A DNA stretch of 64,000 bases. It comes from Anadara kagoshimensis (taxonomy: Eukaryota; Mollusca; Bivalvia; Arcoida; Arcidae). The notes under the pieces were generated by a model that did not search any database, was not told the DNA's origin, and saw only the letters and a program-made list of their open reading frames with translations. Shown here one piece after another: positions 1-64,000 of this stretch. Position numbers and translations under genes: made by a program. Within the stretch, counting starts at the first letter, position 1, and each line of letters starts with the position of its first letter. The DNA is taken from positions 7,676,678 to 7,740,677 of the forward strand of contig CM037874.1 of NCBI GenBank assembly GCA_021292105.1. Reading direction: 5' to 3'.

Positions 1-1525
1 ATATTCTGCTAATTACGAGCAAACAGAAAAAGTTACAAAAAAATCTGTTACATATATTAAATGGCTAGACATCTACTTTCTAAATCTCAAATTTGAACTA
101 AATCGGTCCAAAAATAAACATGTAATGACCATTTATAGGTTTTTGCTATTTATAGCAATGGCGGCCATCTTGGATGCCGCAGGAATATAATTTGTACAAA
201 CTTTAATCTACTCCACCTAGGGACTTTCCACACCAAATTTGGTTCCAATTGGCCAAGTGGTTTCAGAGAAGAAGATTTTCAAAGAATTGCCTAAATTTAG
301 CATCTAATTTGCATATTCCGCTAATTACGAGCAAACAGAAAAAGTTACAGAAAAACCCGTTACATATATTAAATGGCTAGACATCTACTTTCTAAATCTC
401 AAATTTGAACTAAATCGGTCCATAAATAAACATGTAATGACCATTTATAGGTTTTTGATATTTAAAGCAATGGCGGCCATCTTGGATGCCGCACGAAGTT
501 GATTTGTACAAACTTTATTCTACTCCACCTAGGGACTTTCCACATTAAATTTGGCTTCATTTGGGTATGTGGTTTCAGAGAAGAAGAGTTTCAAAGAATT
601 GCCTAAATTTAGCATCTAATTTGCATATTCCGCTAATTATGAGCAAACAGAAAAAGTTACTGAAAAATCCGTTACATATATTAAATGGCTAGACATCTAC
701 TTTCTAAATCTCAAATTTGAACTAAATCGGTTCTAAAATAAACATGTAACGACCATTTATAGGTTTTTGCTATTTATAGCAATGGCGGCCATCTTGGATG
801 ATGCAGGAAGTTGATTTGTACAAACTTTAATCTACTCCACCTAGGGACTTTCCACACCAAATTTGGTTCCAATTGGCCAAGTGGTTTCAGAGAAGAAGAT
901 TTTCAAAGAATTGCCTAAATTTAGCATCTAATTTGCATATTCCGCTAATTACGAGCAAAAAGAAAAAGTTACAAAAAAACCCGTTACATATATTAAATGG
1001 CTAGACATCTACTTTCTAAATCTCAAATTTGAACTAAATCGGTCCATAAATAAACATGTAATGACCATTTATAGGTTTTTGCTATTTATAGCAATGGCGG
1101 CCATCTTGGATGCCGCACGAACTTGATTTGTACAAACTTTAATCTACTCCACCTAGGGACTTTCCACACCATATTTGGCATCATTTGGGTATGTGGTTTC
1201 AGAGAAGAAGATTTTCAAAGAATCGACTAAATTTAGCATCTAATTTGCATATTCCGCTAATTACGAGCAAACAGAAAAAGTTACAGAAAAACCCGTTACA
1301 TATATTAAATGGCTAGACATCTACTTTCTAAATCTCAAATTTGAACTAAATCGGTCCAAAATAAACATGTAACGACCATTTATAGGTTTTTGCTATTTAT
1401 AGCAATGGCGGCCATCTTGGATGCCGCAGGAAGTTGATTTGTACAAACTTTAATCTACTCCACCTAGGGACTTTCCACACCAAATTTGGTTTCAATTGGC
1501 CCAGTGGTTTCAGAGGAGAAGATTA
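1..1525. repeat. 312-bp tandem array, about five copies
   Basis: The word GCATATTCCGCTAATTA recurs at 311, 623, 935 and 1247, a period of exactly 312 bp; a first copy is cut by the window edge. Each copy holds GCGGCCATCTTGG (161, 473, 785, 1097, 1408), whose reverse fits the YY1-type word CAAGATGGCNGC, and a motif related to GGAACCAAATTTGG that is also found in the 38.3-kb element. The array is the interior of the Helentron-like element. Confidence 0.9.
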
Positions 1526-1620
1526 AAGTTTACGCACGGACGCACGCACGGACGCACGGACGCACGGACACACGCTTCACCATGGCATAAGCTCAGCTGG
1601 CTATAGCCAGTTGAGCTAAT
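1..1620 (-). mobile_element. Helentron-like non-autonomous element, minus strand, 3' part outside window
   Basis: Read on the minus strand, the element begins at about 1620 with TTAGCTCAACTGG, a short hairpin (CTGGCTATAGCCAG) and a CGTGCGTCCG-rich stretch (1530-1575). The same start, hairpin and inner order occur at 38328, 40446 and 57487. The short inverted start with a subterminal hairpin fits Helitron2/Helentron-type elements; the family name is inference. The body is a tandem array (separate entry). The other end lies beyond position 1. No Rep/helicase coding is visible. Confidence 0.6.
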
Positions 1621-2846
1621 AAAAAAACACTCAAAAAATGTGATACCAATTAAAGCATGTTTCTATGGTTACCAATAGATACAGATTTTGTTGTGGTATA
1701 CCAGACATACCATAAAATCTTAAATTTCATATCTAAAAGAAAACAAGCAAATACAGTGAATGAGGATACCCCGCCAGTTGGTACTTTTATGTGATTTGCA
1801 CTTCTATTCAAAGGGCCATAACTCCCAGGAAAATGAGCAAACCAACTCTGGAAGATAATATGTACAACTCCTATCAATTTTGATGTTTTGCATTAAGTTT
1901 GATAAGATAGTGCTTCATAGTTTTGGAGAATTACCTCAGACAAGAACTGTCTGAACAGACTGAAGGATGGAAGTTCAAATTTAATATCCAAGAGCTCGGC
2001 AGGGAATAAAAGGATTTTAAAGTAGATTTTTTACTCCAAAGCATGCTTAGATTACCTTTGAATAAAAAATTACATGTGAACATTCGAAGAAAAATTTACC
2101 CATTGAAAGTAAAATTAATTTGATAAAAAACCATGAGCATTTTAATGTACCTTTCGAAAGACTAAAATTATACTGGCAATGAAATGCATATATCTAATAC
2201 ATAGATGTGTGTAAATACAACACATTTGATACTGTGTACTTGTGTATTTGTGGTTAAATATGCATGTAGTCATAAACACATTGAATTTATAAGTAATGAA
2301 CACCCTCTAGTCTTGACTGAAGTTCCTGCTTGGATGAGAAACATCTTTAGCTAACATAGGTTAATTTATAAACTAATATGTATAATTCATACTAATAAAA
2401 AAGGTCAGTTTAGACAGGGGTTCACAATACCTAATATTCAGCTAAGACAGGACACGCCCCCATAATATCAAGTACATGTATTACAGTGTGGAGAAAACAT
2501 TACTGATATTCACCAAGTTTCCATGAAAGCAAGTAATATGATTTCATCTTATTGTTTAATTTAAAACAAGTTACAATTCACCACTTTAATTAAAAGTTTT
2601 AAGCTATACCTCAATGGAACAAATCTAGAGAAAAAATCTTCAAAAATCACTTTTAGTTTACAACTTGTAACTTAAGATCTAATCTTTAAAACAACTTTAA
2701 TATCAACTTTTTTCTACCTTTACATACAAAATTTTCTATTTATTGGAATATGTAAATGTGTTAATTTATGTAAAAATGTATACTGGTAGTACAAAAAATA
2801 AATTCTGATATTTCTGGCAAAGTGTTTACAGAATAGTATTGTATAT
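1621..2846. other. Gene-free AT-rich stretch
   Basis: No open frame with codon character, splice pair or recognisable repeat end was found. The short frames here are not supported by any motif. Confidence 0.5.
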
Positions 2847-3027
2847 ACAGCCAAACCTGTTTATAAAGGCCAACTTAGGGAACCAGGAAAAGTGGCCTTC
2901 ATAGGCAGGTGCCCCTTAAATACAGGTTCAAAAAATATGATTAAAGAGCAATTGGGATACAATTCTACTGGCCTTTAAAAGCAGGTGGCCCTTACATAGA
3001 GGTGACCTTTAAGAAAGGTTTGACTGT
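2847..3027 (+). mobile_element. Short MITE (family A), copy 1
   Basis: Ends are ACAGCCAAACCTG and GGTTTGACTGT, a terminal inverted repeat flanked by TA. The interior repeats GGCCTTTATA-like words in both orientations, so the element is nearly palindromic. Relatives lie at 3790-3981, 27905-27987 (half), 31272-31452 and 46696-46856. TA flanks fit a Tc1/mariner-type non-autonomous element; the superfamily is inference. Confidence 0.65.
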
Positions 3028-3789
3028 ATGTATTATAACACCTATACTGTCTTATATATCTCAATATACAATCAATATATATTTGGTAGCTTATACATAC
3101 TGGTATAAAATAGATCTTTCAGAAGACAATATAACTCAACTGACCTCCATTCTGACCATAGTAGCTCTGTAAAATCTTTCATATAAGATGAAATGCCAGG
3201 GTGATAGCAATTGATCTCCATACTTTCACCCTAAAACCTCAACTTACAAGATAACGCCCACATTTTTTTCATTTCATGTTAAACTTAAAGTTAACCTTTG
3301 AGATGTTAAACTTAAAACTCAATAGCAATTTTTAATAATTATATAAATTGATATATAAACTGACAATGTTGACTGAAAATACAATTTACAACATAAATCC
3401 ATTAAAACTGATTCTGGCACTACAATCTATCAAGCAACATATAAGATATTCTATGAAAATAGCATACTTATTTCCAATTTTTTCTGAAATCTTAATGACA
3501 CTTTACAGGATGTATACATGTAAAACCCCAAAAATCTCTAAATGCAAGATAACTAGTTGGAGGTAAAACCTTAACATGCTTGGATTCAAATGGACGGAGA
3601 CAAAAAATACAGAATACGTGTAGCACTGATTATCATTACATGTTGAGAATTTACACAATTTTCAAATTTTACACACCGGAATATCTAACGACTAGCCATA
3701 ATTAAAATTGATGCTCAATCTACAGACAACCCTCATGAACTGCTTTTACAATAATTCCTGTGTTAAAAGACAACCAATGGAACCTAAAT

Positions 3790-3981
3790 ACAGTCTAACC
3801 TGCCTTAAAGGCCACCTCTTTATAAGTGTCACTTGGTTTTAAAGGTCACTCAAAAATTATCCTCATTTCTCTATATGAATGTTATTTGAACTATAAAATA
3901 TAAAGTAGGGAAACCTTTAAACACTGGTCTTAAAGAACAGGTGGTCTTTATAAAGGTGGCCACAATAGCAGGATTTTCTGT
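3790..3981 (+). mobile_element. Short MITE (family A), copy 2
   Basis: Begins ACAGTCTAACCTGCC and keeps the GGCCACCTCT and AAAGGTGGCC inner words; the right end is worn. Diverged relative of the element at 2847. Confidence 0.55.
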
Positions 3982-4410
3982 ATTTGCAAATTTCCATCAT
4001 CTCAAGAGTTTGAAACATTCCAAGAGAATGAGCATTAAAACTACAAAAATAAGTCTAGGCACAAATTTGATAATAAAACATGCTCTTTTGATTATCAGGA
4101 AAGAAAACATGTTTAAACTATTCAATTTGACAGCATAATTGAAATGTAAACTTTTCCCAAAAAAGACTAAGGGGGACAACTCAACACTAAAGAACCCTTA
4201 AAATCATCACACATAAGTAGCACACAAATATATGTTACAAGATAAAAATTAAAAAAGTCATAAAATTGCAAAAGCAGACACAAAGAAAAATTGATAAAGC
4301 ACAAAATTATAAAACTTATAATGATATGTTCAACATACGTCTAACATGTAATACTAGCTTATGTAAACGGTCACAACTGTACATATACTGGTGGTGATGA
4401 TATAAACTAC

Positions 4411-4870
4411 AAACAGCACTACAAAAGTATCAAAGCCTCAGAGATGCCTTTCTTTACCTTGAAATACTGAAACAACACTACAAAAGCATCAAAGACCCAG
4501 AGATACCTTTCTTTACCTTGAAATAATAAAACAACACTACAAAAGTATCAAAGCCTCAGAGATGCCTTTCTTTACCTTGAAATACTACAACACTACAAAA
4601 TCATCAAAGCCTCAGACCTTGAAATACTAAAACAACACTACAAAAGCATCAAAGCCCCAGAGATACCTTTCTTTACCTTGAAATACTACAACACTACAAA
4701 ATCATCTAAGCCTCAGAGATACCTTTCTTTACCTTGAAATACTACAACACTACAAAATCATCTAAGCCTCAGAGATGCCTTTCTTTACCTTGAAATACTA
4801 AAACACTACAAAAGCACCAATGCCTCAGAGATGCCTTTCTTTACCTTGAAATACTAAAACAATACAAAAT
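4411..4870. repeat. 60-bp minisatellite, about eight copies
   Basis: Unit carries ACACTACAAAAGCATCAAAG and CTTTCTTTACCTTGAAATAC, repeated every 60 bp or slightly less; the copies near 4570-4740 have lost several bases. Confidence 0.85.
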
Positions 4871-5920
4871 CATCGTTTTGCTGATAATCCCTATGTTAAA
4901 TATAATTTCTTTCAAAAAATAACCCCAGATTTATTCTTAATCTGATTACAATGAAACTGCCACTATTTATAAGACACATTTTTTATCAAATGGTCTTCTC
5001 TTAATTTCACTCATATTTTTTCAATGTCAAAAGTTGAACAAATTAAAAAAATTAAAAAATTATGGCACATTTGAATTTTTGTTAATACAGAGAATTGTTT
5101 GGTAATTTTTTCTATATCAGCTTTGTTTAATTTGTGGCTTTCATAACCAAAAAAACAAAAAGCATCAGAGTTATAACAAGAATTGGAAACAATTTTGCTT
5201 TTTACGATGAAATTTTTATCTAAATCAGTCTAGAAGAATTCAGAGAATTCTGTTGATAAATATGTAAGTTTTTTGTCAAATTATGTTTTGGTAATATCCT
5301 TCTGTATTTTCCTTATACATTCTGTAAATAATGAAATTTTCATGTCAGTTAATTTTAGTGAAAATTGTTATTTCAAAATATTTGTAGACTTTTATTTTTG
5401 CATTGTCAGATGATATTCTGTGCAAATGTAAGTGACTCAAAATAAAACATTACCGAAAATAAAATTTTAGTGCCTTATTATTCTCAGGAATTTATGCCAA
5501 ATTAAACGAATGCGAAAATTTCCCAAATTACAGTACCAGTATGCAATGATTAAAATAATTCTTAAAGATTAAACAATGAGGAAAATGCAAATCTTACAGA
5601 AATGAATTTCATAATTTGCCATTATATATATATATATACATGTGTATATATATATATATATATAACATAATTATTCAATGTATACATTGTCATTCACAAT
5701 TCATCTGATCAGATATTCAAATTTTCAAAAACAAACAGGTTTGGATCATATGTATACATTGTAATCATTTAATAATAATATCTTTAGTAATACATTGTTA
5801 TATATTGTATATTCACCTCATAGCAAAAATAATTTTGAAAATAAATTACCGGTACATGATTATTGCTCTGTATTTTGTAAAAATGGCCTATATAACCTTT
5901 ACTTAACAATTAAATACAAT
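4871..5920. other. Gene-free stretch with a TA microsatellite
   Basis: Only a (TA)n tract with an embedded CATGTG at about 5623-5662 stands out. No supported coding. Confidence 0.5.
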
Positions 5921-6509
5921 AATAGAATCTATCATGGGTATCCATGTAGGATAAGGAAATCTCACCCGAGGAGTTGAATATTTCAGTCGGAGACGAGGCT
6001 TGCCGAGCCTCTGACAGAAATATTAAACCCAGAGGGTGAGATTTCCCTATCCTACATGGATAAACTAATGATTGATTCTTTTTCTCCCATTTTATGACAA
6101 GTTTTTGCTTGAAGTATCAGTCACATTGACATGGACGCCATCTTTGTAAATCTAACTTTGTTATTTAACATTTTACATAAAAATAAATATGACCATGGGA
6201 AAGAATGTACCTGATTTTGGTTTATACAACGTATAAACTAGAAAACAAAGCCATTATTCTAATCTCCCAAAATAAACATTTGAAAGGCAGTGAAAATATC
6301 TAAATTTTGGAGACTCGGGTGTCATTTTCCCGCAAGACGACGTCATGTCTCCACGATATGACGTCATTCAATTGTCCTTTGATTGTGACGTCACTGAAAG
6401 CCGCACGTGGAGGTGAAGATAAGCACGTGGAGGTGAAGATAGAAATTTCTTCCATCGTTTCTTCAAGCGGAAATCTCTATCTCAAACATGGGAAGATGGA
6501 AGAATATGC
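5921..6509 (+). mobile_element. Dispersed element with a terminal hairpin (family B), copy 1
   Basis: Starts AATAGAATCTATCATGGGTA and opens with a 120-bp palindrome (about 5940-6062; arms share CCATGTAGGATA and GAAATCTCACCC). It then continues through unique-looking sequence to GGAAGATGGAAGAAT. The whole block recurs reversed at 41123-41630, which defines it as a repeat. Class unknown; no protein or target duplication is clear. The 85-codon open frame inside it (6307-6564) is not conserved in the other copy and is not called. Confidence 0.65.
6359..6429. promoter_or_regulatory. Two perfect CREs and two CACGTG E-boxes
   Basis: TGACGTCA occurs at 6359-6366 and 6386-6393. A 20-bp direct duplication then places CACGTG at 6404-6409 and 6424-6429. 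These are textbook CREB/ATF and bHLH words inside a repeat element; function is not shown. Confidence 0.4.
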
Positions 6510-7104
6510 AGTAATACCCCGTAGTTATAGCCTACTGTGGCCTATATTTTTATCAATTTCTTAAACAATGATTTTTTATTACTTTGGTAAGATTATACAA
6601 TTTACCAGTATCTATTATAAAACCACAGTTCACTCAGATTCATAACTGAAAACAATCAAAACATGAACCAAGTAAAAATTTCATCCTAAATATCAAACAA
6701 GCATCTAAAATGTTGGGTATATTAAAATGATGGTATATACATTTAAAACTTATTCATACATCAAGTACCTATACACAACAATATAGATATAATATAGTAT
6801 TATGTGATGATTATAGATTTGTGATTTCTGGGTACAACAAAAGTAGCCATGATATAATAACCATGTTATGTTGTTATACAATATATGTACCAGTACATAT
6901 TTTTATGAACAAATGTTAGTGATTGTTCTCTTGACAAGGGCTCACACTGCCAGTTGCAAATGTCGCAATTTGCCACTCTTTTTATAAATTTGCGACAAAA
7001 AAAATAACTTTGCCAATGTGGGCCCTGCTTGACATCAAATTTCATATCTGGGTGCAAATTAAAAAATTAAGGAACAGACTCGGTTACACTCTTAGTAACT
7101 TAAT

Positions 7105-7274
7105 CTAGGTTTCCATAAATTAAAATTATTAGTAGCCAAATTTCCCAAATTTGTGAAATTTAGTCCTTTTATAAAGTATTTTAAACAAATTAGCTAAAAT
7201 AGGTTACTTTTTGAAAGATTTTCACAGAAATTAGTACCCATTTGCAATTTTAGCTACCAAGAATGGGAACATAG
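7105..7274 (+). mobile_element. MITE (family C), copy 1
   Basis: Ends CTAGGTTTCCA and GGGAACATAG form an inverted repeat. The interior holds AAATAGGTTACTTTTTGAAAG. Copies lie at 16299-16470 and, reversed, at 19824-19977. Confidence 0.65.
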
Positions 7275-8010
7275 CTAAGTTACAAACTTAGTTAAAAACC
7301 ACATACAGTAGTTATCATTCTATGGTCGTTATATTATTTTTCATATGAAGTACACAATGATTCAAAATCAACAAATAACAAAAAATAAACACAGCACAAA
7401 AATATAATCAACTGAACAATTTTATCACAGTGACATAAATCATTATGTTTTAATATGTATGTTCATAACTTGCCCTATTTTTCTTAAACCAACAGCAAAA
7501 TTGCTGCAAATATCACGAAATCAACGAGAAGCTAGATATTTGAATTTTGGCAGAAATTCCAACTTACTAATATTTCAAAATATCCAATGATTACTTATAT
7601 GAAGATCTACCTATGGAGAAATAACATAACTAAATCCTTAAGCTACCAGGGCTTTGAACAACCAGGTTTAGGATGAAAGTTGTGGATCTTCTGGAATGAC
7701 CTACTGTAAATTGTATTGAATGACACTGGATTCTCTGTTGCAGTTATGAGTTCTGTATCAGTATATTAACTACGTGGCTTTTTATTTTCTAAACATACCC
7801 AAATACTGCAATATTTTATTTTTACTATTTAGAAAATGGCACAGATATGAAATTCTTGCACAATACAGTTATATGTACAACTAATGATTAATGCCTCGTC
7901 CCTTTGCCACCTCCCTTATTGAGATGAAGTTATTGCCACTGTTCCATAGATTATTTCTTTCTTGTTTTCTTTATAAGCTATCTATTTATTGCCAAATCCT
8001 TGTTATATTG

Positions 8011-8110
8011 CCTAGAGGACCCAGGTGGTCAAGTGGTCTAAGCACCCATGAACAGATCACAGCACCTCTTATTTTCTGGATTAAAATCCTAGGGTGAGAA
8101 TGTATATTAG
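8011..8110 (+). mobile_element. tRNA-derived SINE head
   Basis: CCAGGTGGTCAAGTGGTCTA resembles a tRNA A-box region and GGATTAAAATCCTAG the B-box region, about 55 bp apart. The fold and acceptor stem are worn, so it is a SINE head, not a working tRNA. Confidence 0.5.
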
Positions 8111-10267
8111 TTCTCTTGCTAAAGGTTATAACTCCAGCTTTCCTTACCATCAAGAACTTGTTAACCTAGATATGGTTGAAAGAGCATTGACATGGCTATA
8201 AAATACCATTACTGAACTTCACTCTTTTATATTGCCAAAACTCTACTTCATAACAAATGGTGACATTAAATTAATGTTTCATTTTACCATTACAGGCCCC
8301 ACTATCCTATGTATAATTATAACAATTGATGGTATTAAAACGATGTTTAACTGTAAAATTTAGGCATTACAAAGATCTCTTCCTACATACAATAACTATA
8401 ACAACTAATTACAAAATGGTCAGCACTCCTGTTTTCCCCACCATAATAATGTTGATTGCCTTGATTTAGTTGGAAAAGTACCATTAAAGGTCCTATCCTA
8501 TGTATAAGTATAACAACCAAGTATTGTATATAAAACAAACATCAATTGTTATAATTTTCCTGAAAACTTGAGCATATTATGTACTATGTATTAAAAGGCA
8601 AATGGTGCACAACAACAATAATTACATAAAACACATTTTATATCTGTGAACATGATATGTGTTGACAGCAAAAAATATTTACTACATGTATATGGTCATC
8701 AGTTTTTGTAGTGTACTTGTTGCTTAAACAGACTGTACACAAATGCACATTTATGTGGGATGAATTTAATTACAATTTGTGGGGGGAAATTATCTCACTC
8801 TAACAAATACCAATTAAAAACATTAATATTGTTACTGTACTTTACTGTTACTGAATTACTGGTAATCAAGAATCTACCTGATAAAACACACAAAAAAACT
8901 TGAAAAAGGGCAAATAAAAATCTTAAAATATTGCCTGGTAAAATATTAACTGACTTGTATTTGAATGAGTTCTAACAATTATAAGAATGTTCAACATAAA
9001 TGAACCCATATTTGAATATGTATACAAAATTACACCAGGGATTTTGTCACAATCTTCAATGACTACCCTCTGCCGTTTAAATTTGGAAGATTTCGACTTT
9101 TTTGAAAATTGGGAAACTTGAAGTTTTTAAATGGACAAACAATATAATTACATGTTGGTAGTTAGAAGCATAATTGCAAATATGACATATGTAAAAGACA
9201 ATATCTGGTTTGTTTTAGTGTCAGGTAAGTATTGTATATCTGGATTTAATTTATGTCAAGATTTTTCTCTTGTATCATTATTGTTTTGGAAATTAAAACG
9301 GTCAAATTTGGAAAAAATTTGTCATTTTTCACTGGGGAGACTACCGAACAAATGCAGAAGTTTTGGCAAACAAAATCACTGTAATAATGTACTATACAAA
9401 TCAGAATGTTATACATCACAACTGAGGTTATAGGTGTCAGAATGTTATACATCACAACTGAGGTTATAGGTGTCTTAAAACTGATTGTTCACAACAAGTG
9501 CTACAAAACATATCTCCACACATAAGGGTATACAATATGCATATCAGCTTGTGGCTTCGTCATAGATACCAGTAATATCTTCATACAAGTGTACAATAAT
9601 CAAACCTTAGTTACCAACTCTATTAATATAAGATGCACAATGGCTGACAGGCCACATGTAGTCATTAAACTCAAACAATCATCATATTAAGGCCAGAGGT
9701 CAGGCTAAACTACTTTGTATTTAAAATCAATTGTTTTGTTATACTAGTAAAAAGGGCACCTGTTTCTCAGCCAACAAAAGGAATCTGTTTGACAATTTTT
9801 ATGATGATTGCCTATATCAATATGACGGTGATCACATAAAAGTACAACTAAAACATGACTACAAAATATAAAGTGTATACATACAATGTAAGTAGGAGAT
9901 TTTGATGGTATAAATATTGGTGGTTTTGGTTTTGTGGCTACTTTCCCTTTTGTTGTCTCTTGTTACTAATTAAGATATTTAAGATCATAAATAATAATAA
10001 TACAGTCGTCTCCATGATATCAGTAAGACAGTAAGTAAACTGCCATATTCTACTACAATGTATTTAACAATTTAAAATGCATCAATTTTTGACAATATGG
10101 TGATGCATACACTATCATTACTTGTATTAAGTATGGCATAAGACAACTTCATTATCATCTTGTAACATGTATGACACAACAAATTTTTGTCTTAAATTCT
10201 CTAACTACCTACTAAAACAAAACATTAGCTGTAACCATGGTTATACACTATACAACTCCAGCATCTG
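8111..10267. other. Gene-free stretch
   Basis: AT-rich. A 39-bp direct duplication with GTCAGAATGTTATACATCAC lies at about 9398-9475. No supported gene. It is downstream of the minus-strand HAD gene and could hold its 3' UTR. Confidence 0.45.
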
Positions 10268-10559
10268 TTATTTAGTTTTAGATTTCCTTCCTAACTGCCA
10301 GGCAAATTCTTCAAAGGAGTCGTACGATATATCATCCTTGACTTCTACTGCCCAATGTCCGAATTCCAGAGCTTTGTCCACGTTACCTTTGTCATCATCA
10401 AACAGAATGATTTCTTCTGGTTTTATTATAAGATGGTGTCTATTATACAACTCAGTCAGTACTGATGCTATGTGAGCTTCCTTTCCCAAGAAATCATTGT
10501 TATGTTTCTCCTTAAAATCTGTTGTATTGGCTTGAACAAATATCTTGTCTGCCTCAGAC
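10268..10559 (-). CDS. HAD gene, exon 2 (C-terminal)
   Basis: Runs from RSEADK to the TAA at 10268-10270. Carries the FDDDKGN catalytic acid motif. The acceptor is on the minus strand just right of 10559. Confidence 0.85.
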
Positions 10560-13500
10560 CTGTAAAAATAAAAATACATAATTAATGTAAAATTAAACTA
10601 CCGGGTAGATTGGTTTCTTTAGCAACAAATACTCCCCACCACCCCAACATTGCAGAGTTGTTATTCCTATGCACATTTTTGGTGTATGAAACATCATCTA
10701 ATGTTGGTTTTCATTTGTGCCAGGTTTGATCAAAATCCATCCATATACATATACATGGAAAATATGGAGTCAATACGTTATTAGGATGGATGACCAGATG
10801 AATTGTGAGACAGATAGATAGAAAGGTCATTTTTTATACCCCTTAACTTGGTTGTGTGTGGCTATAACATACATGCCATATCTCACGCCGTGAGACAAAA
10901 CCTCACGGATTTTTGTTTATTTTTGAAACTCCCGGCGTTAGATCGATTTCTCACGGAAAATAGCTATGCCTCCCTTTAATTTTTTTTTCAAAGAAGCTAC
11001 GCCAATCAGTAGGGATGATTACTGAAAAAACATGGTTTGAAGTGTCCAAAGTCGTGTGCAATGTACCGTAGATAATCCCCTAATCGGCAAGTGGACACGC
11101 GTTGTCACCTTCATGGTGTACTTGGTCATTTAATTTAAGATACACGTGTATAGATTTATCATTTGTGATAGATAAATAAACAATTACACAAATATTGTTC
11201 TTTCTTTGTAAAAATTCCAATCACATATCAGGCACCAGAGGAAGAAAACTATCTTTTCTGAACAGGGGATTTTTTGGATGGAAAACGATGTGAATAGCAT
11301 AAGACAGATGGAAAAAATTTACCTTTTCATGTATTCTTTATTTAAATGAAGGCTGTATAACGCAATTAAAATCATGATCTCTTTATTTTTCTTCTAAATA
11401 TACCCAAATTTCATGGAAAAAGCTGTATGAAGTGACCACCAAAAGTCATGCTGTAGCATCCATGTTTTAACTCTTAACCCGATAAAATAGTCGTTAACCC
11501 AACATGTACAAAGTATATCAAGGGGAATAATCATGTTGCTACAGAAAGTAAACAAATTAAACTGGAAGCACATGTTTGACAGTACTTTCTGTTTGGTGAT
11601 TGTTTGGATGAATAAAACTTTTCATTAATAAAATGATTATGGAAAAGAAACATCTGAAAGCAGGTTTTTGTTGTGTAACTTATTTATTTTTCCAGATAAA
11701 AAATAAAACACATTATTTCATTGAACAGTTGAATAAAAAAAATGTACTTAACAATATAAGATCTTATTGTGTCCCATGGATTTTCTATTTAGTCTTACTT
11801 GTAGCTTAATAATAAAAAGTCTTGAATATGTACTGTGGGTATCTAATTAATAAATTTTTTCATTGATAAAATGAAAAAAGAAAGAAAATTATTTGTAATA
11901 AAAATCTACTCTGGTGTTTTATTTAATGTTTTGACAAAATGCACATCTTTTAAATACTGTAATAATGTAATGAACACTAAATTATTTTTCATGAAAATTC
12001 AGACAAAAGATCAAAGTCTGAAAAAGACATCAAGCTGTGGCAAAATACAAAAGCATTTATAATTCTCAAAAAACCTAAGAATACGCGAAAATTGTCTGCA
12101 TTACAGGTTTACGTAAAACCTCCCTTATTTTTTTCAAAACTCCCTTAAAATTGCCACCAATCTCACAGTTTGCTCCCATAAAAATATGGCATGTATGCTA
12201 TAATGAAATTGCAGTTTTGAGATGAATTGTAAATGTAAGTTCTAACCTATAACTATAGAGAAATAAATAATATTAGATGTGATTGTAAGTTCCAACAGAG
12301 TGGAAATGGATAGTTTAGTAAAAAAGACAACAGGCTTATGATTCAATTTTCATTGAGTTGAGGCCATGCAATGATACAGAGCAAAACCTTTACCAGTAAT
12401 TTCTTATTCGTCAGTTCTTATAATTTTGAAGAAAGATGGACATGATCATGTCTATGGAAAACTATAGTGTATTTCTACCCATACGAGGGACAATTTGGGT
12501 GATCTACAACTTAGAAAGAATAGTAAATAAAGTTTTCATGGTTATGTTGTGTGGTACTGTTATTAATTTATGAGAAATTGTCTGAAATCCATCCAAAAAT
12601 TATGTGCTAAATGTCAAATGTCATATAATTAACTATCTTAATAAAAATGTCAATCTTAATGACAATTTAAAGCCTGTCACTTTCAAATGATATGAAAAAT
12701 TAAATGTGGCTATCAGGTTAACTAAAAGGATATGAGGGATGGGACATTCACCGATTCAGAGAAGTGCAACCGATTTTCCAATGTATTTGGTTGAAATCCT
12801 GCAATGGATACTTATTCTAATCAAATTATTCAGATTCAAGATTGTTCTGCATTAAATAGCCACCACATTAAAGCTGATATACCAATTAATCCTACACTTT
12901 TATATTAAACTCTTCCTCAAAGAAATGGGGCAAGCAGCCCAATTTGACAAAATCCATAATTATTCTCATGAGTAAAGTAAAGCAATGTTCAAGCGTAAAT
13001 TGTTACCAATATTTTCAGTGTTGCATCTCTCTTCGTTGTCACCAGACGACAACGTTTTCAGAATGCTCATCTCCTTCGTCAGACAGTTTATGCACCATTT
13101 GCAATCTGAACCAGGATCTGTATTATTTTCAAACAGTTTTTCTACATAAAAAGAACCTGTTTTAGTCTCTAACTATTACCAACTATTGCAAATTCTGTAA
13201 CAAAGTTTTTTATGATTTTAATAAAGTTGCGTTTGTATGATACAAACACTTGGCCTCATATTAGTATTATTGCAAAGATAAAGAACCCTCCAGGAACCAG
13301 ATGAAAGCTCACCACTGTACAATGTGTTCAACACCCTGCGAAACCTTTTGGAAAATGCATAAAAAATTCCTGGAATAACTTTAAGACAAAATGTGAACCA
13401 ATATGATTTCACATCCATTGAAAATAATTGTCCTACACAGACATTAGGTGTTATCCTATGGTACAGTGGCAAACCCCATCAGATTGAGTCGACAAGATAC

Positions 13501-15551
13501 CCTCTATAAAAATACAACGCTATTGTCATGCTTGAAAACAGGAAAACAAAATGCCTGTGGAGTTTCATAAAGAGTAGACAAACAGATGCCAGTGGTGTTG
13601 CACCACTCAAGTGAGACAGACTATCCCTCAGGGATGAAGCAGTGAAGGCGAATATCCTGAATGACCAGTTCACATCTATATTCAGGTCAGAAGACCAGTC
13701 ACTACAAAAGCTGGACATGGGACCAAGTCCACACACAATGGTCACAGACATAAAGGTCAGCCATGAAGGAGTCCTGAAACTACTCAAACAACGAAACCCA
13801 CACAAGGCAACAGGTCCTGATGGAGTAAAATCTAGATTCCTGAAAGAAACAGTCAACGAGATAGCTCCAGCCTTATCTCATGTATTCCAGGCCTCACTTG
13901 ACCAAGGCAAGGTACCAGAGGATTGGAAACATGCCAACATAACACCCTTGTTTAAGAAAGAAGATAGAAGTTCACCTGCAAACTACCTGTCTGTCTCTCT
14001 AACTTCAGTGTGCAGCAAAATCTTGGAGCAAATCATCCACAGTCATGTGATCTCACATATGGATGCCAACAACATCTTGACAGATTCACAACATGGCTTC
14101 AGGATGAGACGGTCAACAGAGACTCAGCTTATTTTGTTCATCAATGATATGGCAAAAAGTTTAGCCTATCGCATCAGGTAGATTGCATCTTGTTGGACTT
14201 TTCAAAGGCTTTTGTCAAGGTCCCACACAACCATCTCCTGATGAAACTACACCATTATGGGGTGCGAGGGCGACTACATAACTGAATCTTCAGCTTCCTA
14301 CTGGATCACATCCAACATGTAGTATTAGATGGTAAATCCTCAAATACCACAACAGTCACATCAGGTATGCCACAAGAGAGTCATAGGACCTCTGCTATTT
14401 CTCCTGTACATCATGGATCTACCATCAACAGTCAGATCTACGACCAGACTCTTTGCAAATGACTGTTTACTCTACAGACGGATAAGATCACTGGAAGACC
14501 AAGCAATACTGCAATCAATTTTAAGACTGGGAGAACAAATGGCGGATGAGCTTCAATCCAGATAAGTGTGAGATATTGAGAGTCACCAACAGGAAACAGC
14601 CACTCATCAGCAACTACACAATCGACGGTCAGGCTCTTAACACTACCAATTCTGCATAATACCTGGGACTCAACATCCACAAAGAACTGAAATGGGACAT
14701 GCACATCAATAAGATCACCAAGAAGGCAAACTCCAACTTAGCGTTTTGGAGGTGTAATCTACACCACTGCCCAATCAACATCAAGGTACAGTGCTGTACT
14801 ACGCTTGTAAGACCATCACTAGAGTATGCATCCAGTGTGTGGAACCAAACAAAACTGAAAAACATCAGCAAGATCGAATCAGTTCAAAGGAGAGCAACAA
14901 GATTTGCCACCAATGATTACAGACGCACCAGCAGCGCAACAGCCATGCTGCAAAAACTACAATGGCAGGCATTACAGGATAGGAAAGATATATTGCAGGT
15001 TGTGATGTTTTATCGTGTAGTGCATTCCTTGGTGGACATCCCTGCAAAGCATCATCTACAACAGATATCCACAAGGACCAGAGGTCATAACTAACGGTAA
15101 CTGACAGTTTCAAGATCTTGCTGTTTAGGTCAAGCAGCAACTAATGGATTATGTTTTAGCCTGTATTTAATTGTGCACCTGTACATAGACCTCACTCCCA
15201 CGCATGTGCATTAAAGTGTGATAATACTTTAGTGGTTTTGCACTGTAGTTTGAAGAAGAAGAAATACCTTCCAAATAATTTCTTCAGCAACTCCTTAATA
15301 ACCCATGACTGCATAAAATATGTAACAATGCAGACATGTAGGCCTCTCTCAATGGCAACGTCCATTAAATCTTTCATACATGGCCGCACGTACTCTGCCA
15401 ACTTATCTATGCTATCTTTCCATATACCGCCAGAGTGAAAAGATATCAGTGTCTGGTCAAAATCAACTGCCATTAGCACTATTCCTTTTTTAGACAGCGT
15501 ATTTACAAGAGAATGAACCTTCTCTTTATTTCTCACTCTTTTCATTGACAT
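10268..15551 (-). CDS. HAD-superfamily phosphatase-like protein (two exons)
   Basis: The gene is complement(join(10268..10559, 15268..15551)), 191 residues. The donor AAG|GTATTT and acceptor TTTTTACAG|GTC join in frame as ...KLFG-R-SEADK.... HAD marks: motif I DFDQT at residues 30-34 (both Asp kept), motif II Thr77 in CIVTY, a likely motif III Lys121 in GKEAHI, and motif IV FDDD at 148-151 followed by KGN. This fits a small cytosolic Mg-dependent phosphatase; the substrate is not deducible. I start at the first in-frame ATG (15551), since a stop lies in frame a little upstream. A 16-codon upstream frame (15633-15683, starting in AAGATGGCGACG) may lie in the leader, or the true N-terminus may be in an unseen exon. 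The protein ends KSKTK. The intron is 4.7 kb and mostly transposon. Confidence 0.85.
10868..12197. mobile_element. DNA transposon remnant with 6-bp target duplication
   Basis: Ends CATACATGCCATAT and ATATGGCATGTATG are 14-bp perfect inverted repeats. CTATAA flanks both sides (10862-10867 and 12198-12203), a clean 6-bp duplication. The 1330-bp interior has no long open frame; its inner ends share CTCAC-type words. Superfamily is not recognised. It sits in the HAD gene intron. Confidence 0.7.
13490..15262 (+). mobile_element. 5'-truncated, dead non-LTR retrotransposon (LINE)
   Basis: Pieces of one reverse transcriptase lie in order. First a linker with AEILN-like KANILNDQF, then HKATGPDGVKSRFLKE (fingers, about 13800), HGFRMRRSTE, LDFSKAF, GPLLFLLYI and the catalytic box as FANDCLLYR (usual FADD, so one Asp is lost), and finally a thumb/C-terminal region with RPSLEYASSVWN. 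This order is typical of Jockey/CR1-like LINEs. Several in-frame stops and frame changes break it. The 3' end is marked by a short GAAGAAGAA tail at about 15252-15262. It lies antisense in the HAD intron, tail against the splice donor. Confidence 0.85.
15268..15551 (-). CDS. HAD gene, exon 1 (N-terminal)
   Basis: From MSMKRVRNKEK to KKLFG plus two bases of the Arg codon. Contains AVDFDQTL. Donor is GTATTT on the minus strand at 15267 downward. Confidence 0.8.
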
Positions 15552-15639
15552 TGTTAATCTTGCACTTAAGGTTGAATTCAGATCTTTAAAAATGATGTCG
15601 ATACAATTTTCTATCAACCATACTCTTGAAATTCATGTA

Positions 15640-16060
15640 AAAGACGTAAATATAATCGTGCAAGGCCAGCTTTTCGTCGCCATCTTTCAACAGGAAATAC
15701 ACATTTGAGACTAATTTCCATACTGGTTCCGAACCGGGAAAATACGGAAATTTTTTATAGATTATTATTTTTATTGAAGTGTTTAAAGGGATACAACGAA
15801 ATTTTAAAAGTATACATAGATATTTATACAATAACATTTAATTTTGAAGACGTATCAATCAATAGAAACAGTTGCAGATCGTCACATTATTCCGGATAAT
15901 GCCTTTCCGTTGTTCGATTTGCAGTTTACTTTCGATTTCTGATGAGAGGAGGGAAGTTGTGGCGAAAGACGGGAAGTTGGTTTAGAAGCTTTGTTCAACT
16001 GAAATGCAATTTACGATTCATATTTGAAGATGAATATGGTGGTAATTGCATGTAAGATTT
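15640..16060. promoter_or_regulatory. Probable divergent promoter between HAD gene and BTB locus
   Basis: The HAD leader heads left and the BTB locus heads right from this interval. It holds AAAGATGGCGACG (minus strand, about 15675-15687), fitting a YY1-type word near starts, and two GGGAAGTTG words (about 15951-15978) like ETS sites. A GTAAGA donor-like word at about 16050 could end a noncoding first exon of the BTB gene. All inference from words and layout. Confidence 0.35.
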
Positions 16061-16298
16061 TACATAGATCTATTTAAATTCATTTCATGTTTGTGTTGTG
16101 TTCTTTGTTGATTTGCCATCAACATGATCATTTGGCTGTTGCCAACACAGGCACTTGTTTCTCATATTAAAAAAAATAACCTTCTAAAACATAACACAAG
16201 GTATTCATCTTCACTCTATCCAAATCATTGACACCTCCTTGGTTATTCTTTGTTTTTGCTTAATGCTTGGGAATTCAAAAACACAACATATGCTGCTT

Positions 16299-16470
16299 CT
16301 AGGTTTCCACAAATTGAAAATAATTAGTTTCCAAATTTCCAAAATTTGTTAAAATATAGTACTTTTTAAAGTATTTTTCTACAAATTTGCTAAAATAGGT
16401 TACTTTTTGAAAGAATACTCAGAAAGTAGTAGCCATTTGGGGATTTTGGCCACCAGGAATGGAAACATAG
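16299..16470 (+). mobile_element. MITE (family C), copy 2
   Basis: CTAGGTTTCCACAAATTG at the left and GGAATGGAAACATAG at the right; same interior as the copy at 7105. Confidence 0.65.
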
Positions 16471-16528
16471 TGCTCTTTTCTACATATATTTCGCTAAAGA
16501 ATGATGTATATAAAATGTCCATCATTGT

Positions 16529-16821
16529 CGTCTCTAAACTGTTTCACAGGATCTAAACTTTATTTGACCATTGCATTTTGTGACATGGCCACAGTCAACT
16601 GTGAATGGTGATCTTGTACCAAATTTCGATAAACGTTCTGATTGGCTAAATCAATCTTCTTTTGATTGTTTGAATCTTTTATCCTTATGTACTTTCACTT
16701 TTAGCCAATCAGAACGTTTAACAAAATTCTGTATGGGATCTGTATTCACAGATGACTGTGGCCATGTCAGAAAATGTGATGGTCAAATAAAGTTTAGATC
16801 CTGTGACACGGTTTAGAGACG
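16529..16821. mobile_element. Fold-back MITE with long inverted arms
   Basis: Left arm CGTCTCTAAACTGTTTCACA is mirrored by the right arm ending GTGACACGGTTTAGAGAC. Arms run over roughly 110 bp each around an AT-rich centre near 16680. Each arm carries a CCAAT word (GATTGGCTAAA and TTTAGCCAATC). An 81-codon open frame across it is an accident of the palindrome. Confidence 0.75.
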
Positions 16822-16980
16822 GTGTAAAAGCCTCTGGTGTGGAACTGAGTCGAATGCCTTTTGAAAATCAAAATATATTAATTATTATGTCAACTGCACT
16901 TCCTCCATCCATATATAGTTGGCCTATAGTTTTCTGTACACGTTTTCTTTCCTTAAATAATGGTAATATAAAATCAATAA

Positions 16981-18067
16981 TAAGGCTGAAACGTTTACAC
17001 GTGTACACGATACAGTTTCGATTTTGACCTGTAAACGTTTACAAAAATAGTAAACGGTTAAACGTAACCTTTGACCGCCATATTGGACTACATTAATGAA
17101 GTGTAATATAAAATACATTGTTCCGTTTTTATCTACTTTTCATTGTCAAATAAAACAATAAAAATATACTTTGTTGTTTAATCATTGAGTTGTCATATTA
17201 CTGATTGAGTCTGGAAAATAACTAAAGAAAAATGGAAGGTCTGAAATTGGGGAGTATTTTGAAGTGACTGATGGTGTGTCACTGTCAGGAAAACAAAAGT
17301 TAAAATATTATGTCTGTTGTGTAAAATGGTACTCAGTTACATGGGTTGTAGCACAGGTGATGGCTAATGATCTCAAACATGGTTCTGTTGATGCCAAATC
17401 AAATAATTAAGTGTTTATATCCAGACAGTTATAAATGCCTATAAATCTCCAATAAATGGGTGAAATGTTCATAGAAGTGTGCGCGACCTTTGACCCATAC
17501 CTGATGGGGGAAGGTTTCAAAAATCGACAACTATTCTTCAGCTAGTAATAAATTTGCCGATCAAATTATTAATGTGACAAGTTTAAATTCCATCCATTAA
17601 TTTATTTGATATGGATTAATGTTTGGATTTTGAATGTAAAACTGTTTTATCTTAGAATTATTGATTAAACTGAAAAATAATTTGGAGTTTTAATTCATGT
17701 TACTTTGAGAAGACCCATCGGAAGTTGATTTGTCAGTAATTTAGTTACGCATGAGTTGCACAGGTAAACAAATTGACTAACTGAAAGTTCATCGCTGTTG
17801 ATTCTTATTCCAACCTTCATTCTTTGTGATGACCAATTTGATAATTTATGGCATTAAATCACAAAATAATAATAAAAATTGATTATAATACAGAGTAAAG
17901 GTCATCATGTTCATATTAACTACCTTAACTGTACCATGTTAAATACCTGGCAATATGATTGTTTACATTTTTTACATGCATTCTAGCATTCATCCGTGTA
18001 AACGGTTTCGTTTCGTTTACTGTCAATCGTGTACACGTTTACATATTTTGTAAACGTTTCAGCCTTA
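16981..18067 (+). mobile_element. hAT transposon remnant with 8-bp target duplication
   Basis: Ends TAAGGCTGAAACGTTTACA and TGTAAACGTTTCAGCCTTA are inverted repeats, and ATCAATAA flanks both sides (16973-16980, 18068-18075). An 8-bp duplication is the hAT signature. Near 17230-17410 a short frame reads EIGEYFEVTDG, then C-C and MANDLKHG, matching a worn BED zinc finger as found at the start of hAT transposases. The rest of the transposase is gone. It lies upstream of the BTB coding exon. Confidence 0.8.
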
Positions 18068-18340
18068 ATCAATAAACCATATATCATTGTGAAATATGCA
18101 TTTTGTCATAATAAACACCAAAGTACAATTTAATTTGCTAGTATATCACTTGTTTGGGAATTTCAGTGATCAAGTTGGGAAATTATAAGTCTTTTCTTCC
18201 TGGGTGAAGCTACCTTTATTTGATTGTTATTTTAGGCAAACAAAATCACTGCCTTGTAAAATCAGACTCTAGGACTAAAGTGCATAAGACGTAGCAGTTT
18301 GTTGTCTTTGAATTAAAATATTGTTCTTTTATTTTGCAGG

Positions 18341-18376
18341 AATGAAACTTAATAGAAGAATAGTAATCTTGTGGTG
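18341..18376 (+). other. Short upstream frame in the BTB leader
   Basis: After an acceptor (TTATTTTGCAG at 18337-18338) the exon opens with an ATG and an 11-codon frame that ends 23 bp before the BTB start. It may damp translation; function not shown. Confidence 0.4.
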
Positions 18377-18399
18377 AAAGTTACTCTTTGGATATAATA

Positions 18400-19671
18400 A
18401 TGGAAACAAGTGAATTTGTGTCGGACCCTGGGTATGCCAGTGAGTTATCAAATTCCTTGTACCAGCTACAACAAAGTGGGCATTTAATTGACACATTTAT
18501 TAAAACCAAGACAGGTGGTATAAATGCACATAAGATTGTGTTGTTTGCTAATGGTGGTCCATTTTTACAAGAACAAATCAGTAGAACTGTGTCATTAGAT
18601 ACAACTATGTGTAACATTGATCTGAGTCACGTCCTACATGAAGATGTTTTAGCCTTGATCACATATCTATACACTGGCAAATTAAAGATATCTTGTATTG
18701 AGTCAGACTCTTGCTTAAAACTTTTCCAGTTTTTGGAAATTGATTTAGAGAAATTAAAAGGTAACACCACTACAGCAGTTATGGAAAAGGGAGTTAGCAT
18801 TGAATCAGAGTGTGAAGATAAAGATAAATCGGGGGACAAAGATGACCAAATGGATTCCAACAAACTTAAGGATTCCCCTGAAAAATCTGACAGTGGTGAT
18901 TCTGAGAATGAACGTTTTGAAATAGAAATCTCCAATATGCAAGAAGGGGAAGTTGAGGAAAGAAGTGATTTTGTTGGACAAGTTCAAATTTTTGATGAAA
19001 CGACTGGAGAGTTGGTAAAACTTGAAGATGTAAAAATTAAACCTCCTGCTGTGAGGGGCAAGAAGAAAAGGCTAGCTTCAGCCAAGAAAAGGAAGAAGGA
19101 GCCAGTACCTTTAGCTGAGAAAAGAAAGAGAAAAGCAGTACCTACAATTGAGGAAACAAAGAAGATACAAGTAGAATCTGCAAACAAAAGAAAGAGCCCA
19201 AGAACAAAAAAGAAAGAAACGGTGAATTCAGTAGAGGATCAACAGAACAAAACATTAGAATCATCACCATCATCATCAGAGATAAATAAGGTTTTACTTG
19301 AAGAAGGTACAATTTGTTCAGAGTGTAGCCTAGATGTACGGGAATGTGTTTGTGAATTCTCGCCTAGCATGGACACAATGACATGTATGAGGTGTCACAT
19401 AAGATATACTACAAAGGAAGACTTTATCAAACACCGAGAAGAAAAACATTCCTTACGATGTGGTATGTGTGACTTTAAAATAACAAGAGGATCTAACTTA
19501 GTGAGCCATATGCTGGAGAAACATGGCATCTCGTCCAATCAGCTTGAGACTGGTTACACAGTAAAACAGGAAAAAACAACGGACAAACAGAAAGGGGATA
19601 ATGATGAAATTCCAGTATCTACAGAAACAAACAACACTCTAGTTACTATGGAAACAACAACCAATGAAAAG
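18400..19671 (+). CDS. BTB zinc-finger protein, common 5' coding exon
   Basis: Encodes 424 residues up to a strong donor, AAAAG|GTAAGT, exactly between codons. BTB/POZ dimerisation domain at about 15-119: INAHKIVLFANGG (41-53) and ITYLYTGKL (87-95) are its hallmarks. Residues 120-210 are acidic, and 211-275 are rich in KKRK blocks (nuclear targeting, possible DNA contact). Two C2H2 fingers sit at 329-350 (CMRC...H-x4-H) and 354-375 (CGMC...H-x4-H). I chose the ATG at 18400; an acceptor at 18338 implies an upstream noncoding exon. Without splicing, translation would stop after 12 more codons (19707), giving a BTB plus two-finger form. Likely a nuclear transcription regulator; it is the shared N-terminus for the cassettes downstream. 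Confidence 0.9.
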
Positions 19672-19823
19672 GTAAGTTCTTACATTATTAAAATTCTAAG
19701 TTGTTAAACTGATGGATAACATTTATATATTATGTGATGGCAGCCCTATTTCCTTATATGTAACATTTATGTAGGATTTTAATTTCTATGCTGGTAATCA
19801 AAACTTATTTTCTACAAATTCAA

Positions 19824-19977
19824 ATATGTTTCCATGCCTTGTACTTTTTGTAGCCAAAATGGTCATTACAGTAGCTACTGATTTTTGAGGAACACTTTAA
19901 AAAGTGACTATACTTTTGCAAAATTTAGAAATTTGGCTACTGTTAATTTCAATTTGTTGAAACCTAGAATTTCACAT
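19824..19977 (-). mobile_element. MITE (family C), copy 3, reversed
   Basis: ATGTTTCCATG at the left and GTTGAAACCTAG at the right, with the interior inverted relative to 7105 and 16299. Confidence 0.55.
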
Positions 19978-20231
19978 GTGTAACATTATTAATTTATCGA
20001 TTCCATTATTCATCAGAAATACTTTTTAAATTTAATGGGTTAGCACATGATACATAATTGGAATCTATCACTAATTAACAACTTTGATGTACCACTAAGT
20101 ATGGTGACTTAGTTTTTTAACCACACACAAATCACATTGTACACATACATACATTGTAGCCCCAAAATGGCAGAAGAATAGCAGATTCCTACCAGTATTT
20201 TATGGTATGGAAAAATGGACAGTGTCTACAA

Positions 20232-20990
20232 TATACTGTAAATCAGGAATTTAATGTGTCATGAAATTAATGCAAATTGCCGATTTTGCTGTAAGATGCG
20301 TATTTAAATTAATGCAATTTTTTAGAAATTCCAAAAATTACTTTAGCCATCTTTTATCTTGAAAAAATAACAAAAAAATGTTGAACTATTTTCTTATGAC
20401 TTGTTTATTATTCCATAAACATGTAATAACCATACACTTTCTGGTAATGTATTTATAAAAATAAACAGGGTATAGCTTACAAAGGGTACCGACGGTAAAT
20501 GTTGATGCAACTATTACAGGTTTTAAATCATTTAAAAGAATGGTTTCTGATTGTCAAAACAAAGAAACGGATAGAAGTTTGTTTAGAAACAAACAGTACG
20601 ACAAGTATTACACTTGGGGTTGGAGTAGAATCGGTACTACAAAGACATTCTTTTGGTGCATAAAAAGAATGTCCGTTTCACTGTAAATCATTGTGTTTTA
20701 AACATAGAAGTTTGTGGCGAAAAAAGTTATGTTTACGGAAATCACTTATATCGCTAAATTTTTGACAATTTATGAAGAGATTAATAATACTTTACATCAG
20801 AACCATTGAGAATTATCGTCAACTAACAGAGGAGAGGGGTTCTAATAAATGAACCACAATTACAACTTCCGGTTCAAGGGAGATAAATCAATTTACATTG
20901 ACCTTTGTTGGAAAAAATTAATGCAACAAGAAATTAATGCGATGAAACGGGCCTCGCATTTTTCGCATTAATTTCTTGATTTTCAGTATA
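20232..20990. mobile_element. Fold-back/MITE-like element, about 760 bp
   Basis: Left end TATACTGTAAATCAGGAATT and right end TTCTTGATTTTCAGTATA are inverted repeats. ATTAATGCAA-type words recur in both arms. No coding frame. Intronic in the BTB locus. Confidence 0.6.
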
Positions 20991-22330
20991 TCCTGATATT
21001 AGGGGTATTAAATAATTATCCAGGTTAAATATTATGATTTCATACAACCATAAAATGTACTTTCAACAAATAATATTTTACAATATGACTGTATCTCTCT
21101 TCGTTGAAGCATGCAGAAACAATTGTATTTCAATTCCTGTTAAAAGACAATTGGGGTTATGTCCCGTGACTTGGGTGCCATTTTCCTGCAAGATGATTCA
21201 TGCCCCCATTCAAAATGAATGGCTTTGCCCTTCATCAAACTTGGCACACACCACACTATCTTGCAATTACCTCTTGAAATACAATGAGCAGAATGTCATT
21301 TTTTAAAAAAAGAGTACCAAAGTGTTTCCTTCATAACTGTAGCTGTCTTCTATATATGACATCAATATCACCACCAGCTGCCCCAGAGGTGATTTTGTCA
21401 AGTCTGCCACTTAAGCAATGTTCAACCCCTTGTACCATTGATCCCAAAATAATAATTTTGTGCCAGAAAAATACTGTCTGCGGGTCTGTGTTTTTAATCT
21501 TAGCTGAGTTTTAGAAAGTTTAGAAAAAAGACCTATTTTTCATTGCCTTTGAGCCAAGGTGACCCCACTTTGGCACTAACTCAGCAACTGTATTTCAGGG
21601 ATGGACATTATTTTAAAAAGGTACTATTTGTTTAATCAAACTTTTTACAAAATGAATAATAGGCAAGTCCAATGACAGTGGATAATTCCTCAGTTCTAAG
21701 TGCTTTATAAAACCTTATCAAAGTTTTCACAACAACACAGCCATGTAACACACTCTTCTTGTTTTACAAAGTGGAGAACAAAGCTCACAGTGCTTAAGAA
21801 TACATTGTGTATTTCTATGGATGTCATGAACAACATGATTGTGTCAAATGCTGTTTTCAGCCAATATACTTATATAGTTGTCAAAATTTAACTTACTTTT
21901 AAGAAAAAATTCACATTACAAGTTTTGCCTGGATTCCACCACTGATAAATCATATGACATTGACTTGACCTGATTAAGGGTAACACTTCCTTTTGTATCC
22001 TAAACACAATTAAATGCTTTGTAAAATATTTGCATTTTACAAAAAATATTGACAATGGCTTGATTTTGTCATTTTAGGCTTTTTAAGTCAAAATTAAAAT
22101 TTTACTTGAGGGTATAAAATGGATGTCCTTCATATTAGTCAAGAATATCCATCTGCCATCTTTTCTACCAATGTCTACAGTTGGTACTGTGACAGCTTTT
22201 TACTTGCATGTGACAAAAAAGTTTCATTTTATATCTAACCATAAGGTTTGCTACAGCAATACTGATTGCTTGATGATTGCTTTCTCTATCTTACACTATT
22301 CAATTTAGGAAACATAAAGATAAAAAAGCT
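20991..22330. other. Intronic stretch without supported genes
   Basis: Several short open frames but no motif, splice match or repeat end. Part of the first intron of the BTB locus. Confidence 0.5.
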
Positions 22331-22620
22331 TAAAAACACTTGGGAAAGAAGTTGGACTAAAACCCACAAACTTCCTCCTTGAGGCTACTAAAACACATGG
22401 GAAAGAATTTGGACTAAAACCCACAAACTTCCTCCTTGAGGCTGCTAAAACACTTGGGAAAGAAGTTGGCCTAAAACCCACAAACTTCCTCCTTGAATCT
22501 ACTAAAAACACTTGGGAAAGAAGTTGGACTAAAACCTGCAAACTTCCTCCTTGAGGCTACTAAAAACACTTGGGAAAGAAGTGAGACTAAAACCCGCAAA
22601 CTTCCTCCTTGAGTCTACTT
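22331..22620. repeat. 58-bp minisatellite, five copies
   Basis: Unit contains CTTGGGAAAGAAGTTGGACT and CACAAACTTCCTCCTTGAGG. Copies differ at a few positions. Confidence 0.85.
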
Positions 22621-22910
22621 TTTCAGTAAGACTTTTTAGAGTCATTGACTGTCTAAATGACATCTTTCCCATGCTGTAACTCCGGGTAAAAGATTTGTAC
22701 TGCGTGGACACATCTTTAACCAATCCAGATCAAGTTTGAAAGTCTAAGAGTACAAATTTCCACCTTGAAGGAGATGACATCTGCACCCAGGACTATCTCT
22801 CAAAAGGGTAAATACTTTACCCCTGAGAGATGTTTAAGGATAAACAGATGGTGAAGAAGATTCTCCTTCATCTTCATCCAGGGTACTGAACTAGCCACCC
22901 TCATCTCCAG

Positions 22911-23095
22911 AGGAGCGGGTTGTCTTTGGGTCACTCATTGACTCAGAGAATAAGACTTCCTTCTCTGAGAAGAAGTCATCTTGAACTTCATCTGTCCCAG
23001 GCTGATCCTCCTCAGCCAGCTCCATCGACTCCTGTGCAGATACTGTTGAAGTTGGTGCAATGTCTTGGGACTCCAGAGCCGAGAGGTATGGTCAT
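22911..23095 (-). pseudogene. Possible orphan coding fragment
   Basis: On the minus strand this stretch reads about 60 residues without a stop, rich in Glu, Asp, Ser and Gln (for example ELAEEDQPGTDEVQDD), then ends in TAG at 22911-22913. Its base use is richer in G and C than its surroundings. It has no recognisable domain, start or splice site. It may be a fragment of a retrocopied exon; weak call. Confidence 0.2.
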
Positions 23096-23439
23096 TCATC
23101 ACATCCAGACTACACTTACTTAATCTTCTCTATGTTGCGCTTCTGGCTATAGATGATGCTAGTAAATCGACAGTCCATAAATTGAATATTGGTAAAATGT
23201 TTATTGAAATAAGAAATGCAATGCAGCGTCATAGAAGGATTGTATACAACATAATATCAAATATAATTATTTTAATGTACTGATTATATATATGTATAAT
23301 ATATGTATGTATATTAGAAATATGAAAATGAAAAATAAAACCTTATTGTTGTTTACTCCAAGAATATGTTTACACACTTATAATAAATAATTACATAAAT
23401 GAATTAATAATAGTAGTAATAATAATAAATTATTGTCCG

Positions 23440-23880
23440 AATCACTGTGTTTCTGACAGTGAGTTATGCTTTATTCCTATAGAAAATCCTATCAACTTGA
23501 ATAATGTTTGATATTGTTTACTTATACCTAGTTGTAACTGGGCATCTGTATGTATGTTATTGTCATAAAGTATTTCTGTAGAAAGTAAAATGTTGGCCCT
23601 ATGTGGTTTTACATGGCTGATATGGCGATGTTTACACAGAAATTGATAGCCTTGGTTACATTTTATGTTGTATGCATAGCAGTATCTGCCTTTTGCCTAT
23701 TTTTTTCCTAATGTTAATTAGCAACAATATTTTACTCTGTGCAGATTCTACGCTAATCACGTATGCACATGCATAGTTCTTGTTACAACAAGGTGTAAGT
23801 AAGTGAAAAATATCAATCTTTATTCAAGTTTTTTTCGATATCTTTGAAAAAAAAGCATAAACCACTGTCACAAACACTAT
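23440..23880. mobile_element. Worn fold-back element related to 60143-60630
   Basis: Shares TTGTCATAAAGTAT, CTGTAGAAAG and a C(T)TGTGCAGAT block in the same order as the better-kept palindrome in the RAD1 intron. Arms have diverged. It ends about 40 bp before the first transposase-like cassette. Confidence 0.5.
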
Positions 23881-23922
23881 GATATGAGCAGTAATTATTG
23901 TTATTATTATTATTATTTTCAG

Positions 23923-25149
23923 AAAATAAACACAGCCAAATACAGACAATGGTCACCAGCAGACATGTTAAATGCCATAAAAATCATTAGAGAGCGAAAC
24001 ATCTCTGTAAGGAAGGCAGCAAAGTTGTATAATGTCCCCCTTACAACTCTCCGTGATAGAGTGGATGGGCGACATTCAGTGGAAACTATAAAATCTGGAC
24101 CTGAACCCTTATTGAGTCAAGAGGAAGAAGCTAAATTAGTAAATTACATTTCTTATATGGCTTCCCTTGGTTATGGATTTAGTAGAACACAAGTTTTGGA
24201 ATTTGCTACAGACCTTGCTGTGAGTTCAGGAAAGAGAGACAGGAATCAACCATTGTCTATGTTCTGGTTCTATGAATTTTTGGGTCGCTGGCCAGAATTG
24301 CCTGTGGTAAAACCCAGAACATCAGCAGCTGTTAGAGAACAAAGTGTTGCACCAGATATTATTGACAAATATTTTGAAGAACTTAAATCCACTTTGGATA
24401 AATATAATTTTCTTGACAAACCTCAGTCCATTTACAACCTAGACAAAAAAGAAATCTCCACACAGCATCATCCCCCAAATATTGTAGCTAAGCATGGTGT
24501 TTGTTCTCAATCAGTCACCTCTCCTAGAGGAGCCAATATGACAATTATTGGGTGTGGAAATGCTCTCGGTCAAAAGATACCACCATACTATATATTTGCC
24601 GGCAAACGGATGAGACAAGAGTTGTTAGATGACTGTTTGCCTGGTACTGCAGGCACAGTAACAGATAATGGTTTGTCTAACTCATTCGTCTTTGAACTCT
24701 ATCTTTGTGACCATTTTCAGCAACATGTACATGCCTCGCCAGACAATCCTGTATTACTGCTGTTTGATGGTCATACTAGTCACATCACGCTTTCAGTGAT
24801 TGAGTGGGCCAAGGATATGGGAATAATCTTATTCGTGCTGCCACCTCATAATTCACACATACAACAGATTTTAGATATGGGATGTCTTGGTCCCTTGGAA
24901 AGTATTTACAACAAAGAATGCTCCGCTTTCCTTATAAACCACCCAGGCCAGACTATATCGAGGATAAATGTTTCTCAGATTTTATCTAAAGCTTACATCC
25001 ATACTCTTTCACCTGAAAATCTTTGCTCGGCGTTTAGGAAGTTAGGGATCTATCCCTTCGATCCCTTAGCCTTTAACATTTCAAACATAGCTCCATCAAC
25101 GATTATTGAAGTGGATACTGATAATTCTTCTGAAAACACAGCTTGTTAA
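23923..25149 (+). CDS. Alternative 3' exon 1: psq-type HTH plus pogo-like DDE transposase domain
   Basis: 408 residues from acceptor TTATTTTCAG|AAA to TAA. It opens in phase 0 with the BTB exon and needs no start codon. Residues 5-50 form a pipsqueak/pogo helix-turn-helix (NISVRKAAKLYNVPLTTLRD at 26-45). About 65-125 is the second HTH region (LSQEEEAKLV, GYGFSRTQV, RWPEL). From 165 on is a DDE_1 domain: Asp174 in YNLDKKEIS, Asp282 in LLLFDGHTSH, Asp318 in QQILDMG. All three acids are present, but the usual DETG loop after the first Asp is altered to DKKE. About 40% of aligned residues look shared with the 43.1-kb exon. Predicted isoform: BTB + two fingers + transposase, about 832 residues. 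An ATG 13 codons upstream runs through the TAT-rich pyrimidine tract and is unlikely. A free transposon copy is the alternative; no inverted ends were found around it. Confidence 0.8.
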   Translation, partial: KINTAKYRQWSPADMLNAIKIIRERNISVRKAAKLYNVPLTTLRDRVDGRHSVETIKSGPEPLLSQEEEAKLVNYISYMASLGYGFSRTQVLEFATDLAVSSGKRDRNQPLSMFWFYEFLGRWPELPVVKPRTSAAVREQSVAPDIIDKYFEELKSTLDKYNFLDKPQSIYNLDKKEISTQHHPPNIVAKHGVCSQSVTSPRGANMTIIGCGNALGQKIPPYYIFAGKRMRQELLDDCLPGTAGTVTDNGLSNSFVFELYLCDHFQQHVHASPDNPVLLLFDGHTSHITLSVIEWAKDMGIILFVLPPHNSHIQQILDMGCLGPLESIYNKECSAFLINHPGQTISRINVSQILSKAYIHTLSPENLCSAFRKLGIYPFDPLAFNISNIAPSTIIEVDTDNSSENTAC

Positions 25150-26145
25150 CATTTCAAACATAGCTCCATCAACAATTATTGAAGTGGATACTGATAATTC
25201 TTCTGAAAACACAGCTTGTTAACATTTCAAACAAAGCTCCATCAACGATTATTGAAGTGGATACTGATAATTCTTCTGAAAACACAGCTTCTTAACATTT
25301 CAAACATAGCTCCATCAACGATTATTGAAGTGGATATTGATAATTCTTCTGAAAACACAGCTTGTTAACATTTCAAACATAGCTCCATCAACGATTATTG
25401 AAGTGGATATTGATAATTCTTCTGAAAACACAGCTTGTTAACATTTCAAACATAGCTCCATCAACGATTATTGAATTGGATACTGATAATTCTTCTGAAA
25501 ACACAGCTTCCTAACATTTCAAACATAGCTCCATCAACAATTATTGAAGTGGATATTGATAATTCTTCTGAAAACACAGCTTGTTAACATTTTAAACATA
25601 GCTCCATCAACGATTATTGAAGTGGATATTGATAATTCTTCTGAAAACACAGCTTGTTAACATTTCAAACAAAGCTCCATCAACGATTATTGAAGTGGAT
25701 ACTGATAATTCTTCTGAAAACACAGCTTCCTAACATTTCAAACATAGCTCCATCAACGATTATTGAAGTGGATATTGATAATTCTTCTGAAAACACAGCT
25801 TGTTAACATTTCAAACATAGCTCCATCAACGATTATTGAAGTGGATATTGATAATTCTTCTGAAAACACAGCTTGTTAACATTTCAAACATAGCTCCATC
25901 AACGATTATTGAATTGGATACTGATAATTCTTCTGAAAACACAGCTTCCTAACATTTCAAACATAGCTCCATCAACGATTATTGAAGTGGATAATGATAA
26001 TTCTTCTGAAAACACAGCTTGTTAACATTTCAAACATAGCTCCATCAACGATTATTGAAGTGAATACTGATAATTCTTCTGAAAACACAGCTTCTTAACA
26101 TTTCAAACATAGCTCCATCAACGATTATTGAAGTGGATACTGATA
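25074..26145. repeat. 73-bp minisatellite derived from the end of the transposase-like exon
   Basis: About 14.7 copies. The first copy is the last 24 codons and stop of the 23923-25149 exon (encoding NISNIAPSTIIEVDTD...), and later copies repeat it with its TAA/TTAAC junction. Because 73 is not a multiple of three, later copies are out of frame and lie in the 3' UTR or intron. Confidence 0.9.
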
Positions 26146-26269
26146 AACTGTAGTTTATACCCAGTAAAATGTTCCAGCTAATACTAGTAATACTAATTGA
26201 GTCTTTTTAGTAAATGTTAAAGAAGAAGAAAAATGTCTCAAAAGTAGGCTTCAAGTATAGGAAAATATG

Positions 26270-27385
26270 TACTACAAAACATGTTTACATAATGTTAACT
26301 TAGTGGAATTAGGCTTCACAAAATGTTAACTTAGTGGAATTACGCTTCACATACAGTAATGTTAATTTAGTGGAATATTAGGCTTCACATAATGTTAACT
26401 TAGTGGAATTAGGCTTCACATAATGTTGACTTAGTGGAATTAGGCTTCACGTAATGTTAACTTAGTGGAATTAGGCTTCACATAATGTTAACTTAGTGGA
26501 ATTAAGCTTCACATACAGTAATGTTAATTTAGTGGAATATTAGGCTTCACATAATGTTAACTTAGTGGAATTAGGCTTCACATAATGTTAACTTAGTGGA
26601 ATTAGGCTTCACATAATGTTAACTTAGTGGAATATTAGGCTTCAAATAATGTTAACTTAGTGGAATTAGGCTTCACGTAATGTTAACTTAGTGGAATATT
26701 AGGCTTCACATAATGTTAACTTAGTGGAATTAGGCTTCACATAATGTTAACTTTTGGAATTAGGCTTCACATACATGTAATGTTAATGTAGTGGAATTAG
26801 GCTTCACGTAATGTTAACTTAGTGGAATTAGGCTTCACGTAATGTTAACTTAGTGGAATTAGGCTTCACATAATGTTACTTTTACTAGTGGAATTGGCTT
26901 CACGTAATGTTAACTAAGTGGAATTAGGCTTCACGTAATGTTAACTTAGTGGAATTAGGCTTCACATAATGTTACTTTTACTAGTGGAATTGGCTTCACG
27001 TAATGTTAACTTAGTGGAATTAGGCTTCACATAATGTTAACTTAGTGGAATTAGGCTTCACATAATGTTAACTTAGTGGAATTAGGCTTCACATAATGTT
27101 AACTTAGTGGAATTAGGCTTCACAAAAAAATGTTAACTTAGTGGAATTAGGCTTCACGTAATGTTAACTTAGTGGAATTAGGCTTCACGTAATGTTAACT
27201 TAGTGGAATTAGGCTTCACATAATGTTAACTTAGTGGAATTAGGCTTCACATAATGTTAACTTAGTGGAATTAGGCTTCACATAATGTTAACTTAGTGGA
27301 ATTAGGCTTCACATAATGTTAAATTAGTAGAATCAAGCTTCACATAATTTAACTTAGTGGAATTAGGCTTCACATAATGTTAGCT
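26270..27385. repeat. 31-bp minisatellite, about 35 copies
   Basis: Unit AATGTTAACTTAGTGGAATT + AGGCTTCACAT, period 31 (for example 27181 to 27212). Longer variants with CATACAGT insertions recur at 26350, 26515 and 26770. It follows the 73-bp array almost directly. Confidence 0.9.
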
Positions 27386-27904
27386 TATTAGGCAACAAAC
27401 TTAATCAAAATACAAACAAGTAGCAGACAACTTGATGGCTGTATTGAAACCATTGTGACTCGGTCCAAATATATATCTCCAACGCAAAATGAATAAAATA
27501 ACCACATAGAGAAAATCAGTACAGTGTATAATTGCTGAAATATTAAGTAATAATTCAAGTTTTTGGAAATAGAGCAAAGGTATCACCCAACTTTGCCCTT
27601 ATTTTGAGCCCTTATGTTTGTAATTCATGTGATCACTTGTCCAATTTGAGCCTCAAACACTTCCCTATGTAATACATAACTACATTATGTGATCAAAATA
27701 ACTATATGCCGTGTTGTTTACATTAAAATGGGACCTTGAGTAATTAAAGATAAAACATGCTGTTTTTTTTCGCTTTGGTTGAGATTTTATCAGTATAAAA
27801 GTATCCATGTTTATTAGTACTAATTACGTTGATGTACTTTAAAATCACTTTTGTTTGGCTAATTATTCCACATCCACGAAGTTATTTGAACTTTCCTTAC
27901 ACCA

Positions 27905-27987
27905 TAACTATTTATAGAGGCAGAGTGGAGTTTTACTGCCACTTTTAATGGTTCCCTTGGGTGGCCTTTATAGACAGGTTTAACTGT
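27905..27987 (+). mobile_element. Half copy of MITE family A
   Basis: GGTTCCCTTGGGTGGCCTTT then AGACAGGTTTAACTGT; matches the right half of the element at 31272. Confidence 0.5.
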
Positions 27988-29395
27988 ATTGTTACAATGT
28001 AACATCGTTACAATGAGGATCCAATGCTATTGTATGCATGTTATTAAGCAGTTTGCTGCATTTCAGAACTTCAAATTTTCCCAATTTAAAAAGGCAGGAG
28101 GTAGTTTTTAAAAATGTAACAAAACCACTGTGTTATGATGCATGTATTACAGGCAAGCTAAGATGTTTTTAAGTTCTAAGAAGTCTTGTATAGTTTGTCA
28201 AGTTTGACCTGGTCAATTGACGTTTAATTTGAATTTTAAAACATATATATCTATTGTGTAATTTAGGGGCTATATAAAGATGATATATAAGGAAAGATGA
28301 TAGTAATACTGGGTACCGGGGGTTTATGGTAATGAAACATGCTGTCTTCCCTAAATGATGCAGTCTATTAGCCCAATCTAATATTAAAATTAAAGGTCAT
28401 ACAACCAGGTCAAATTTGTCACACTACAATCCTGAATTTCTACCTGCAGGAAGTGTAAATGTGGGAGGAAAACCACGAGTCAACATTAAAAATCCATATA
28501 TGTATTCATGAGTAGCCATGATTTCAAATGGTCTCACTTACATCTTGAGGATCTTTAGCATGATGAACAATTGTCAACAACACTAACCACTATGCCACAC
28601 ATTTACATAAACAATATTAATGGTATAGGTAAACAACTTTGACTTGTCTGTTTAACCTTTAATTTAAATATTATGGGCAACTGCATTTATATATAGGAAT
28701 CACAAGGGTTTATTTTATATACATAATGTGAACACTGATCACTTATCATGTGTATACATTATTAACTGTGAATCCTACTACTACGTATGTATAAGGTAGA
28801 CTTTTCTATGTGAATATTCCAAATTAAAGGTCAAACGGACAGGTCAATGTTGTTTGCCAATACTAGTATGTCCTTATTAAGACAATCAGTCGATCAGTGT
28901 AGACAGGTTTTTTATTTACTCTGAGTTCAGTTATCACAGGGTTTGATGAAAAATTAAACACAGTCCTCAACTGTTTCAAGAGATAAATGTTTTTGGTTTC
29001 TGACTGTATGCTACTTTGCTATTTGCTGGAACAAAAGTTTTCTTGCAGGGAGTTGCAATTTCTGTCACATGGGGTGAAAAAAAGGAAATTAGGTAAAATT
29101 TCATGAAGAGAACATAATTAATTGGTTAATTCTCATTTTTCTGTTTTCATATTTATATTTTATACAAAATTACATTATCTTGATGTCAAAGAACTTAAAA
29201 CAAAGCAGGAAACAAAGTTGTATGTTTCAATTACATCTGTTACTGAAGTAACAAAGAAGACAAATCAGTTGAATCCACATGCGATTTGCTTTCAGAATTA
29301 TAAAGCATCTTGTTAACTTTAATTCTAACTGATTATAATACATGTATTAAAATGAAAAAAAAAGATTACTTAAGATTATCATTTTGTCAACAAAA
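27988..29395. other. Intronic stretch without supported genes
   Basis: No finger motif, repeat end or convincing acceptor plus open frame seen. Confidence 0.5.
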
Positions 29396-29399
29396 TATA

Positions 29400-30667
29400 C
29401 AGTGATACAGTTTCTGTTATAGATACATTGATAGTGATACTGTTTCTGTCAAAGATATGTTGATAGTGATACAGTTTCTGTCAAAGATATGTTGATAGTG
29501 ATACTATTTCTGTCAAAGATATGTTGATAGCGATACTGTTTCTGTCAAAGATAAGTTGATAGTGATACTGTTTCTGTTATAGATAAGTTGATAGTGATAC
29601 TGTTTCTGTCAAAGATATGTTGATAGTGATACAGTTTCTGTCAAAGATATGTTGATAGTGATACTGTTTCTGTCAAAGATATGTTGATATTGATACTGTT
29701 TCTGTCAAAGATATGTTGATAGTGATACAGTTTCTGTCAAAGATATGTTGATAGTGATACTGTTTCTGTCAAAGATATGTTGATAGTGATACTGTTTCTG
29801 TCAAAGATATGTTGATAGTGATACAGTTTCTGTCAAAGATATGTTGATAGTGATACTGTTTCTGTCAAAGATATGTTGATAGTAATACTGTTTCTGTCAA
29901 AGATATGTTGATAGTAATACTGTTTCTGTCAAAGATATGTTGATAGTGATACTGTTTCTGTCAAAGATATGTTGATAGTGATACAGTTTCTGTCAAAGAT
30001 ATGTTGATAGTGATACTGTTTCTGTCAAAGATATGTTGATAGTAATACTGTTTCTGTCAAAGATATGTTGATAGTAATACTGTTTCTGTCAAAGATATGT
30101 TGATAGTGATACAGTTTCTGTCAAAGATATGTTGATAGTAATACTGTTTCTGTCAAAGATATGTTGATAGTAATACTGTTTCTGTCAAAGATATGTTGAT
30201 AGTAATACTGTTTCTGTCAAAGATATGTTGATAGTGATACTGTTTCTGTCAAAGATATGTTGATAGTGATACAGTTTCTGTCAAAGATATGTTGATAGTG
30301 ATACAGTTTCTGTCAAAGATATGTTGATAGTGATACAGTTTCTGTCAAAGATATGTTGATAGTGATACTGTTTCTGTCAAAGATATGTCGATAGTGATAC
30401 AGTTTCTGTCAAAGATATGTTGATAGTGATACAGTTTCTGTCAAAGATATGTTGATAGTGATACAGTTTCTGTCAAAGATATGTTGATAGTGATACTGTT
30501 TCTGTCAAAGATATGTTGATAGTGATACAGTTTCTGTCAAAGATATGTTGATAGTGATACAGTTTCTGTCAAAGATATGTTGATAGTGATACAGTTTCTG
30601 TCAAAGATATGTTGATAGTGATACTGTTTCTGTCAAAGATATGTTGATAGTGATACAGTTTCTGTCA
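29400..30667. repeat. 32-bp minisatellite, about 39 copies
   Basis: Unit GTGATACWGTTTCTGTCAAA + GATATGTTGATA, period 32. Copies are nearly identical except for a two-state site (ATACAG or ATACTG) and GTG/GTA before ATAC. Confidence 0.95.
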
Positions 30668-31271
30668 TCATGCGATTGATTACATCAGTAGGCTAAGGAA
30701 CTAAGAATTGCAATATGAGTCTAAATACGATATGTACTATGTACAAAAATGCTTACAGTATTTGATTTACATATACTGATCATCAAGTATTAACTTAGAC
30801 AGGTAAACAGGCACATTATTGAGCATATTTACCTTTTTTATACTGCAACAATACAATAAAACTACAAAATAATAAAGTATAATGACTGCACAATGGTTAT
30901 TTACAAATCATATGTTGATACAAAAACGATAATGTACATATATCCTAACATATTACAGACACTTCAATTCATGTATATTTATATAGTAAAATCATGACAT
31001 ATAGATTGTGTACAAACTTTTTTTTGAAACCACTCAATCTGCCTTGTGCAGGTTTATTAAACAATAAACAAAAATCAAGCAACACATATGTTTATTATGC
31101 TAAATCCTCATTTTATTGCCCAATAATAACTTTGTCACCTTGCTTATTGCTAGACTATTTTTGAAGTCCCAAAATACAATCCTTCTTTTTTTTTTTTTTT
31201 ATTGCCAAACCTCCTTTATAACACCAAAATGTGACTGAATAAATTATGGCAATGTGTCAGAGTTTTATTGT
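30668..31271. other. Intronic stretch without supported genes
   Basis: AT-rich, with a poly-T run at about 31188-31200. Nothing else supported. Confidence 0.5.
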
Positions 31272-31452
31272 ACAGTTCAACCTGCCTTAAAGACCATCTC
31301 TATATAAGGGCCACTTGGTTATAAGGGCTGGTAGCATTATATCCCAATTGTTCTACATTCATATGATTTGAACCTGTATATAAAGGCCACCTGCCTATAA
31401 AGGCCACTTTTCCTGGTTCCCTTGTGTAGTTTTTATAGACAGGTTTTATTGT
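31272..31452 (-). mobile_element. MITE (family A), copy 4
   Basis: Left end ACAGTTCAACCTGCC and right end AGACAGGTTTTATTGT; contains GGCCACCTGCCTATAAAGGC. Nearly palindromic, so orientation is approximate. Confidence 0.65.
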
Positions 31453-31639
31453 ATATCTCAAACGATGTATGTCAGCTTTCTCTGTATGTGGAAGGTCGCT
31501 TTCGAACCCTAGCATGTGTGATCAAGACTTGGAAATAGGAAGTGATTGTTTAAGTAGCATCATGATTAAGGAATGAGGTTATCACTATATGTGGCATGCT
31601 TAAAAATACTTACTGCACCTTTGAGATCAATATATATAT

Positions 31640-31735
31640 ATATATATAGGTATAACTTTCTGCAACTTCACTTGTAACTGGAAATGTCCCAATATAAGTG
31701 AAATAGTCTTTAAATGGTTCATAAAACCAAATTCA
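31640..31735 (+). mobile_element. SINE tail fragment
   Basis: CTGCAACTTCACTTGTAACT and CCAATATAAGTGAAATAGTC match the 3' tail shared by the SINEs at 42245, 44620 and 54535. Confidence 0.45.
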
Positions 31736-32035
31736 ATCAAACAGACAATCATATATTTGTACTGGAAAAGAGAGAAAGAAAGAAAGAGATACAGACACAA
31801 AGTCTTTATGGGCTTTAAAGGACACCTTTCAGACAGATGCATGTACCAAAAAATGAGAGAGAGAAAAAGAAAGAAAGTTATAGATAAATGTGCAAATTGA
31901 AATTACTGTTTACCATGATTAAATTTCTGACTTTTAAGGGCACTGAGCAGACAGATCCACACACTAAAAAGAAAAAAAAGGAAGCAAGAGTTAAAAATGT
32001 AAATTTTCTGACCATTAGTATGATAATGAAACATT

Positions 32036-32437
32036 CTAAGTGTCCAGTAGTATGATAATGAGAGAAACATTCCAAGTGTCCAGTAGTATGATAATGAGAG
32101 AAACATTCCAAGTGTCCAGTAGTATGATAATGAGAGAAACATTCCAAGTGTCCAGTAGTATGATAATGAGAGAAACATTCCAAGTGTCCAGTAGTATGAT
32201 AATGAGAGAAACATTCCAAGTGTCCAGTAGTATGATAATGAGAGAAACATTCCAAGTGTCCAGTAGTATGATAATGAGAGAAACATTCCAAGTGTCCAGT
32301 AGTATGATAATGAGAGAAACATTCCAAGTGTCCAGTAGTATGATAATGAGAGAAACATTCCAAGTGTCCAGTAGTATGATAATGAGAGAAACATTCCAAG
32401 TGTCCAGTAGTATGATAATGAGAGAAACATTCCAAGT
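32036..32437. repeat. 36-bp minisatellite, eleven near-perfect copies
   Basis: Unit AGTGTCCAGTAGTATGATAA + TGAGAGAAACATTCCA, essentially identical in every copy. It ends 75 bp before the acceptor of the next cassette. Because the unit is a multiple of three, open frames run across it on both strands; these are not genes. Confidence 0.95.
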
Positions 32438-32512
32438 GTCATCCTGAAAACTGTATGTCCGTCTCATATTATGAGACATAATCATGTGACTGTATTTCAT
32501 TTTTAATTTCAG

Positions 32513-33091
32513 GTTACTAGTATGGATGACTATATAAGTTCAACTGAAGGGGCTATTTTAGACCTTTCTGAACAAGAAGTGCAGCCATCTCAATTACCAC
32601 ATTTTCCTTTATTGTCTACCTCCAAACCTAAGCAAAGAGAAAAGTCAATATCTATTTGTGACATTTGTGGTAAATATGTCAATAAATCCTCCATTAAAAA
32701 ACATATTAAAATGGTTCATAAAATGTCAGGGTCATTTATCTGCAGTGTATGTAGCAAGTGTTTTTACGGACCGCAGCAGCTAAATGATCATATGAACATT
32801 CATTATAACAGACAGCCATATGTCTGTCCTCTTAATTGTGGCCATAAATATTCTACAAAAACCGGCTGGCAGAAACATTACAAACACTGTCGAGAAGGAA
32901 ATCCACGATTTAAATGTTTAATTTGTAAAACATCGTACAGTTGTAGGGCATCATTTAGGGACCACAACCGGAGTCAACATGAAAATCAACATTATCAGTG
33001 TGCCTGTGGTAATTTGTTTAAATGGCGTAGTCATCTCAAGTTCCATAGAAGAAAATGTCTGGATTACAACCAACAACAAAACAATGCTTGA
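32513..33091 (+). CDS. Alternative 3' exon 2: five-finger C2H2 cassette
   Basis: 192 residues from acceptor TTTAATTTCAG|GTT to TGA, phase 0 with the BTB exon (VTSMDDY...). Residues 1-45 are an acidic, Pro/Ser-rich lead. Five zinc-binding modules follow: CDIC (49), CSVC (77), CPLNC with a C-x3-C spacing and HYKHC end (105), CLIC (135), and a C-x-C finger CACGNLF (163) ending H-x4-C. The in-exon ATG at codon 4 could allow a BTB-free product, but the splice fit favours the fusion. AATAAATAAA lies about 285 bp after the stop. Predicted isoform: 616 residues. The DNA target is unknown. Confidence 0.85.
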   Translation, partial: VTSMDDYISSTEGAILDLSEQEVQPSQLPHFPLLSTSKPKQREKSISICDICGKYVNKSSIKKHIKMVHKMSGSFICSVCSKCFYGPQQLNDHMNIHYNRQPYVCPLNCGHKYSTKTGWQKHYKHCREGNPRFKCLICKTSYSCRASFRDHNRSQHENQHYQCACGNLFKWRSHLKFHRRKCLDYNQQQNNA

Positions 33092-33375
33092 TTGTATTAA
33101 CAGATTCATTATAAATTTTGCAGCATACAAACTAACCATTTGTAAAACAGCTACCAGAAATAGGAGATACTTTGTAATAGCCCCTTAAAGTTTAATTTTT
33201 AGATACTTTTGCGCAATAATACCTTACATTCTGTCCTATCAGTGACTCTATACAAATGATAAAGAACATATGAACATATATGAATTAAGTTTTAACGTGT
33301 TTGTGAACTATGTACATACAGTTTACAAGAAGTTACATAAATTTTTCCTTGGCACATCAAACAATTTTCACAACA

Positions 33376-33385
33376 AATAAATAAA
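33376..33385 (+). terminator. Likely poly(A) signal for alternative exon 2
   Basis: Overlapping AATAAATAAA, 285 bp beyond the stop of the 32513-33091 exon. Confidence 0.5.
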
Positions 33386-33657
33386 GGATCTAATATTTCT
33401 AGAAGTGTTTGAATTTCTATAGTAACACATCAATTTATTCATTAAGTTTCCCAATATGCTTGCATAAGTTTCTGTTATAATTCTTTTCACTGTTGTAATG
33501 CACTACACAAGCATATCAAGGTTAAGAAGGGGTCATGCATTATTTTGTTATATCCTTCAATCTTCTACCCATATGTGCCATAACTTTTGATTGATTTATA
33601 TATTTGAATGTGTTTTGTATTGTATCATGTTCATGATTGGTCTGGCACACATTTTTA

Positions 33658-33896
33658 TAGCTCGTCTGGCAGGGCCAGAATGAGCTTTTGACATAGTAAC
33701 ATGTGTGCATCTTCTATGAAACCACAGGGCCAAATTTAAACAAAATTTTGTGTGGAAGGTCCTTGGATAGTAAAATGTGGTAAAAATTAAAATATTTATC
33801 TGCCATGGACTCTTAACTATGTAAAGTTTGAATTTCATTGCAGCTTTCAATATCAAAATCTTAACAAATCCAGCAGGTTTCCGCAATAATAAAGTG
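33658..33896 (+). mobile_element. Helentron-like 5' fragment
   Basis: Starts TAGCTCGTCTGGCAGGGCCA with a hairpin, then AATGAGCTTTTG and GAAACCACAGGGCCAAATTT, matching the order at 38328. The last 80 bp are related, in reverse, to 36540-36620. Confidence 0.5.
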
Positions 33897-34708
33897 CCGG
33901 TAATATGTATTTTCGATCTTTTTGAATGATTTAATCCAAGTTATATGTTGCTAGAGATATAATATTAATGTACAATATATATGTAATAACATTTGTATGT
34001 AATGCAGTCCTGGTCATGACATTTAACTCATAAAGCTACATACATAGGTAGTAACAATTCTACCAGTAGTCAGTAATGCATTTGAATGGTACTAGTTCTA
34101 TTTAGACTATCATCTTTGGTTTGACTGATAATGTTATTCTAGCAAATGCTCTGAAAATGAACTTAACAAATACCTGGTAACACAAAATTTAACAAAAGCT
34201 TATCATTTTTTGGTTTTATCGAATATATTCTATTCTACAGTCAGTTTAATCAAACACAAGGATGTCATTTATTACCATCTGATGACAATTTTACTATTAT
34301 GAATAAACATTTGGGTTAGCTCATTCTGTTAGGTAGTATCTCTTTCTACAGTGGAATATTTGGTTCTGTAGGTAGTGATTCAATGGATTATACCAAAGAA
34401 CCACTTGATGCCCCCTAACATTTGTACAGAACTATTGGATATGGAGTAGCACAAGTTGGCGATTCTCCATAGAAATAATATTTTTGCAGGGTTTTGATTT
34501 CCAAAACATTCAGCACAAACTTTAAGTGGTATTGATCATGTGGTACACTGGTGAAATACATTGACAACAAATAGCAAATCAGTTTATTTGAGTATTTTAT
34601 CTATTTGACTTTGTTTTAAAATGCATGTTTATCTTCAAAAAGTTTTTGTCCAGGAAATATGGTTAAGTTGCTACATTCTCTCCATCTTTAAAGACAATTA
34701 TTTTTCAG

Positions 34709-35866
34709 ATGGAAGAAGGTGATAAAATTAATCACAAGGAAAAGGCAACATAAGACAAGTTTATCTGCAGCATTTGTGGAAAAACCACCAAATATAAAAG
34801 TAATTTGACACGACATTTGGAGTCGCACCATGCCGTCGAGAATCACATACTTGTAATGAATGTGGGAAGAAATTTGCTATGAAGGAACAACTTAAGCAGC
34901 ATGTAAAGAGACAGCATAAAATACATGATCCTCAAATATGTGATCTCTGTGGAAAAAAGCTTCCATCAGCGCTATGTTTATCTAAACATATAAGGAATGT
35001 TCACAAAGAAAAGGGCTATATTTGTAGCATTTGTGGTGCAAAGTTTAAGGACATGTATGCATTAAATAGACATTCCAGTAAACACAACCCTACTATAGAG
35101 CAATGCCCCAAGTGTAATAAATTAATGAAACATGAGTCTCATATTAAACGATGCCAGAAGTACCCAACATATACTTGGTAAATGTGATGCCAGAAGTACC
35201 CAACGTATACTTGGTAAATGTGATGCCAGAAGTACCCAACATACACTTGGTAAATGTGATGCCAGAAGTACCCAACATACACTTGGTAAATGTGATGCCA
35301 GAAGTACCCAACATATACTTGGTAAATGTGATGCCAGAAGTACCCAACATACACTTGGTAAATGTGATGCCAGAAGTACCCAACATATACTTGGTAAATG
35401 TGATGCCAGAAGTACCCAACATATACTTGGTAAATGTGATGCCAGAAGTACCCAACACACACTTGGTAAATGTGATGCCAGAAGTACCCAACATATACTT
35501 GGTAAATGTGATGCCAGAAGTACCCAACATATACTTGGTAAATGTGATGCCAAAAGTACCCAACATATACTTGGTAAATGTGATGCCAAAAGTACCCAAC
35601 ATATACTTGGTAAATGTGATGCCAGAAGTACCCAACATACACTTGGTAAATGTGATGCCAGAAGTACCCAACATATACTTGGTAAATGTGATGCCAGAAG
35701 TACCCAACATATACTTGGTAAATGTGATGCCAGAAGTACCCAACATATACTTGGTAAATGTGATGTATGCGACAAATTGTTTGTTTCCGAAATTTACTTA
35801 AAACGACGTACCAAAAATAAACATAGTGAGCAGACAAAATACAAATGTGGTTGTGGTATTACTTGA
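34709..35866 (+). pseudogene. Decayed alternative 3' zinc-finger exon
   Basis: After acceptor TATTTTTCAG|ATG the frame is phase 0 but meets TAA at 34751-34753, 14 codons in. Finger coding then continues (CSIC...H-x4-H), changes frame near 34845, and resumes as CNEC, CDLC, CSIC and CPKC fingers up to about 35150. A 36-bp minisatellite follows. Beyond it, in another frame, come CDVCDKLF and a C-x-C start (CGCG), then a stop at 35864-35866. At least three breaks separate it from a working cassette. It keeps the layout of its neighbours, so it is best read as a dying member of the array. A use from a later start (frame 34879-35181) cannot be excluded. Confidence 0.7.
35148..35765. repeat. 36-bp minisatellite inside the decayed finger exon, 17 copies
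   Basis: Unit GATGCCAGAAGTACCCAACA + TATACTTGGTAAATGT. In one frame it reads the 12-residue unit DARSTQHILGKC. Variation is limited to a few sites (ATATAC/ATACAC, CAGAAG/CAAAAG). The multiple-of-three length keeps all frames open, explaining long frames on both strands. Confidence 0.95.
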
Positions 35867-36122
35867 CTTTGTATTGTCACACTATCTTGCTGTGCATGTT
35901 TATCAGTGATTTGCTTTGTATTATTCCCAGGTATATTGTCTGATTTTATTCTTTGCATTGTAATGAAATGATGTTTTTTGTAGATTAGACTTTATGTTTT
36001 GATATGTCATCATGTATTGGTAGCTATGTACTACCCTGGTAGCTTTTATCTTGAATATGAATAGTATCTTTTACCCTTTTGTCTTTTTTTCAAAATTTTG
36101 TCCCTGCAATGTATGTAACAAG

Positions 36123-36312
36123 TATAGGTCGTCCACATTCTGATGGCAGAGTATACAGCGAGTCTATTTTAATATTAGGGTAATTGTAACGAAAAAGGTG
36201 TGAGCCGGCGTGATTATACACATATGGCCATACGCCACTTACACCTATTTATGCGTTATTTAAACTTCTCATGTTTATAAACACTCTGCCATCAGATTGT
36301 GGACGGACTATA
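36123..36312. mobile_element. MITE with about 30-bp inverted ends
   Basis: TATAGGTCGTCCACATTCTG + ATGGCAGAGT at the left; ACTCTGCCATCAGATTGTGG + ACGGACTATA at the right. A partial second copy of the right end follows (36313-36372). TA flanks. Confidence 0.75.
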
Positions 36313-36372
36313 CTACTTCTCATGTTTATCATGTTTATAAACACTCTGCCATCAGATTATGGACGGACTGTA

Positions 36373-37471
36373 CATAATTTACATCATTATGATATCTCTA
36401 GCAACTCAAATCTTGTCACTCCAATTGATTGAATATTACATTTTATTTTATTTGTGTGGACTGTGGAAGGAAAACCCTAGACTCGCAGCAATTGATACCC
36501 CAATGTTTTATATTTATGTTAATCTGAAAATAAAATGGACATACTTTTTAACACATCTTTTAAGATTTGTTAAGATTTTGATTTTGAAAGCTGCAATGAA
36601 ATAAAAACTTTACATAGAATCTATAAACTGTTAAGAAAATCTACAAAGCTGAGAAAATAATGAAAAAAACACTAGCTGAGCAAAATTAGCATGCTGTGTG
36701 AAACTGTACAGAGTTAACCTGAGAAATGTAAGTGTTCTGCAATAATTAAGTGCAGTAGTGTATGCCAAAATAACTTTTACAACCTTTACACAACATTTAA
36801 TTTCCAATTAAAAACTGTAGAAAAAAACATTTTAGTTGAAACTTACATTTGACACATTGTGTACACAACAAAACAGGAAAACCTCGTACCAACACAAGTA
36901 CAACACATTCAGTGAATATAGCAAATCAGGCATATGAGAATTGAAAAGTCATACTATTATTTAATAATTATAAGCATGGCATTATCCTATACCTTATGGA
37001 ACAAAAGATCCTTGATCACATATCCTAATGTATTTAACCACTTATTAAGTGAACCAGATGCGTACATTTTGTCATATTCTGACCAAAATCTTGCCATTGC
37101 CGCTGTATGCCTGTATAATCTGAGTAGAATATAGATTCAAGTAGCCCCCACACACACTTGCAAACAAGACCATTATTAAAAAAAAATTAAACAAAAAGAG
37201 TAAATATGGACAATTTTGTGATGACAAGCATGTGAGGATCACTTGTCATTCAGTATAAATATGTGAGAATTGCTAAATATTATTCACTTCAGCCTGTAGA
37301 CAAGTTATTTATCTATATTCATGTTGGTAGTATGTAACTATATAACATGTGGTTTAGTTAATAAGTTAATTTTTCGGATGTTGCTTCATTGACAACAGTG
37401 TTAAAATATTTTGTCTTATTATACCTGAATCGTCAACGGAATCAGAATATACATGTATGCTGTTTTTACAG
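36373..37471. other. Intronic stretch without supported genes
   Basis: Only worn repeat pieces, including a match at 36540-36620 to 33810-33890 reversed. Confidence 0.45.
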
Positions 37472-38155
37472 ATGAACGTGTTAGGTGTGGTAGAAGTAAA
37501 TTTTAAATGTGGAATATGCAGCAAGATATATCATTCAAAAGGGAGCTTAAAGAGATACATGCTGATGCACACAGATGACAAACCATTTATTTGTGCATGT
37601 GGCAAGCAGTTTCGGGAGAAGTATCTTTTACTACGCCATGAAAAAATACACGACACACAAAAACCAAGCTACATATGTGATAAATGTGGAAAAACATACA
37701 GAAGTAAAGGGGCACTTTTTGACCATGATAAATTTTATCACAGGAAAAATACAGTACAATGTGAAATCTGTAACAAAAACTTCAGAAATTTGTTCTTTCT
37801 TAAAAGACATGAAAATGTTCACACAAATGCAAAGGAGTTATGTGGAATATGTGGTGGATTATTCAAGAATTTACCAGACCATCTTAAAGTCTGTGGTAAA
37901 AACCATGAACATATCGCTTTTTGTGATATGTGTGACAAGAGCTTTTTGTCAAAAAAATATCTCCGCCAGCACAAAGACACAGTTCATTCAATAGGAAAAT
38001 ACAGTTGTGAGATTTGTGGTAAACAACTGAAATATTTACAATCATTAAAATCTCACAAAAAGTCTTGTGATGCCAAATCTCACAAAAAGTCTTGTGATGC
38101 CACTCAACAAGCAGCATTCATCCTCGAAGGGACCTTGGGGCCATTGATCCTTTAG
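37472..38155 (+). CDS. Alternative 3' exon 4: seven-finger C2H2 cassette
   Basis: 227 residues from acceptor GTTTTTACAG|ATG to TAG, phase 0 with the BTB exon. Modules in order: CGIC (first His replaced by Tyr in LKRYMLMH), C-x-C finger CACGKQF...H-x3-H, CDKC, CEIC, CGICGGLF (short, ends C), CDMC and CEIC ending HKKSC. An 11-residue piece around SHKKSCDA is duplicated near the end (38052-38102), and the tail then runs to IL. The linkers are not the TGEKP type. The first codon after the acceptor is ATG, so an independent start is possible. The C-x-C finger also appears in the 32.5-kb cassette and at the end of the decayed one, supporting common descent. Confidence 0.85.
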   Translation: MNVLGVVEVNFKCGICSKIYHSKGSLKRYMLMHTDDKPFICACGKQFREKYLLLRHEKIHDTQKPSYICDKCGKTYRSKGALFDHDKFYHRKNTVQCEICNKNFRNLFFLKRHENVHTNAKELCGICGGLFKNLPDHLKVCGKNHEHIAFCDMCDKSFLSKKYLRQHKDTVHSIGKYSCEICGKQLKYLQSLKSHKKSCDAKSHKKSCDATQQAAFILEGTLGPLIL

Positions 38156-38327
38156 TTTGCCGAATGACCTGATTGTTAAGCCTTAAGACCTTAGCAGGCA
38201 ACATTTGACATAACATAAACAACATTGCTGTTGCTATGGTGTTTTAGAAAAAGATATTGAAAATGACCCACTGAAACAATCCTAGATTGAACACTGAACA
38301 GAAATAGACAGTCTGATTTTTCCTTTT

Positions 38328-40217
38328 TAGCTCACCTGGCCTAAAAGGCCATGTGAGCTTTTGCCATCACTTTGCGTCCGTCGTCGTCATCGTCGTCGTT
38401 GTCGTCGTCGTCGTCCGTCCGTCGTTAAAGATCAACTCCTCAGAAACCACTGGGCCATTTGCAACCAAACTTTGTCACAACAGTCCTTGGGTGGTCTACT
38501 TTAAGAATTGTGTCCGACATGTCCGCACCTAATCCAAGATGGCCGCCAGCGGGTAACAAAGATTAACATTGGACCCTATGGGAAAATATGTTCAAAGATA
38601 TTTTTCTCTGAAACTACTGAGGCAATTGGAACCAAACTTGGTCACAGTAGTCCTTAGATGGTACCTTCTGAAACTGGTGTTTTTTAAGTCTGCACCTAAT
38701 CCAAGATGGCGGCCAGCGAGGAACATAGGTTAACATTGGACCCTATGGGAACAATATCAAAGATCTTTTTCTCTAAAACCCTTTAGCCAATGGGAACCAA
38801 ACTTGGTCACAATAGTCTTTGAATGGCCCCCTACAACATTGGGGTTTTTGAGGGCCGCACCAAATCCAAGATGGCCGCCAGTGGAGAACATATTGTAACA
38901 TTGGACCTTATTGGAAAATACGTTCAAAGATATTTTGCTCTGAAACTACTGAGCCAATTGGAACCAAATTTGGTCACAGTAGTCCTTAGATGGTACCTTC
39001 TGAAAACATTGTTTTTTTTAATTCTGTACCTAATCCAAGATGGCGGCCAGCGGGGAACATAGGTTAACATTGGACCCTATGGGAACAATATCAAAGATCT
39101 TTTTCTCTAAAACCCTTTAGCCAATGGGAACCAAACTTGGCCACTATAGTCTTTGAATGGCCCCCTACAACATTGAGGTTTTTGAGGGCCGCACCAAATC
39201 CAAGATGGCCGCCAGTGGAGAACATATTGTAACATTGGACCTTATGGGAAAATATGTTCAAAGATATTTTTCTCTAAAACTACTGAGCCAATTAGAACTA
39301 AACTTGGTCATAGTAGTCCTTAGATGGTACCTTCTGAAACCGATGTTTTTTTAAGTCTGCACCTGATCCAAGATGGCCGCCAACGGGGAACATAGGTTAA
39401 CATTGGACCCTATGGGAACAATATCAAAGATCTTTTTCTCTAAAACCCCTAAGCCAATTGGAACCAAACTTGGCCACAATAGTCTTTGGGTGGCCCCCTA
39501 CAACATTGGTGTTTTCGAGGGCCACACAAAATCCAAGATGGCTGTCAGTGGAAAACATATTTTAACATTGGACCCTATGGGAAAATAAGTTCATACATAT
39601 TTTTCTCTGAAACTACTTAGTCAATTGGAACCAAACTCGGCCACAATAGTCATTTGGGTCTTTACATTTGGTATTTTAAAATAACATCTGCATTTAAAAA
39701 TCAACTCCTGTGAAACCACTTGGCCAATTGCAATGATATTTGGTATGTGTCTTATTCTTGGAGAGTACATGTCAGTCTGCCATATGACTTTTGTCTTTGA
39801 CCTAAACTTAACCCTCCAGTGACTATGTTTAACTTTTTGGATTAGGTCAGTTTCTCTAAATCTCGAATACTACAATGGTAGGTCAATGATATTTGGTATA
39901 TAGCTTGATCTTGGATACATCAGTCAGACTGCCTTATGGCTTTTGTCCTTGACCATAATTTCATGGTCCATTGACCAGTTTTTGGATAAGGAAAATTTCT
40001 CAGGTATTATACATGAAAAGTCGATGATACTTGGATGTATTGTCTCAAAATTTTGAAATATGGTTTAGTTTTGAAAGGAAATAATATTGAAATTTTGTGA
40101 TAGAAATAAATATTGTGTAATAAATTTCAAGCATTTATTTAAACATTAGACAATCTGATTTTTCATTCTGCAACAACTCTACCTAGGTGAGCTATACAGG
40201 CTCCTGGGAGCCTCTAG
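38328..40217 (+). mobile_element. Helentron-like non-autonomous element, both ends present
   Basis: Left end TAGCTCACCT with hairpin GGCCTAAAAGGCC (38337-38349). Right end AGGTGAGCTA at about 40186, then hairpin GGCTCCTGGGAGCC and CTAG|T (40199-40217). Asymmetric inverted ends plus a 3' hairpin before CTAG fit Helitron2/Helentron elements. The interior is a GTCGTC-rich stretch followed by a worn tandem repeat of about 165 bp (38450-39640) with CCAAGATGGCNGCC words. Frames such as 38823-39062 arise from the repeat and are not genes. Confidence 0.65.
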
Positions 40218-40312
40218 TTTTATTGTACACCAGCTTATAGAAAAGCAGATTCATGACAAGTGTGAACTGGTGCATTACTTTACCATCAAGTAAATCATTT
40301 GGTTCAGGACTG

Positions 40313-40315
<3 letters not shown>

Positions 40316-40352
<37 letters not shown>
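40316..40352. repeat. (AT)n microsatellite
   Basis: Uninterrupted AT dinucleotides. Confidence 0.95.
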
Positions 40353-40355
<3 letters not shown>

Positions 40356-40445
40356 ATCATGGCCTGTATCAGTCTTTAAATAGTTGAATTCATGCCATGG
40401 AGATATTTTCATTACTTTGTTGATATTAATACTTCGGCGGCTAGT

Positions 40446-41060
40446 TAGCTCACCTGGCTAAAGCCAGTGTGAGCTTATGGTATGATGTGGCCTGTGTATG
40501 TGTCTGTAAACTTTATTTAAACAACTTCTTTTCCTGAACCACTTGACAGATTTTGATGAAACTTTGGGGGAATTATCCACAAGAAATGCCATTTAAGGTT
40601 TCCTAAAATCGTTGACCTTGATTTACGGTATGTTCAAGGTCACAATTGCTGAAAAAGTGACCATAAGTGTAACATCACTAAAATGACTTCTGAATTAAAA
40701 GACCTAGGATCCTCAAACTGAATAAACATATTAATCAGCATGTTAAATTCTACAAAGTTTGCAAATAGATTTGACATTGACCTTCATTCAAGGTCACAAT
40801 GACCTTATACAGAAAATGCTAAAAATGATGTCCCATTAACCAAAGTTTTGTCGTCCTCAAATTCCATATATAGAATCATAAGATGTCTACCACTGAAAAT
40901 TTCTTTGATTTTGGCTAATGCACACCAGGCAATTCAGGCCCTATTTGGTCTCTCTTGGTTTTGTTTTATTACCTATGTAAGAAGTTACATGTTTTTGTTA
41001 AAACAATTGATACTGGTTTTGATGATTTTATGCAAGAAGCAATACTATAATTAAAGGCTT
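40446..41060 (+). mobile_element. Helentron-like 5' fragment
   Basis: TAGCTCACCTGGCTAAAGCC, hairpin, then GTGAGCTTATGG and the internal CTTGACAGATTTTGATGAAA block. It carries TCAAGGTCAC words. No 3' end with hairpin and CTAG was found, so the right limit is a guess. Confidence 0.55.
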
Positions 41061-41122
41061 ACAAGGAAATGGTGCAAATAAATGGTTAATAATCATCTTA
41101 TTTATTTATTGATGTGTAGATA

Positions 41123-41630
41123 GCTTATTCTTCCATCTTCCTATGTTTGAGATAGAGATTTCCACTTGAATACACGATGGTAGAAATTATGATGTCATAT
41201 CGTGGAGACATGACGTCTTCTTGTGGGAAAATGACACCCGAGTCTCCAAAATTTAGAAATTTTCACTGCATTTCAAATGTTTATTTTGGGAGATTAGAAT
41301 AAATTGCTTTGTTTTCTAGTTTATACATTTTGAATAAACCAAAATCAGGTACATTCTGTTCGATGGTCATATTTATTTTTATGTAAAAACGTTAAATAAC
41401 AAAGTTAGATTTACAAAAATGGTGTCGATGTGACTGATACTTCAAACAAAAAATTGTCATTAAAATGGAAGAAAAAAATCAATCATGAGTATCCATGTAG
41501 GATAGGGAAATCTTACCCTAGGGGTTGAATATTTCTGTCAGACTCGGCAAGCCTCGTCTCCAACTGAAATATTCAACCCCTCGGGTGAGATTTCCCTATC
41601 CTACATGGATACTCATAATAGATTCTATTA
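41123..41630 (-). mobile_element. Dispersed element (family B), copy 2, reversed
   Basis: Reverse match of 5921-6509, from TTCTTCCATCTTCC to GGATACTCATAATAGATTCT, including the 120-bp terminal palindrome (41490-41612). One of the CREs is changed here (GATGTCAT). Confidence 0.65.
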
Positions 41631-41700
41631 TTATTTCACTACAGAGAGGTTTGTCAATTCTGTATACATATGACAAGCTTTCAGGCCAGTTTTAATAATA

Positions 41701-42065
41701 TTCCCCCTACGGAAAAGTTTGCAGATTCCCTATACTTGTAACATGTTATCAAGACAGCTTTCTCCCCTACAGGAAAGTTTGCAGATTCCCTATACTTGTA
41801 ACATGTTATCAAGACAGCTTTCTCCCCTACAGGAAAGTTTGCAGATTCCCTATACTTGTAACATGTTATCAAGACAGCTTTCTCCCCTACAGGAAAGTTT
41901 GCAGATTCCCTATACTTGTAACATGTTATCAAGACAGCTTTCCCCTCTACGGGAAAGTTTGCAGATTCCATATACCGGTAGATGTAACATATTATCAGGA
42001 CAGCTTTTCCCTCTACGGGAAAGTTTGCAGATTCTATATAATGTAATATGTTATCAGGAGAGCTT
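41701..42065. repeat. 60-bp minisatellite, six copies
   Basis: Unit GGAAAGTTTGCAGATTCCCT + ATACTTGTAACATG...; three consecutive copies (41761-41940) are identical, so growth is recent. Confidence 0.95.
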
Positions 42066-42244
42066 TAATAATACACCCCACGATGATTACATGATATGTT
42101 AATTTCTGTGTTGCATGGTTTGACTGTATAAGTTAGTCCATCTAGTGTAACATGGTTTATGTTATGGTAATTTTGTTGCATTGTTTATGATATGTCCATC
42201 TAGTATTGCATCTTAGATATATTTAGAGAGAACCTCTGATTTTT

Positions 42245-42445
42245 AAATGGTCTAAAGAGCCGGCAACTAGGCTTAAATCCCATTTAATACAGATCATAGT
42301 ATGAAAAATTTGTCAGTTTGCTTGCCAAAGGTCAATGCTTTTCTCTGGGGCTCTGGTTTTCTCCGCCATCCTAGACATGACCCCTTTGATATATAAGTTA
42401 AATAATCTTGACTAGGGTGTAAAACACCATTCCTTCACTCTACTC
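42245..42445 (+). mobile_element. Worn SINE
   Basis: Worn tRNA-like head (GGCAACTAGGCTTAAATCCC), then TTGCTTGCCAAAGGTCAATG and the shared tail TAATCTTGACTAGGGTGTAA + AACACCATTCC. Confidence 0.5.
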
Positions 42446-43083
42446 TTAAATGAGCATACACTAGCTATACTACTAGGTATTTAAGATGCTGCATACTTAG
42501 GACAAGTACTGTGGTATTTAATTTGACTATGAGGCCAAAAAAAGAAACTTTAGAGGACCATTTATATAACAAGATATAGCTTCAGGTGGGAGATATACAC
42601 ATACACACTTAAAAAAAACCAAAAAAAAAACAAAACAAAAAAACTGCCATTATGTTTTTCCTGCTGTGATACTCATATGTGCAGTATAATGACACAGAAT
42701 CCAACCAAAGACCAACTTCGACAAACACATCAACAACAACAATACATGTAATAATAACAGCAATAATAAAAAAAATAATGATACTGAAAATATTTAGATA
42801 TAAAATTGATAGTGCAAAAGATTTATAAAATTGGTGAACATGAAATACCATATTAGGTATTACTGGTAAATAAAAAAAAGAGGTACATGTATTTACCAAA
42901 TATAAAGGGAAATATGAAGTTAATTATACACAGTAAGTTAAAGGTTACCAGGAATATATTAATTCCTATCATATTGAGTTATTTTTATGTCCCCCAAAAG
43001 AATTTGGGGTTTGTTTGGGGTACACTTTTGAAATGGCATCCCATTTCAGTTGTAACTCGTTTTATTTTATTTTATTTTTTTAG

Positions 43084-44328
43084 CTTCCAATCCGACATGA
43101 CAGGAGATATAGACAGTATTCCCATATTGACTTATCTAATGCATATAATGCTGTTAATGTTGATGGGCTTTCTGTTTATTCTGCATCAAGGATTTACGGT
43201 GTACCAGAACAGACACTACGAGATCGGGTTAAAGGCTTAATTGACATCGACTGTGTAACTACAGGAAGGGCACCAGTGCTTTCAATTGAGGAAGAAGAAA
43301 AATTAGTCAACCATATAGCAGCGATGGCTAAATTAGGATATAGTTATACTCGCCAGGAACTCACCGACATAGCATCAGATTATGCTGTTCAACTACAAAA
43401 ACGGTCTGTTAATAATCCTCTAACATCACATTGGTTTCAAAGTTTCCGAAATAGATGGCCAAAAATTAAAGATGTCCAAACAGGAACATTGGAGTCTGAA
43501 AGTGCCAGATGTGCAACCATTATACATGTTGAAAATTGTTTTGAAAAACTTGATGAGATTTTATCAAAGTATGGTTTAAAAGAGAATCCCCATCTTATAT
43601 TTAACATTAATGAATCTGGTTTCATTCCAAATAAAAAATTACCTTTTGTAATGACCTCAGCAGAATTTGATATCAAACAACAGACAGGAACTCCACCAAA
43701 ATCTAAAATAGTAACAGTAATTGGGGCCGGCAGTGCTTCTGGAGTAGCTATTCCACCATATTTTGTCTTTCCAGGTGCCAAAATGATGCCCAGTTTGTTA
43801 AAAAATGGAGTTAGTGGGACAGTTTCAAAGACTGGATGGTCAAATATAGATACATTTAGACAGTATATGAAGACACATTTTATCAAATATATTCCGAATC
43901 GGGAACCAGATCAATATGCCTTAATCCTATTAGATGGACATTCATCTCATATTGCTGTTGATGTTATGGAATGGGCAACAGAGAACAGGATACTCATTTT
44001 CATTGTACCTATTAATACTTCGGACATACTTCAACCACTTGATGTTTCTTGCTTTCCTCCACTTTATGTTTACTTTAATCATTTATGCCTGGACTCCACC
44101 AGAACTGATATGTGTGGGTTAATGTGCAAAGCCTATTCCAAAGCTATTTGCACAGAAAATTTGTTGTCCGGATTCCGAAAATGTGGGATTTATCCATTCA
44201 ATAAAGATGCAAACCTGTCATCTTTAGCACCGGTAACTGTATCCATTGATGATATCGCTCATGAAGAAGAAGTTGTCAGTGAAAACAAAGATTCTGTAGA
44301 AAGCAATAAAAATGTCATTGATTATTAA
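43084..44328 (+). CDS. Alternative 3' exon 5: psq-type HTH plus DDE domain with altered first acid
   Basis: 414 residues from acceptor TTATTTTTTTAG|CTT to TAA, phase 0 with the BTB exon. The HTH starts only eight residues after the splice and has no ATG before it. Residues 8-52 are a pipsqueak-type HTH (RRYRQYSHID...ASRIYGVPEQTLRDRVKG). 66-130 is the second HTH region (LSIEEEEKLV, GYSYTRQEL, RWPKI). The DDE_1 domain follows: first site FNINESGF with Asn176 in place of Asp, Asp284 in LLDGHSSHI, Asp320 in LQPLDVS. Loss of the first metal-binding acid argues against cutting activity. With the long open frame this fits a domesticated DNA-binding module fused to BTB, about 838 residues. The acidic tail (380-414) is unlike the other transposase exon. 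Confidence 0.85.
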   Translation, partial: LPIRHDRRYRQYSHIDLSNAYNAVNVDGLSVYSASRIYGVPEQTLRDRVKGLIDIDCVTTGRAPVLSIEEEEKLVNHIAAMAKLGYSYTRQELTDIASDYAVQLQKRSVNNPLTSHWFQSFRNRWPKIKDVQTGTLESESARCATIIHVENCFEKLDEILSKYGLKENPHLIFNINESGFIPNKKLPFVMTSAEFDIKQQTGTPPKSKIVTVIGAGSASGVAIPPYFVFPGAKMMPSLLKNGVSGTVSKTGWSNIDTFRQYMKTHFIKYIPNREPDQYALILLDGHSSHIAVDVMEWATENRILIFIVPINTSDILQPLDVSCFPPLYVYFNHLCLDSTRTDMCGLMCKAYSKAICTENLLSGFRKCGIYPFNKDANLSSLAPVTVSIDDIAHEEEVVSENKDSVESNKNVIDY

Positions 44329-44619
44329 ATAACACAAAACAACTGTCTGTTGACACATTTACTGAGTTATTACCAAGTTACTTTGTTATTTTGATTTTAA
44401 ATATAAAGCCTTTTTAAGTTCAATTTAGAGCCAATTGAACACAAATAACTATTTCTTTTTAATGTTCTGTGTACATTGTAATGTAAGCTTAAGACCTTTT
44501 AGAAAATGTTCAAAATGACAGTGTTTGCTTCGTGTGTGTGTGAGGTCAGAGTACCTGGGATCTGACCAATACTTAAAAAAATAGGTTGTGGCCGTTCTTT
44601 CGCCAAACACTCAGCATTT

Positions 44620-44790
44620 TAGATTAGAATGAGTCATGAGGTCCTTCAGAAGAGACCTTACTCACTGATGTCTAGGGCACACTGCTAAGGTAAACATTTC
44701 TGCACTTCACCTATAGCTAGTGGCATCTCAATATAAGTGAAATATTCTTGACTGAGGCATGAAACCTCAATAAATCATTGCCAAGATTAG
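44620..44790 (+). mobile_element. SINE fragment
   Basis: TGCACTTCACCTATAGCTAG, then CAATATAAGTGAAATATTCT + TGACTGAGGCATGAAACCTC and AATAAATCATT, the shared SINE tail. Confidence 0.55.
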
Positions 44791-45234
44791 AAACAGTTTC
44801 AAACTATGTAAGATGTAATAACTGATGATAAAGCAAATAATAAAATCAGTAATAAAGTTTGTTATCAGATGTCAGGTTCAGTTAATATAGGAATGAGACT
44901 AATTTTTCTTTTTGTTATGCGAATTATTTTACCTGTGCAAATATCTTTTATACTTCCATAACAAAATGAAAAATTAATTTCATTTCTTATAATTCAATTT
45001 TTAAAAAAATTTTAACAACAAATCAACAATTTAAACAACAATATAGCCGTAGCGAGTAAAAAATAGAAATGCTATGGCGTAGTAATTCAAATGCCTCTGT
45101 ACGTCGTCCACAATGAGATAACATCACCAAGAGCCAGTCCATTCATGCAAACATAACAGAAAAATTTTACCAATCAAAATGTTTTTAACAAATGAGAATT
45201 GAATTAATGTTATACATGTATATACAAAACAAAA

Positions 45235-45247
45235 CATATATATATAT

Positions 45248-45283
<36 letters not shown>
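45235..45283. repeat. (TA)n microsatellite
   Basis: TA dinucleotides with a short TTTATATG break. Confidence 0.9.
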
Positions 45284-45287
<4 letters not shown>

Positions 45288-45710
45288 GTCAAGAATATTT
45301 CACTTTTATCGTGATGTCACCAATTTGTAAGACATTTTGATTATTACGGTAAATAAATAAAGTTTTAACAGATGTAGTTTTAACAGAGAAGAAATAGCTT
45401 AACTATTTATTGTCTTGTTTGAAAAGTGCAGCACATAGCACACAAAGCAGTCATGACATGATGTAGTCATTGTAGAAAGAGAGAGAAGAGTAATGTTGTC
45501 TTACATCCAATCAAGATTCCTTTATTGATATTGAGACGGCTGATGATGGAGTGCTAAGAGTAAACTGTAGGCCTTCAGCAAACAAACTGACAAACTATCT
45601 CACACTATGATCTGTTCCTGATGGGATTCTAACCTATTTAGGTGGTGAGAGGCAATGTTATCGCCTGTGATCCATAAACATACACTTAGACCACTAAGGT
45701 CTCCTGCAGT
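45284..45710 (-). mobile_element. SINE pieces, reversed
   Basis: CTGTCAAGAATATTTCACTT at 45286 is the reverse of the shared tail. At 45600-45708 the minus strand reads GACCTTAGTGGTCTAAGTGT and GGTTAGAATCCCATC, a tRNA-like A and B box. The two may be one element stretched by other sequence. Confidence 0.45.
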
Positions 45711-45924
45711 CAATATAAACTAAATTGGTGCAATCATTTTTGGTAGAAATGAATTTAGATCTACCTTTTCCAAAACTATAGGCCATAGTGAATTGACATT
45801 TCTACAGATACATCATGAAACTACCCCCAAAATTGCCTCAGATGATAATATAGCACATTACATGTGGTTCAAAACTATAGAAGGGATTGTATATAAATGA
45901 GGATCATTGAGAAGGATAATTAGA

Positions 45925-46205
45925 TACTGTAAACATATTTAATTTCGTGTGTATTTATTTTTGCGATATAGGAAATTTTGACAGGTAGTTTGGAGTTTTT
46001 GAAATATGCACTATATATAACACAGTAAGCCTAATATGATTTTCACTCTGCAATAATTTTTGTGGAAAACAATTGACTGCAAAATATGCAAAATTAAATA
46101 TGTTTACATGGTATTGTGAAATCAGTAATTAAATTTGTTTACATGGTATTGTGAAATCAGTAATTAAATTTGTTTACATGGTATTGTGAAATCAGTAATT
46201 TTTAT
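45925..46205. mobile_element. Small MITE with a triplicated right end
   Basis: ACTGTAAACATATTTAATTT at 45926 is mirrored by AAATTAAATATGTTTACATG at 46089. The right end is then repeated about every 35 bp three times (TTGTTTACATGGTATTGTGA). Confidence 0.55.
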
Positions 46206-46695
46206 AGAGTCCCAGTTGTTGTTCTCATGACTGACTTTAAACAAAGACCACAATTCAGGAATTTATCACCCCACGAAAAGGTAAGAGCCACAAAAAATGG
46301 ACACCATGAAAAAAATGAGTTTACAGTACATGTATTTGAACCTTTGAACTTATTAATTGTTTCATGGTCAAAGGTCAAGGTCAGAACAAGGTTATCAAAG
46401 TTTTTATTGCTACAATAAAAAAATTTTGCTAGCTATTATGGAATTTTCCTGTTTTATTTTACAACTTCATATGTATATTCGTTTATTACGTGAAGCAATA
46501 TAATTATATAATGTATATTCCATTTACTGCTGATTTATCAAGTTAAATTTAGACTTGCAATCTAAGGATCTCTTGTTATGGTATATAGTTGTAGTAAAAC
46601 CTGACTAAACCAAGCACCTTGAGAACTAAAGATTTGGTTTGGATTAGATATGTACTTAATTTATCATGCAATATCAATGGTATGACCTATGAAAT

Positions 46696-46856
46696 ACAGT
46701 CAAACCTGTTTATAAAGACCAACCAAGGGACCATGTAAACATGGCCTTTATATACAGATTCAAATAACATAAATAAAGAACAATTGGGATACAATTCTGG
46801 CTTTTATAAGTAGATGGTCCTTATATAGAGGTGGCCTTTAAGACAGGTTGAAGTGT
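46696..46856 (+). mobile_element. MITE (family A), copy 5
   Basis: ACAGTCAAACCTGTTTATAA at left and TTAAGACAGGTTGAAGTGT at right, with GGGATACAATTCTGGC shared with copy 1. Confidence 0.65.
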
Positions 46857-47187
46857 TCTGTAGTACTGTTAGTTTAGACAGGGCTTCAGTTTTACTCTGG
46901 TCCAAAATAATAAACATCCAAGGTACATTTAGCTTAATTTTGCTTCATTACAGTTCAGCATATACATGTCAAATATGTTTACCACTCTATCAAGTACTGA
47001 AGATCAGACTGGCCAAATCTTTGAGTCTGATCATATCAACATAACTGCTTTTTATTAAAGATAACTTGAATAGTCAAAACATAGCCTCAAAGGTCAAATG
47101 AAAGCCCAAAAAGTATCATTAGAAAACAGATTTTATAGCACTTCCAAACAATTTTTGTTTATTTTTTTATATCATTCTTTTTACAAG

Positions 47188-47976
47188 CACTGGGGGACAT
47201 TTATGAAGAAACGAAAGATTTCTGGTGGTCATCATTATGGTGAACCTGGTTCTAGTACAGAGGAGAAAGGTATTGGTCGTCCATTTTGTGACATTTCCTC
47301 CGGTGACAAAGAGGCCAATATCAAAACTGTCATGTACATGTACAAAGAAATGGACACAAACAGGAATGAAATGTCTGATGATGATCCTGGAAATGTAGAA
47401 ACAGATGAAAGAACTGGTACAGAAAGTGAAGGTCAAACTAAACAGGAACAGGAAATAGAATATCCATATTGTGATGGAGTATTTCAGTCAAAACAAGCTC
47501 TTCATAGGCATTCATCTTCCAGTGAATTTTTGTGTAATTACTGTGCTAAAATTTATCACTCCAAAAGAGGATTAACAAGACATATGAGATTCCATACAAA
47601 AACCATGTTTAAGTGTTCAATTTGTGGCAAAGAATTTTATGAGAATGTCGATTTAAACTCCCATGTACGATCTGTACACACAGGAGAATGTCCATTTACA
47701 TGTTCTTATTGTGGAAAGACATTCGCTGGGAAAAAACAATACCGAGTCCATTTAAAGATTCACGAAGGAACACAGTTAAAATATAACTGCAGTTATTGTG
47801 ATAAAGTATATAGTAAAAAACAACATCTTGAAGGTCACATCAACACATACCATCTAAAAATCAGACCTTTCTCTTGTCATTATTGTTTGAAGACATTTGC
47901 CGACAAATCAAATTTGAATAAGCATCTGTCACATTGCTCGTTTGAAAAAAATATGAAAGCTTTTAATGATTTATAA
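47188..47976 (+). CDS. Alternative 3' exon 6: C2H2 cassette with five good fingers
   Basis: 262 residues from acceptor ATTCTTTTTACAAG|CAC to TAA, phase 0 with the BTB exon (HWGTFMKKRK...). Residues 1-90 are low in complexity and acidic. A broken finger (YPYCDGVF, first Cys absent) leads into CNYC, CSIC, CSYC, CSYC and CHYC fingers, the last ending HLSHC. One TGECPF linker resembles the classical TGEKP type. An in-exon ATG at codon 6 exists, but upstream codons in the intron read through the pyrimidine tract, so the splice start is preferred. AATAAA occurs about 620 bp after the stop (48597). Confidence 0.85.
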   Translation, partial: HWGTFMKKRKISGGHHYGEPGSSTEEKGIGRPFCDISSGDKEANIKTVMYMYKEMDTNRNEMSDDDPGNVETDERTGTESEGQTKQEQEIEYPYCDGVFQSKQALHRHSSSSEFLCNYCAKIYHSKRGLTRHMRFHTKTMFKCSICGKEFYENVDLNSHVRSVHTGECPFTCSYCGKTFAGKKQYRVHLKIHEGTQLKYNCSYCDKVYSKKQHLEGHINTYHLKIRPFSCHYCLKTFADKSNLNKHLSHCSFEKNMKAFNDL

Positions 47977-48066
47977 GAAGTTATATCAGTTAAAAGTAAA
48001 ATGCTTGTATTCTGAGTGAATGAAAATTACCATAGTTACCTTAATACCTATTGTGAAAATATATAC

Positions 48067-48330
48067 ATGTACATGTTTACCGGTATTTAGATAATATCAT
48101 GGACAGAAATAAGGGCGCAGGGTGTTCCTGACCCCCGAAATCTCTCCTCTGGTTCCACCACTAAATACCGGTAAACATGTATATACATATGAATGCTAGA
48201 AAGGGTGGGGTTGAAGAGCTAGCACTTGCTCAAATTGCAGGATTTTCTGCTACCTTTCAAATATTTTCTGGGGGAGCATGCCCCAGACCCCTACTCGTCA
48301 TCCCCACCCTTTCTAACATTCATATGTCTG
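48067..48330. repeat. Two adjacent inverted repeats
   Basis: TACATGTTTACCGGTATTTA (about 48069) pairs with TAAATACCGGTAAACATGTA (48162). ATGAATGCTAGAAAGGGTGG (48189) pairs with CCCACCCTTTCTAACATTCAT (48303 region). Looks like a nested fold-back insertion. Confidence 0.7.
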
Positions 48331-48504
48331 CCACTGTTTATTGCATAATTTGTCCCAAAGGTCCAGTCTGAATGCTTTAATTTTAAAAAAAGATTACCGG
48401 TAAATGCTGAAATCTTTTTTTTATTTTGCCTTTTTGAGACTAGGTGGGGTATCTTTGAAATGAATATAAATAGTTAGTGAACTTTAATCCTGTTGTAGGG
48501 CAAA

Positions 48505-48610
48505 GTACAAAGGAAGATATATAAGGAAAGACTAAGATAAATTTTGATGAAGAGTGACAACTTGGTATAAGTGGAATATTCTTGACTTAAACATGTAAAT
48601 AAAGTTGATT
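48505..48610 (+). mobile_element. SINE tail fragment
   Basis: ACTTGGTATAAGTGGAATAT + TCTTGACTTAAACATGTAAA matches the shared tail. Confidence 0.4.
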
Positions 48611-49019
48611 GTAAATCGGTTTGAAAAAAATTTGTAAACCATTGGTTCTTCTAGCGGTAGTTGAGTAGTATAAGAGTTTAAACTTTGACCTAGCATGATA
48701 ATGAGGCATATTAGTAACTTATTTGGTTCATTTGAAATATTAGTATGTAACTCTATGATTATATACATGTACATGCATTTTCAGTCTTTAGAATGCTTTG
48801 TGAGTTTGATTTATCAGAAATTGGACTTTATTGGTCATCTAACCTAACTTAGTTTTTAAACTATGTTTTTTGAATGATCAGAGGCCATGCGTCATTGTTC
48901 TTGTATAGTTTTACAAGCTACACTAGGTTAAGATTGAACTGTATACAGTTATAGAGTCTAGTTAAAAAACAAACTACTGTAATATGAGTGATATGAGCTT
49001 GTATGCCACAAATTAGTTT

Positions 49020-49215
49020 TGTTTTTGGACAACTTTGATATGCAACAAGTTAAACCTTTTTTTTTGGACAACTTTGATATGCAACAAGTTAAACCTTTTG
49101 TTTTTGGACAACTTTGATGTGCCACAAGTTCAATCTTTTTGTTTTTGGACAACTTTAATATGCCACAAGTTAAACCTTTTGTTTTTTGACAATTTTGATA
49201 TGCCACAAGTTGAAC
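49020..49215. repeat. 40-bp minisatellite, five copies
   Basis: Unit TTTTTGGACAACTTTGATAT + GCMACAAGTTAAACC; starts at 49027, 49066, 49106, 49147 and 49187. Confidence 0.9.
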
Positions 49216-49614
49216 AGAAAGTAGTTTCTATATATGAATTATTACAATGTCTAGTATTGTTTGTTTGATGTATTTTTTTTTTTTTTTTTGATACTGGTAT
49301 GTACACAATGTTTTATATAGATAAGTGTATTTGTTGAATATTTAATGCTATAGTAGAACCTTAATAAACTGGAGTATAAACAAGATTTTGGAAATGGCAA
49401 TTCTCATGGATTTGCGAATTAATTGTTGACATTGCAAGTGAGTCAAACTACTCGGACACTTAATAGCAACATGTAACATTCATGCTTTCTGGCACTTTAT
49501 TTGTTATTGTTATAACTACATGAATATTGAAAGAGACTGTTTCTATCAATGCCATTAGATTGTGAACAACCTTTACTTGCAATGTTTTTGTTTTCTGCAC
49601 TTGGCTAATGATAT

Positions 49615-50640
49615 TTACAATTAGTATGAATGCCATCGATCACTTCAGCGATGTCAGTTGCGTTATGAAAACATGTATGATGCAATTTGTTTGGCTGTTC
49701 CATTGATTGGACATACATGTATGATGCCATTTGTTTGGATGTTCCATTGATTGGATACACTTTAATGGTGCCACTTTTTGGCTGTTTCATTGATTGGACA
49801 TACATTGATGATGCCATTTGAATAGCTGTTCCATTGATTGTACATAAATGTTAAGTGCCATTTGTTTGAATGTTCTATTGATTGGACAAACATGTATGAT
49901 GCAATTTTTTTGGATGTTCCATTGATTGGACATACATGTATGATGCCATTTGTTTGGCTGTTCCATCGATTGGACATACATGGATGATGCCATTTGTTGG
50001 CTGTTCTATTGATTGTACTTACATGTATGATGCCATTTGTTTGGATGCTCTATTGATTGGACATACATTTATGATGCCATTTGTTTTACTGTTCCATTGA
50101 TTGAACATACATGTATGATGCCATTTGTATGGCTGTTCCATTGATTGGACATACATGTATGATGCCATTTGTATGACTGTTCCATTGATTGGACATACAT
50201 GGATGATGCCATTTGTGTTTCACTGATTGTACAGTATTGAATGTTAATGATGCCATTTGTTTGGTTGTTCCATTGATTGGACATACATGTATGATGCCAT
50301 TTGTATGGCTGTTCCATTGATTGGACATACATGTATGATGCCATTTGTATGACTGTTCCATTGATTGGACATACATGGATGATGCCATTTGTGTTTCACT
50401 GATTGTACATAAATGTTAATGATGCCATTTTTTTGGTTGTTCCATTGATTGGACATACATGTATGATGTCATTTGTTTGGATGTTCCATTGATTGGATAT
50501 ATTTAATGATGCCATTTTTGGCTTGGTTCATTGATTGGACATACATTGATGATGTCATTTGTTTGGCTGTTCCATTGATTGTACATATATATATGGTGCC
50601 ATTTGTTTGGCTGTTTCATTGAATATACACATGTCCTAAG
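49615..50640. repeat. 44-bp minisatellite, about 23 copies with higher-order structure
   Basis: Unit GATGCCATTTGTTTGGCTGT + TCCATTGATTGGACATACAT. A larger block (about 50085-50250) recurs at about 50265-50430 with the same odd member (GTGTTTCACTGATTGTAC), showing a segmental duplication inside the array. Confidence 0.9.
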
Positions 50641-50934
50641 CAACAGCAATTTGAATTTGATTTTGTTTGAGGATTGAAAAAGCAAAATAATATAATCATT
50701 AAACTTAAGCTGCCATGCAAAGCAAATTAAATCATAAAATGCATTAGAGCATTGTTTAGTTTGCTTTCCATTGCCGTTTTAGTTATATCACTATGAATGC
50801 CTTTTCTAAGCCGTTGAAAGTTATAAAAATTGCCATCTTTAATTAAACTGTAGTATGTAAAATATACATGGCTTACAAAAATAAATTGATCATCAAACAA
50901 TGATTATATATTTTATTTATTTAGAACAAGTTCT

Positions 50935-51230
50935 GAAATGTATCTTAGTTATCAGGCTTAGTTATCAAGACCCTCAAAAAGTGTTATGGTCATCATCACA
51001 ATATTGCTGATAAGTATGATGTCTCTGTATCCCAAATTATCCTGGATTTACATGCATTGACGTCCATGATAACTCCATGTTCATTTCATTCTCAATTTTG
51101 AGTACACATGTATTGGGTGTAGCTAGCTAAACAGGAGGTGCTTACCCATGCAGAACCTAATTTCCTTGGTGAAACTCAGAAAGTTGAGGCATTTAACTCC
51201 CTTTGCTTTGGGATTTTGATTAAGACGGAT
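50935..51230 (+). repeat. Dispersed repeat, copy related to 55195-55400
   Basis: Shares GATAAGTATGATGTCTCTGT, CTCAATTTTGAGTACA and GGGTGTAGCTAGCTAAACAG with the block upstream of RAD1. Class unknown. Confidence 0.55.
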
Positions 51231-52173
51231 TGGCATGTTTTGTTTTGGATAATTATATATAACAATACCCCATTACTAGGATGATGTTAGATGTGCAGTG
51301 TGGCAAATTTAAGAACCATGACTACTAACAATTAGTGTATTGTTAATGTATTTAAATTCTGCATCTTTTATCTATGACCTTGCAAAAGTAACCAAAAGTA
51401 GGTCACATGGTTACATGATTGTTGAATCAAAAATAGAAGAAATGAATTTTTACTTTAGTAACAGCCAATTTAACCAAGAACACTACACAATACATGTAAA
51501 GAAAAGAACGTAAAGAAGTCACTGATTATAGAACACCAGACTTTGGATAAGCACAAGTTGAGTTAATACCCAGTGGAGTGGAACTTCAAATATATATATA
51601 TATATATTGAAGGTGGTTACTTCACAATAGAAGACAAAAACATTGTTCTGAATTATAGCTAAATTTCATAAACAATGGGCGCCATCAATGTATCGGATGA
51701 CACCCACAAACTGAATTCAGAAATTGTTGTACTTCTACTTCTGTGGAATGTCAGACAAGTAACAAGATGTTAAAGCAAAAGTAACATGATTATTTTAATT
51801 TCATATAATTTACTTTCTTTGCAAGATGTGTCACAGTGAAATTAAAAGTAAACAAATACAATTAAATGTCACTTCTTGTGACATGCAGTATAACATGGGT
51901 GAATTTCAATAAACACAATGATCGAACCAGTATTTATGACTAAATGTATCAACACAATCCATGGTCATTTTTTATAAGTAAGGACAGTGTCCTAAATTAG
52001 GCCATATTTCTAACCAGCTGAATATCAAAACTTTAATGTTTTTAATAAGAATGTACAAAATACTTTTGTATTACAGGTTACAAGTTTGGACCTTCACACT
52101 AGCTTAAATTTCAAACCCAGGGTATCAGGAGACATTTAAAATTAAAATGAACTAGATTTTATTTATTTTGTAG
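51231..52173. other. Intronic stretch without supported genes
   Basis: A (TA)n tract at about 51592-51606; nothing else supported before the last cassette. Confidence 0.5.
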
Positions 52174-52790
52174 ACAACACTGAAGCCTAAAGAAAAAGGA
52201 AAGGGCAAGAAAAGATACTTATGTACGGTGTGTACATATTCAACTTTGTGCTGTAGTAATTTGAAAAGACATATGAAAACACACCAACCTAAAGTCAAAT
52301 ATGAAGAACAGGACCAGTTTGTGTGTGATCAGTGTGGTAAACAGTTTGTGAGCCGCTATGGTTTAAATCTACATAATAGAACTATTCACAAAAAAACTTT
52401 TAAATTTGTTTGTGAGACTTGTGGAAAAGGTTTCAATCAGAAATTTCAGTTCACTAATCACTGCAGGAAGCATATCAGATTAACCATCAAATTCTGTCCG
52501 ATTTGTAAAGAGAAATGCTCTTCCCATGATTCATTAATAGAACATTTTGAGTCGTGTCATCAAAAAACTGATTTGGATCCCGACCAAGAACAATTTAGAT
52601 GTAAATTTTGTCTGACACTCTGTGCGTCAAAAAAGCCCTTTATAGTCATGTGAAGGGTAAACATGAGCCGCCAACGTACTTTTGTAAACACTGTGACAGT
52701 AAATACCGATGGAGGTCATCACTTAAAGCTCATTTAAAATTTGCACATAACTTACAAAATCTACCATACAACATTGATGTTGCATCGTAG
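52174..52790 (+). CDS. Alternative 3' exon 7: six-finger C2H2 cassette with one frame break
   Basis: Acceptor TTTATTTTGTAG|ACA gives phase 0 with the BTB exon (TTLKPKEKGKGKK...). Fingers: CTVC, CDQC, CETC, CPIC in frame. The fifth starts CKFC and then slips: the frame as read ends in TGA at 52651-52653. The other frame continues the same finger (SDTLCVKKALYSHVKGKH) and a sixth (CKHC...H-x4-H) to TAG at 52788-52790. One base is missing near 52608-52616. Either this copy is newly damaged (product of 159 residues with four fingers) or the base was lost in sequencing or assembly. The rest looks constrained, so the break is recent or an artefact. Confidence 0.75.
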
Positions 52791-53064
52791 TTCATCCAGA
52801 GTCGTCCATGGAATTGCCAAGAACAATTAGGTGTTTTATGACATTTTGGAAATCTTGTATTACACAAGGAAATGATTTCTTGACCATGTGAGATCATCGG
52901 TACTCAATGATTTACATGTTATAACATATTTTGGAAAAATTGTCTGTTTAAAAGCTTGAGAATACTGCCCATTTTTAACACCAAATTAAGCAAATCAACA
53001 GTCCTGATGTCAACTTGCAAGTTTTTGTGTTGTTTTGTATGTTTTTAGAAAGAAATGTTAAAGT

Positions 53065-53437
53065 ACAGTAAAACCTGGCTTCATTGCCATCATTTGTTCA
53101 GTCAGATTTTGGTTCTGTCAAGAGGATTGGCAACAACTCCAGGGAGATCGACATAAAGAACAGTATGAAATAGACTATTGGAGGTCATAATACTGTTGTG
53201 ATAAGCCAGATGGCAAAGTTATCTTAGGAGCATTATAATGAGTTTTTACTGTATAACAGTTTCATTGTATTATTGCCACCATTTGTTCAGGCCAATTCTG
53301 TTGCTATAAAGAGGTTTGACAACAATTCCAGGAAGACATTATAAAAAAATCTGAAGAAAATACTTTTTGGTGTTTAGATTGTTGTGATAAGTGTAGTGGC
53401 AAAGATATCTATGGACATTGTAATGAGGTTTTACTGT
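53065..53437. mobile_element. Two head-to-tail copies of a small MITE
   Basis: Copy 1 (53065-53252) begins ACAGTAAAACCTGG and ends GTTTTTACTGT. Copy 2 (53255-53437) starts ACAGTTTCATTG and ends GGTTTTACTGT. Both share ATTGCCA(T/C)CATTTGTTCAG and TTGTGATAAG. Confidence 0.7.
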
Positions 53438-54534
53438 GTTTTTAGTTCCATTGTATATTTACTAGAATTTGTATATATCATGATTGATAATTGTTATATG
53501 TACAATGTACATGGATTAAAACTTTTTTCATTATTTTAAGCTTTTTATTTTTGTTTGAATCTATAGTCAATAACTATGAATAATTTTAATTGGGGTTGTG
53601 TATTTATAAGCATCATTTTTATTCAGCAATTATATGTACCAGTATGTACCAGTTTGATTAAACTTTATAGATGAACATCTCCAATCAAACTAGAGAAACT
53701 GCATTCTAATATTATCTGGAGTTTTTCCTAATAAGGTTGATAGGTCTAAGTGGTACCGCGGTAGGTAAAGGAACCCCAGAGAACCGGTAGGTAAAGGAAC
53801 CCCAGAGAACTACCAAGACTTAGACCTTTATATGAAGAGATTTACATTCAATATATCAAACATCTTCATTAATTCACTATGCATGTATCTTTCTGTGTGA
53901 TTAGCTTAATAATTTATTTTTAACATTTCATGTAATTAAAGATGGCACTATATCATTCTCAGCAATATAGTATATTGGTGATCTTTTAGTTTACTTTTAC
54001 AAGCATTAAAGTATACAAATTGAGTCCCAACTGTGGTTATTTGTTTTATTTTGATTTGTCCCCAACACTTGGTGTACGTGGACTGCTCTTGCGGTTGGTT
54101 GTATTCTGTTTTACATCACATCAGTAATTTTTTCCAATTGTTTCCAGTAACTTGTACACTTGGTTCCACTGGTGTCCCAAAGGACACCATAACATTTATG
54201 CAGAAATAAATCAAGAAATTGCTAGCTATTGGTGAAATTGCAAAAATTTATACCAATACATGTACAATGAGCTGATAGTAATGTACATGTATTGTGTAGC
54301 GAGGATTGTCTATGAAATGACAGCGACCTCTGTTGATTGACACAGATTGGAATTATGGCAGGATGTAATATACTGGACACCAAAGGACCTAGAAATCATA
54401 AGTTCAAAGTGCTAGCTTATAGATCACTGTGACAAAGTCTCTGTAGACACAGATCATAATTATGTAGAGCAGTGAACAAAGTGTCCAACAGAAAGTTATG
54501 TACTGGACACCACATGACCTAGAAATCATAGGTC

Positions 54535-54740
54535 TAAAGGGTCAGCTTATCAATCACTGCAACTTGGTTGGAATCCCACTTAGGGACATCTTAGTGTGAG
54601 AAAGTTTTGTTGGTTCACTTGCCAAAGATCATTGGTTTCCTTCAGGTACTGCAGTAATTCTTATACCAGCCCAGAACTTGGACCATCTTTATAAAAGTGA
54701 AATAATTTTGACTGGGCATAAAACTCCATTTCTCCACTTC
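54535..54740 (+). mobile_element. SINE
   Basis: GGGTCAGCTTATCAATCACT and TTGGTTGGAATCCC form a worn tRNA-like head. TTCACTTGCCAAAGATCATT and the tail TATAAAAGTGAAATAATTTT + GACTGGGCATAAAACTCCAT follow. Part of its head is duplicated upstream (54370-54440). Confidence 0.55.
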
Positions 54741-55194
54741 TGTTAATGACACATAGTACTTGATTAAGGCTCTTCGAAGTACCGGTACTAGTGACTTTAA
54801 TGTCTTATTCCAAATGTAAATTATCACTAACGCCACATTATCTACCCATATTAAGTCTTTGGTCAGATCCAGCCAGTTTTGTTGAGAGTTGAGTAATGGT
54901 GTCCTTGAAAGCAACTGCTTTCCCTAAGATTATTGAAAAACTATCTGACATATCCAGTTTTGATTCCAAAATGGAATGCACTTTTGTGTATTGAATATAT
55001 TATCAAGTGACAAACAGGCTTAGTTAACCTCTTCAATGAAAGCTGGAGATGGTAAGTTATTTGATTTACATTATTAGCTATGATTCTGGTCCATAAGACT
55101 AGAGATGGTATACCATTTGGTCCATCAAACAATTTTTCAAAACCTTCTTAGTTAATAAGCTAATATTTGTAACCTTCATTGTTCTGAATTTCAC

Positions 55195-55690
55195 TGTTAG
55201 ATTGCAAACCTAGGCTTTTCAGGGCCCTCACAGTCCTGTTGATAAGTTTGATGTCTCTGTGTCCAGGATTGCTCTGGATATATTTGATGAGCAATAGTTC
55301 CATGTTTCTTTCACTCAATTTTGATTACATATGTGGCGGGTGTAGCTATAGCTAAACAGAAAGTGTTTACCCTTCCAGAGCACCTGGCATCACTTCTCTA
55401 GTGGAAGTTCACATGTTTAACCTAAATTGTCAGTTTCAAAGTTCTTACATTTTTTGTACTTTGCTTCTAGATTGTTTTTGATTGCAGTCCTTTAAAGTTC
55501 TATAATTTTAATGCAGACAATACTTAATAAATAAAAAAAAACAAACATACTATCCAGGTACCAATCACAATCCAAAAGCAAAGTAAAAACTTTGAAACTG
55601 ACAAATTAGGAACTTCAACCAGGGAAGTGCAGGTGCTCCAGAAAGATAAGCACCTCCTTTTTAGCTAGCCACACCCACCACATGTAAACC
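55195..55690. repeat. Dispersed repeat ending in a large inverted repeat, upstream of RAD1
   Basis: Left arm GGTGTAGCTATAGCTAAACA...CCAGAGCACCTG (55336-55387) and AACTTTGAAACTGACAAATT-type words pair with the right arm at 55585-55683 (CAGGTGCTCCAGAAAG, TAGCTAGCCACACCC). The loop is about 150 bp. Related to 50935-51230 and 61917-61960. Confidence 0.6.
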
Positions 55691-55850
55691 TTTAAAATAA
55701 ATTACTAAAAAAGCTTGTTAATTCATTAGGATTGTCAAAAGTTATAATCGCTGTTTGTTAAACGGAGTGTCAAATTTAATGTTTGGCATCGAATCACTAT
55801 AAAAGTTATCCAAGCAGGGAAGGCATTACATGCAAGAACAAGAAGATTTA

Positions 55851-55864
55851 CAAGATGGCGGGAA
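55851..55864 (+). promoter_or_regulatory. Overlapping YY1-like and E2F-like word at RAD1 start
   Basis: CAAGATGGCGGGAA joins a YY1-type core (AAGATGGCGG) to an E2F-type core (GGCGGGAA), 55 bp before the RAD1 start codon. E2F control would suit a replication-checkpoint gene; inference. Confidence 0.4.
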
Positions 55865-55899
55865 TCGAACCAAATTTGAAGTCGAATAATGTATTGTAA
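55855..55899 (+). other. Upstream open frame before RAD1
   Basis: ATG inside AAGATGGCG opens a 14-codon frame ending TAA at 55897-55899, 19 bp before the RAD1 ATG. Whether it is in the leader depends on the transcription start. Confidence 0.35.
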
Positions 55900-55918
55900 T
55901 CAACGATAAAATCACTAA

Positions 55919-56029
55919 ATGGCGCTGTCAACGCAGCAATCAGATTCAGACAGACAATATGTTATGCTTGCGAAGATTGACAATGCAAGAAATGTGTCTC
56001 ATATCTTGAAAGCAATCCATTTCAAAGAG
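55919..56029 (+). CDS. RAD1: RAD1 exon 1
   Basis: 37 codons ending FKE|, donor GTGAGT, phase 0. Confidence 0.9.
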
Positions 56030-59000
56030 GTGAGTTTTGTTCGTGGACGAGGGGGGAGGGTAGAAATTTGTAGGATCGACAGTCATTTAAGATACCAGAA
56101 TTCTTGAAATCACAACGTGTATTGGAAGATATTTACTTTAAGAGTCCAATAATACTACAGTTGACGCACCTCAATATCATCTGTGGAAACATGGACAGGA
56201 CACAGGTCCTTAAAACTTGCTGGAACATCATGCCTTGGATAATTTTCCATCCACCACAGATATACACACAGGGTTCGTACACGCCCAGAAAAGTTCTTAA
56301 ATTTTTAGGTTTGCCCGAAAAAGCCCCAAAAACAAGTCTAATTATAAAAAGCCATTTAATTTATCTTGAAGGTCCTAACAGGTCTGAGATCCGTCCGAAA
56401 CGGGGGATCGCCCGATCAGGGGACAATCAAAGGAAGGTAATTCTTGAGGGTGTACACGCGAGTACACATAAGAGTTCTGATGCTCGTGAGTAATACTACC
56501 TTATGTAGACATCCGGTGTATCGTACATCTACTCGCGGTTGTCAATAAAGCTTTGTCAATCCGACAGGCAACAGGTACTAATAGCAGACATATCGGCAGT
56601 GTATTCCAATGATGGCATGAAAGATTAAATAAAAGAAGAACAATTGAATGAAGATTTTTAATTAAACACAAATTGATTGTTAATTCTAATCTAAAAATTA
56701 ACTCAATTAAAAAAATCAATACACTATTTTATCTTGTTTTTCAATCAGAGGAAGACATTCGTTTTTTCAGTTTTCCTTCCTTTTATTTTTAATTTATAAA
56801 TAATTTTTGTATATAGTATAAACTGGGTTCGGAATTCCAAGCAAGTCACTACAAAACCAATTGGATGATACAATCAATCGTAATAGTTAATTCCGCTTTT
56901 GTTTATCGTTATTATTTTAAATCTCTCTCTCAATTGTTTTAGCCTCCCCCGATAAGCTTAAACAATGAACAGCTCAAAAAGATATGAACGGCTCAGAAAG
57001 ATACAACTCTTAATAAATTTCAGTCATTATCAATGTCCAATTGAAATATGATTTCTTTTGTTTGTAATAAAGAACAGGAGGCTAAATGACAAGTCTTCTT
57101 TAGTTTATAATGATTATGTTGGAACTAAAAGTACCCTATTCTCCCGACATATAGCTATATATGCACTGGTTAAAAACCGAAAAATCAAATTGCCACTAAA
57201 ACCTTACAATAGTAGTTAGTATATTATGACATTAACATATACTATTATAACATATTTACAAGCTTTTCATCTCACTTTACAACAGAATACTTATAACACA
57301 ACCTGAACATTTTACCCTGAACAATAACAAGTTATTTCATGAAGGAATGTGTAGATTGTAAAACGTTTTGATATTTAATGGATGAGGGGCCGGGGAGACG
57401 AAATTCAGACAGAAAATGAAAAAATATCTTCAAAGAGTTAGTTACAAAATGCACATTAACAATAAGTTGTGCATTTATCTGGTTTTTAGCTCACCTGACC
57501 GAAGGTCATGTGAGCTTATGGCATAGCGCAGCGTGTGTATGTGCGTGTGTGCGTGTGTGCGTCGTTAACACCTATTTTCGACTTCTCCTCTGAAACTACT
57601 GGACAGTTTTTAATGAAACTTTGTCAGAAGTATATATGGGCCGGTGCAATTCAGATTTGTTCGTGGCGTTGCCATGGCTACCATAACTAGGTCAAGGTGA
57701 CCTAGGGGTGCAAAAATCTTAAAAAATCTTCTTCTCCGAAAGTACTGATTGGAGAAAAAATCTGATGTGATATTTGGCTTCTCTAGGGTCTTAAGCCTAT
57801 AGTTTGTTCATTTTGTAAAAATCGGATAAAAAATAGGTTACGCGTTTTTGCGTTTAATTTGAAAAAATCGTAAAATAGCTTCAAATTGTTATAACTTGAC
57901 TATTTGACCAGATAATGACATGGGGTTTTCAGTTTTGACATCTTCTTGTTAGTATCTTCAAAATGAGGTCAAGGTCATATGTGAAGGTCGTGACCTAATT
58001 TTTTTTACCTCTGATTATAATTATTATCTCGAAAACTATAAACTTTTTGTATAGGCAAGTATATTAGAATGTTGTAGGTATTGATACAACGATCATTTTG
58101 ATGTAAAGAAAAAGGTCATGGGTTCAAAGGTCAAGGTCACAGATGCGAAACAATACCGAAATTGTTAATTATCTCGAAAACTATAAACTTTTTGTATAGG
58201 CATGTATATTAGAATGTTGTAGGTATCAATACAACGATCATTTTGATGTATAGAAAAAGGTCATGGGTTCAAAGGTCAAGGTCACAGATGTGAAACAATA
58301 CCGAAATGGTTAATTATCTCGAAAACTATAAACTTTTTGTATAGGCATGTATATTAGAATGTTGTAGGTATTGATACAACGATCATTTTGATGTATAGAA
58401 AAAGGTCATGGGTTCAAAGGTCAAGGTCACAGATGTGAAACAATACTGAAATGGTTAATTATCTCAAAATCTATAAACTTTTTGTATAGGCATGTATATT
58501 AGAATGTTGTAAGTATTGATACAACGATCATTTTGATGTATAGAAAAAGGTCATGGGTTCAAAGGTCAAGGTCACATATGCGAAACAATACCGAAATGTT
58601 TAATTATCTCGAAAATTATAAACATTTTGTATAGGCATGTATATTAGAATGTTGTAGGTATTGATACAATGACCATTTTGATGTATGGAAAAAGATCATG
58701 AGTTTAAAGGTCAAGGTCACAGATGTGAAACAATACCGAAATGGTTAATTATCTCGAAAACTATAAACTTTTTGTATAGGCATGTATATTAGAATGTTGT
58801 AGGTATTGATACAATGATCATTTTGATGTATAGAAAAAGGTCATGGGTTCAAAGGTCAAGGTCACAGATGCGAAACAATACTGAAATTGTTAATTATCTC
58901 GAAAACTATAAACTTTTTGTATAGGCATGTATATTAGAATGTTGTAGGTATTGATATAATGATCATTTTGATGTATAGAAAAAGGTCATGGGTTCAAAGG

Positions 59001-62000
59001 TCAAGGTCACAGATGTGAAACAATATCGAAATGGTTAATTATCTCAAAATCTATAAACTTTTTGTATAGGCTTGTATATTAGAATGTTGTAGGTATTGAT
59101 ACAATGATCATTCTGATGTATAGAAAAGGTCATGGGTTCAAAGGTCAAGGCCACAGATGCAAAACAATACCGAAATGGTTAATTATCTCGAAAACTATAA
59201 ACTTTTTGTATAGGCATGTATATTAGAATGTTGTAGATATTGATACAACAATCATTTTGATGTATAGAAAAAGGTTATGGGTTTAAAGGTCAAGGTCACA
59301 TATGCGAAACAATACCGAAATGTTTAATTATCTCAAAAACTATAAACATTTTGTATAGGCATGTATATTAGAATGTTGTAGGTATCGATACAACGATCAT
59401 TTTGATGTATAGAAAAAGGTCATGGGTTCAAAGGTCAAGGTCACAGATGTGAAACAATACTAAAATTGTTAATTATCTTGAAAACTATTAACTTTTTGTG
59501 TAGGCATGTATACTAGAATGTTGTAGGTATTAATACAACGGTTATCATGATGTAAAAAAAAAAGTCATTGGGGTTTAGTATTTATCTTTAAATCTGTCAG
59601 CTAGCCATTAGTTATCAGGTGAGCGTATCAGGCCCATGGGCCTCTTGTTTTTTCTTCTTATCACACATCTGCACCAGGTAAGAAACAGTTCTTTTATTAT
59701 TTCTATACCCGTAACTACGATGTATTTTTAACTGGAACATTTTTAACCAGAAGTGCATTTTTAAAAGCTTATAACTTTTTTTCCGCACGACAGAATTTTT
59801 TTCCGCACGACAGATCTTTAGAAATATATGTTTACTATAACTGTTCAAAATTTTAAGTCCCCCTACTTAGAAATGAACCCACGCAGCCGTTTTTTATAAA
59901 AGGTCATCAATTTTACTCGATTTTAAGCCGGTTTCTAGGCAAACAAATGAAATATGCATGCGTGATGTTATAGTCACAAAAACGCTTAGACGCTTTATCC
60001 CCCGAAAGGGCGATTTCGATTTATCCCCCGTTTCGAGCGGATCCCAGACCTGCCTAAAAAGTCCTTGAATTTCACCATTTGGGTGTCTGTATTTTGATAT
60101 GAAGTGGTTGTGAATAGACTGATGTATATAAACAAATTAATAATTACTGTAGGAACCACTCTGTTTATGACAGTGAAATACTCTTCATATCCATAGGAAA
60201 TCAAACAAAGTTGAATAAATTAAAGATTTATATTTTCTACTTACTTGTACCTAGTCATAACAGGAAATCTCTATGCGCATCCGCGATTGTCATAAAGTAT
60301 GTCTGTAGAAAGGACAATGATGGCGTTATGGGGATTTTACATGGCGAAAATGGTGATGTTTACACCGGAAGTGATGTCCTTGGTGACATTTTACATCATT
60401 TGCACAACAGAGTCGGCCATTTGCCTGGTTTTTCAACATGTTAAATCCCCATAGCGTCAACATTTTACCCTGTGCAGATATATTCTGTACTAATTGTGGA
60501 TGTGCATACAGATTTCCTGTTACAACTAGGTACAAGTAATCGAAAAATATTAATCTTTATTCCAATTTATTTGATTTTCTATGGATATGAAGAATATTTC
60601 ACTGTCAAAAACAGCGGTTCCTACAGTAATAAGTTGCGTTGAAATGAGCAGTTTAAAGGTACCTGGCCCTCCTGAATGCCTAACTTCAACCTCCACTTCA
60701 ATTGTTGTTACTATGTACATGTAAGTAATTAAGTCATCCCCAATATAGTTGGGGTGACTTATTGATTTACCATTTATTATTGTTTTATTGATTTAATTGC
60801 CTTTGCACCAATATTTTTTTGCTAAAATTGTCCCTCCTATTAGGCCTTAAATTTGCCAAATAGACCCCGAAAAGATCCTAAAAACTCCATAAATTTGGAA
60901 CCCTGTATACAGAGCACAACATGGTTTTGATGTGGTCAATAATTTGGGATACCATTGCCTAGTTCATGTCATTCTGTCTTTTCTCTTATTTCCTAGTCTC
61001 TAAAGATTCTTGTCCGGTTATGACAATCTTTCTTTGATGTTATAACTTGATACATACTGTAAATCAAATTTTATGAGTAACTGTGTGTGTAGTGTTCCGG
61101 TTAGGTCATTTGGTAGAGCACTCTAAAATGCTATAGCTCGGGATGTCCTGGGTTCAATCCCTGGTTCGACCCTGCATTTTTTCTCCTTTTTGTTATAGTT
61201 CAGTGGCTGGTGTTACCCTTCTGAAATGATGGATTAGTAATGTTGGCATATAAAGTCACTGCCAGGGAATTTGGTTGAAATTCCCACTTGGGACCGTAGA
61301 AAATTAAAAAATAACAGGAGGAATGTGGTGGTCTGGGTAGCTCAGTTGGTAAAGCACTTGCCTATAGTGTGTGATGTCACAGGCTTGATCTCTGGGCCAA
61401 GGATCCTTTTTTTCTCCTTATAACACTCATGCTTTGGGATGACAAAGTCAATCGTCACAAACTGTTGTTTCTAAAAATTGTATTATTCATGTTAAATATT
61501 CAGCTGTAGTACATATCATGAAATCTAATAGTCACAAATTGTTTTGGTAAGAGAATTGTGAGAGACAATAGTATAAAAGTGGGGTTAAAGTGACACAGTC
61601 AGTGACAAGGAGGCATATACATTAATCAGGGGCGGATCCAGGATTTTTTGAAAGGGGGCTTGAGAATTATCCAGGATTTTTTTTTGGGGGGGGGGGGGGG
61701 GGGGGGGTGAGAATTATATCAATGCTAGGTGCAGGTGCCGAAGGGGCAAGCTTCCAGAGACGAGAGGTCTAGGGTAGAGCCCGATGGGGGCCAAGAAAAT
61801 AATTTTTAATCAGTCAATATCTCTCTCTCTCTTTAAATTTTTCAAAGGGGGTTTGCACACACACACACACACACACACACCCACCCCCCACCCCACCCCA
61901 AATCCGCCACTGTTAATAGTCCCAGAGCACCTGTCTTCACTTTCCTGGTGAAAGTTTGTTTGTTTAACTTAATTTGCTTGCTTTTGATAGAATTACTGTT

Positions 62001-63327
62001 CAAGGTATCAACAGAACATTATACTGAAGCTGTTCCAGATATTGACAGAATTGCATATTAAAGCTGTTCCAGACATCAGCTGAATGGTATATTGTAAGAA
62101 TCTTTTCTTAAATTAAGTTGTTTTAATTTTTTTGTAGACAGCAACTGTGTTTGCCAGTTCTATGGGACTCAAAGTTACAGTTGAAGATGCTAAATGTGTA
62201 CAGGCTAATGCATTTATACAAGAGGGATTGTTCCATGAGTTTAACATAAAAGAAGACCAGATTACATTCAAAATCAATCTCACCGTTCTTCTGGTTTGTA
62301 TAATTTTAATACTGAAGTTAACCATTTTGAAACCATTCCTCACTTGTGTTTGTTTGCCCAGTAATAGATTGTTTGTTTGAATGTTCTTTCACCAAGTCAA
62401 GATTATTTCACATATACAGAGACAGTTAGTAGGAAACTAGTGTACCCAAAGGAAGCAATTGAACTTCGACAAGCAAACTCATAATTTTCTCATGCTAGAT
62501 TTAACCCAAATAGGACTCAAAGCATGGTGTTGAAGCACTGTGATCTATCAATCATCACTCGGCCACCTAGGCCTCTATTTTACTAAGTTTTCAAATCTAT
62601 TCATCTCTCTTCGGGGAAAACTTTTTTACTTATTTCTTGGAAATAATTTTTAAAAAGCAAAATAAGTTTTATACAGCAACATCCATAAAGTTTTACAGAG
62701 GCTGCGGGGGCCTAATGGATAAGACGTCAATCAGTCTTCAAATCCAGGGTCTTTCACCACTGTGAGTTCGAGTCCAGCTCAGACCACATATGGGAAAGTA
62801 AATTTTCCTTACTGTTGTCTTTTTACTGATTTACCTGGTATCAGTATAATAAACTGGGGGAGTGGTACGCTTATCTGCGCGTACTGACTCTGTGAGCTAG
62901 CATGTTAAAATTGTCTTGAGTGCGCGCTAGCACTGGTGTAGCACCATACAACACACTTGCGCTACACATGCTTACACAAAATTGTTCATAGATTAATCCA
63001 TAGAGAAATAAAATAGTTCTTGTCACGTATAGCTGAAAACTTGCTGATGTGACGCTAAGCAACATTCAACCAACCATAAAGTTTTACATACAAATTTCAT
63101 TTTTTTTGTATGAACATATGGAATTCTCATGCATCATTAAAAATTTCAGAAAAAAATCTGATCTTTCTCTTTCTGTCAGTCTCTCTGTCTCTGTCTCTCT
63201 CTCTTAATTGACTTCAATTTTATGATTTACAGGAATGTCTGACAATATTTGGGAGTGGTCCAGTACCTGGGGTTACCACTAGTCTTAAAATGTGTTATGC
63301 TGGTTATGGATGTCCACTTCTGCTAAT
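55919..63327 (+). CDS. RAD1: Checkpoint clamp protein RAD1, N-terminal three exons (partial)
   Basis: join(55919..56029, 62138..62293, 63233..63327); the gene continues past the window. RAD1 is one ring subunit of the nuclear 9-1-1 clamp (RAD9-RAD1-HUS1), loaded at damaged DNA to switch on ATR-CHK1. About 120 residues are visible: exon 1 AKIDNARNVSHILKAIHFKE, exon 2 GLKVTVEDAKCVQANAFIQE and ...KINLTVLL, exon 3 ECLTIFGSGPVPG, then LKMCYAGYGCPL. These match the start of vertebrate RAD1 (282 residues in human) closely and in order. Junctions are phase 0, phase 0 and, leaving exon 3, phase 2; donors GAG|GTGAGT, CTG|GTTTGT and AAT|GTAAGT, acceptors TTTTTTGTAG and GATTTACAG. Start chosen at the first ATG in frame (MALSTQQSD). 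Confidence 0.95.
56330..56425 (+). repeat. Dispersed repeat, pair with 59995-60070
   Basis: AGGTCTGAGATCCGTCCGAA + ACGGGGGATCGCCC here; the reverse match at 60000-60055 reads AACGGGGGATAAATCG. Both in RAD1 intron 1. Class unknown. Confidence 0.5.
57487..59648 (+). mobile_element. Helentron-like non-autonomous element, both ends present
   Basis: Left TAGCTCACCTGACCGAAGGT with hairpin, then GTGAGCTTATGGC and GTGTGCG repeats. Right end CAGGTGAGCGTATCAGGCCC + ATGGGCCTCTTG with hairpin GGCCCATGGGCC. Same plan as 38328-40217, although the last word is CTTG, not CTAG. The interior is mostly a 144-bp tandem array. Confidence 0.65.
58024..59575. repeat. 144-bp tandem array, about eleven copies
   Basis: Unit starts ATCTCGAAAACTATAAACTT and contains GGTTCAAAGGTCAAGGTCAC. 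Copy starts near 58027, 58171, 58316 and so on. Nine copies keep AGGTCAAGGTCA exactly and one has AGGTCAAGGCCA. Confidence 0.9.
59995..60070 (-). repeat. Dispersed repeat, pair with 56330-56425
   Basis: Reverse match containing ATCCCCCGTTTCGAGCGGAT + CCCAGACCTG. Confidence 0.5.
60143..60630. mobile_element. Fold-back element with arms of about 240 bp
   Basis: Left ATTACTGTAGGAACCACTCT and right AGCGGTTCCTACAGTAAT are inverted ends. The arms pair through ATATCCATAGGAAATC / GATTTTCTATGGATAT and on to the centre near 60390. A worn relative lies at 23440-23880. Confidence 0.75.
61083..61175 (+). mobile_element. tRNA-derived SINE head 1
   Basis: TTAGGTCATTTGGTAGAGCA (A-box-like) and GGGTTCAATCCCTGG (B-box-like). 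The acceptor stem does not close and no CCA-adjacent terminator fits a tRNA gene. Confidence 0.5.
61329..61415 (+). mobile_element. tRNA-derived SINE head 2
   Basis: TCTGGGTAGCTCAGTTGGTA + AAGCAC, then a weak B box GGCTTGATCTCTGGGCC, followed by a T-rich CTTTTTTTCTCCTTA block like that after head 1. Confidence 0.5.
61625..61915. repeat. G-run and AC microsatellite in a GGGGCGGATCCAGGATT-type repeat
   Basis: AGGGGCGGATCCAGGATTTT at 61627 and AAATCCGCCACTG at 61900 form the inverted ends of a worn MITE. A long G run (about 61685-61708) and (AC)n (61857-61880) lie inside. Confidence 0.55.
62138..62293 (+). CDS. RAD1: RAD1 exon 2
   Basis: 52 codons, TATVFASSMG to LTVLL, phase 0 at both ends. 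Confidence 0.95.
62375..62580 (-). mobile_element. SINE, reversed
   Basis: Minus strand reads GAGGCCTAGGTGGCCGAGTG (A-box-like), TTTGAGTCCTATTTGGG (B-box region), then GTGAAATAATCTTGACTTGG, the shared tail. Confidence 0.55.
62704..62835 (+). mobile_element. tRNA-derived SINE head 3
   Basis: GGGGCCTAATGGATAAGACG and GTGAGTTCGAGTCCAGC are clear A- and B-box words, Arg-like. The spacing is enlarged and the body is worn. Confidence 0.5.
63233..63327 (+). CDS. RAD1: RAD1 exon 3
   Basis: 95 bases, ECLTIFGSG to LLL plus two bases; donor GTAAGT, phase 2. Confidence 0.93.
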
Positions 63328-63914
63328 GTAAGTTTTTCTCATTTTACTGGTATAGATATTACCGGTATTTACACTACCGTTAATTTACCCTATGTCTGCG
63401 AAAGTACAAGAACATATATTTTACATACATGTACTTTTAATGGAATTCGTTAAAATTAACAATTCATTTAATAAAATGAGCTTAAAACGTTGCTAATTAT
63501 CTAATTTTTAGACCCACCCTTTATATCTCCTTTTATGTTACAAAATGCAATTTGGATGGGTGACATCATGACAGGTGATTTTTCTGTTCAATTTAATAAA
63601 CTATTTAGAATTTGTGGCAATTTGATTTAAAGTTAAAATAACAAATTGTATACTGGTGTGTGAAATAAACTCGATTCCACAAATTACTCATCAGAAATGA
63701 AAGAAATTAATGTAGCACCTGTGAATTATTGTGTAATATCATACATGTTGTGTTTTTTGTCTTGCATACAAAGAAAATCACACGTCGTTTTACATAAAAG
63801 ATGACTGACAAATCTTGTTTGTAATAAAAAGACCAGTCTGGATTTTCACAGAGCTATATTTATATTTAGATATATTTGCAGTATAAACATCCGATAAAAA
63901 ATGGGTCTTTGAGT
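63328..63914. other. RAD1 intron 3, no feature seen
   Basis: AT-rich; no exon matching the next RAD1 region (human FLEEGGVV) is visible. Confidence 0.5.
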
Positions 63915-64000
63915 GAGTTGAGTAATGGTGTTTAATGTCCCAGTCAAGAAAATTTCACTTGTATCGAGATGTTGCCAGCTATAGGCGAAGGTGCAAAAAA
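63915..64000 (-). mobile_element. SINE tail, reversed, cut by window edge
   Basis: TTTAATGTCCCAGTCAAGAA + AATTTCACTTGTATCGAGAT is the reverse of the shared tail. Confidence 0.55.

Follow-up and report, generated by a model that had tools for sequence, protein, structure and literature searches.

The bivalve Anadara kagoshimensis carries, within the 64,000-nucleotide stretch of DNA analyzed here (the window), a BTB gene that, judging from its sequence, likely yields different isoforms through six live 3′ exons, with the pogo-type exons among them probably derived from two insertions. In the mechanism we propose, one constant BTB exon would be spliced to one of six 3′ terminal exons, four encoding C2H2 zinc fingers and two of pogo type; the BTB domain would dimerise or recruit cofactors, and the selected end exon would determine the DNA target. 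A preliminary description of the locus anticipated up to six or seven isoforms with DNA-binding 3′ exons. Six cassettes are live and one is dead, four of the live cassettes encode C2H2 fingers, and the central point absent from that description is that the other two, at 23923 and 43084, are pogo-type transposase derivatives.

Constant exon, 18340..19671, + strand: BTB domain, C2H2-like motifs and a phase-0 donor, AAG/GTAAGT
Cassette 1, 23923..25149, + strand: pogo-type transposase (HTH_psq + DDE_1), live; end within a minisatellite
Cassette 2, 32513..33091, + strand: C2H2 zinc fingers, live
Cassette 3, 34709..35865, + strand: dead C2H2 cassette with a stop, a frameshift and a 36-bp minisatellite
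Cassette 4, 37472..38155, + strand: C2H2 zinc fingers, live
Cassette 5, 43084..44328, + strand: pogo-type transposase (HTH_psq + DDE_1), live frame
Cassette 6, 47188..47976, + strand: C2H2 zinc fingers, live; weak acceptor; 56% to Tegillarca P0007
Cassette 7, 52174..52790, + strand: C2H2 zinc fingers; one-base deletion in this copy; 82% to Tegillarca P0007

A constant BTB exon and an array of 3′ cassettes

The constant exon begins its reading frame at an ATG at 18400, with a short 5′ UTR upstream that is preceded by a TTTTGCAG acceptor identified by eye, and encodes a BTB domain (PF00651, E 3.9e-9). As originally described, the exon ends between codons at GTAAGT: the frame from ATG 18400 closes in phase 0 at 19671/19672, at a donor scoring 9/9 against the consensus used, a score attained by 2 of 3,632 GTs in the window. 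The closest named proteins to the locus come from the blood cockle Tegillarca, which supports a bivalve source; Tegillarca protein P0001 matches the constant exon at 69%. Searches of solved structures returned weak matches only, with E values no better than 0.014 for CTCF fingers and for BTB proteins and 0.0057 for LCoR, and two predicted structure models were too low in confidence to be useful (mean pLDDT 45.2 and 34.1).

All seven cassettes lie on the + strand with an AG directly before each of the seven positions, in agreement with the first account, and together with the BTB exon they form a lola / mod(mdg4)-type arrangement of a common 5′ BTB exon followed by several same-phase 3′ DNA-binding exons. 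Phase-0 opening directly after the acceptor holds at 23923, 32513, 37472, 43084 and 52174, where the claimed AG is the top-scoring one in the open frame under untrained scoring weights; the acceptor at 47188 is outscored within its frame (rank 353 of 3,384), but Tegillarca homology begins two codons downstream of it. That all seven cassettes are open does not hold for 34709, with a TAA at codon 15, or for 52174, where a one-base deletion leads to a premature stop and the stretch up to 52790 lies in a different frame. The argument that each cassette would agree in phase only one time in three is weaker than claimed, as the AGs were picked after looking and free pogo relatives share a phase-0 acceptor; because these relatives carry the same acceptor, the phase of both pogo cassettes probably came with them. 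Across 164 kb surrounding the locus, in ORFs of at least 50 aa, C2H2 motifs (sought by one regular expression) and pogo-profile matches are confined to the BTB exon and the cassettes, bar one ORF. This exception is a single-finger ORF at 75634 on the minus strand.

From generic C2H2 similarity we infer that the finger cassettes are related by duplication. In cassettes 5 and 7 the frame opens at the acceptor itself, with no in-frame ATG ahead of the domain; in-frame ATGs follow the acceptor in cassettes 2, 4 and 6 and one precedes it in cassette 1, and these four cassettes may use their own starts. Poly(A) hexamers are not enriched downstream of the cassette stops, and none occurs within 1,500 nt past the stop of cassettes 1 and 4. 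Distances between the donor and the cassettes run up to 32 kb.

Pogo-type cassettes and their free relatives

Cassettes 1 and 5, the pogo content of the locus, each combine a psq helix-turn-helix with a DDE domain. Cassette 1 retains three catalytic Asp residues, the first Asp is replaced by Asn in cassette 5, and in both the last two Asp are separated by 35 residues, a spacing given for pogo families in PMC7386202. A tree rejects the two cassettes as sisters (p-AU 3.2e-6), with cassette 1 on a long branch; since they are non-sisters, they probably represent two separate captures.

Free relatives with TIRs are present in the same genome as near-identical pairs (L024/L025 at 99.5%, L029/L030 at 99.4%) and share an architecture in which a five-codon start exon, MRFKQ or MRQKQ followed by GTAAGT, is separated by a phase-0 intron from the transposase exon, with the acceptor immediately ahead of the latter. 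The phase-0 acceptor stands right ahead of psq in four of five free relatives examined, and in the fifth, L021, the acceptor, which almost matches the one at cassette 5, is followed by a frameshift. Cassettes 1 and 5 retain the acceptor and large exon of this layout, and their splice acceptors thus appear transposon-derived, as in host-transposase fusions. Beside both cassettes, neither the five-codon start exon nor exact TIR strings were found. The genome holds at least 100 pogo matches; for cassette 5, the next relative after the two copies of the locus is at 67% among the matches listed, and this distance, the lack of exact TIRs nearby and a rate of change below that of introns point to immobile, single-locus sequence kept by selection, as in host-transposase fusions. 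Inverted repeats at 42265-42346 and 45557-45639 around cassette 5 were considered as transposon ends and rejected, as the arms belong to dispersed repeats that recur in other parts of the 164 kb.

These observations suggest a path of two separate insertions of pogo-psq transposons, each with a transposase gene split by a phase-0 intron into a five-codon start exon and one large exon. The phase-0 BTB donor would have taken over the transposon's acceptor, with BTB supplying the start; the transposon's start exon and ends would then have been lost and the large exon retained as a DNA-binding end piece.

Gene models in Tegillarca

The same order had been proposed as a check in related bivalves, and Tegillarca granosa agrees for the parts seen, with BTB-pogo in KUTeg_010167 and cassettes 6 and 7 in KUTeg_010168. 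In P0001 (KUTeg_010167), the sequence ..TTNEK runs straight into a psq-pogo half at the matching junction; junction and phase fit a single spliced protein of BTB and transposase, and the join is present in this one Tegillarca gene model. The pogo half of P0001 matches cassette 5 at 54% in a gapless alignment from junction to domain and is placed outside cassette 5 in the tree (p-AU 0.075 for grouping both), and is not clearly its orthologue. P0007 (KUTeg_010168, the next locus tag, on a contig of equal length) comprises orthologues of cassettes 6 and 7; the model treats them as a gene apart, which has a start of its own and is spliced within cassette 6. The Tegillarca gene models may be ab initio.

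The stand-alone model of P0007 and the in-frame ATGs past the acceptor in cassettes 2, 4 and 6 are what would be seen if the cassettes were separate small genes with their own promoters and starts, merely adjoining a BTB gene. We regard this as improbable, given that cassettes 5 and 7 open without an ATG ahead of their domains, KUTeg_010167 fuses BTB to a pogo half, no transposon start exon was found upstream of cassettes 1 and 5, and all cassettes share one phase and one strand. Support for the plan of one BTB exon with alternative 3′ exons comes from the phase and the acceptors, from clustering on one strand, from constraint between copies and from the Tegillarca BTB-pogo model, and from these features we infer actual splicing. 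Joining would most simply occur in cis: same strand and, for the parts seen, same order in Tegillarca speak against a constant exon and cassettes joined in trans from separate transcripts, and no feature demands it. Trans joining, as at mod(mdg4) and lola, is known for insect loci of such plan (PMC4667647) and would suit a donor-to-cassette distance of this length, but is very doubtful here.

Constraint between two copies of the locus

There is a second copy of the locus, either a haplotype left unpurged or the product of a recent duplication. In it, all six live cassettes retain acceptor and reading frame, cassette 7 is intact at 205 aa, and the stop and frameshift of cassette 3 are present as well. 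Between copies, live cassettes differ at 19 of 5,049 positions (0.38%), compared to 155 of 17,624 in introns (0.88%, p=1.6e-4) and 11 of 438 in dead cassette 3 (p=1e-5), the last count including a few alignment-edge differences beside the acceptor. Changes in live cassettes comprise 10 silent and 9 replacement differences (pN/pS 0.23, p=0.0017). Taken singly in this comparison, cassette 1 (1/1150, p 0.0011) and cassette 5 (2/1242, p 0.0031) are slower than introns; no such slowing is seen for cassettes 2, 4, 6 and 7 or for the BTB exon.

This comparison bears on whether the pogo cassettes could be transposon remnants lying unused in introns, with only the finger cassettes serving as exons of the BTB gene. 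The abundance of pogo matches in the genome is compatible with such remnants, as are the end of cassette 1 in a minisatellite, the lack of a poly(A) hexamer within 1,500 nt of that cassette and the non-significant silent/replacement test for cassettes 1 and 5 together (2 silent, 1 replacement; p=0.12), where changes are too few for that test. Both pogo frames are intact in both copies, however, and change more slowly than introns, while dead cassette 3 provides a local picture of decay and a pogo half follows BTB in the Tegillarca model; there is little chance that the pogo cassettes are remnants.

Relationship to known systems

Drosophila lola and mod(mdg4) have a common 5′ BTB part and many alternative 3′ ends, mostly DNA-binding (PMC4667647 and PMC11426971), and the locus here shares the plan of one BTB 5′ part with alternative 3′ DNA-binding ends. 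Their end domains are C2H2 or FLYWCH rather than pogo transposases, and their BTBs are TTK-type with FxLRWN according to PMC11426971, which gives this as an arthropod motif. In our BTB exon, a motif search found no FxLRWN, relaxed form included, and the BTB-region search matched only Tegillarca and one close relative (2 of 161 candidates); the suggestion of an old version in common with lola is not supported. The locus would work like lola; kinship with lola is not shown.

The insect proteins Pipsqueak and Bab carry psq motifs. Like them, the locus brings BTB together with a psq helix-turn-helix; here psq shares an alternative exon with a DDE domain, and by the motif test the BTB is not of the TTK type, in contrast to the type assigned to both proteins in PMC11426971. 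Octopus CENPB factors associated with BTB (PMC10027918) likewise show, in a mollusc, BTB together with DNA-binding proteins of pogo origin, but as domain association only: in the main text of that paper "alternative" is absent and "splic-" appears once, in a reference. Vertebrate BTB/POZ-integrase proteins also combine BTB with a mobile-element domain, as an N-terminal retroviral-type integrase zinc-binding domain in a single protein (PMC12062965) rather than alternative 3′ transposase exons. In tetrapod host-transposase fusions, a host domain is splice-joined to a transposase through splice sites pre-existing in the transposon (Cosby et al. 2021, as related in PMC8290160); here, a single mollusc locus offers both captured exons as alternatives next to four zinc-finger cassettes, and the genome still contains relatives with the start-exon architecture. 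A search of mainly open-access literature found no report of such an arrangement.

If true, the arrangement would represent, beyond the arthropods, a BTB switch of the lola kind with transposon capture inside an alternative-exon array, and one locus may show jumping genes turning into interchangeable regulator parts. A single comparison can take in the free transposon relatives, the captured exons, the dead cassette and a related genus, making the steps of capture by splicing directly testable. We lean slightly towards a broader reading, in which the locus is a standing recruitment site whose phase-0 BTB donor repeatedly captures pogo transposons as swappable DNA-binding modules alongside zinc fingers. 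The five-codon start exon and phase-0 intron suggest why such a transposon family would be easy to capture. Under this recruitment-site reading, there are two captures here and possibly a third in Tegillarca, the dead cassette represents turnover, and the transposons, by virtue of the phase-0 intron they carry, arrive as ready-made terminal exons.

A BTB exon with seven downstream cassettes

The preliminary description read this locus as one BTB exon ending between codons at GTAAGT and feeding seven alternative 3′ cassettes, and we confirmed that the frame from the ATG at 18400 runs for 424 residues and closes at AAG/GTAAGT. This donor satisfies 9 of 9 consensus positions, a score that 2 of the window's 3632 GTs attain, and the exon encodes a BTB domain (Pfam E 3.9e-9).

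Features of the locus, with differences between its two copies (differences/positions)
18340, plus: start of constant exon, after TTTTGCAG acceptor, by eye; BTB 10/1272
23923, plus: c1, pogo-type; 1/1150
32513, plus: c2, C2H2 fingers; 4/576
34709, plus: c3, dead C2H2 cassette; 11/439
37472, plus: c4, C2H2 fingers; 2/681
43084, plus: c5, pogo-type; 2/1242
47188, plus: c6, C2H2 fingers; 5/786
52174, plus: c7, C2H2 fingers; 5/614 plus a deletion
Introns, tandem repeats masked: 155/17624
10268-15632, minus: ORFs on the strand opposite to the BTB gene and upstream of it, which by eye resemble pieces of a HAD-type phosphatase gene
13615-15094, plus: presumably a degraded non-LTR reverse transcriptase, by eye, inside the phosphatase-like stretch

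All seven cassettes lie on the strand of the BTB exon, as first described. Across 164 kb (the window, 20 kb to its left and 80 kb to its right; ORFs of at least 50 residues), C2H2 motifs, defined by one regular expression, or pogo-profile matches are confined to the BTB exon and the cassettes, the one exception being a minus-strand ORF with a single finger at 75634. The further claim that every cassette opens in phase 0 after its acceptor and has its own stop stands in part. The claimed acceptor is the top-scoring AG of the open frame, in phase 0, in five of seven cassettes, scored with untrained weights. For c6 the acceptor scores poorly, ranking 353 of 3384, and c3 has no open frame from acceptor to domain. 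Cassette c3 is dead, carrying a TAA at codon 15, a frameshift and a minisatellite, and c7 is truncated here by a one-base deletion that creates an early stop; its 205 residues are intact in the second copy, and Tegillarca sequence continues through the deleted position.

Cassettes c1 (HTH_psq E 4.5e-8, DDE_1 3.8e-14) and c5 (HTH_psq 9.5e-5, DDE_1 2.6e-14) are pogo-type transposases with 37% identity to each other, and the finger cassettes, judged by their mutual likeness, may have derived by duplication. Minisatellites at 25073-26146, 35150-35765 and 38048-38102 have expanded from the coding ends of c1, c3 and c4, with the c1 stop codon at the first repeat junction of its 73-bp, 14.7-copy array. 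Compared with its counterpart in the close relative P0006, the first c6 finger (47440-47530) is disrupted by a pair of in-frame deletions; this finger is also present in Tegillarca.

A second copy of the locus

Searching the genome (G000; 1.115 Gb, 36 contigs; window start C18:7676678) revealed a second copy about 457 kb downstream (C18:8133001-8203000, L031-L037) with all seven cassettes in the same order and acceptor and phase retained in the six live ones. Indels between the copies are large, with 1.9 kb missing from copy 2 and 3.1 kb missing here. Pooled, the six live cassettes differ at 19/5049 positions, fewer than introns (p=1.6e-4) or the dead cassette (11/438; p=1e-5). Individually, c1 (p=0.0011) and c5 (p=0.0031) have fewer differences than introns, and c2 (p=0.82), c4 (0.13), c6 (0.69), c7 (1.0) and the BTB exon (0.88) show no difference from them. 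Silent and replacement changes number 14 and 15 in the BTB exon plus six cassettes (pN/pS 0.27, p=0.0007), 10 and 9 in the six cassettes (0.23, p=0.0017), 8 and 8 in the four C2H2 cassettes (0.23, p=0.0045), and 2 and 1 in c1 plus c5, where the comparison is not significant (p=0.12). Haplotypes and a recent duplication would produce this pattern alike, and in either case the dead cassette serves as an internal control. Numerous BTB matches elsewhere in the genome are also paired at equal scores, a pattern pointing to either unpurged haplotypes or a large number of duplications.

Related proteins and known systems

A joined BTB–c5 query returned four proteins. In P0001 (Tegillarca granosa KUTeg_010167), 69% identical across the BTB exon, TTNEK runs straight into a 141-residue psq-pogo half with 54% identity to c5 and 36% to c1. 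BTB residues 1-130 retrieved only P0001 and P0005 from 161 candidates, and the P0005 reading continues into the intron and is thus genomic. The c6 query returned 16 proteins: P0006 (87%), P0007 and 14 generic finger proteins. Conserved cassette order in related bivalves, suggested earlier as a check, is found for one pair, as P0007 (Tegillarca KUTeg_010168) contains a c6 orthologue (56%) followed by a c7 orthologue (82%), and P0007 and P0001 have consecutive locus tags on contigs of equal length. The gene model gives P0007 a start of its own and keeps it apart from the BTB gene; this either counts against the common-exon reading or is an effect of the annotation method.

The plan of the locus is common to Drosophila lola and mod(mdg4), as described in PMC4667647 and PMC11426971. 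The BTB here lacks the FxLRWN motif and so, by this motif, falls outside the arthropod TTK group; a very old version shared with lola is not supported, and the missing motif weakens identity as a lola, not the lola-like mode of working. Octopus CENPB factors with BTB are described in PMC10027918, so on that account the BTB/pogo pair is not new in molluscs; the literature searched yielded no array with transposase exons as alternatives.

Origin of the pogo-type cassettes

The c5 query matched the genome at least 108 times and, beyond the two locus copies, its next relatives among the matches listed share 67%, 52% and 49% identity. Two pairs of free pogo relatives, L024/L025 (99.5%) and L029/L030 (99.4%), lie on separate contigs with TIRs present. 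A phase-0 acceptor directly precedes the psq domain in four of five relatives examined (L021, L022, L024, L028, L029); in the fifth, L021, a frameshift comes after the acceptor. A five-codon phase-0 start exon (MRFKQ, MRQKQ or MRFKP before GTAAGT) occurs at five of eight loci scanned (L021, L024, L027, L029, L030), with only unlike candidates at L023 and L028 and none at L022; L025 has the same start exon by eye. The large exon of the free transposon opens with a phase-0 acceptor and has no start codon ahead of its DNA-binding domain, and such an exon landing 3′ of a phase-0 donor would form a ready-made terminal exon. PMC8290160 describes capture via splicing as a route for host–transposase fusions and, citing Cosby et al. 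2021, counts 106 in tetrapods. In each predicted isoform the end exon would set the DNA target, and the BTB may recruit cofactors.

Homology between c5 and L021 begins within the acceptor tract (43065), with none upstream. No TIR string adjoins c1 or c5 (exact strings only), the sole in-frame upstream candidate (20261-20290) does not resemble that of the transposons, and the closest matches to the transposon start exon beside c1 and c5 have 7 to 9 mismatches, not better than shuffles (mean 7.6). A 14-row tree places c1, a long branch, with L029 (84/84) and L028 (100/99), and c5 with L021 and P0004 (96/97); a topology uniting c1 with c5 is rejected (p-AU 3.2e-6). In c5 the first catalytic residue is Asn; of the 12 other rows that cover this position, 11 show Asp and one, L027, shows Glu; c1 retains this Asp within an altered motif (NLDKKE). 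The P0001 pogo half is placed outside c5, L021 and P0004 but may still be orthologous to c5 (p-AU 0.075); if not, it could represent a third capture, in Tegillarca. An element of about 240 bp at L040:7010-7251 has inverted ends resembling the L024 pogo TIRs and is possibly a MITE of that family.
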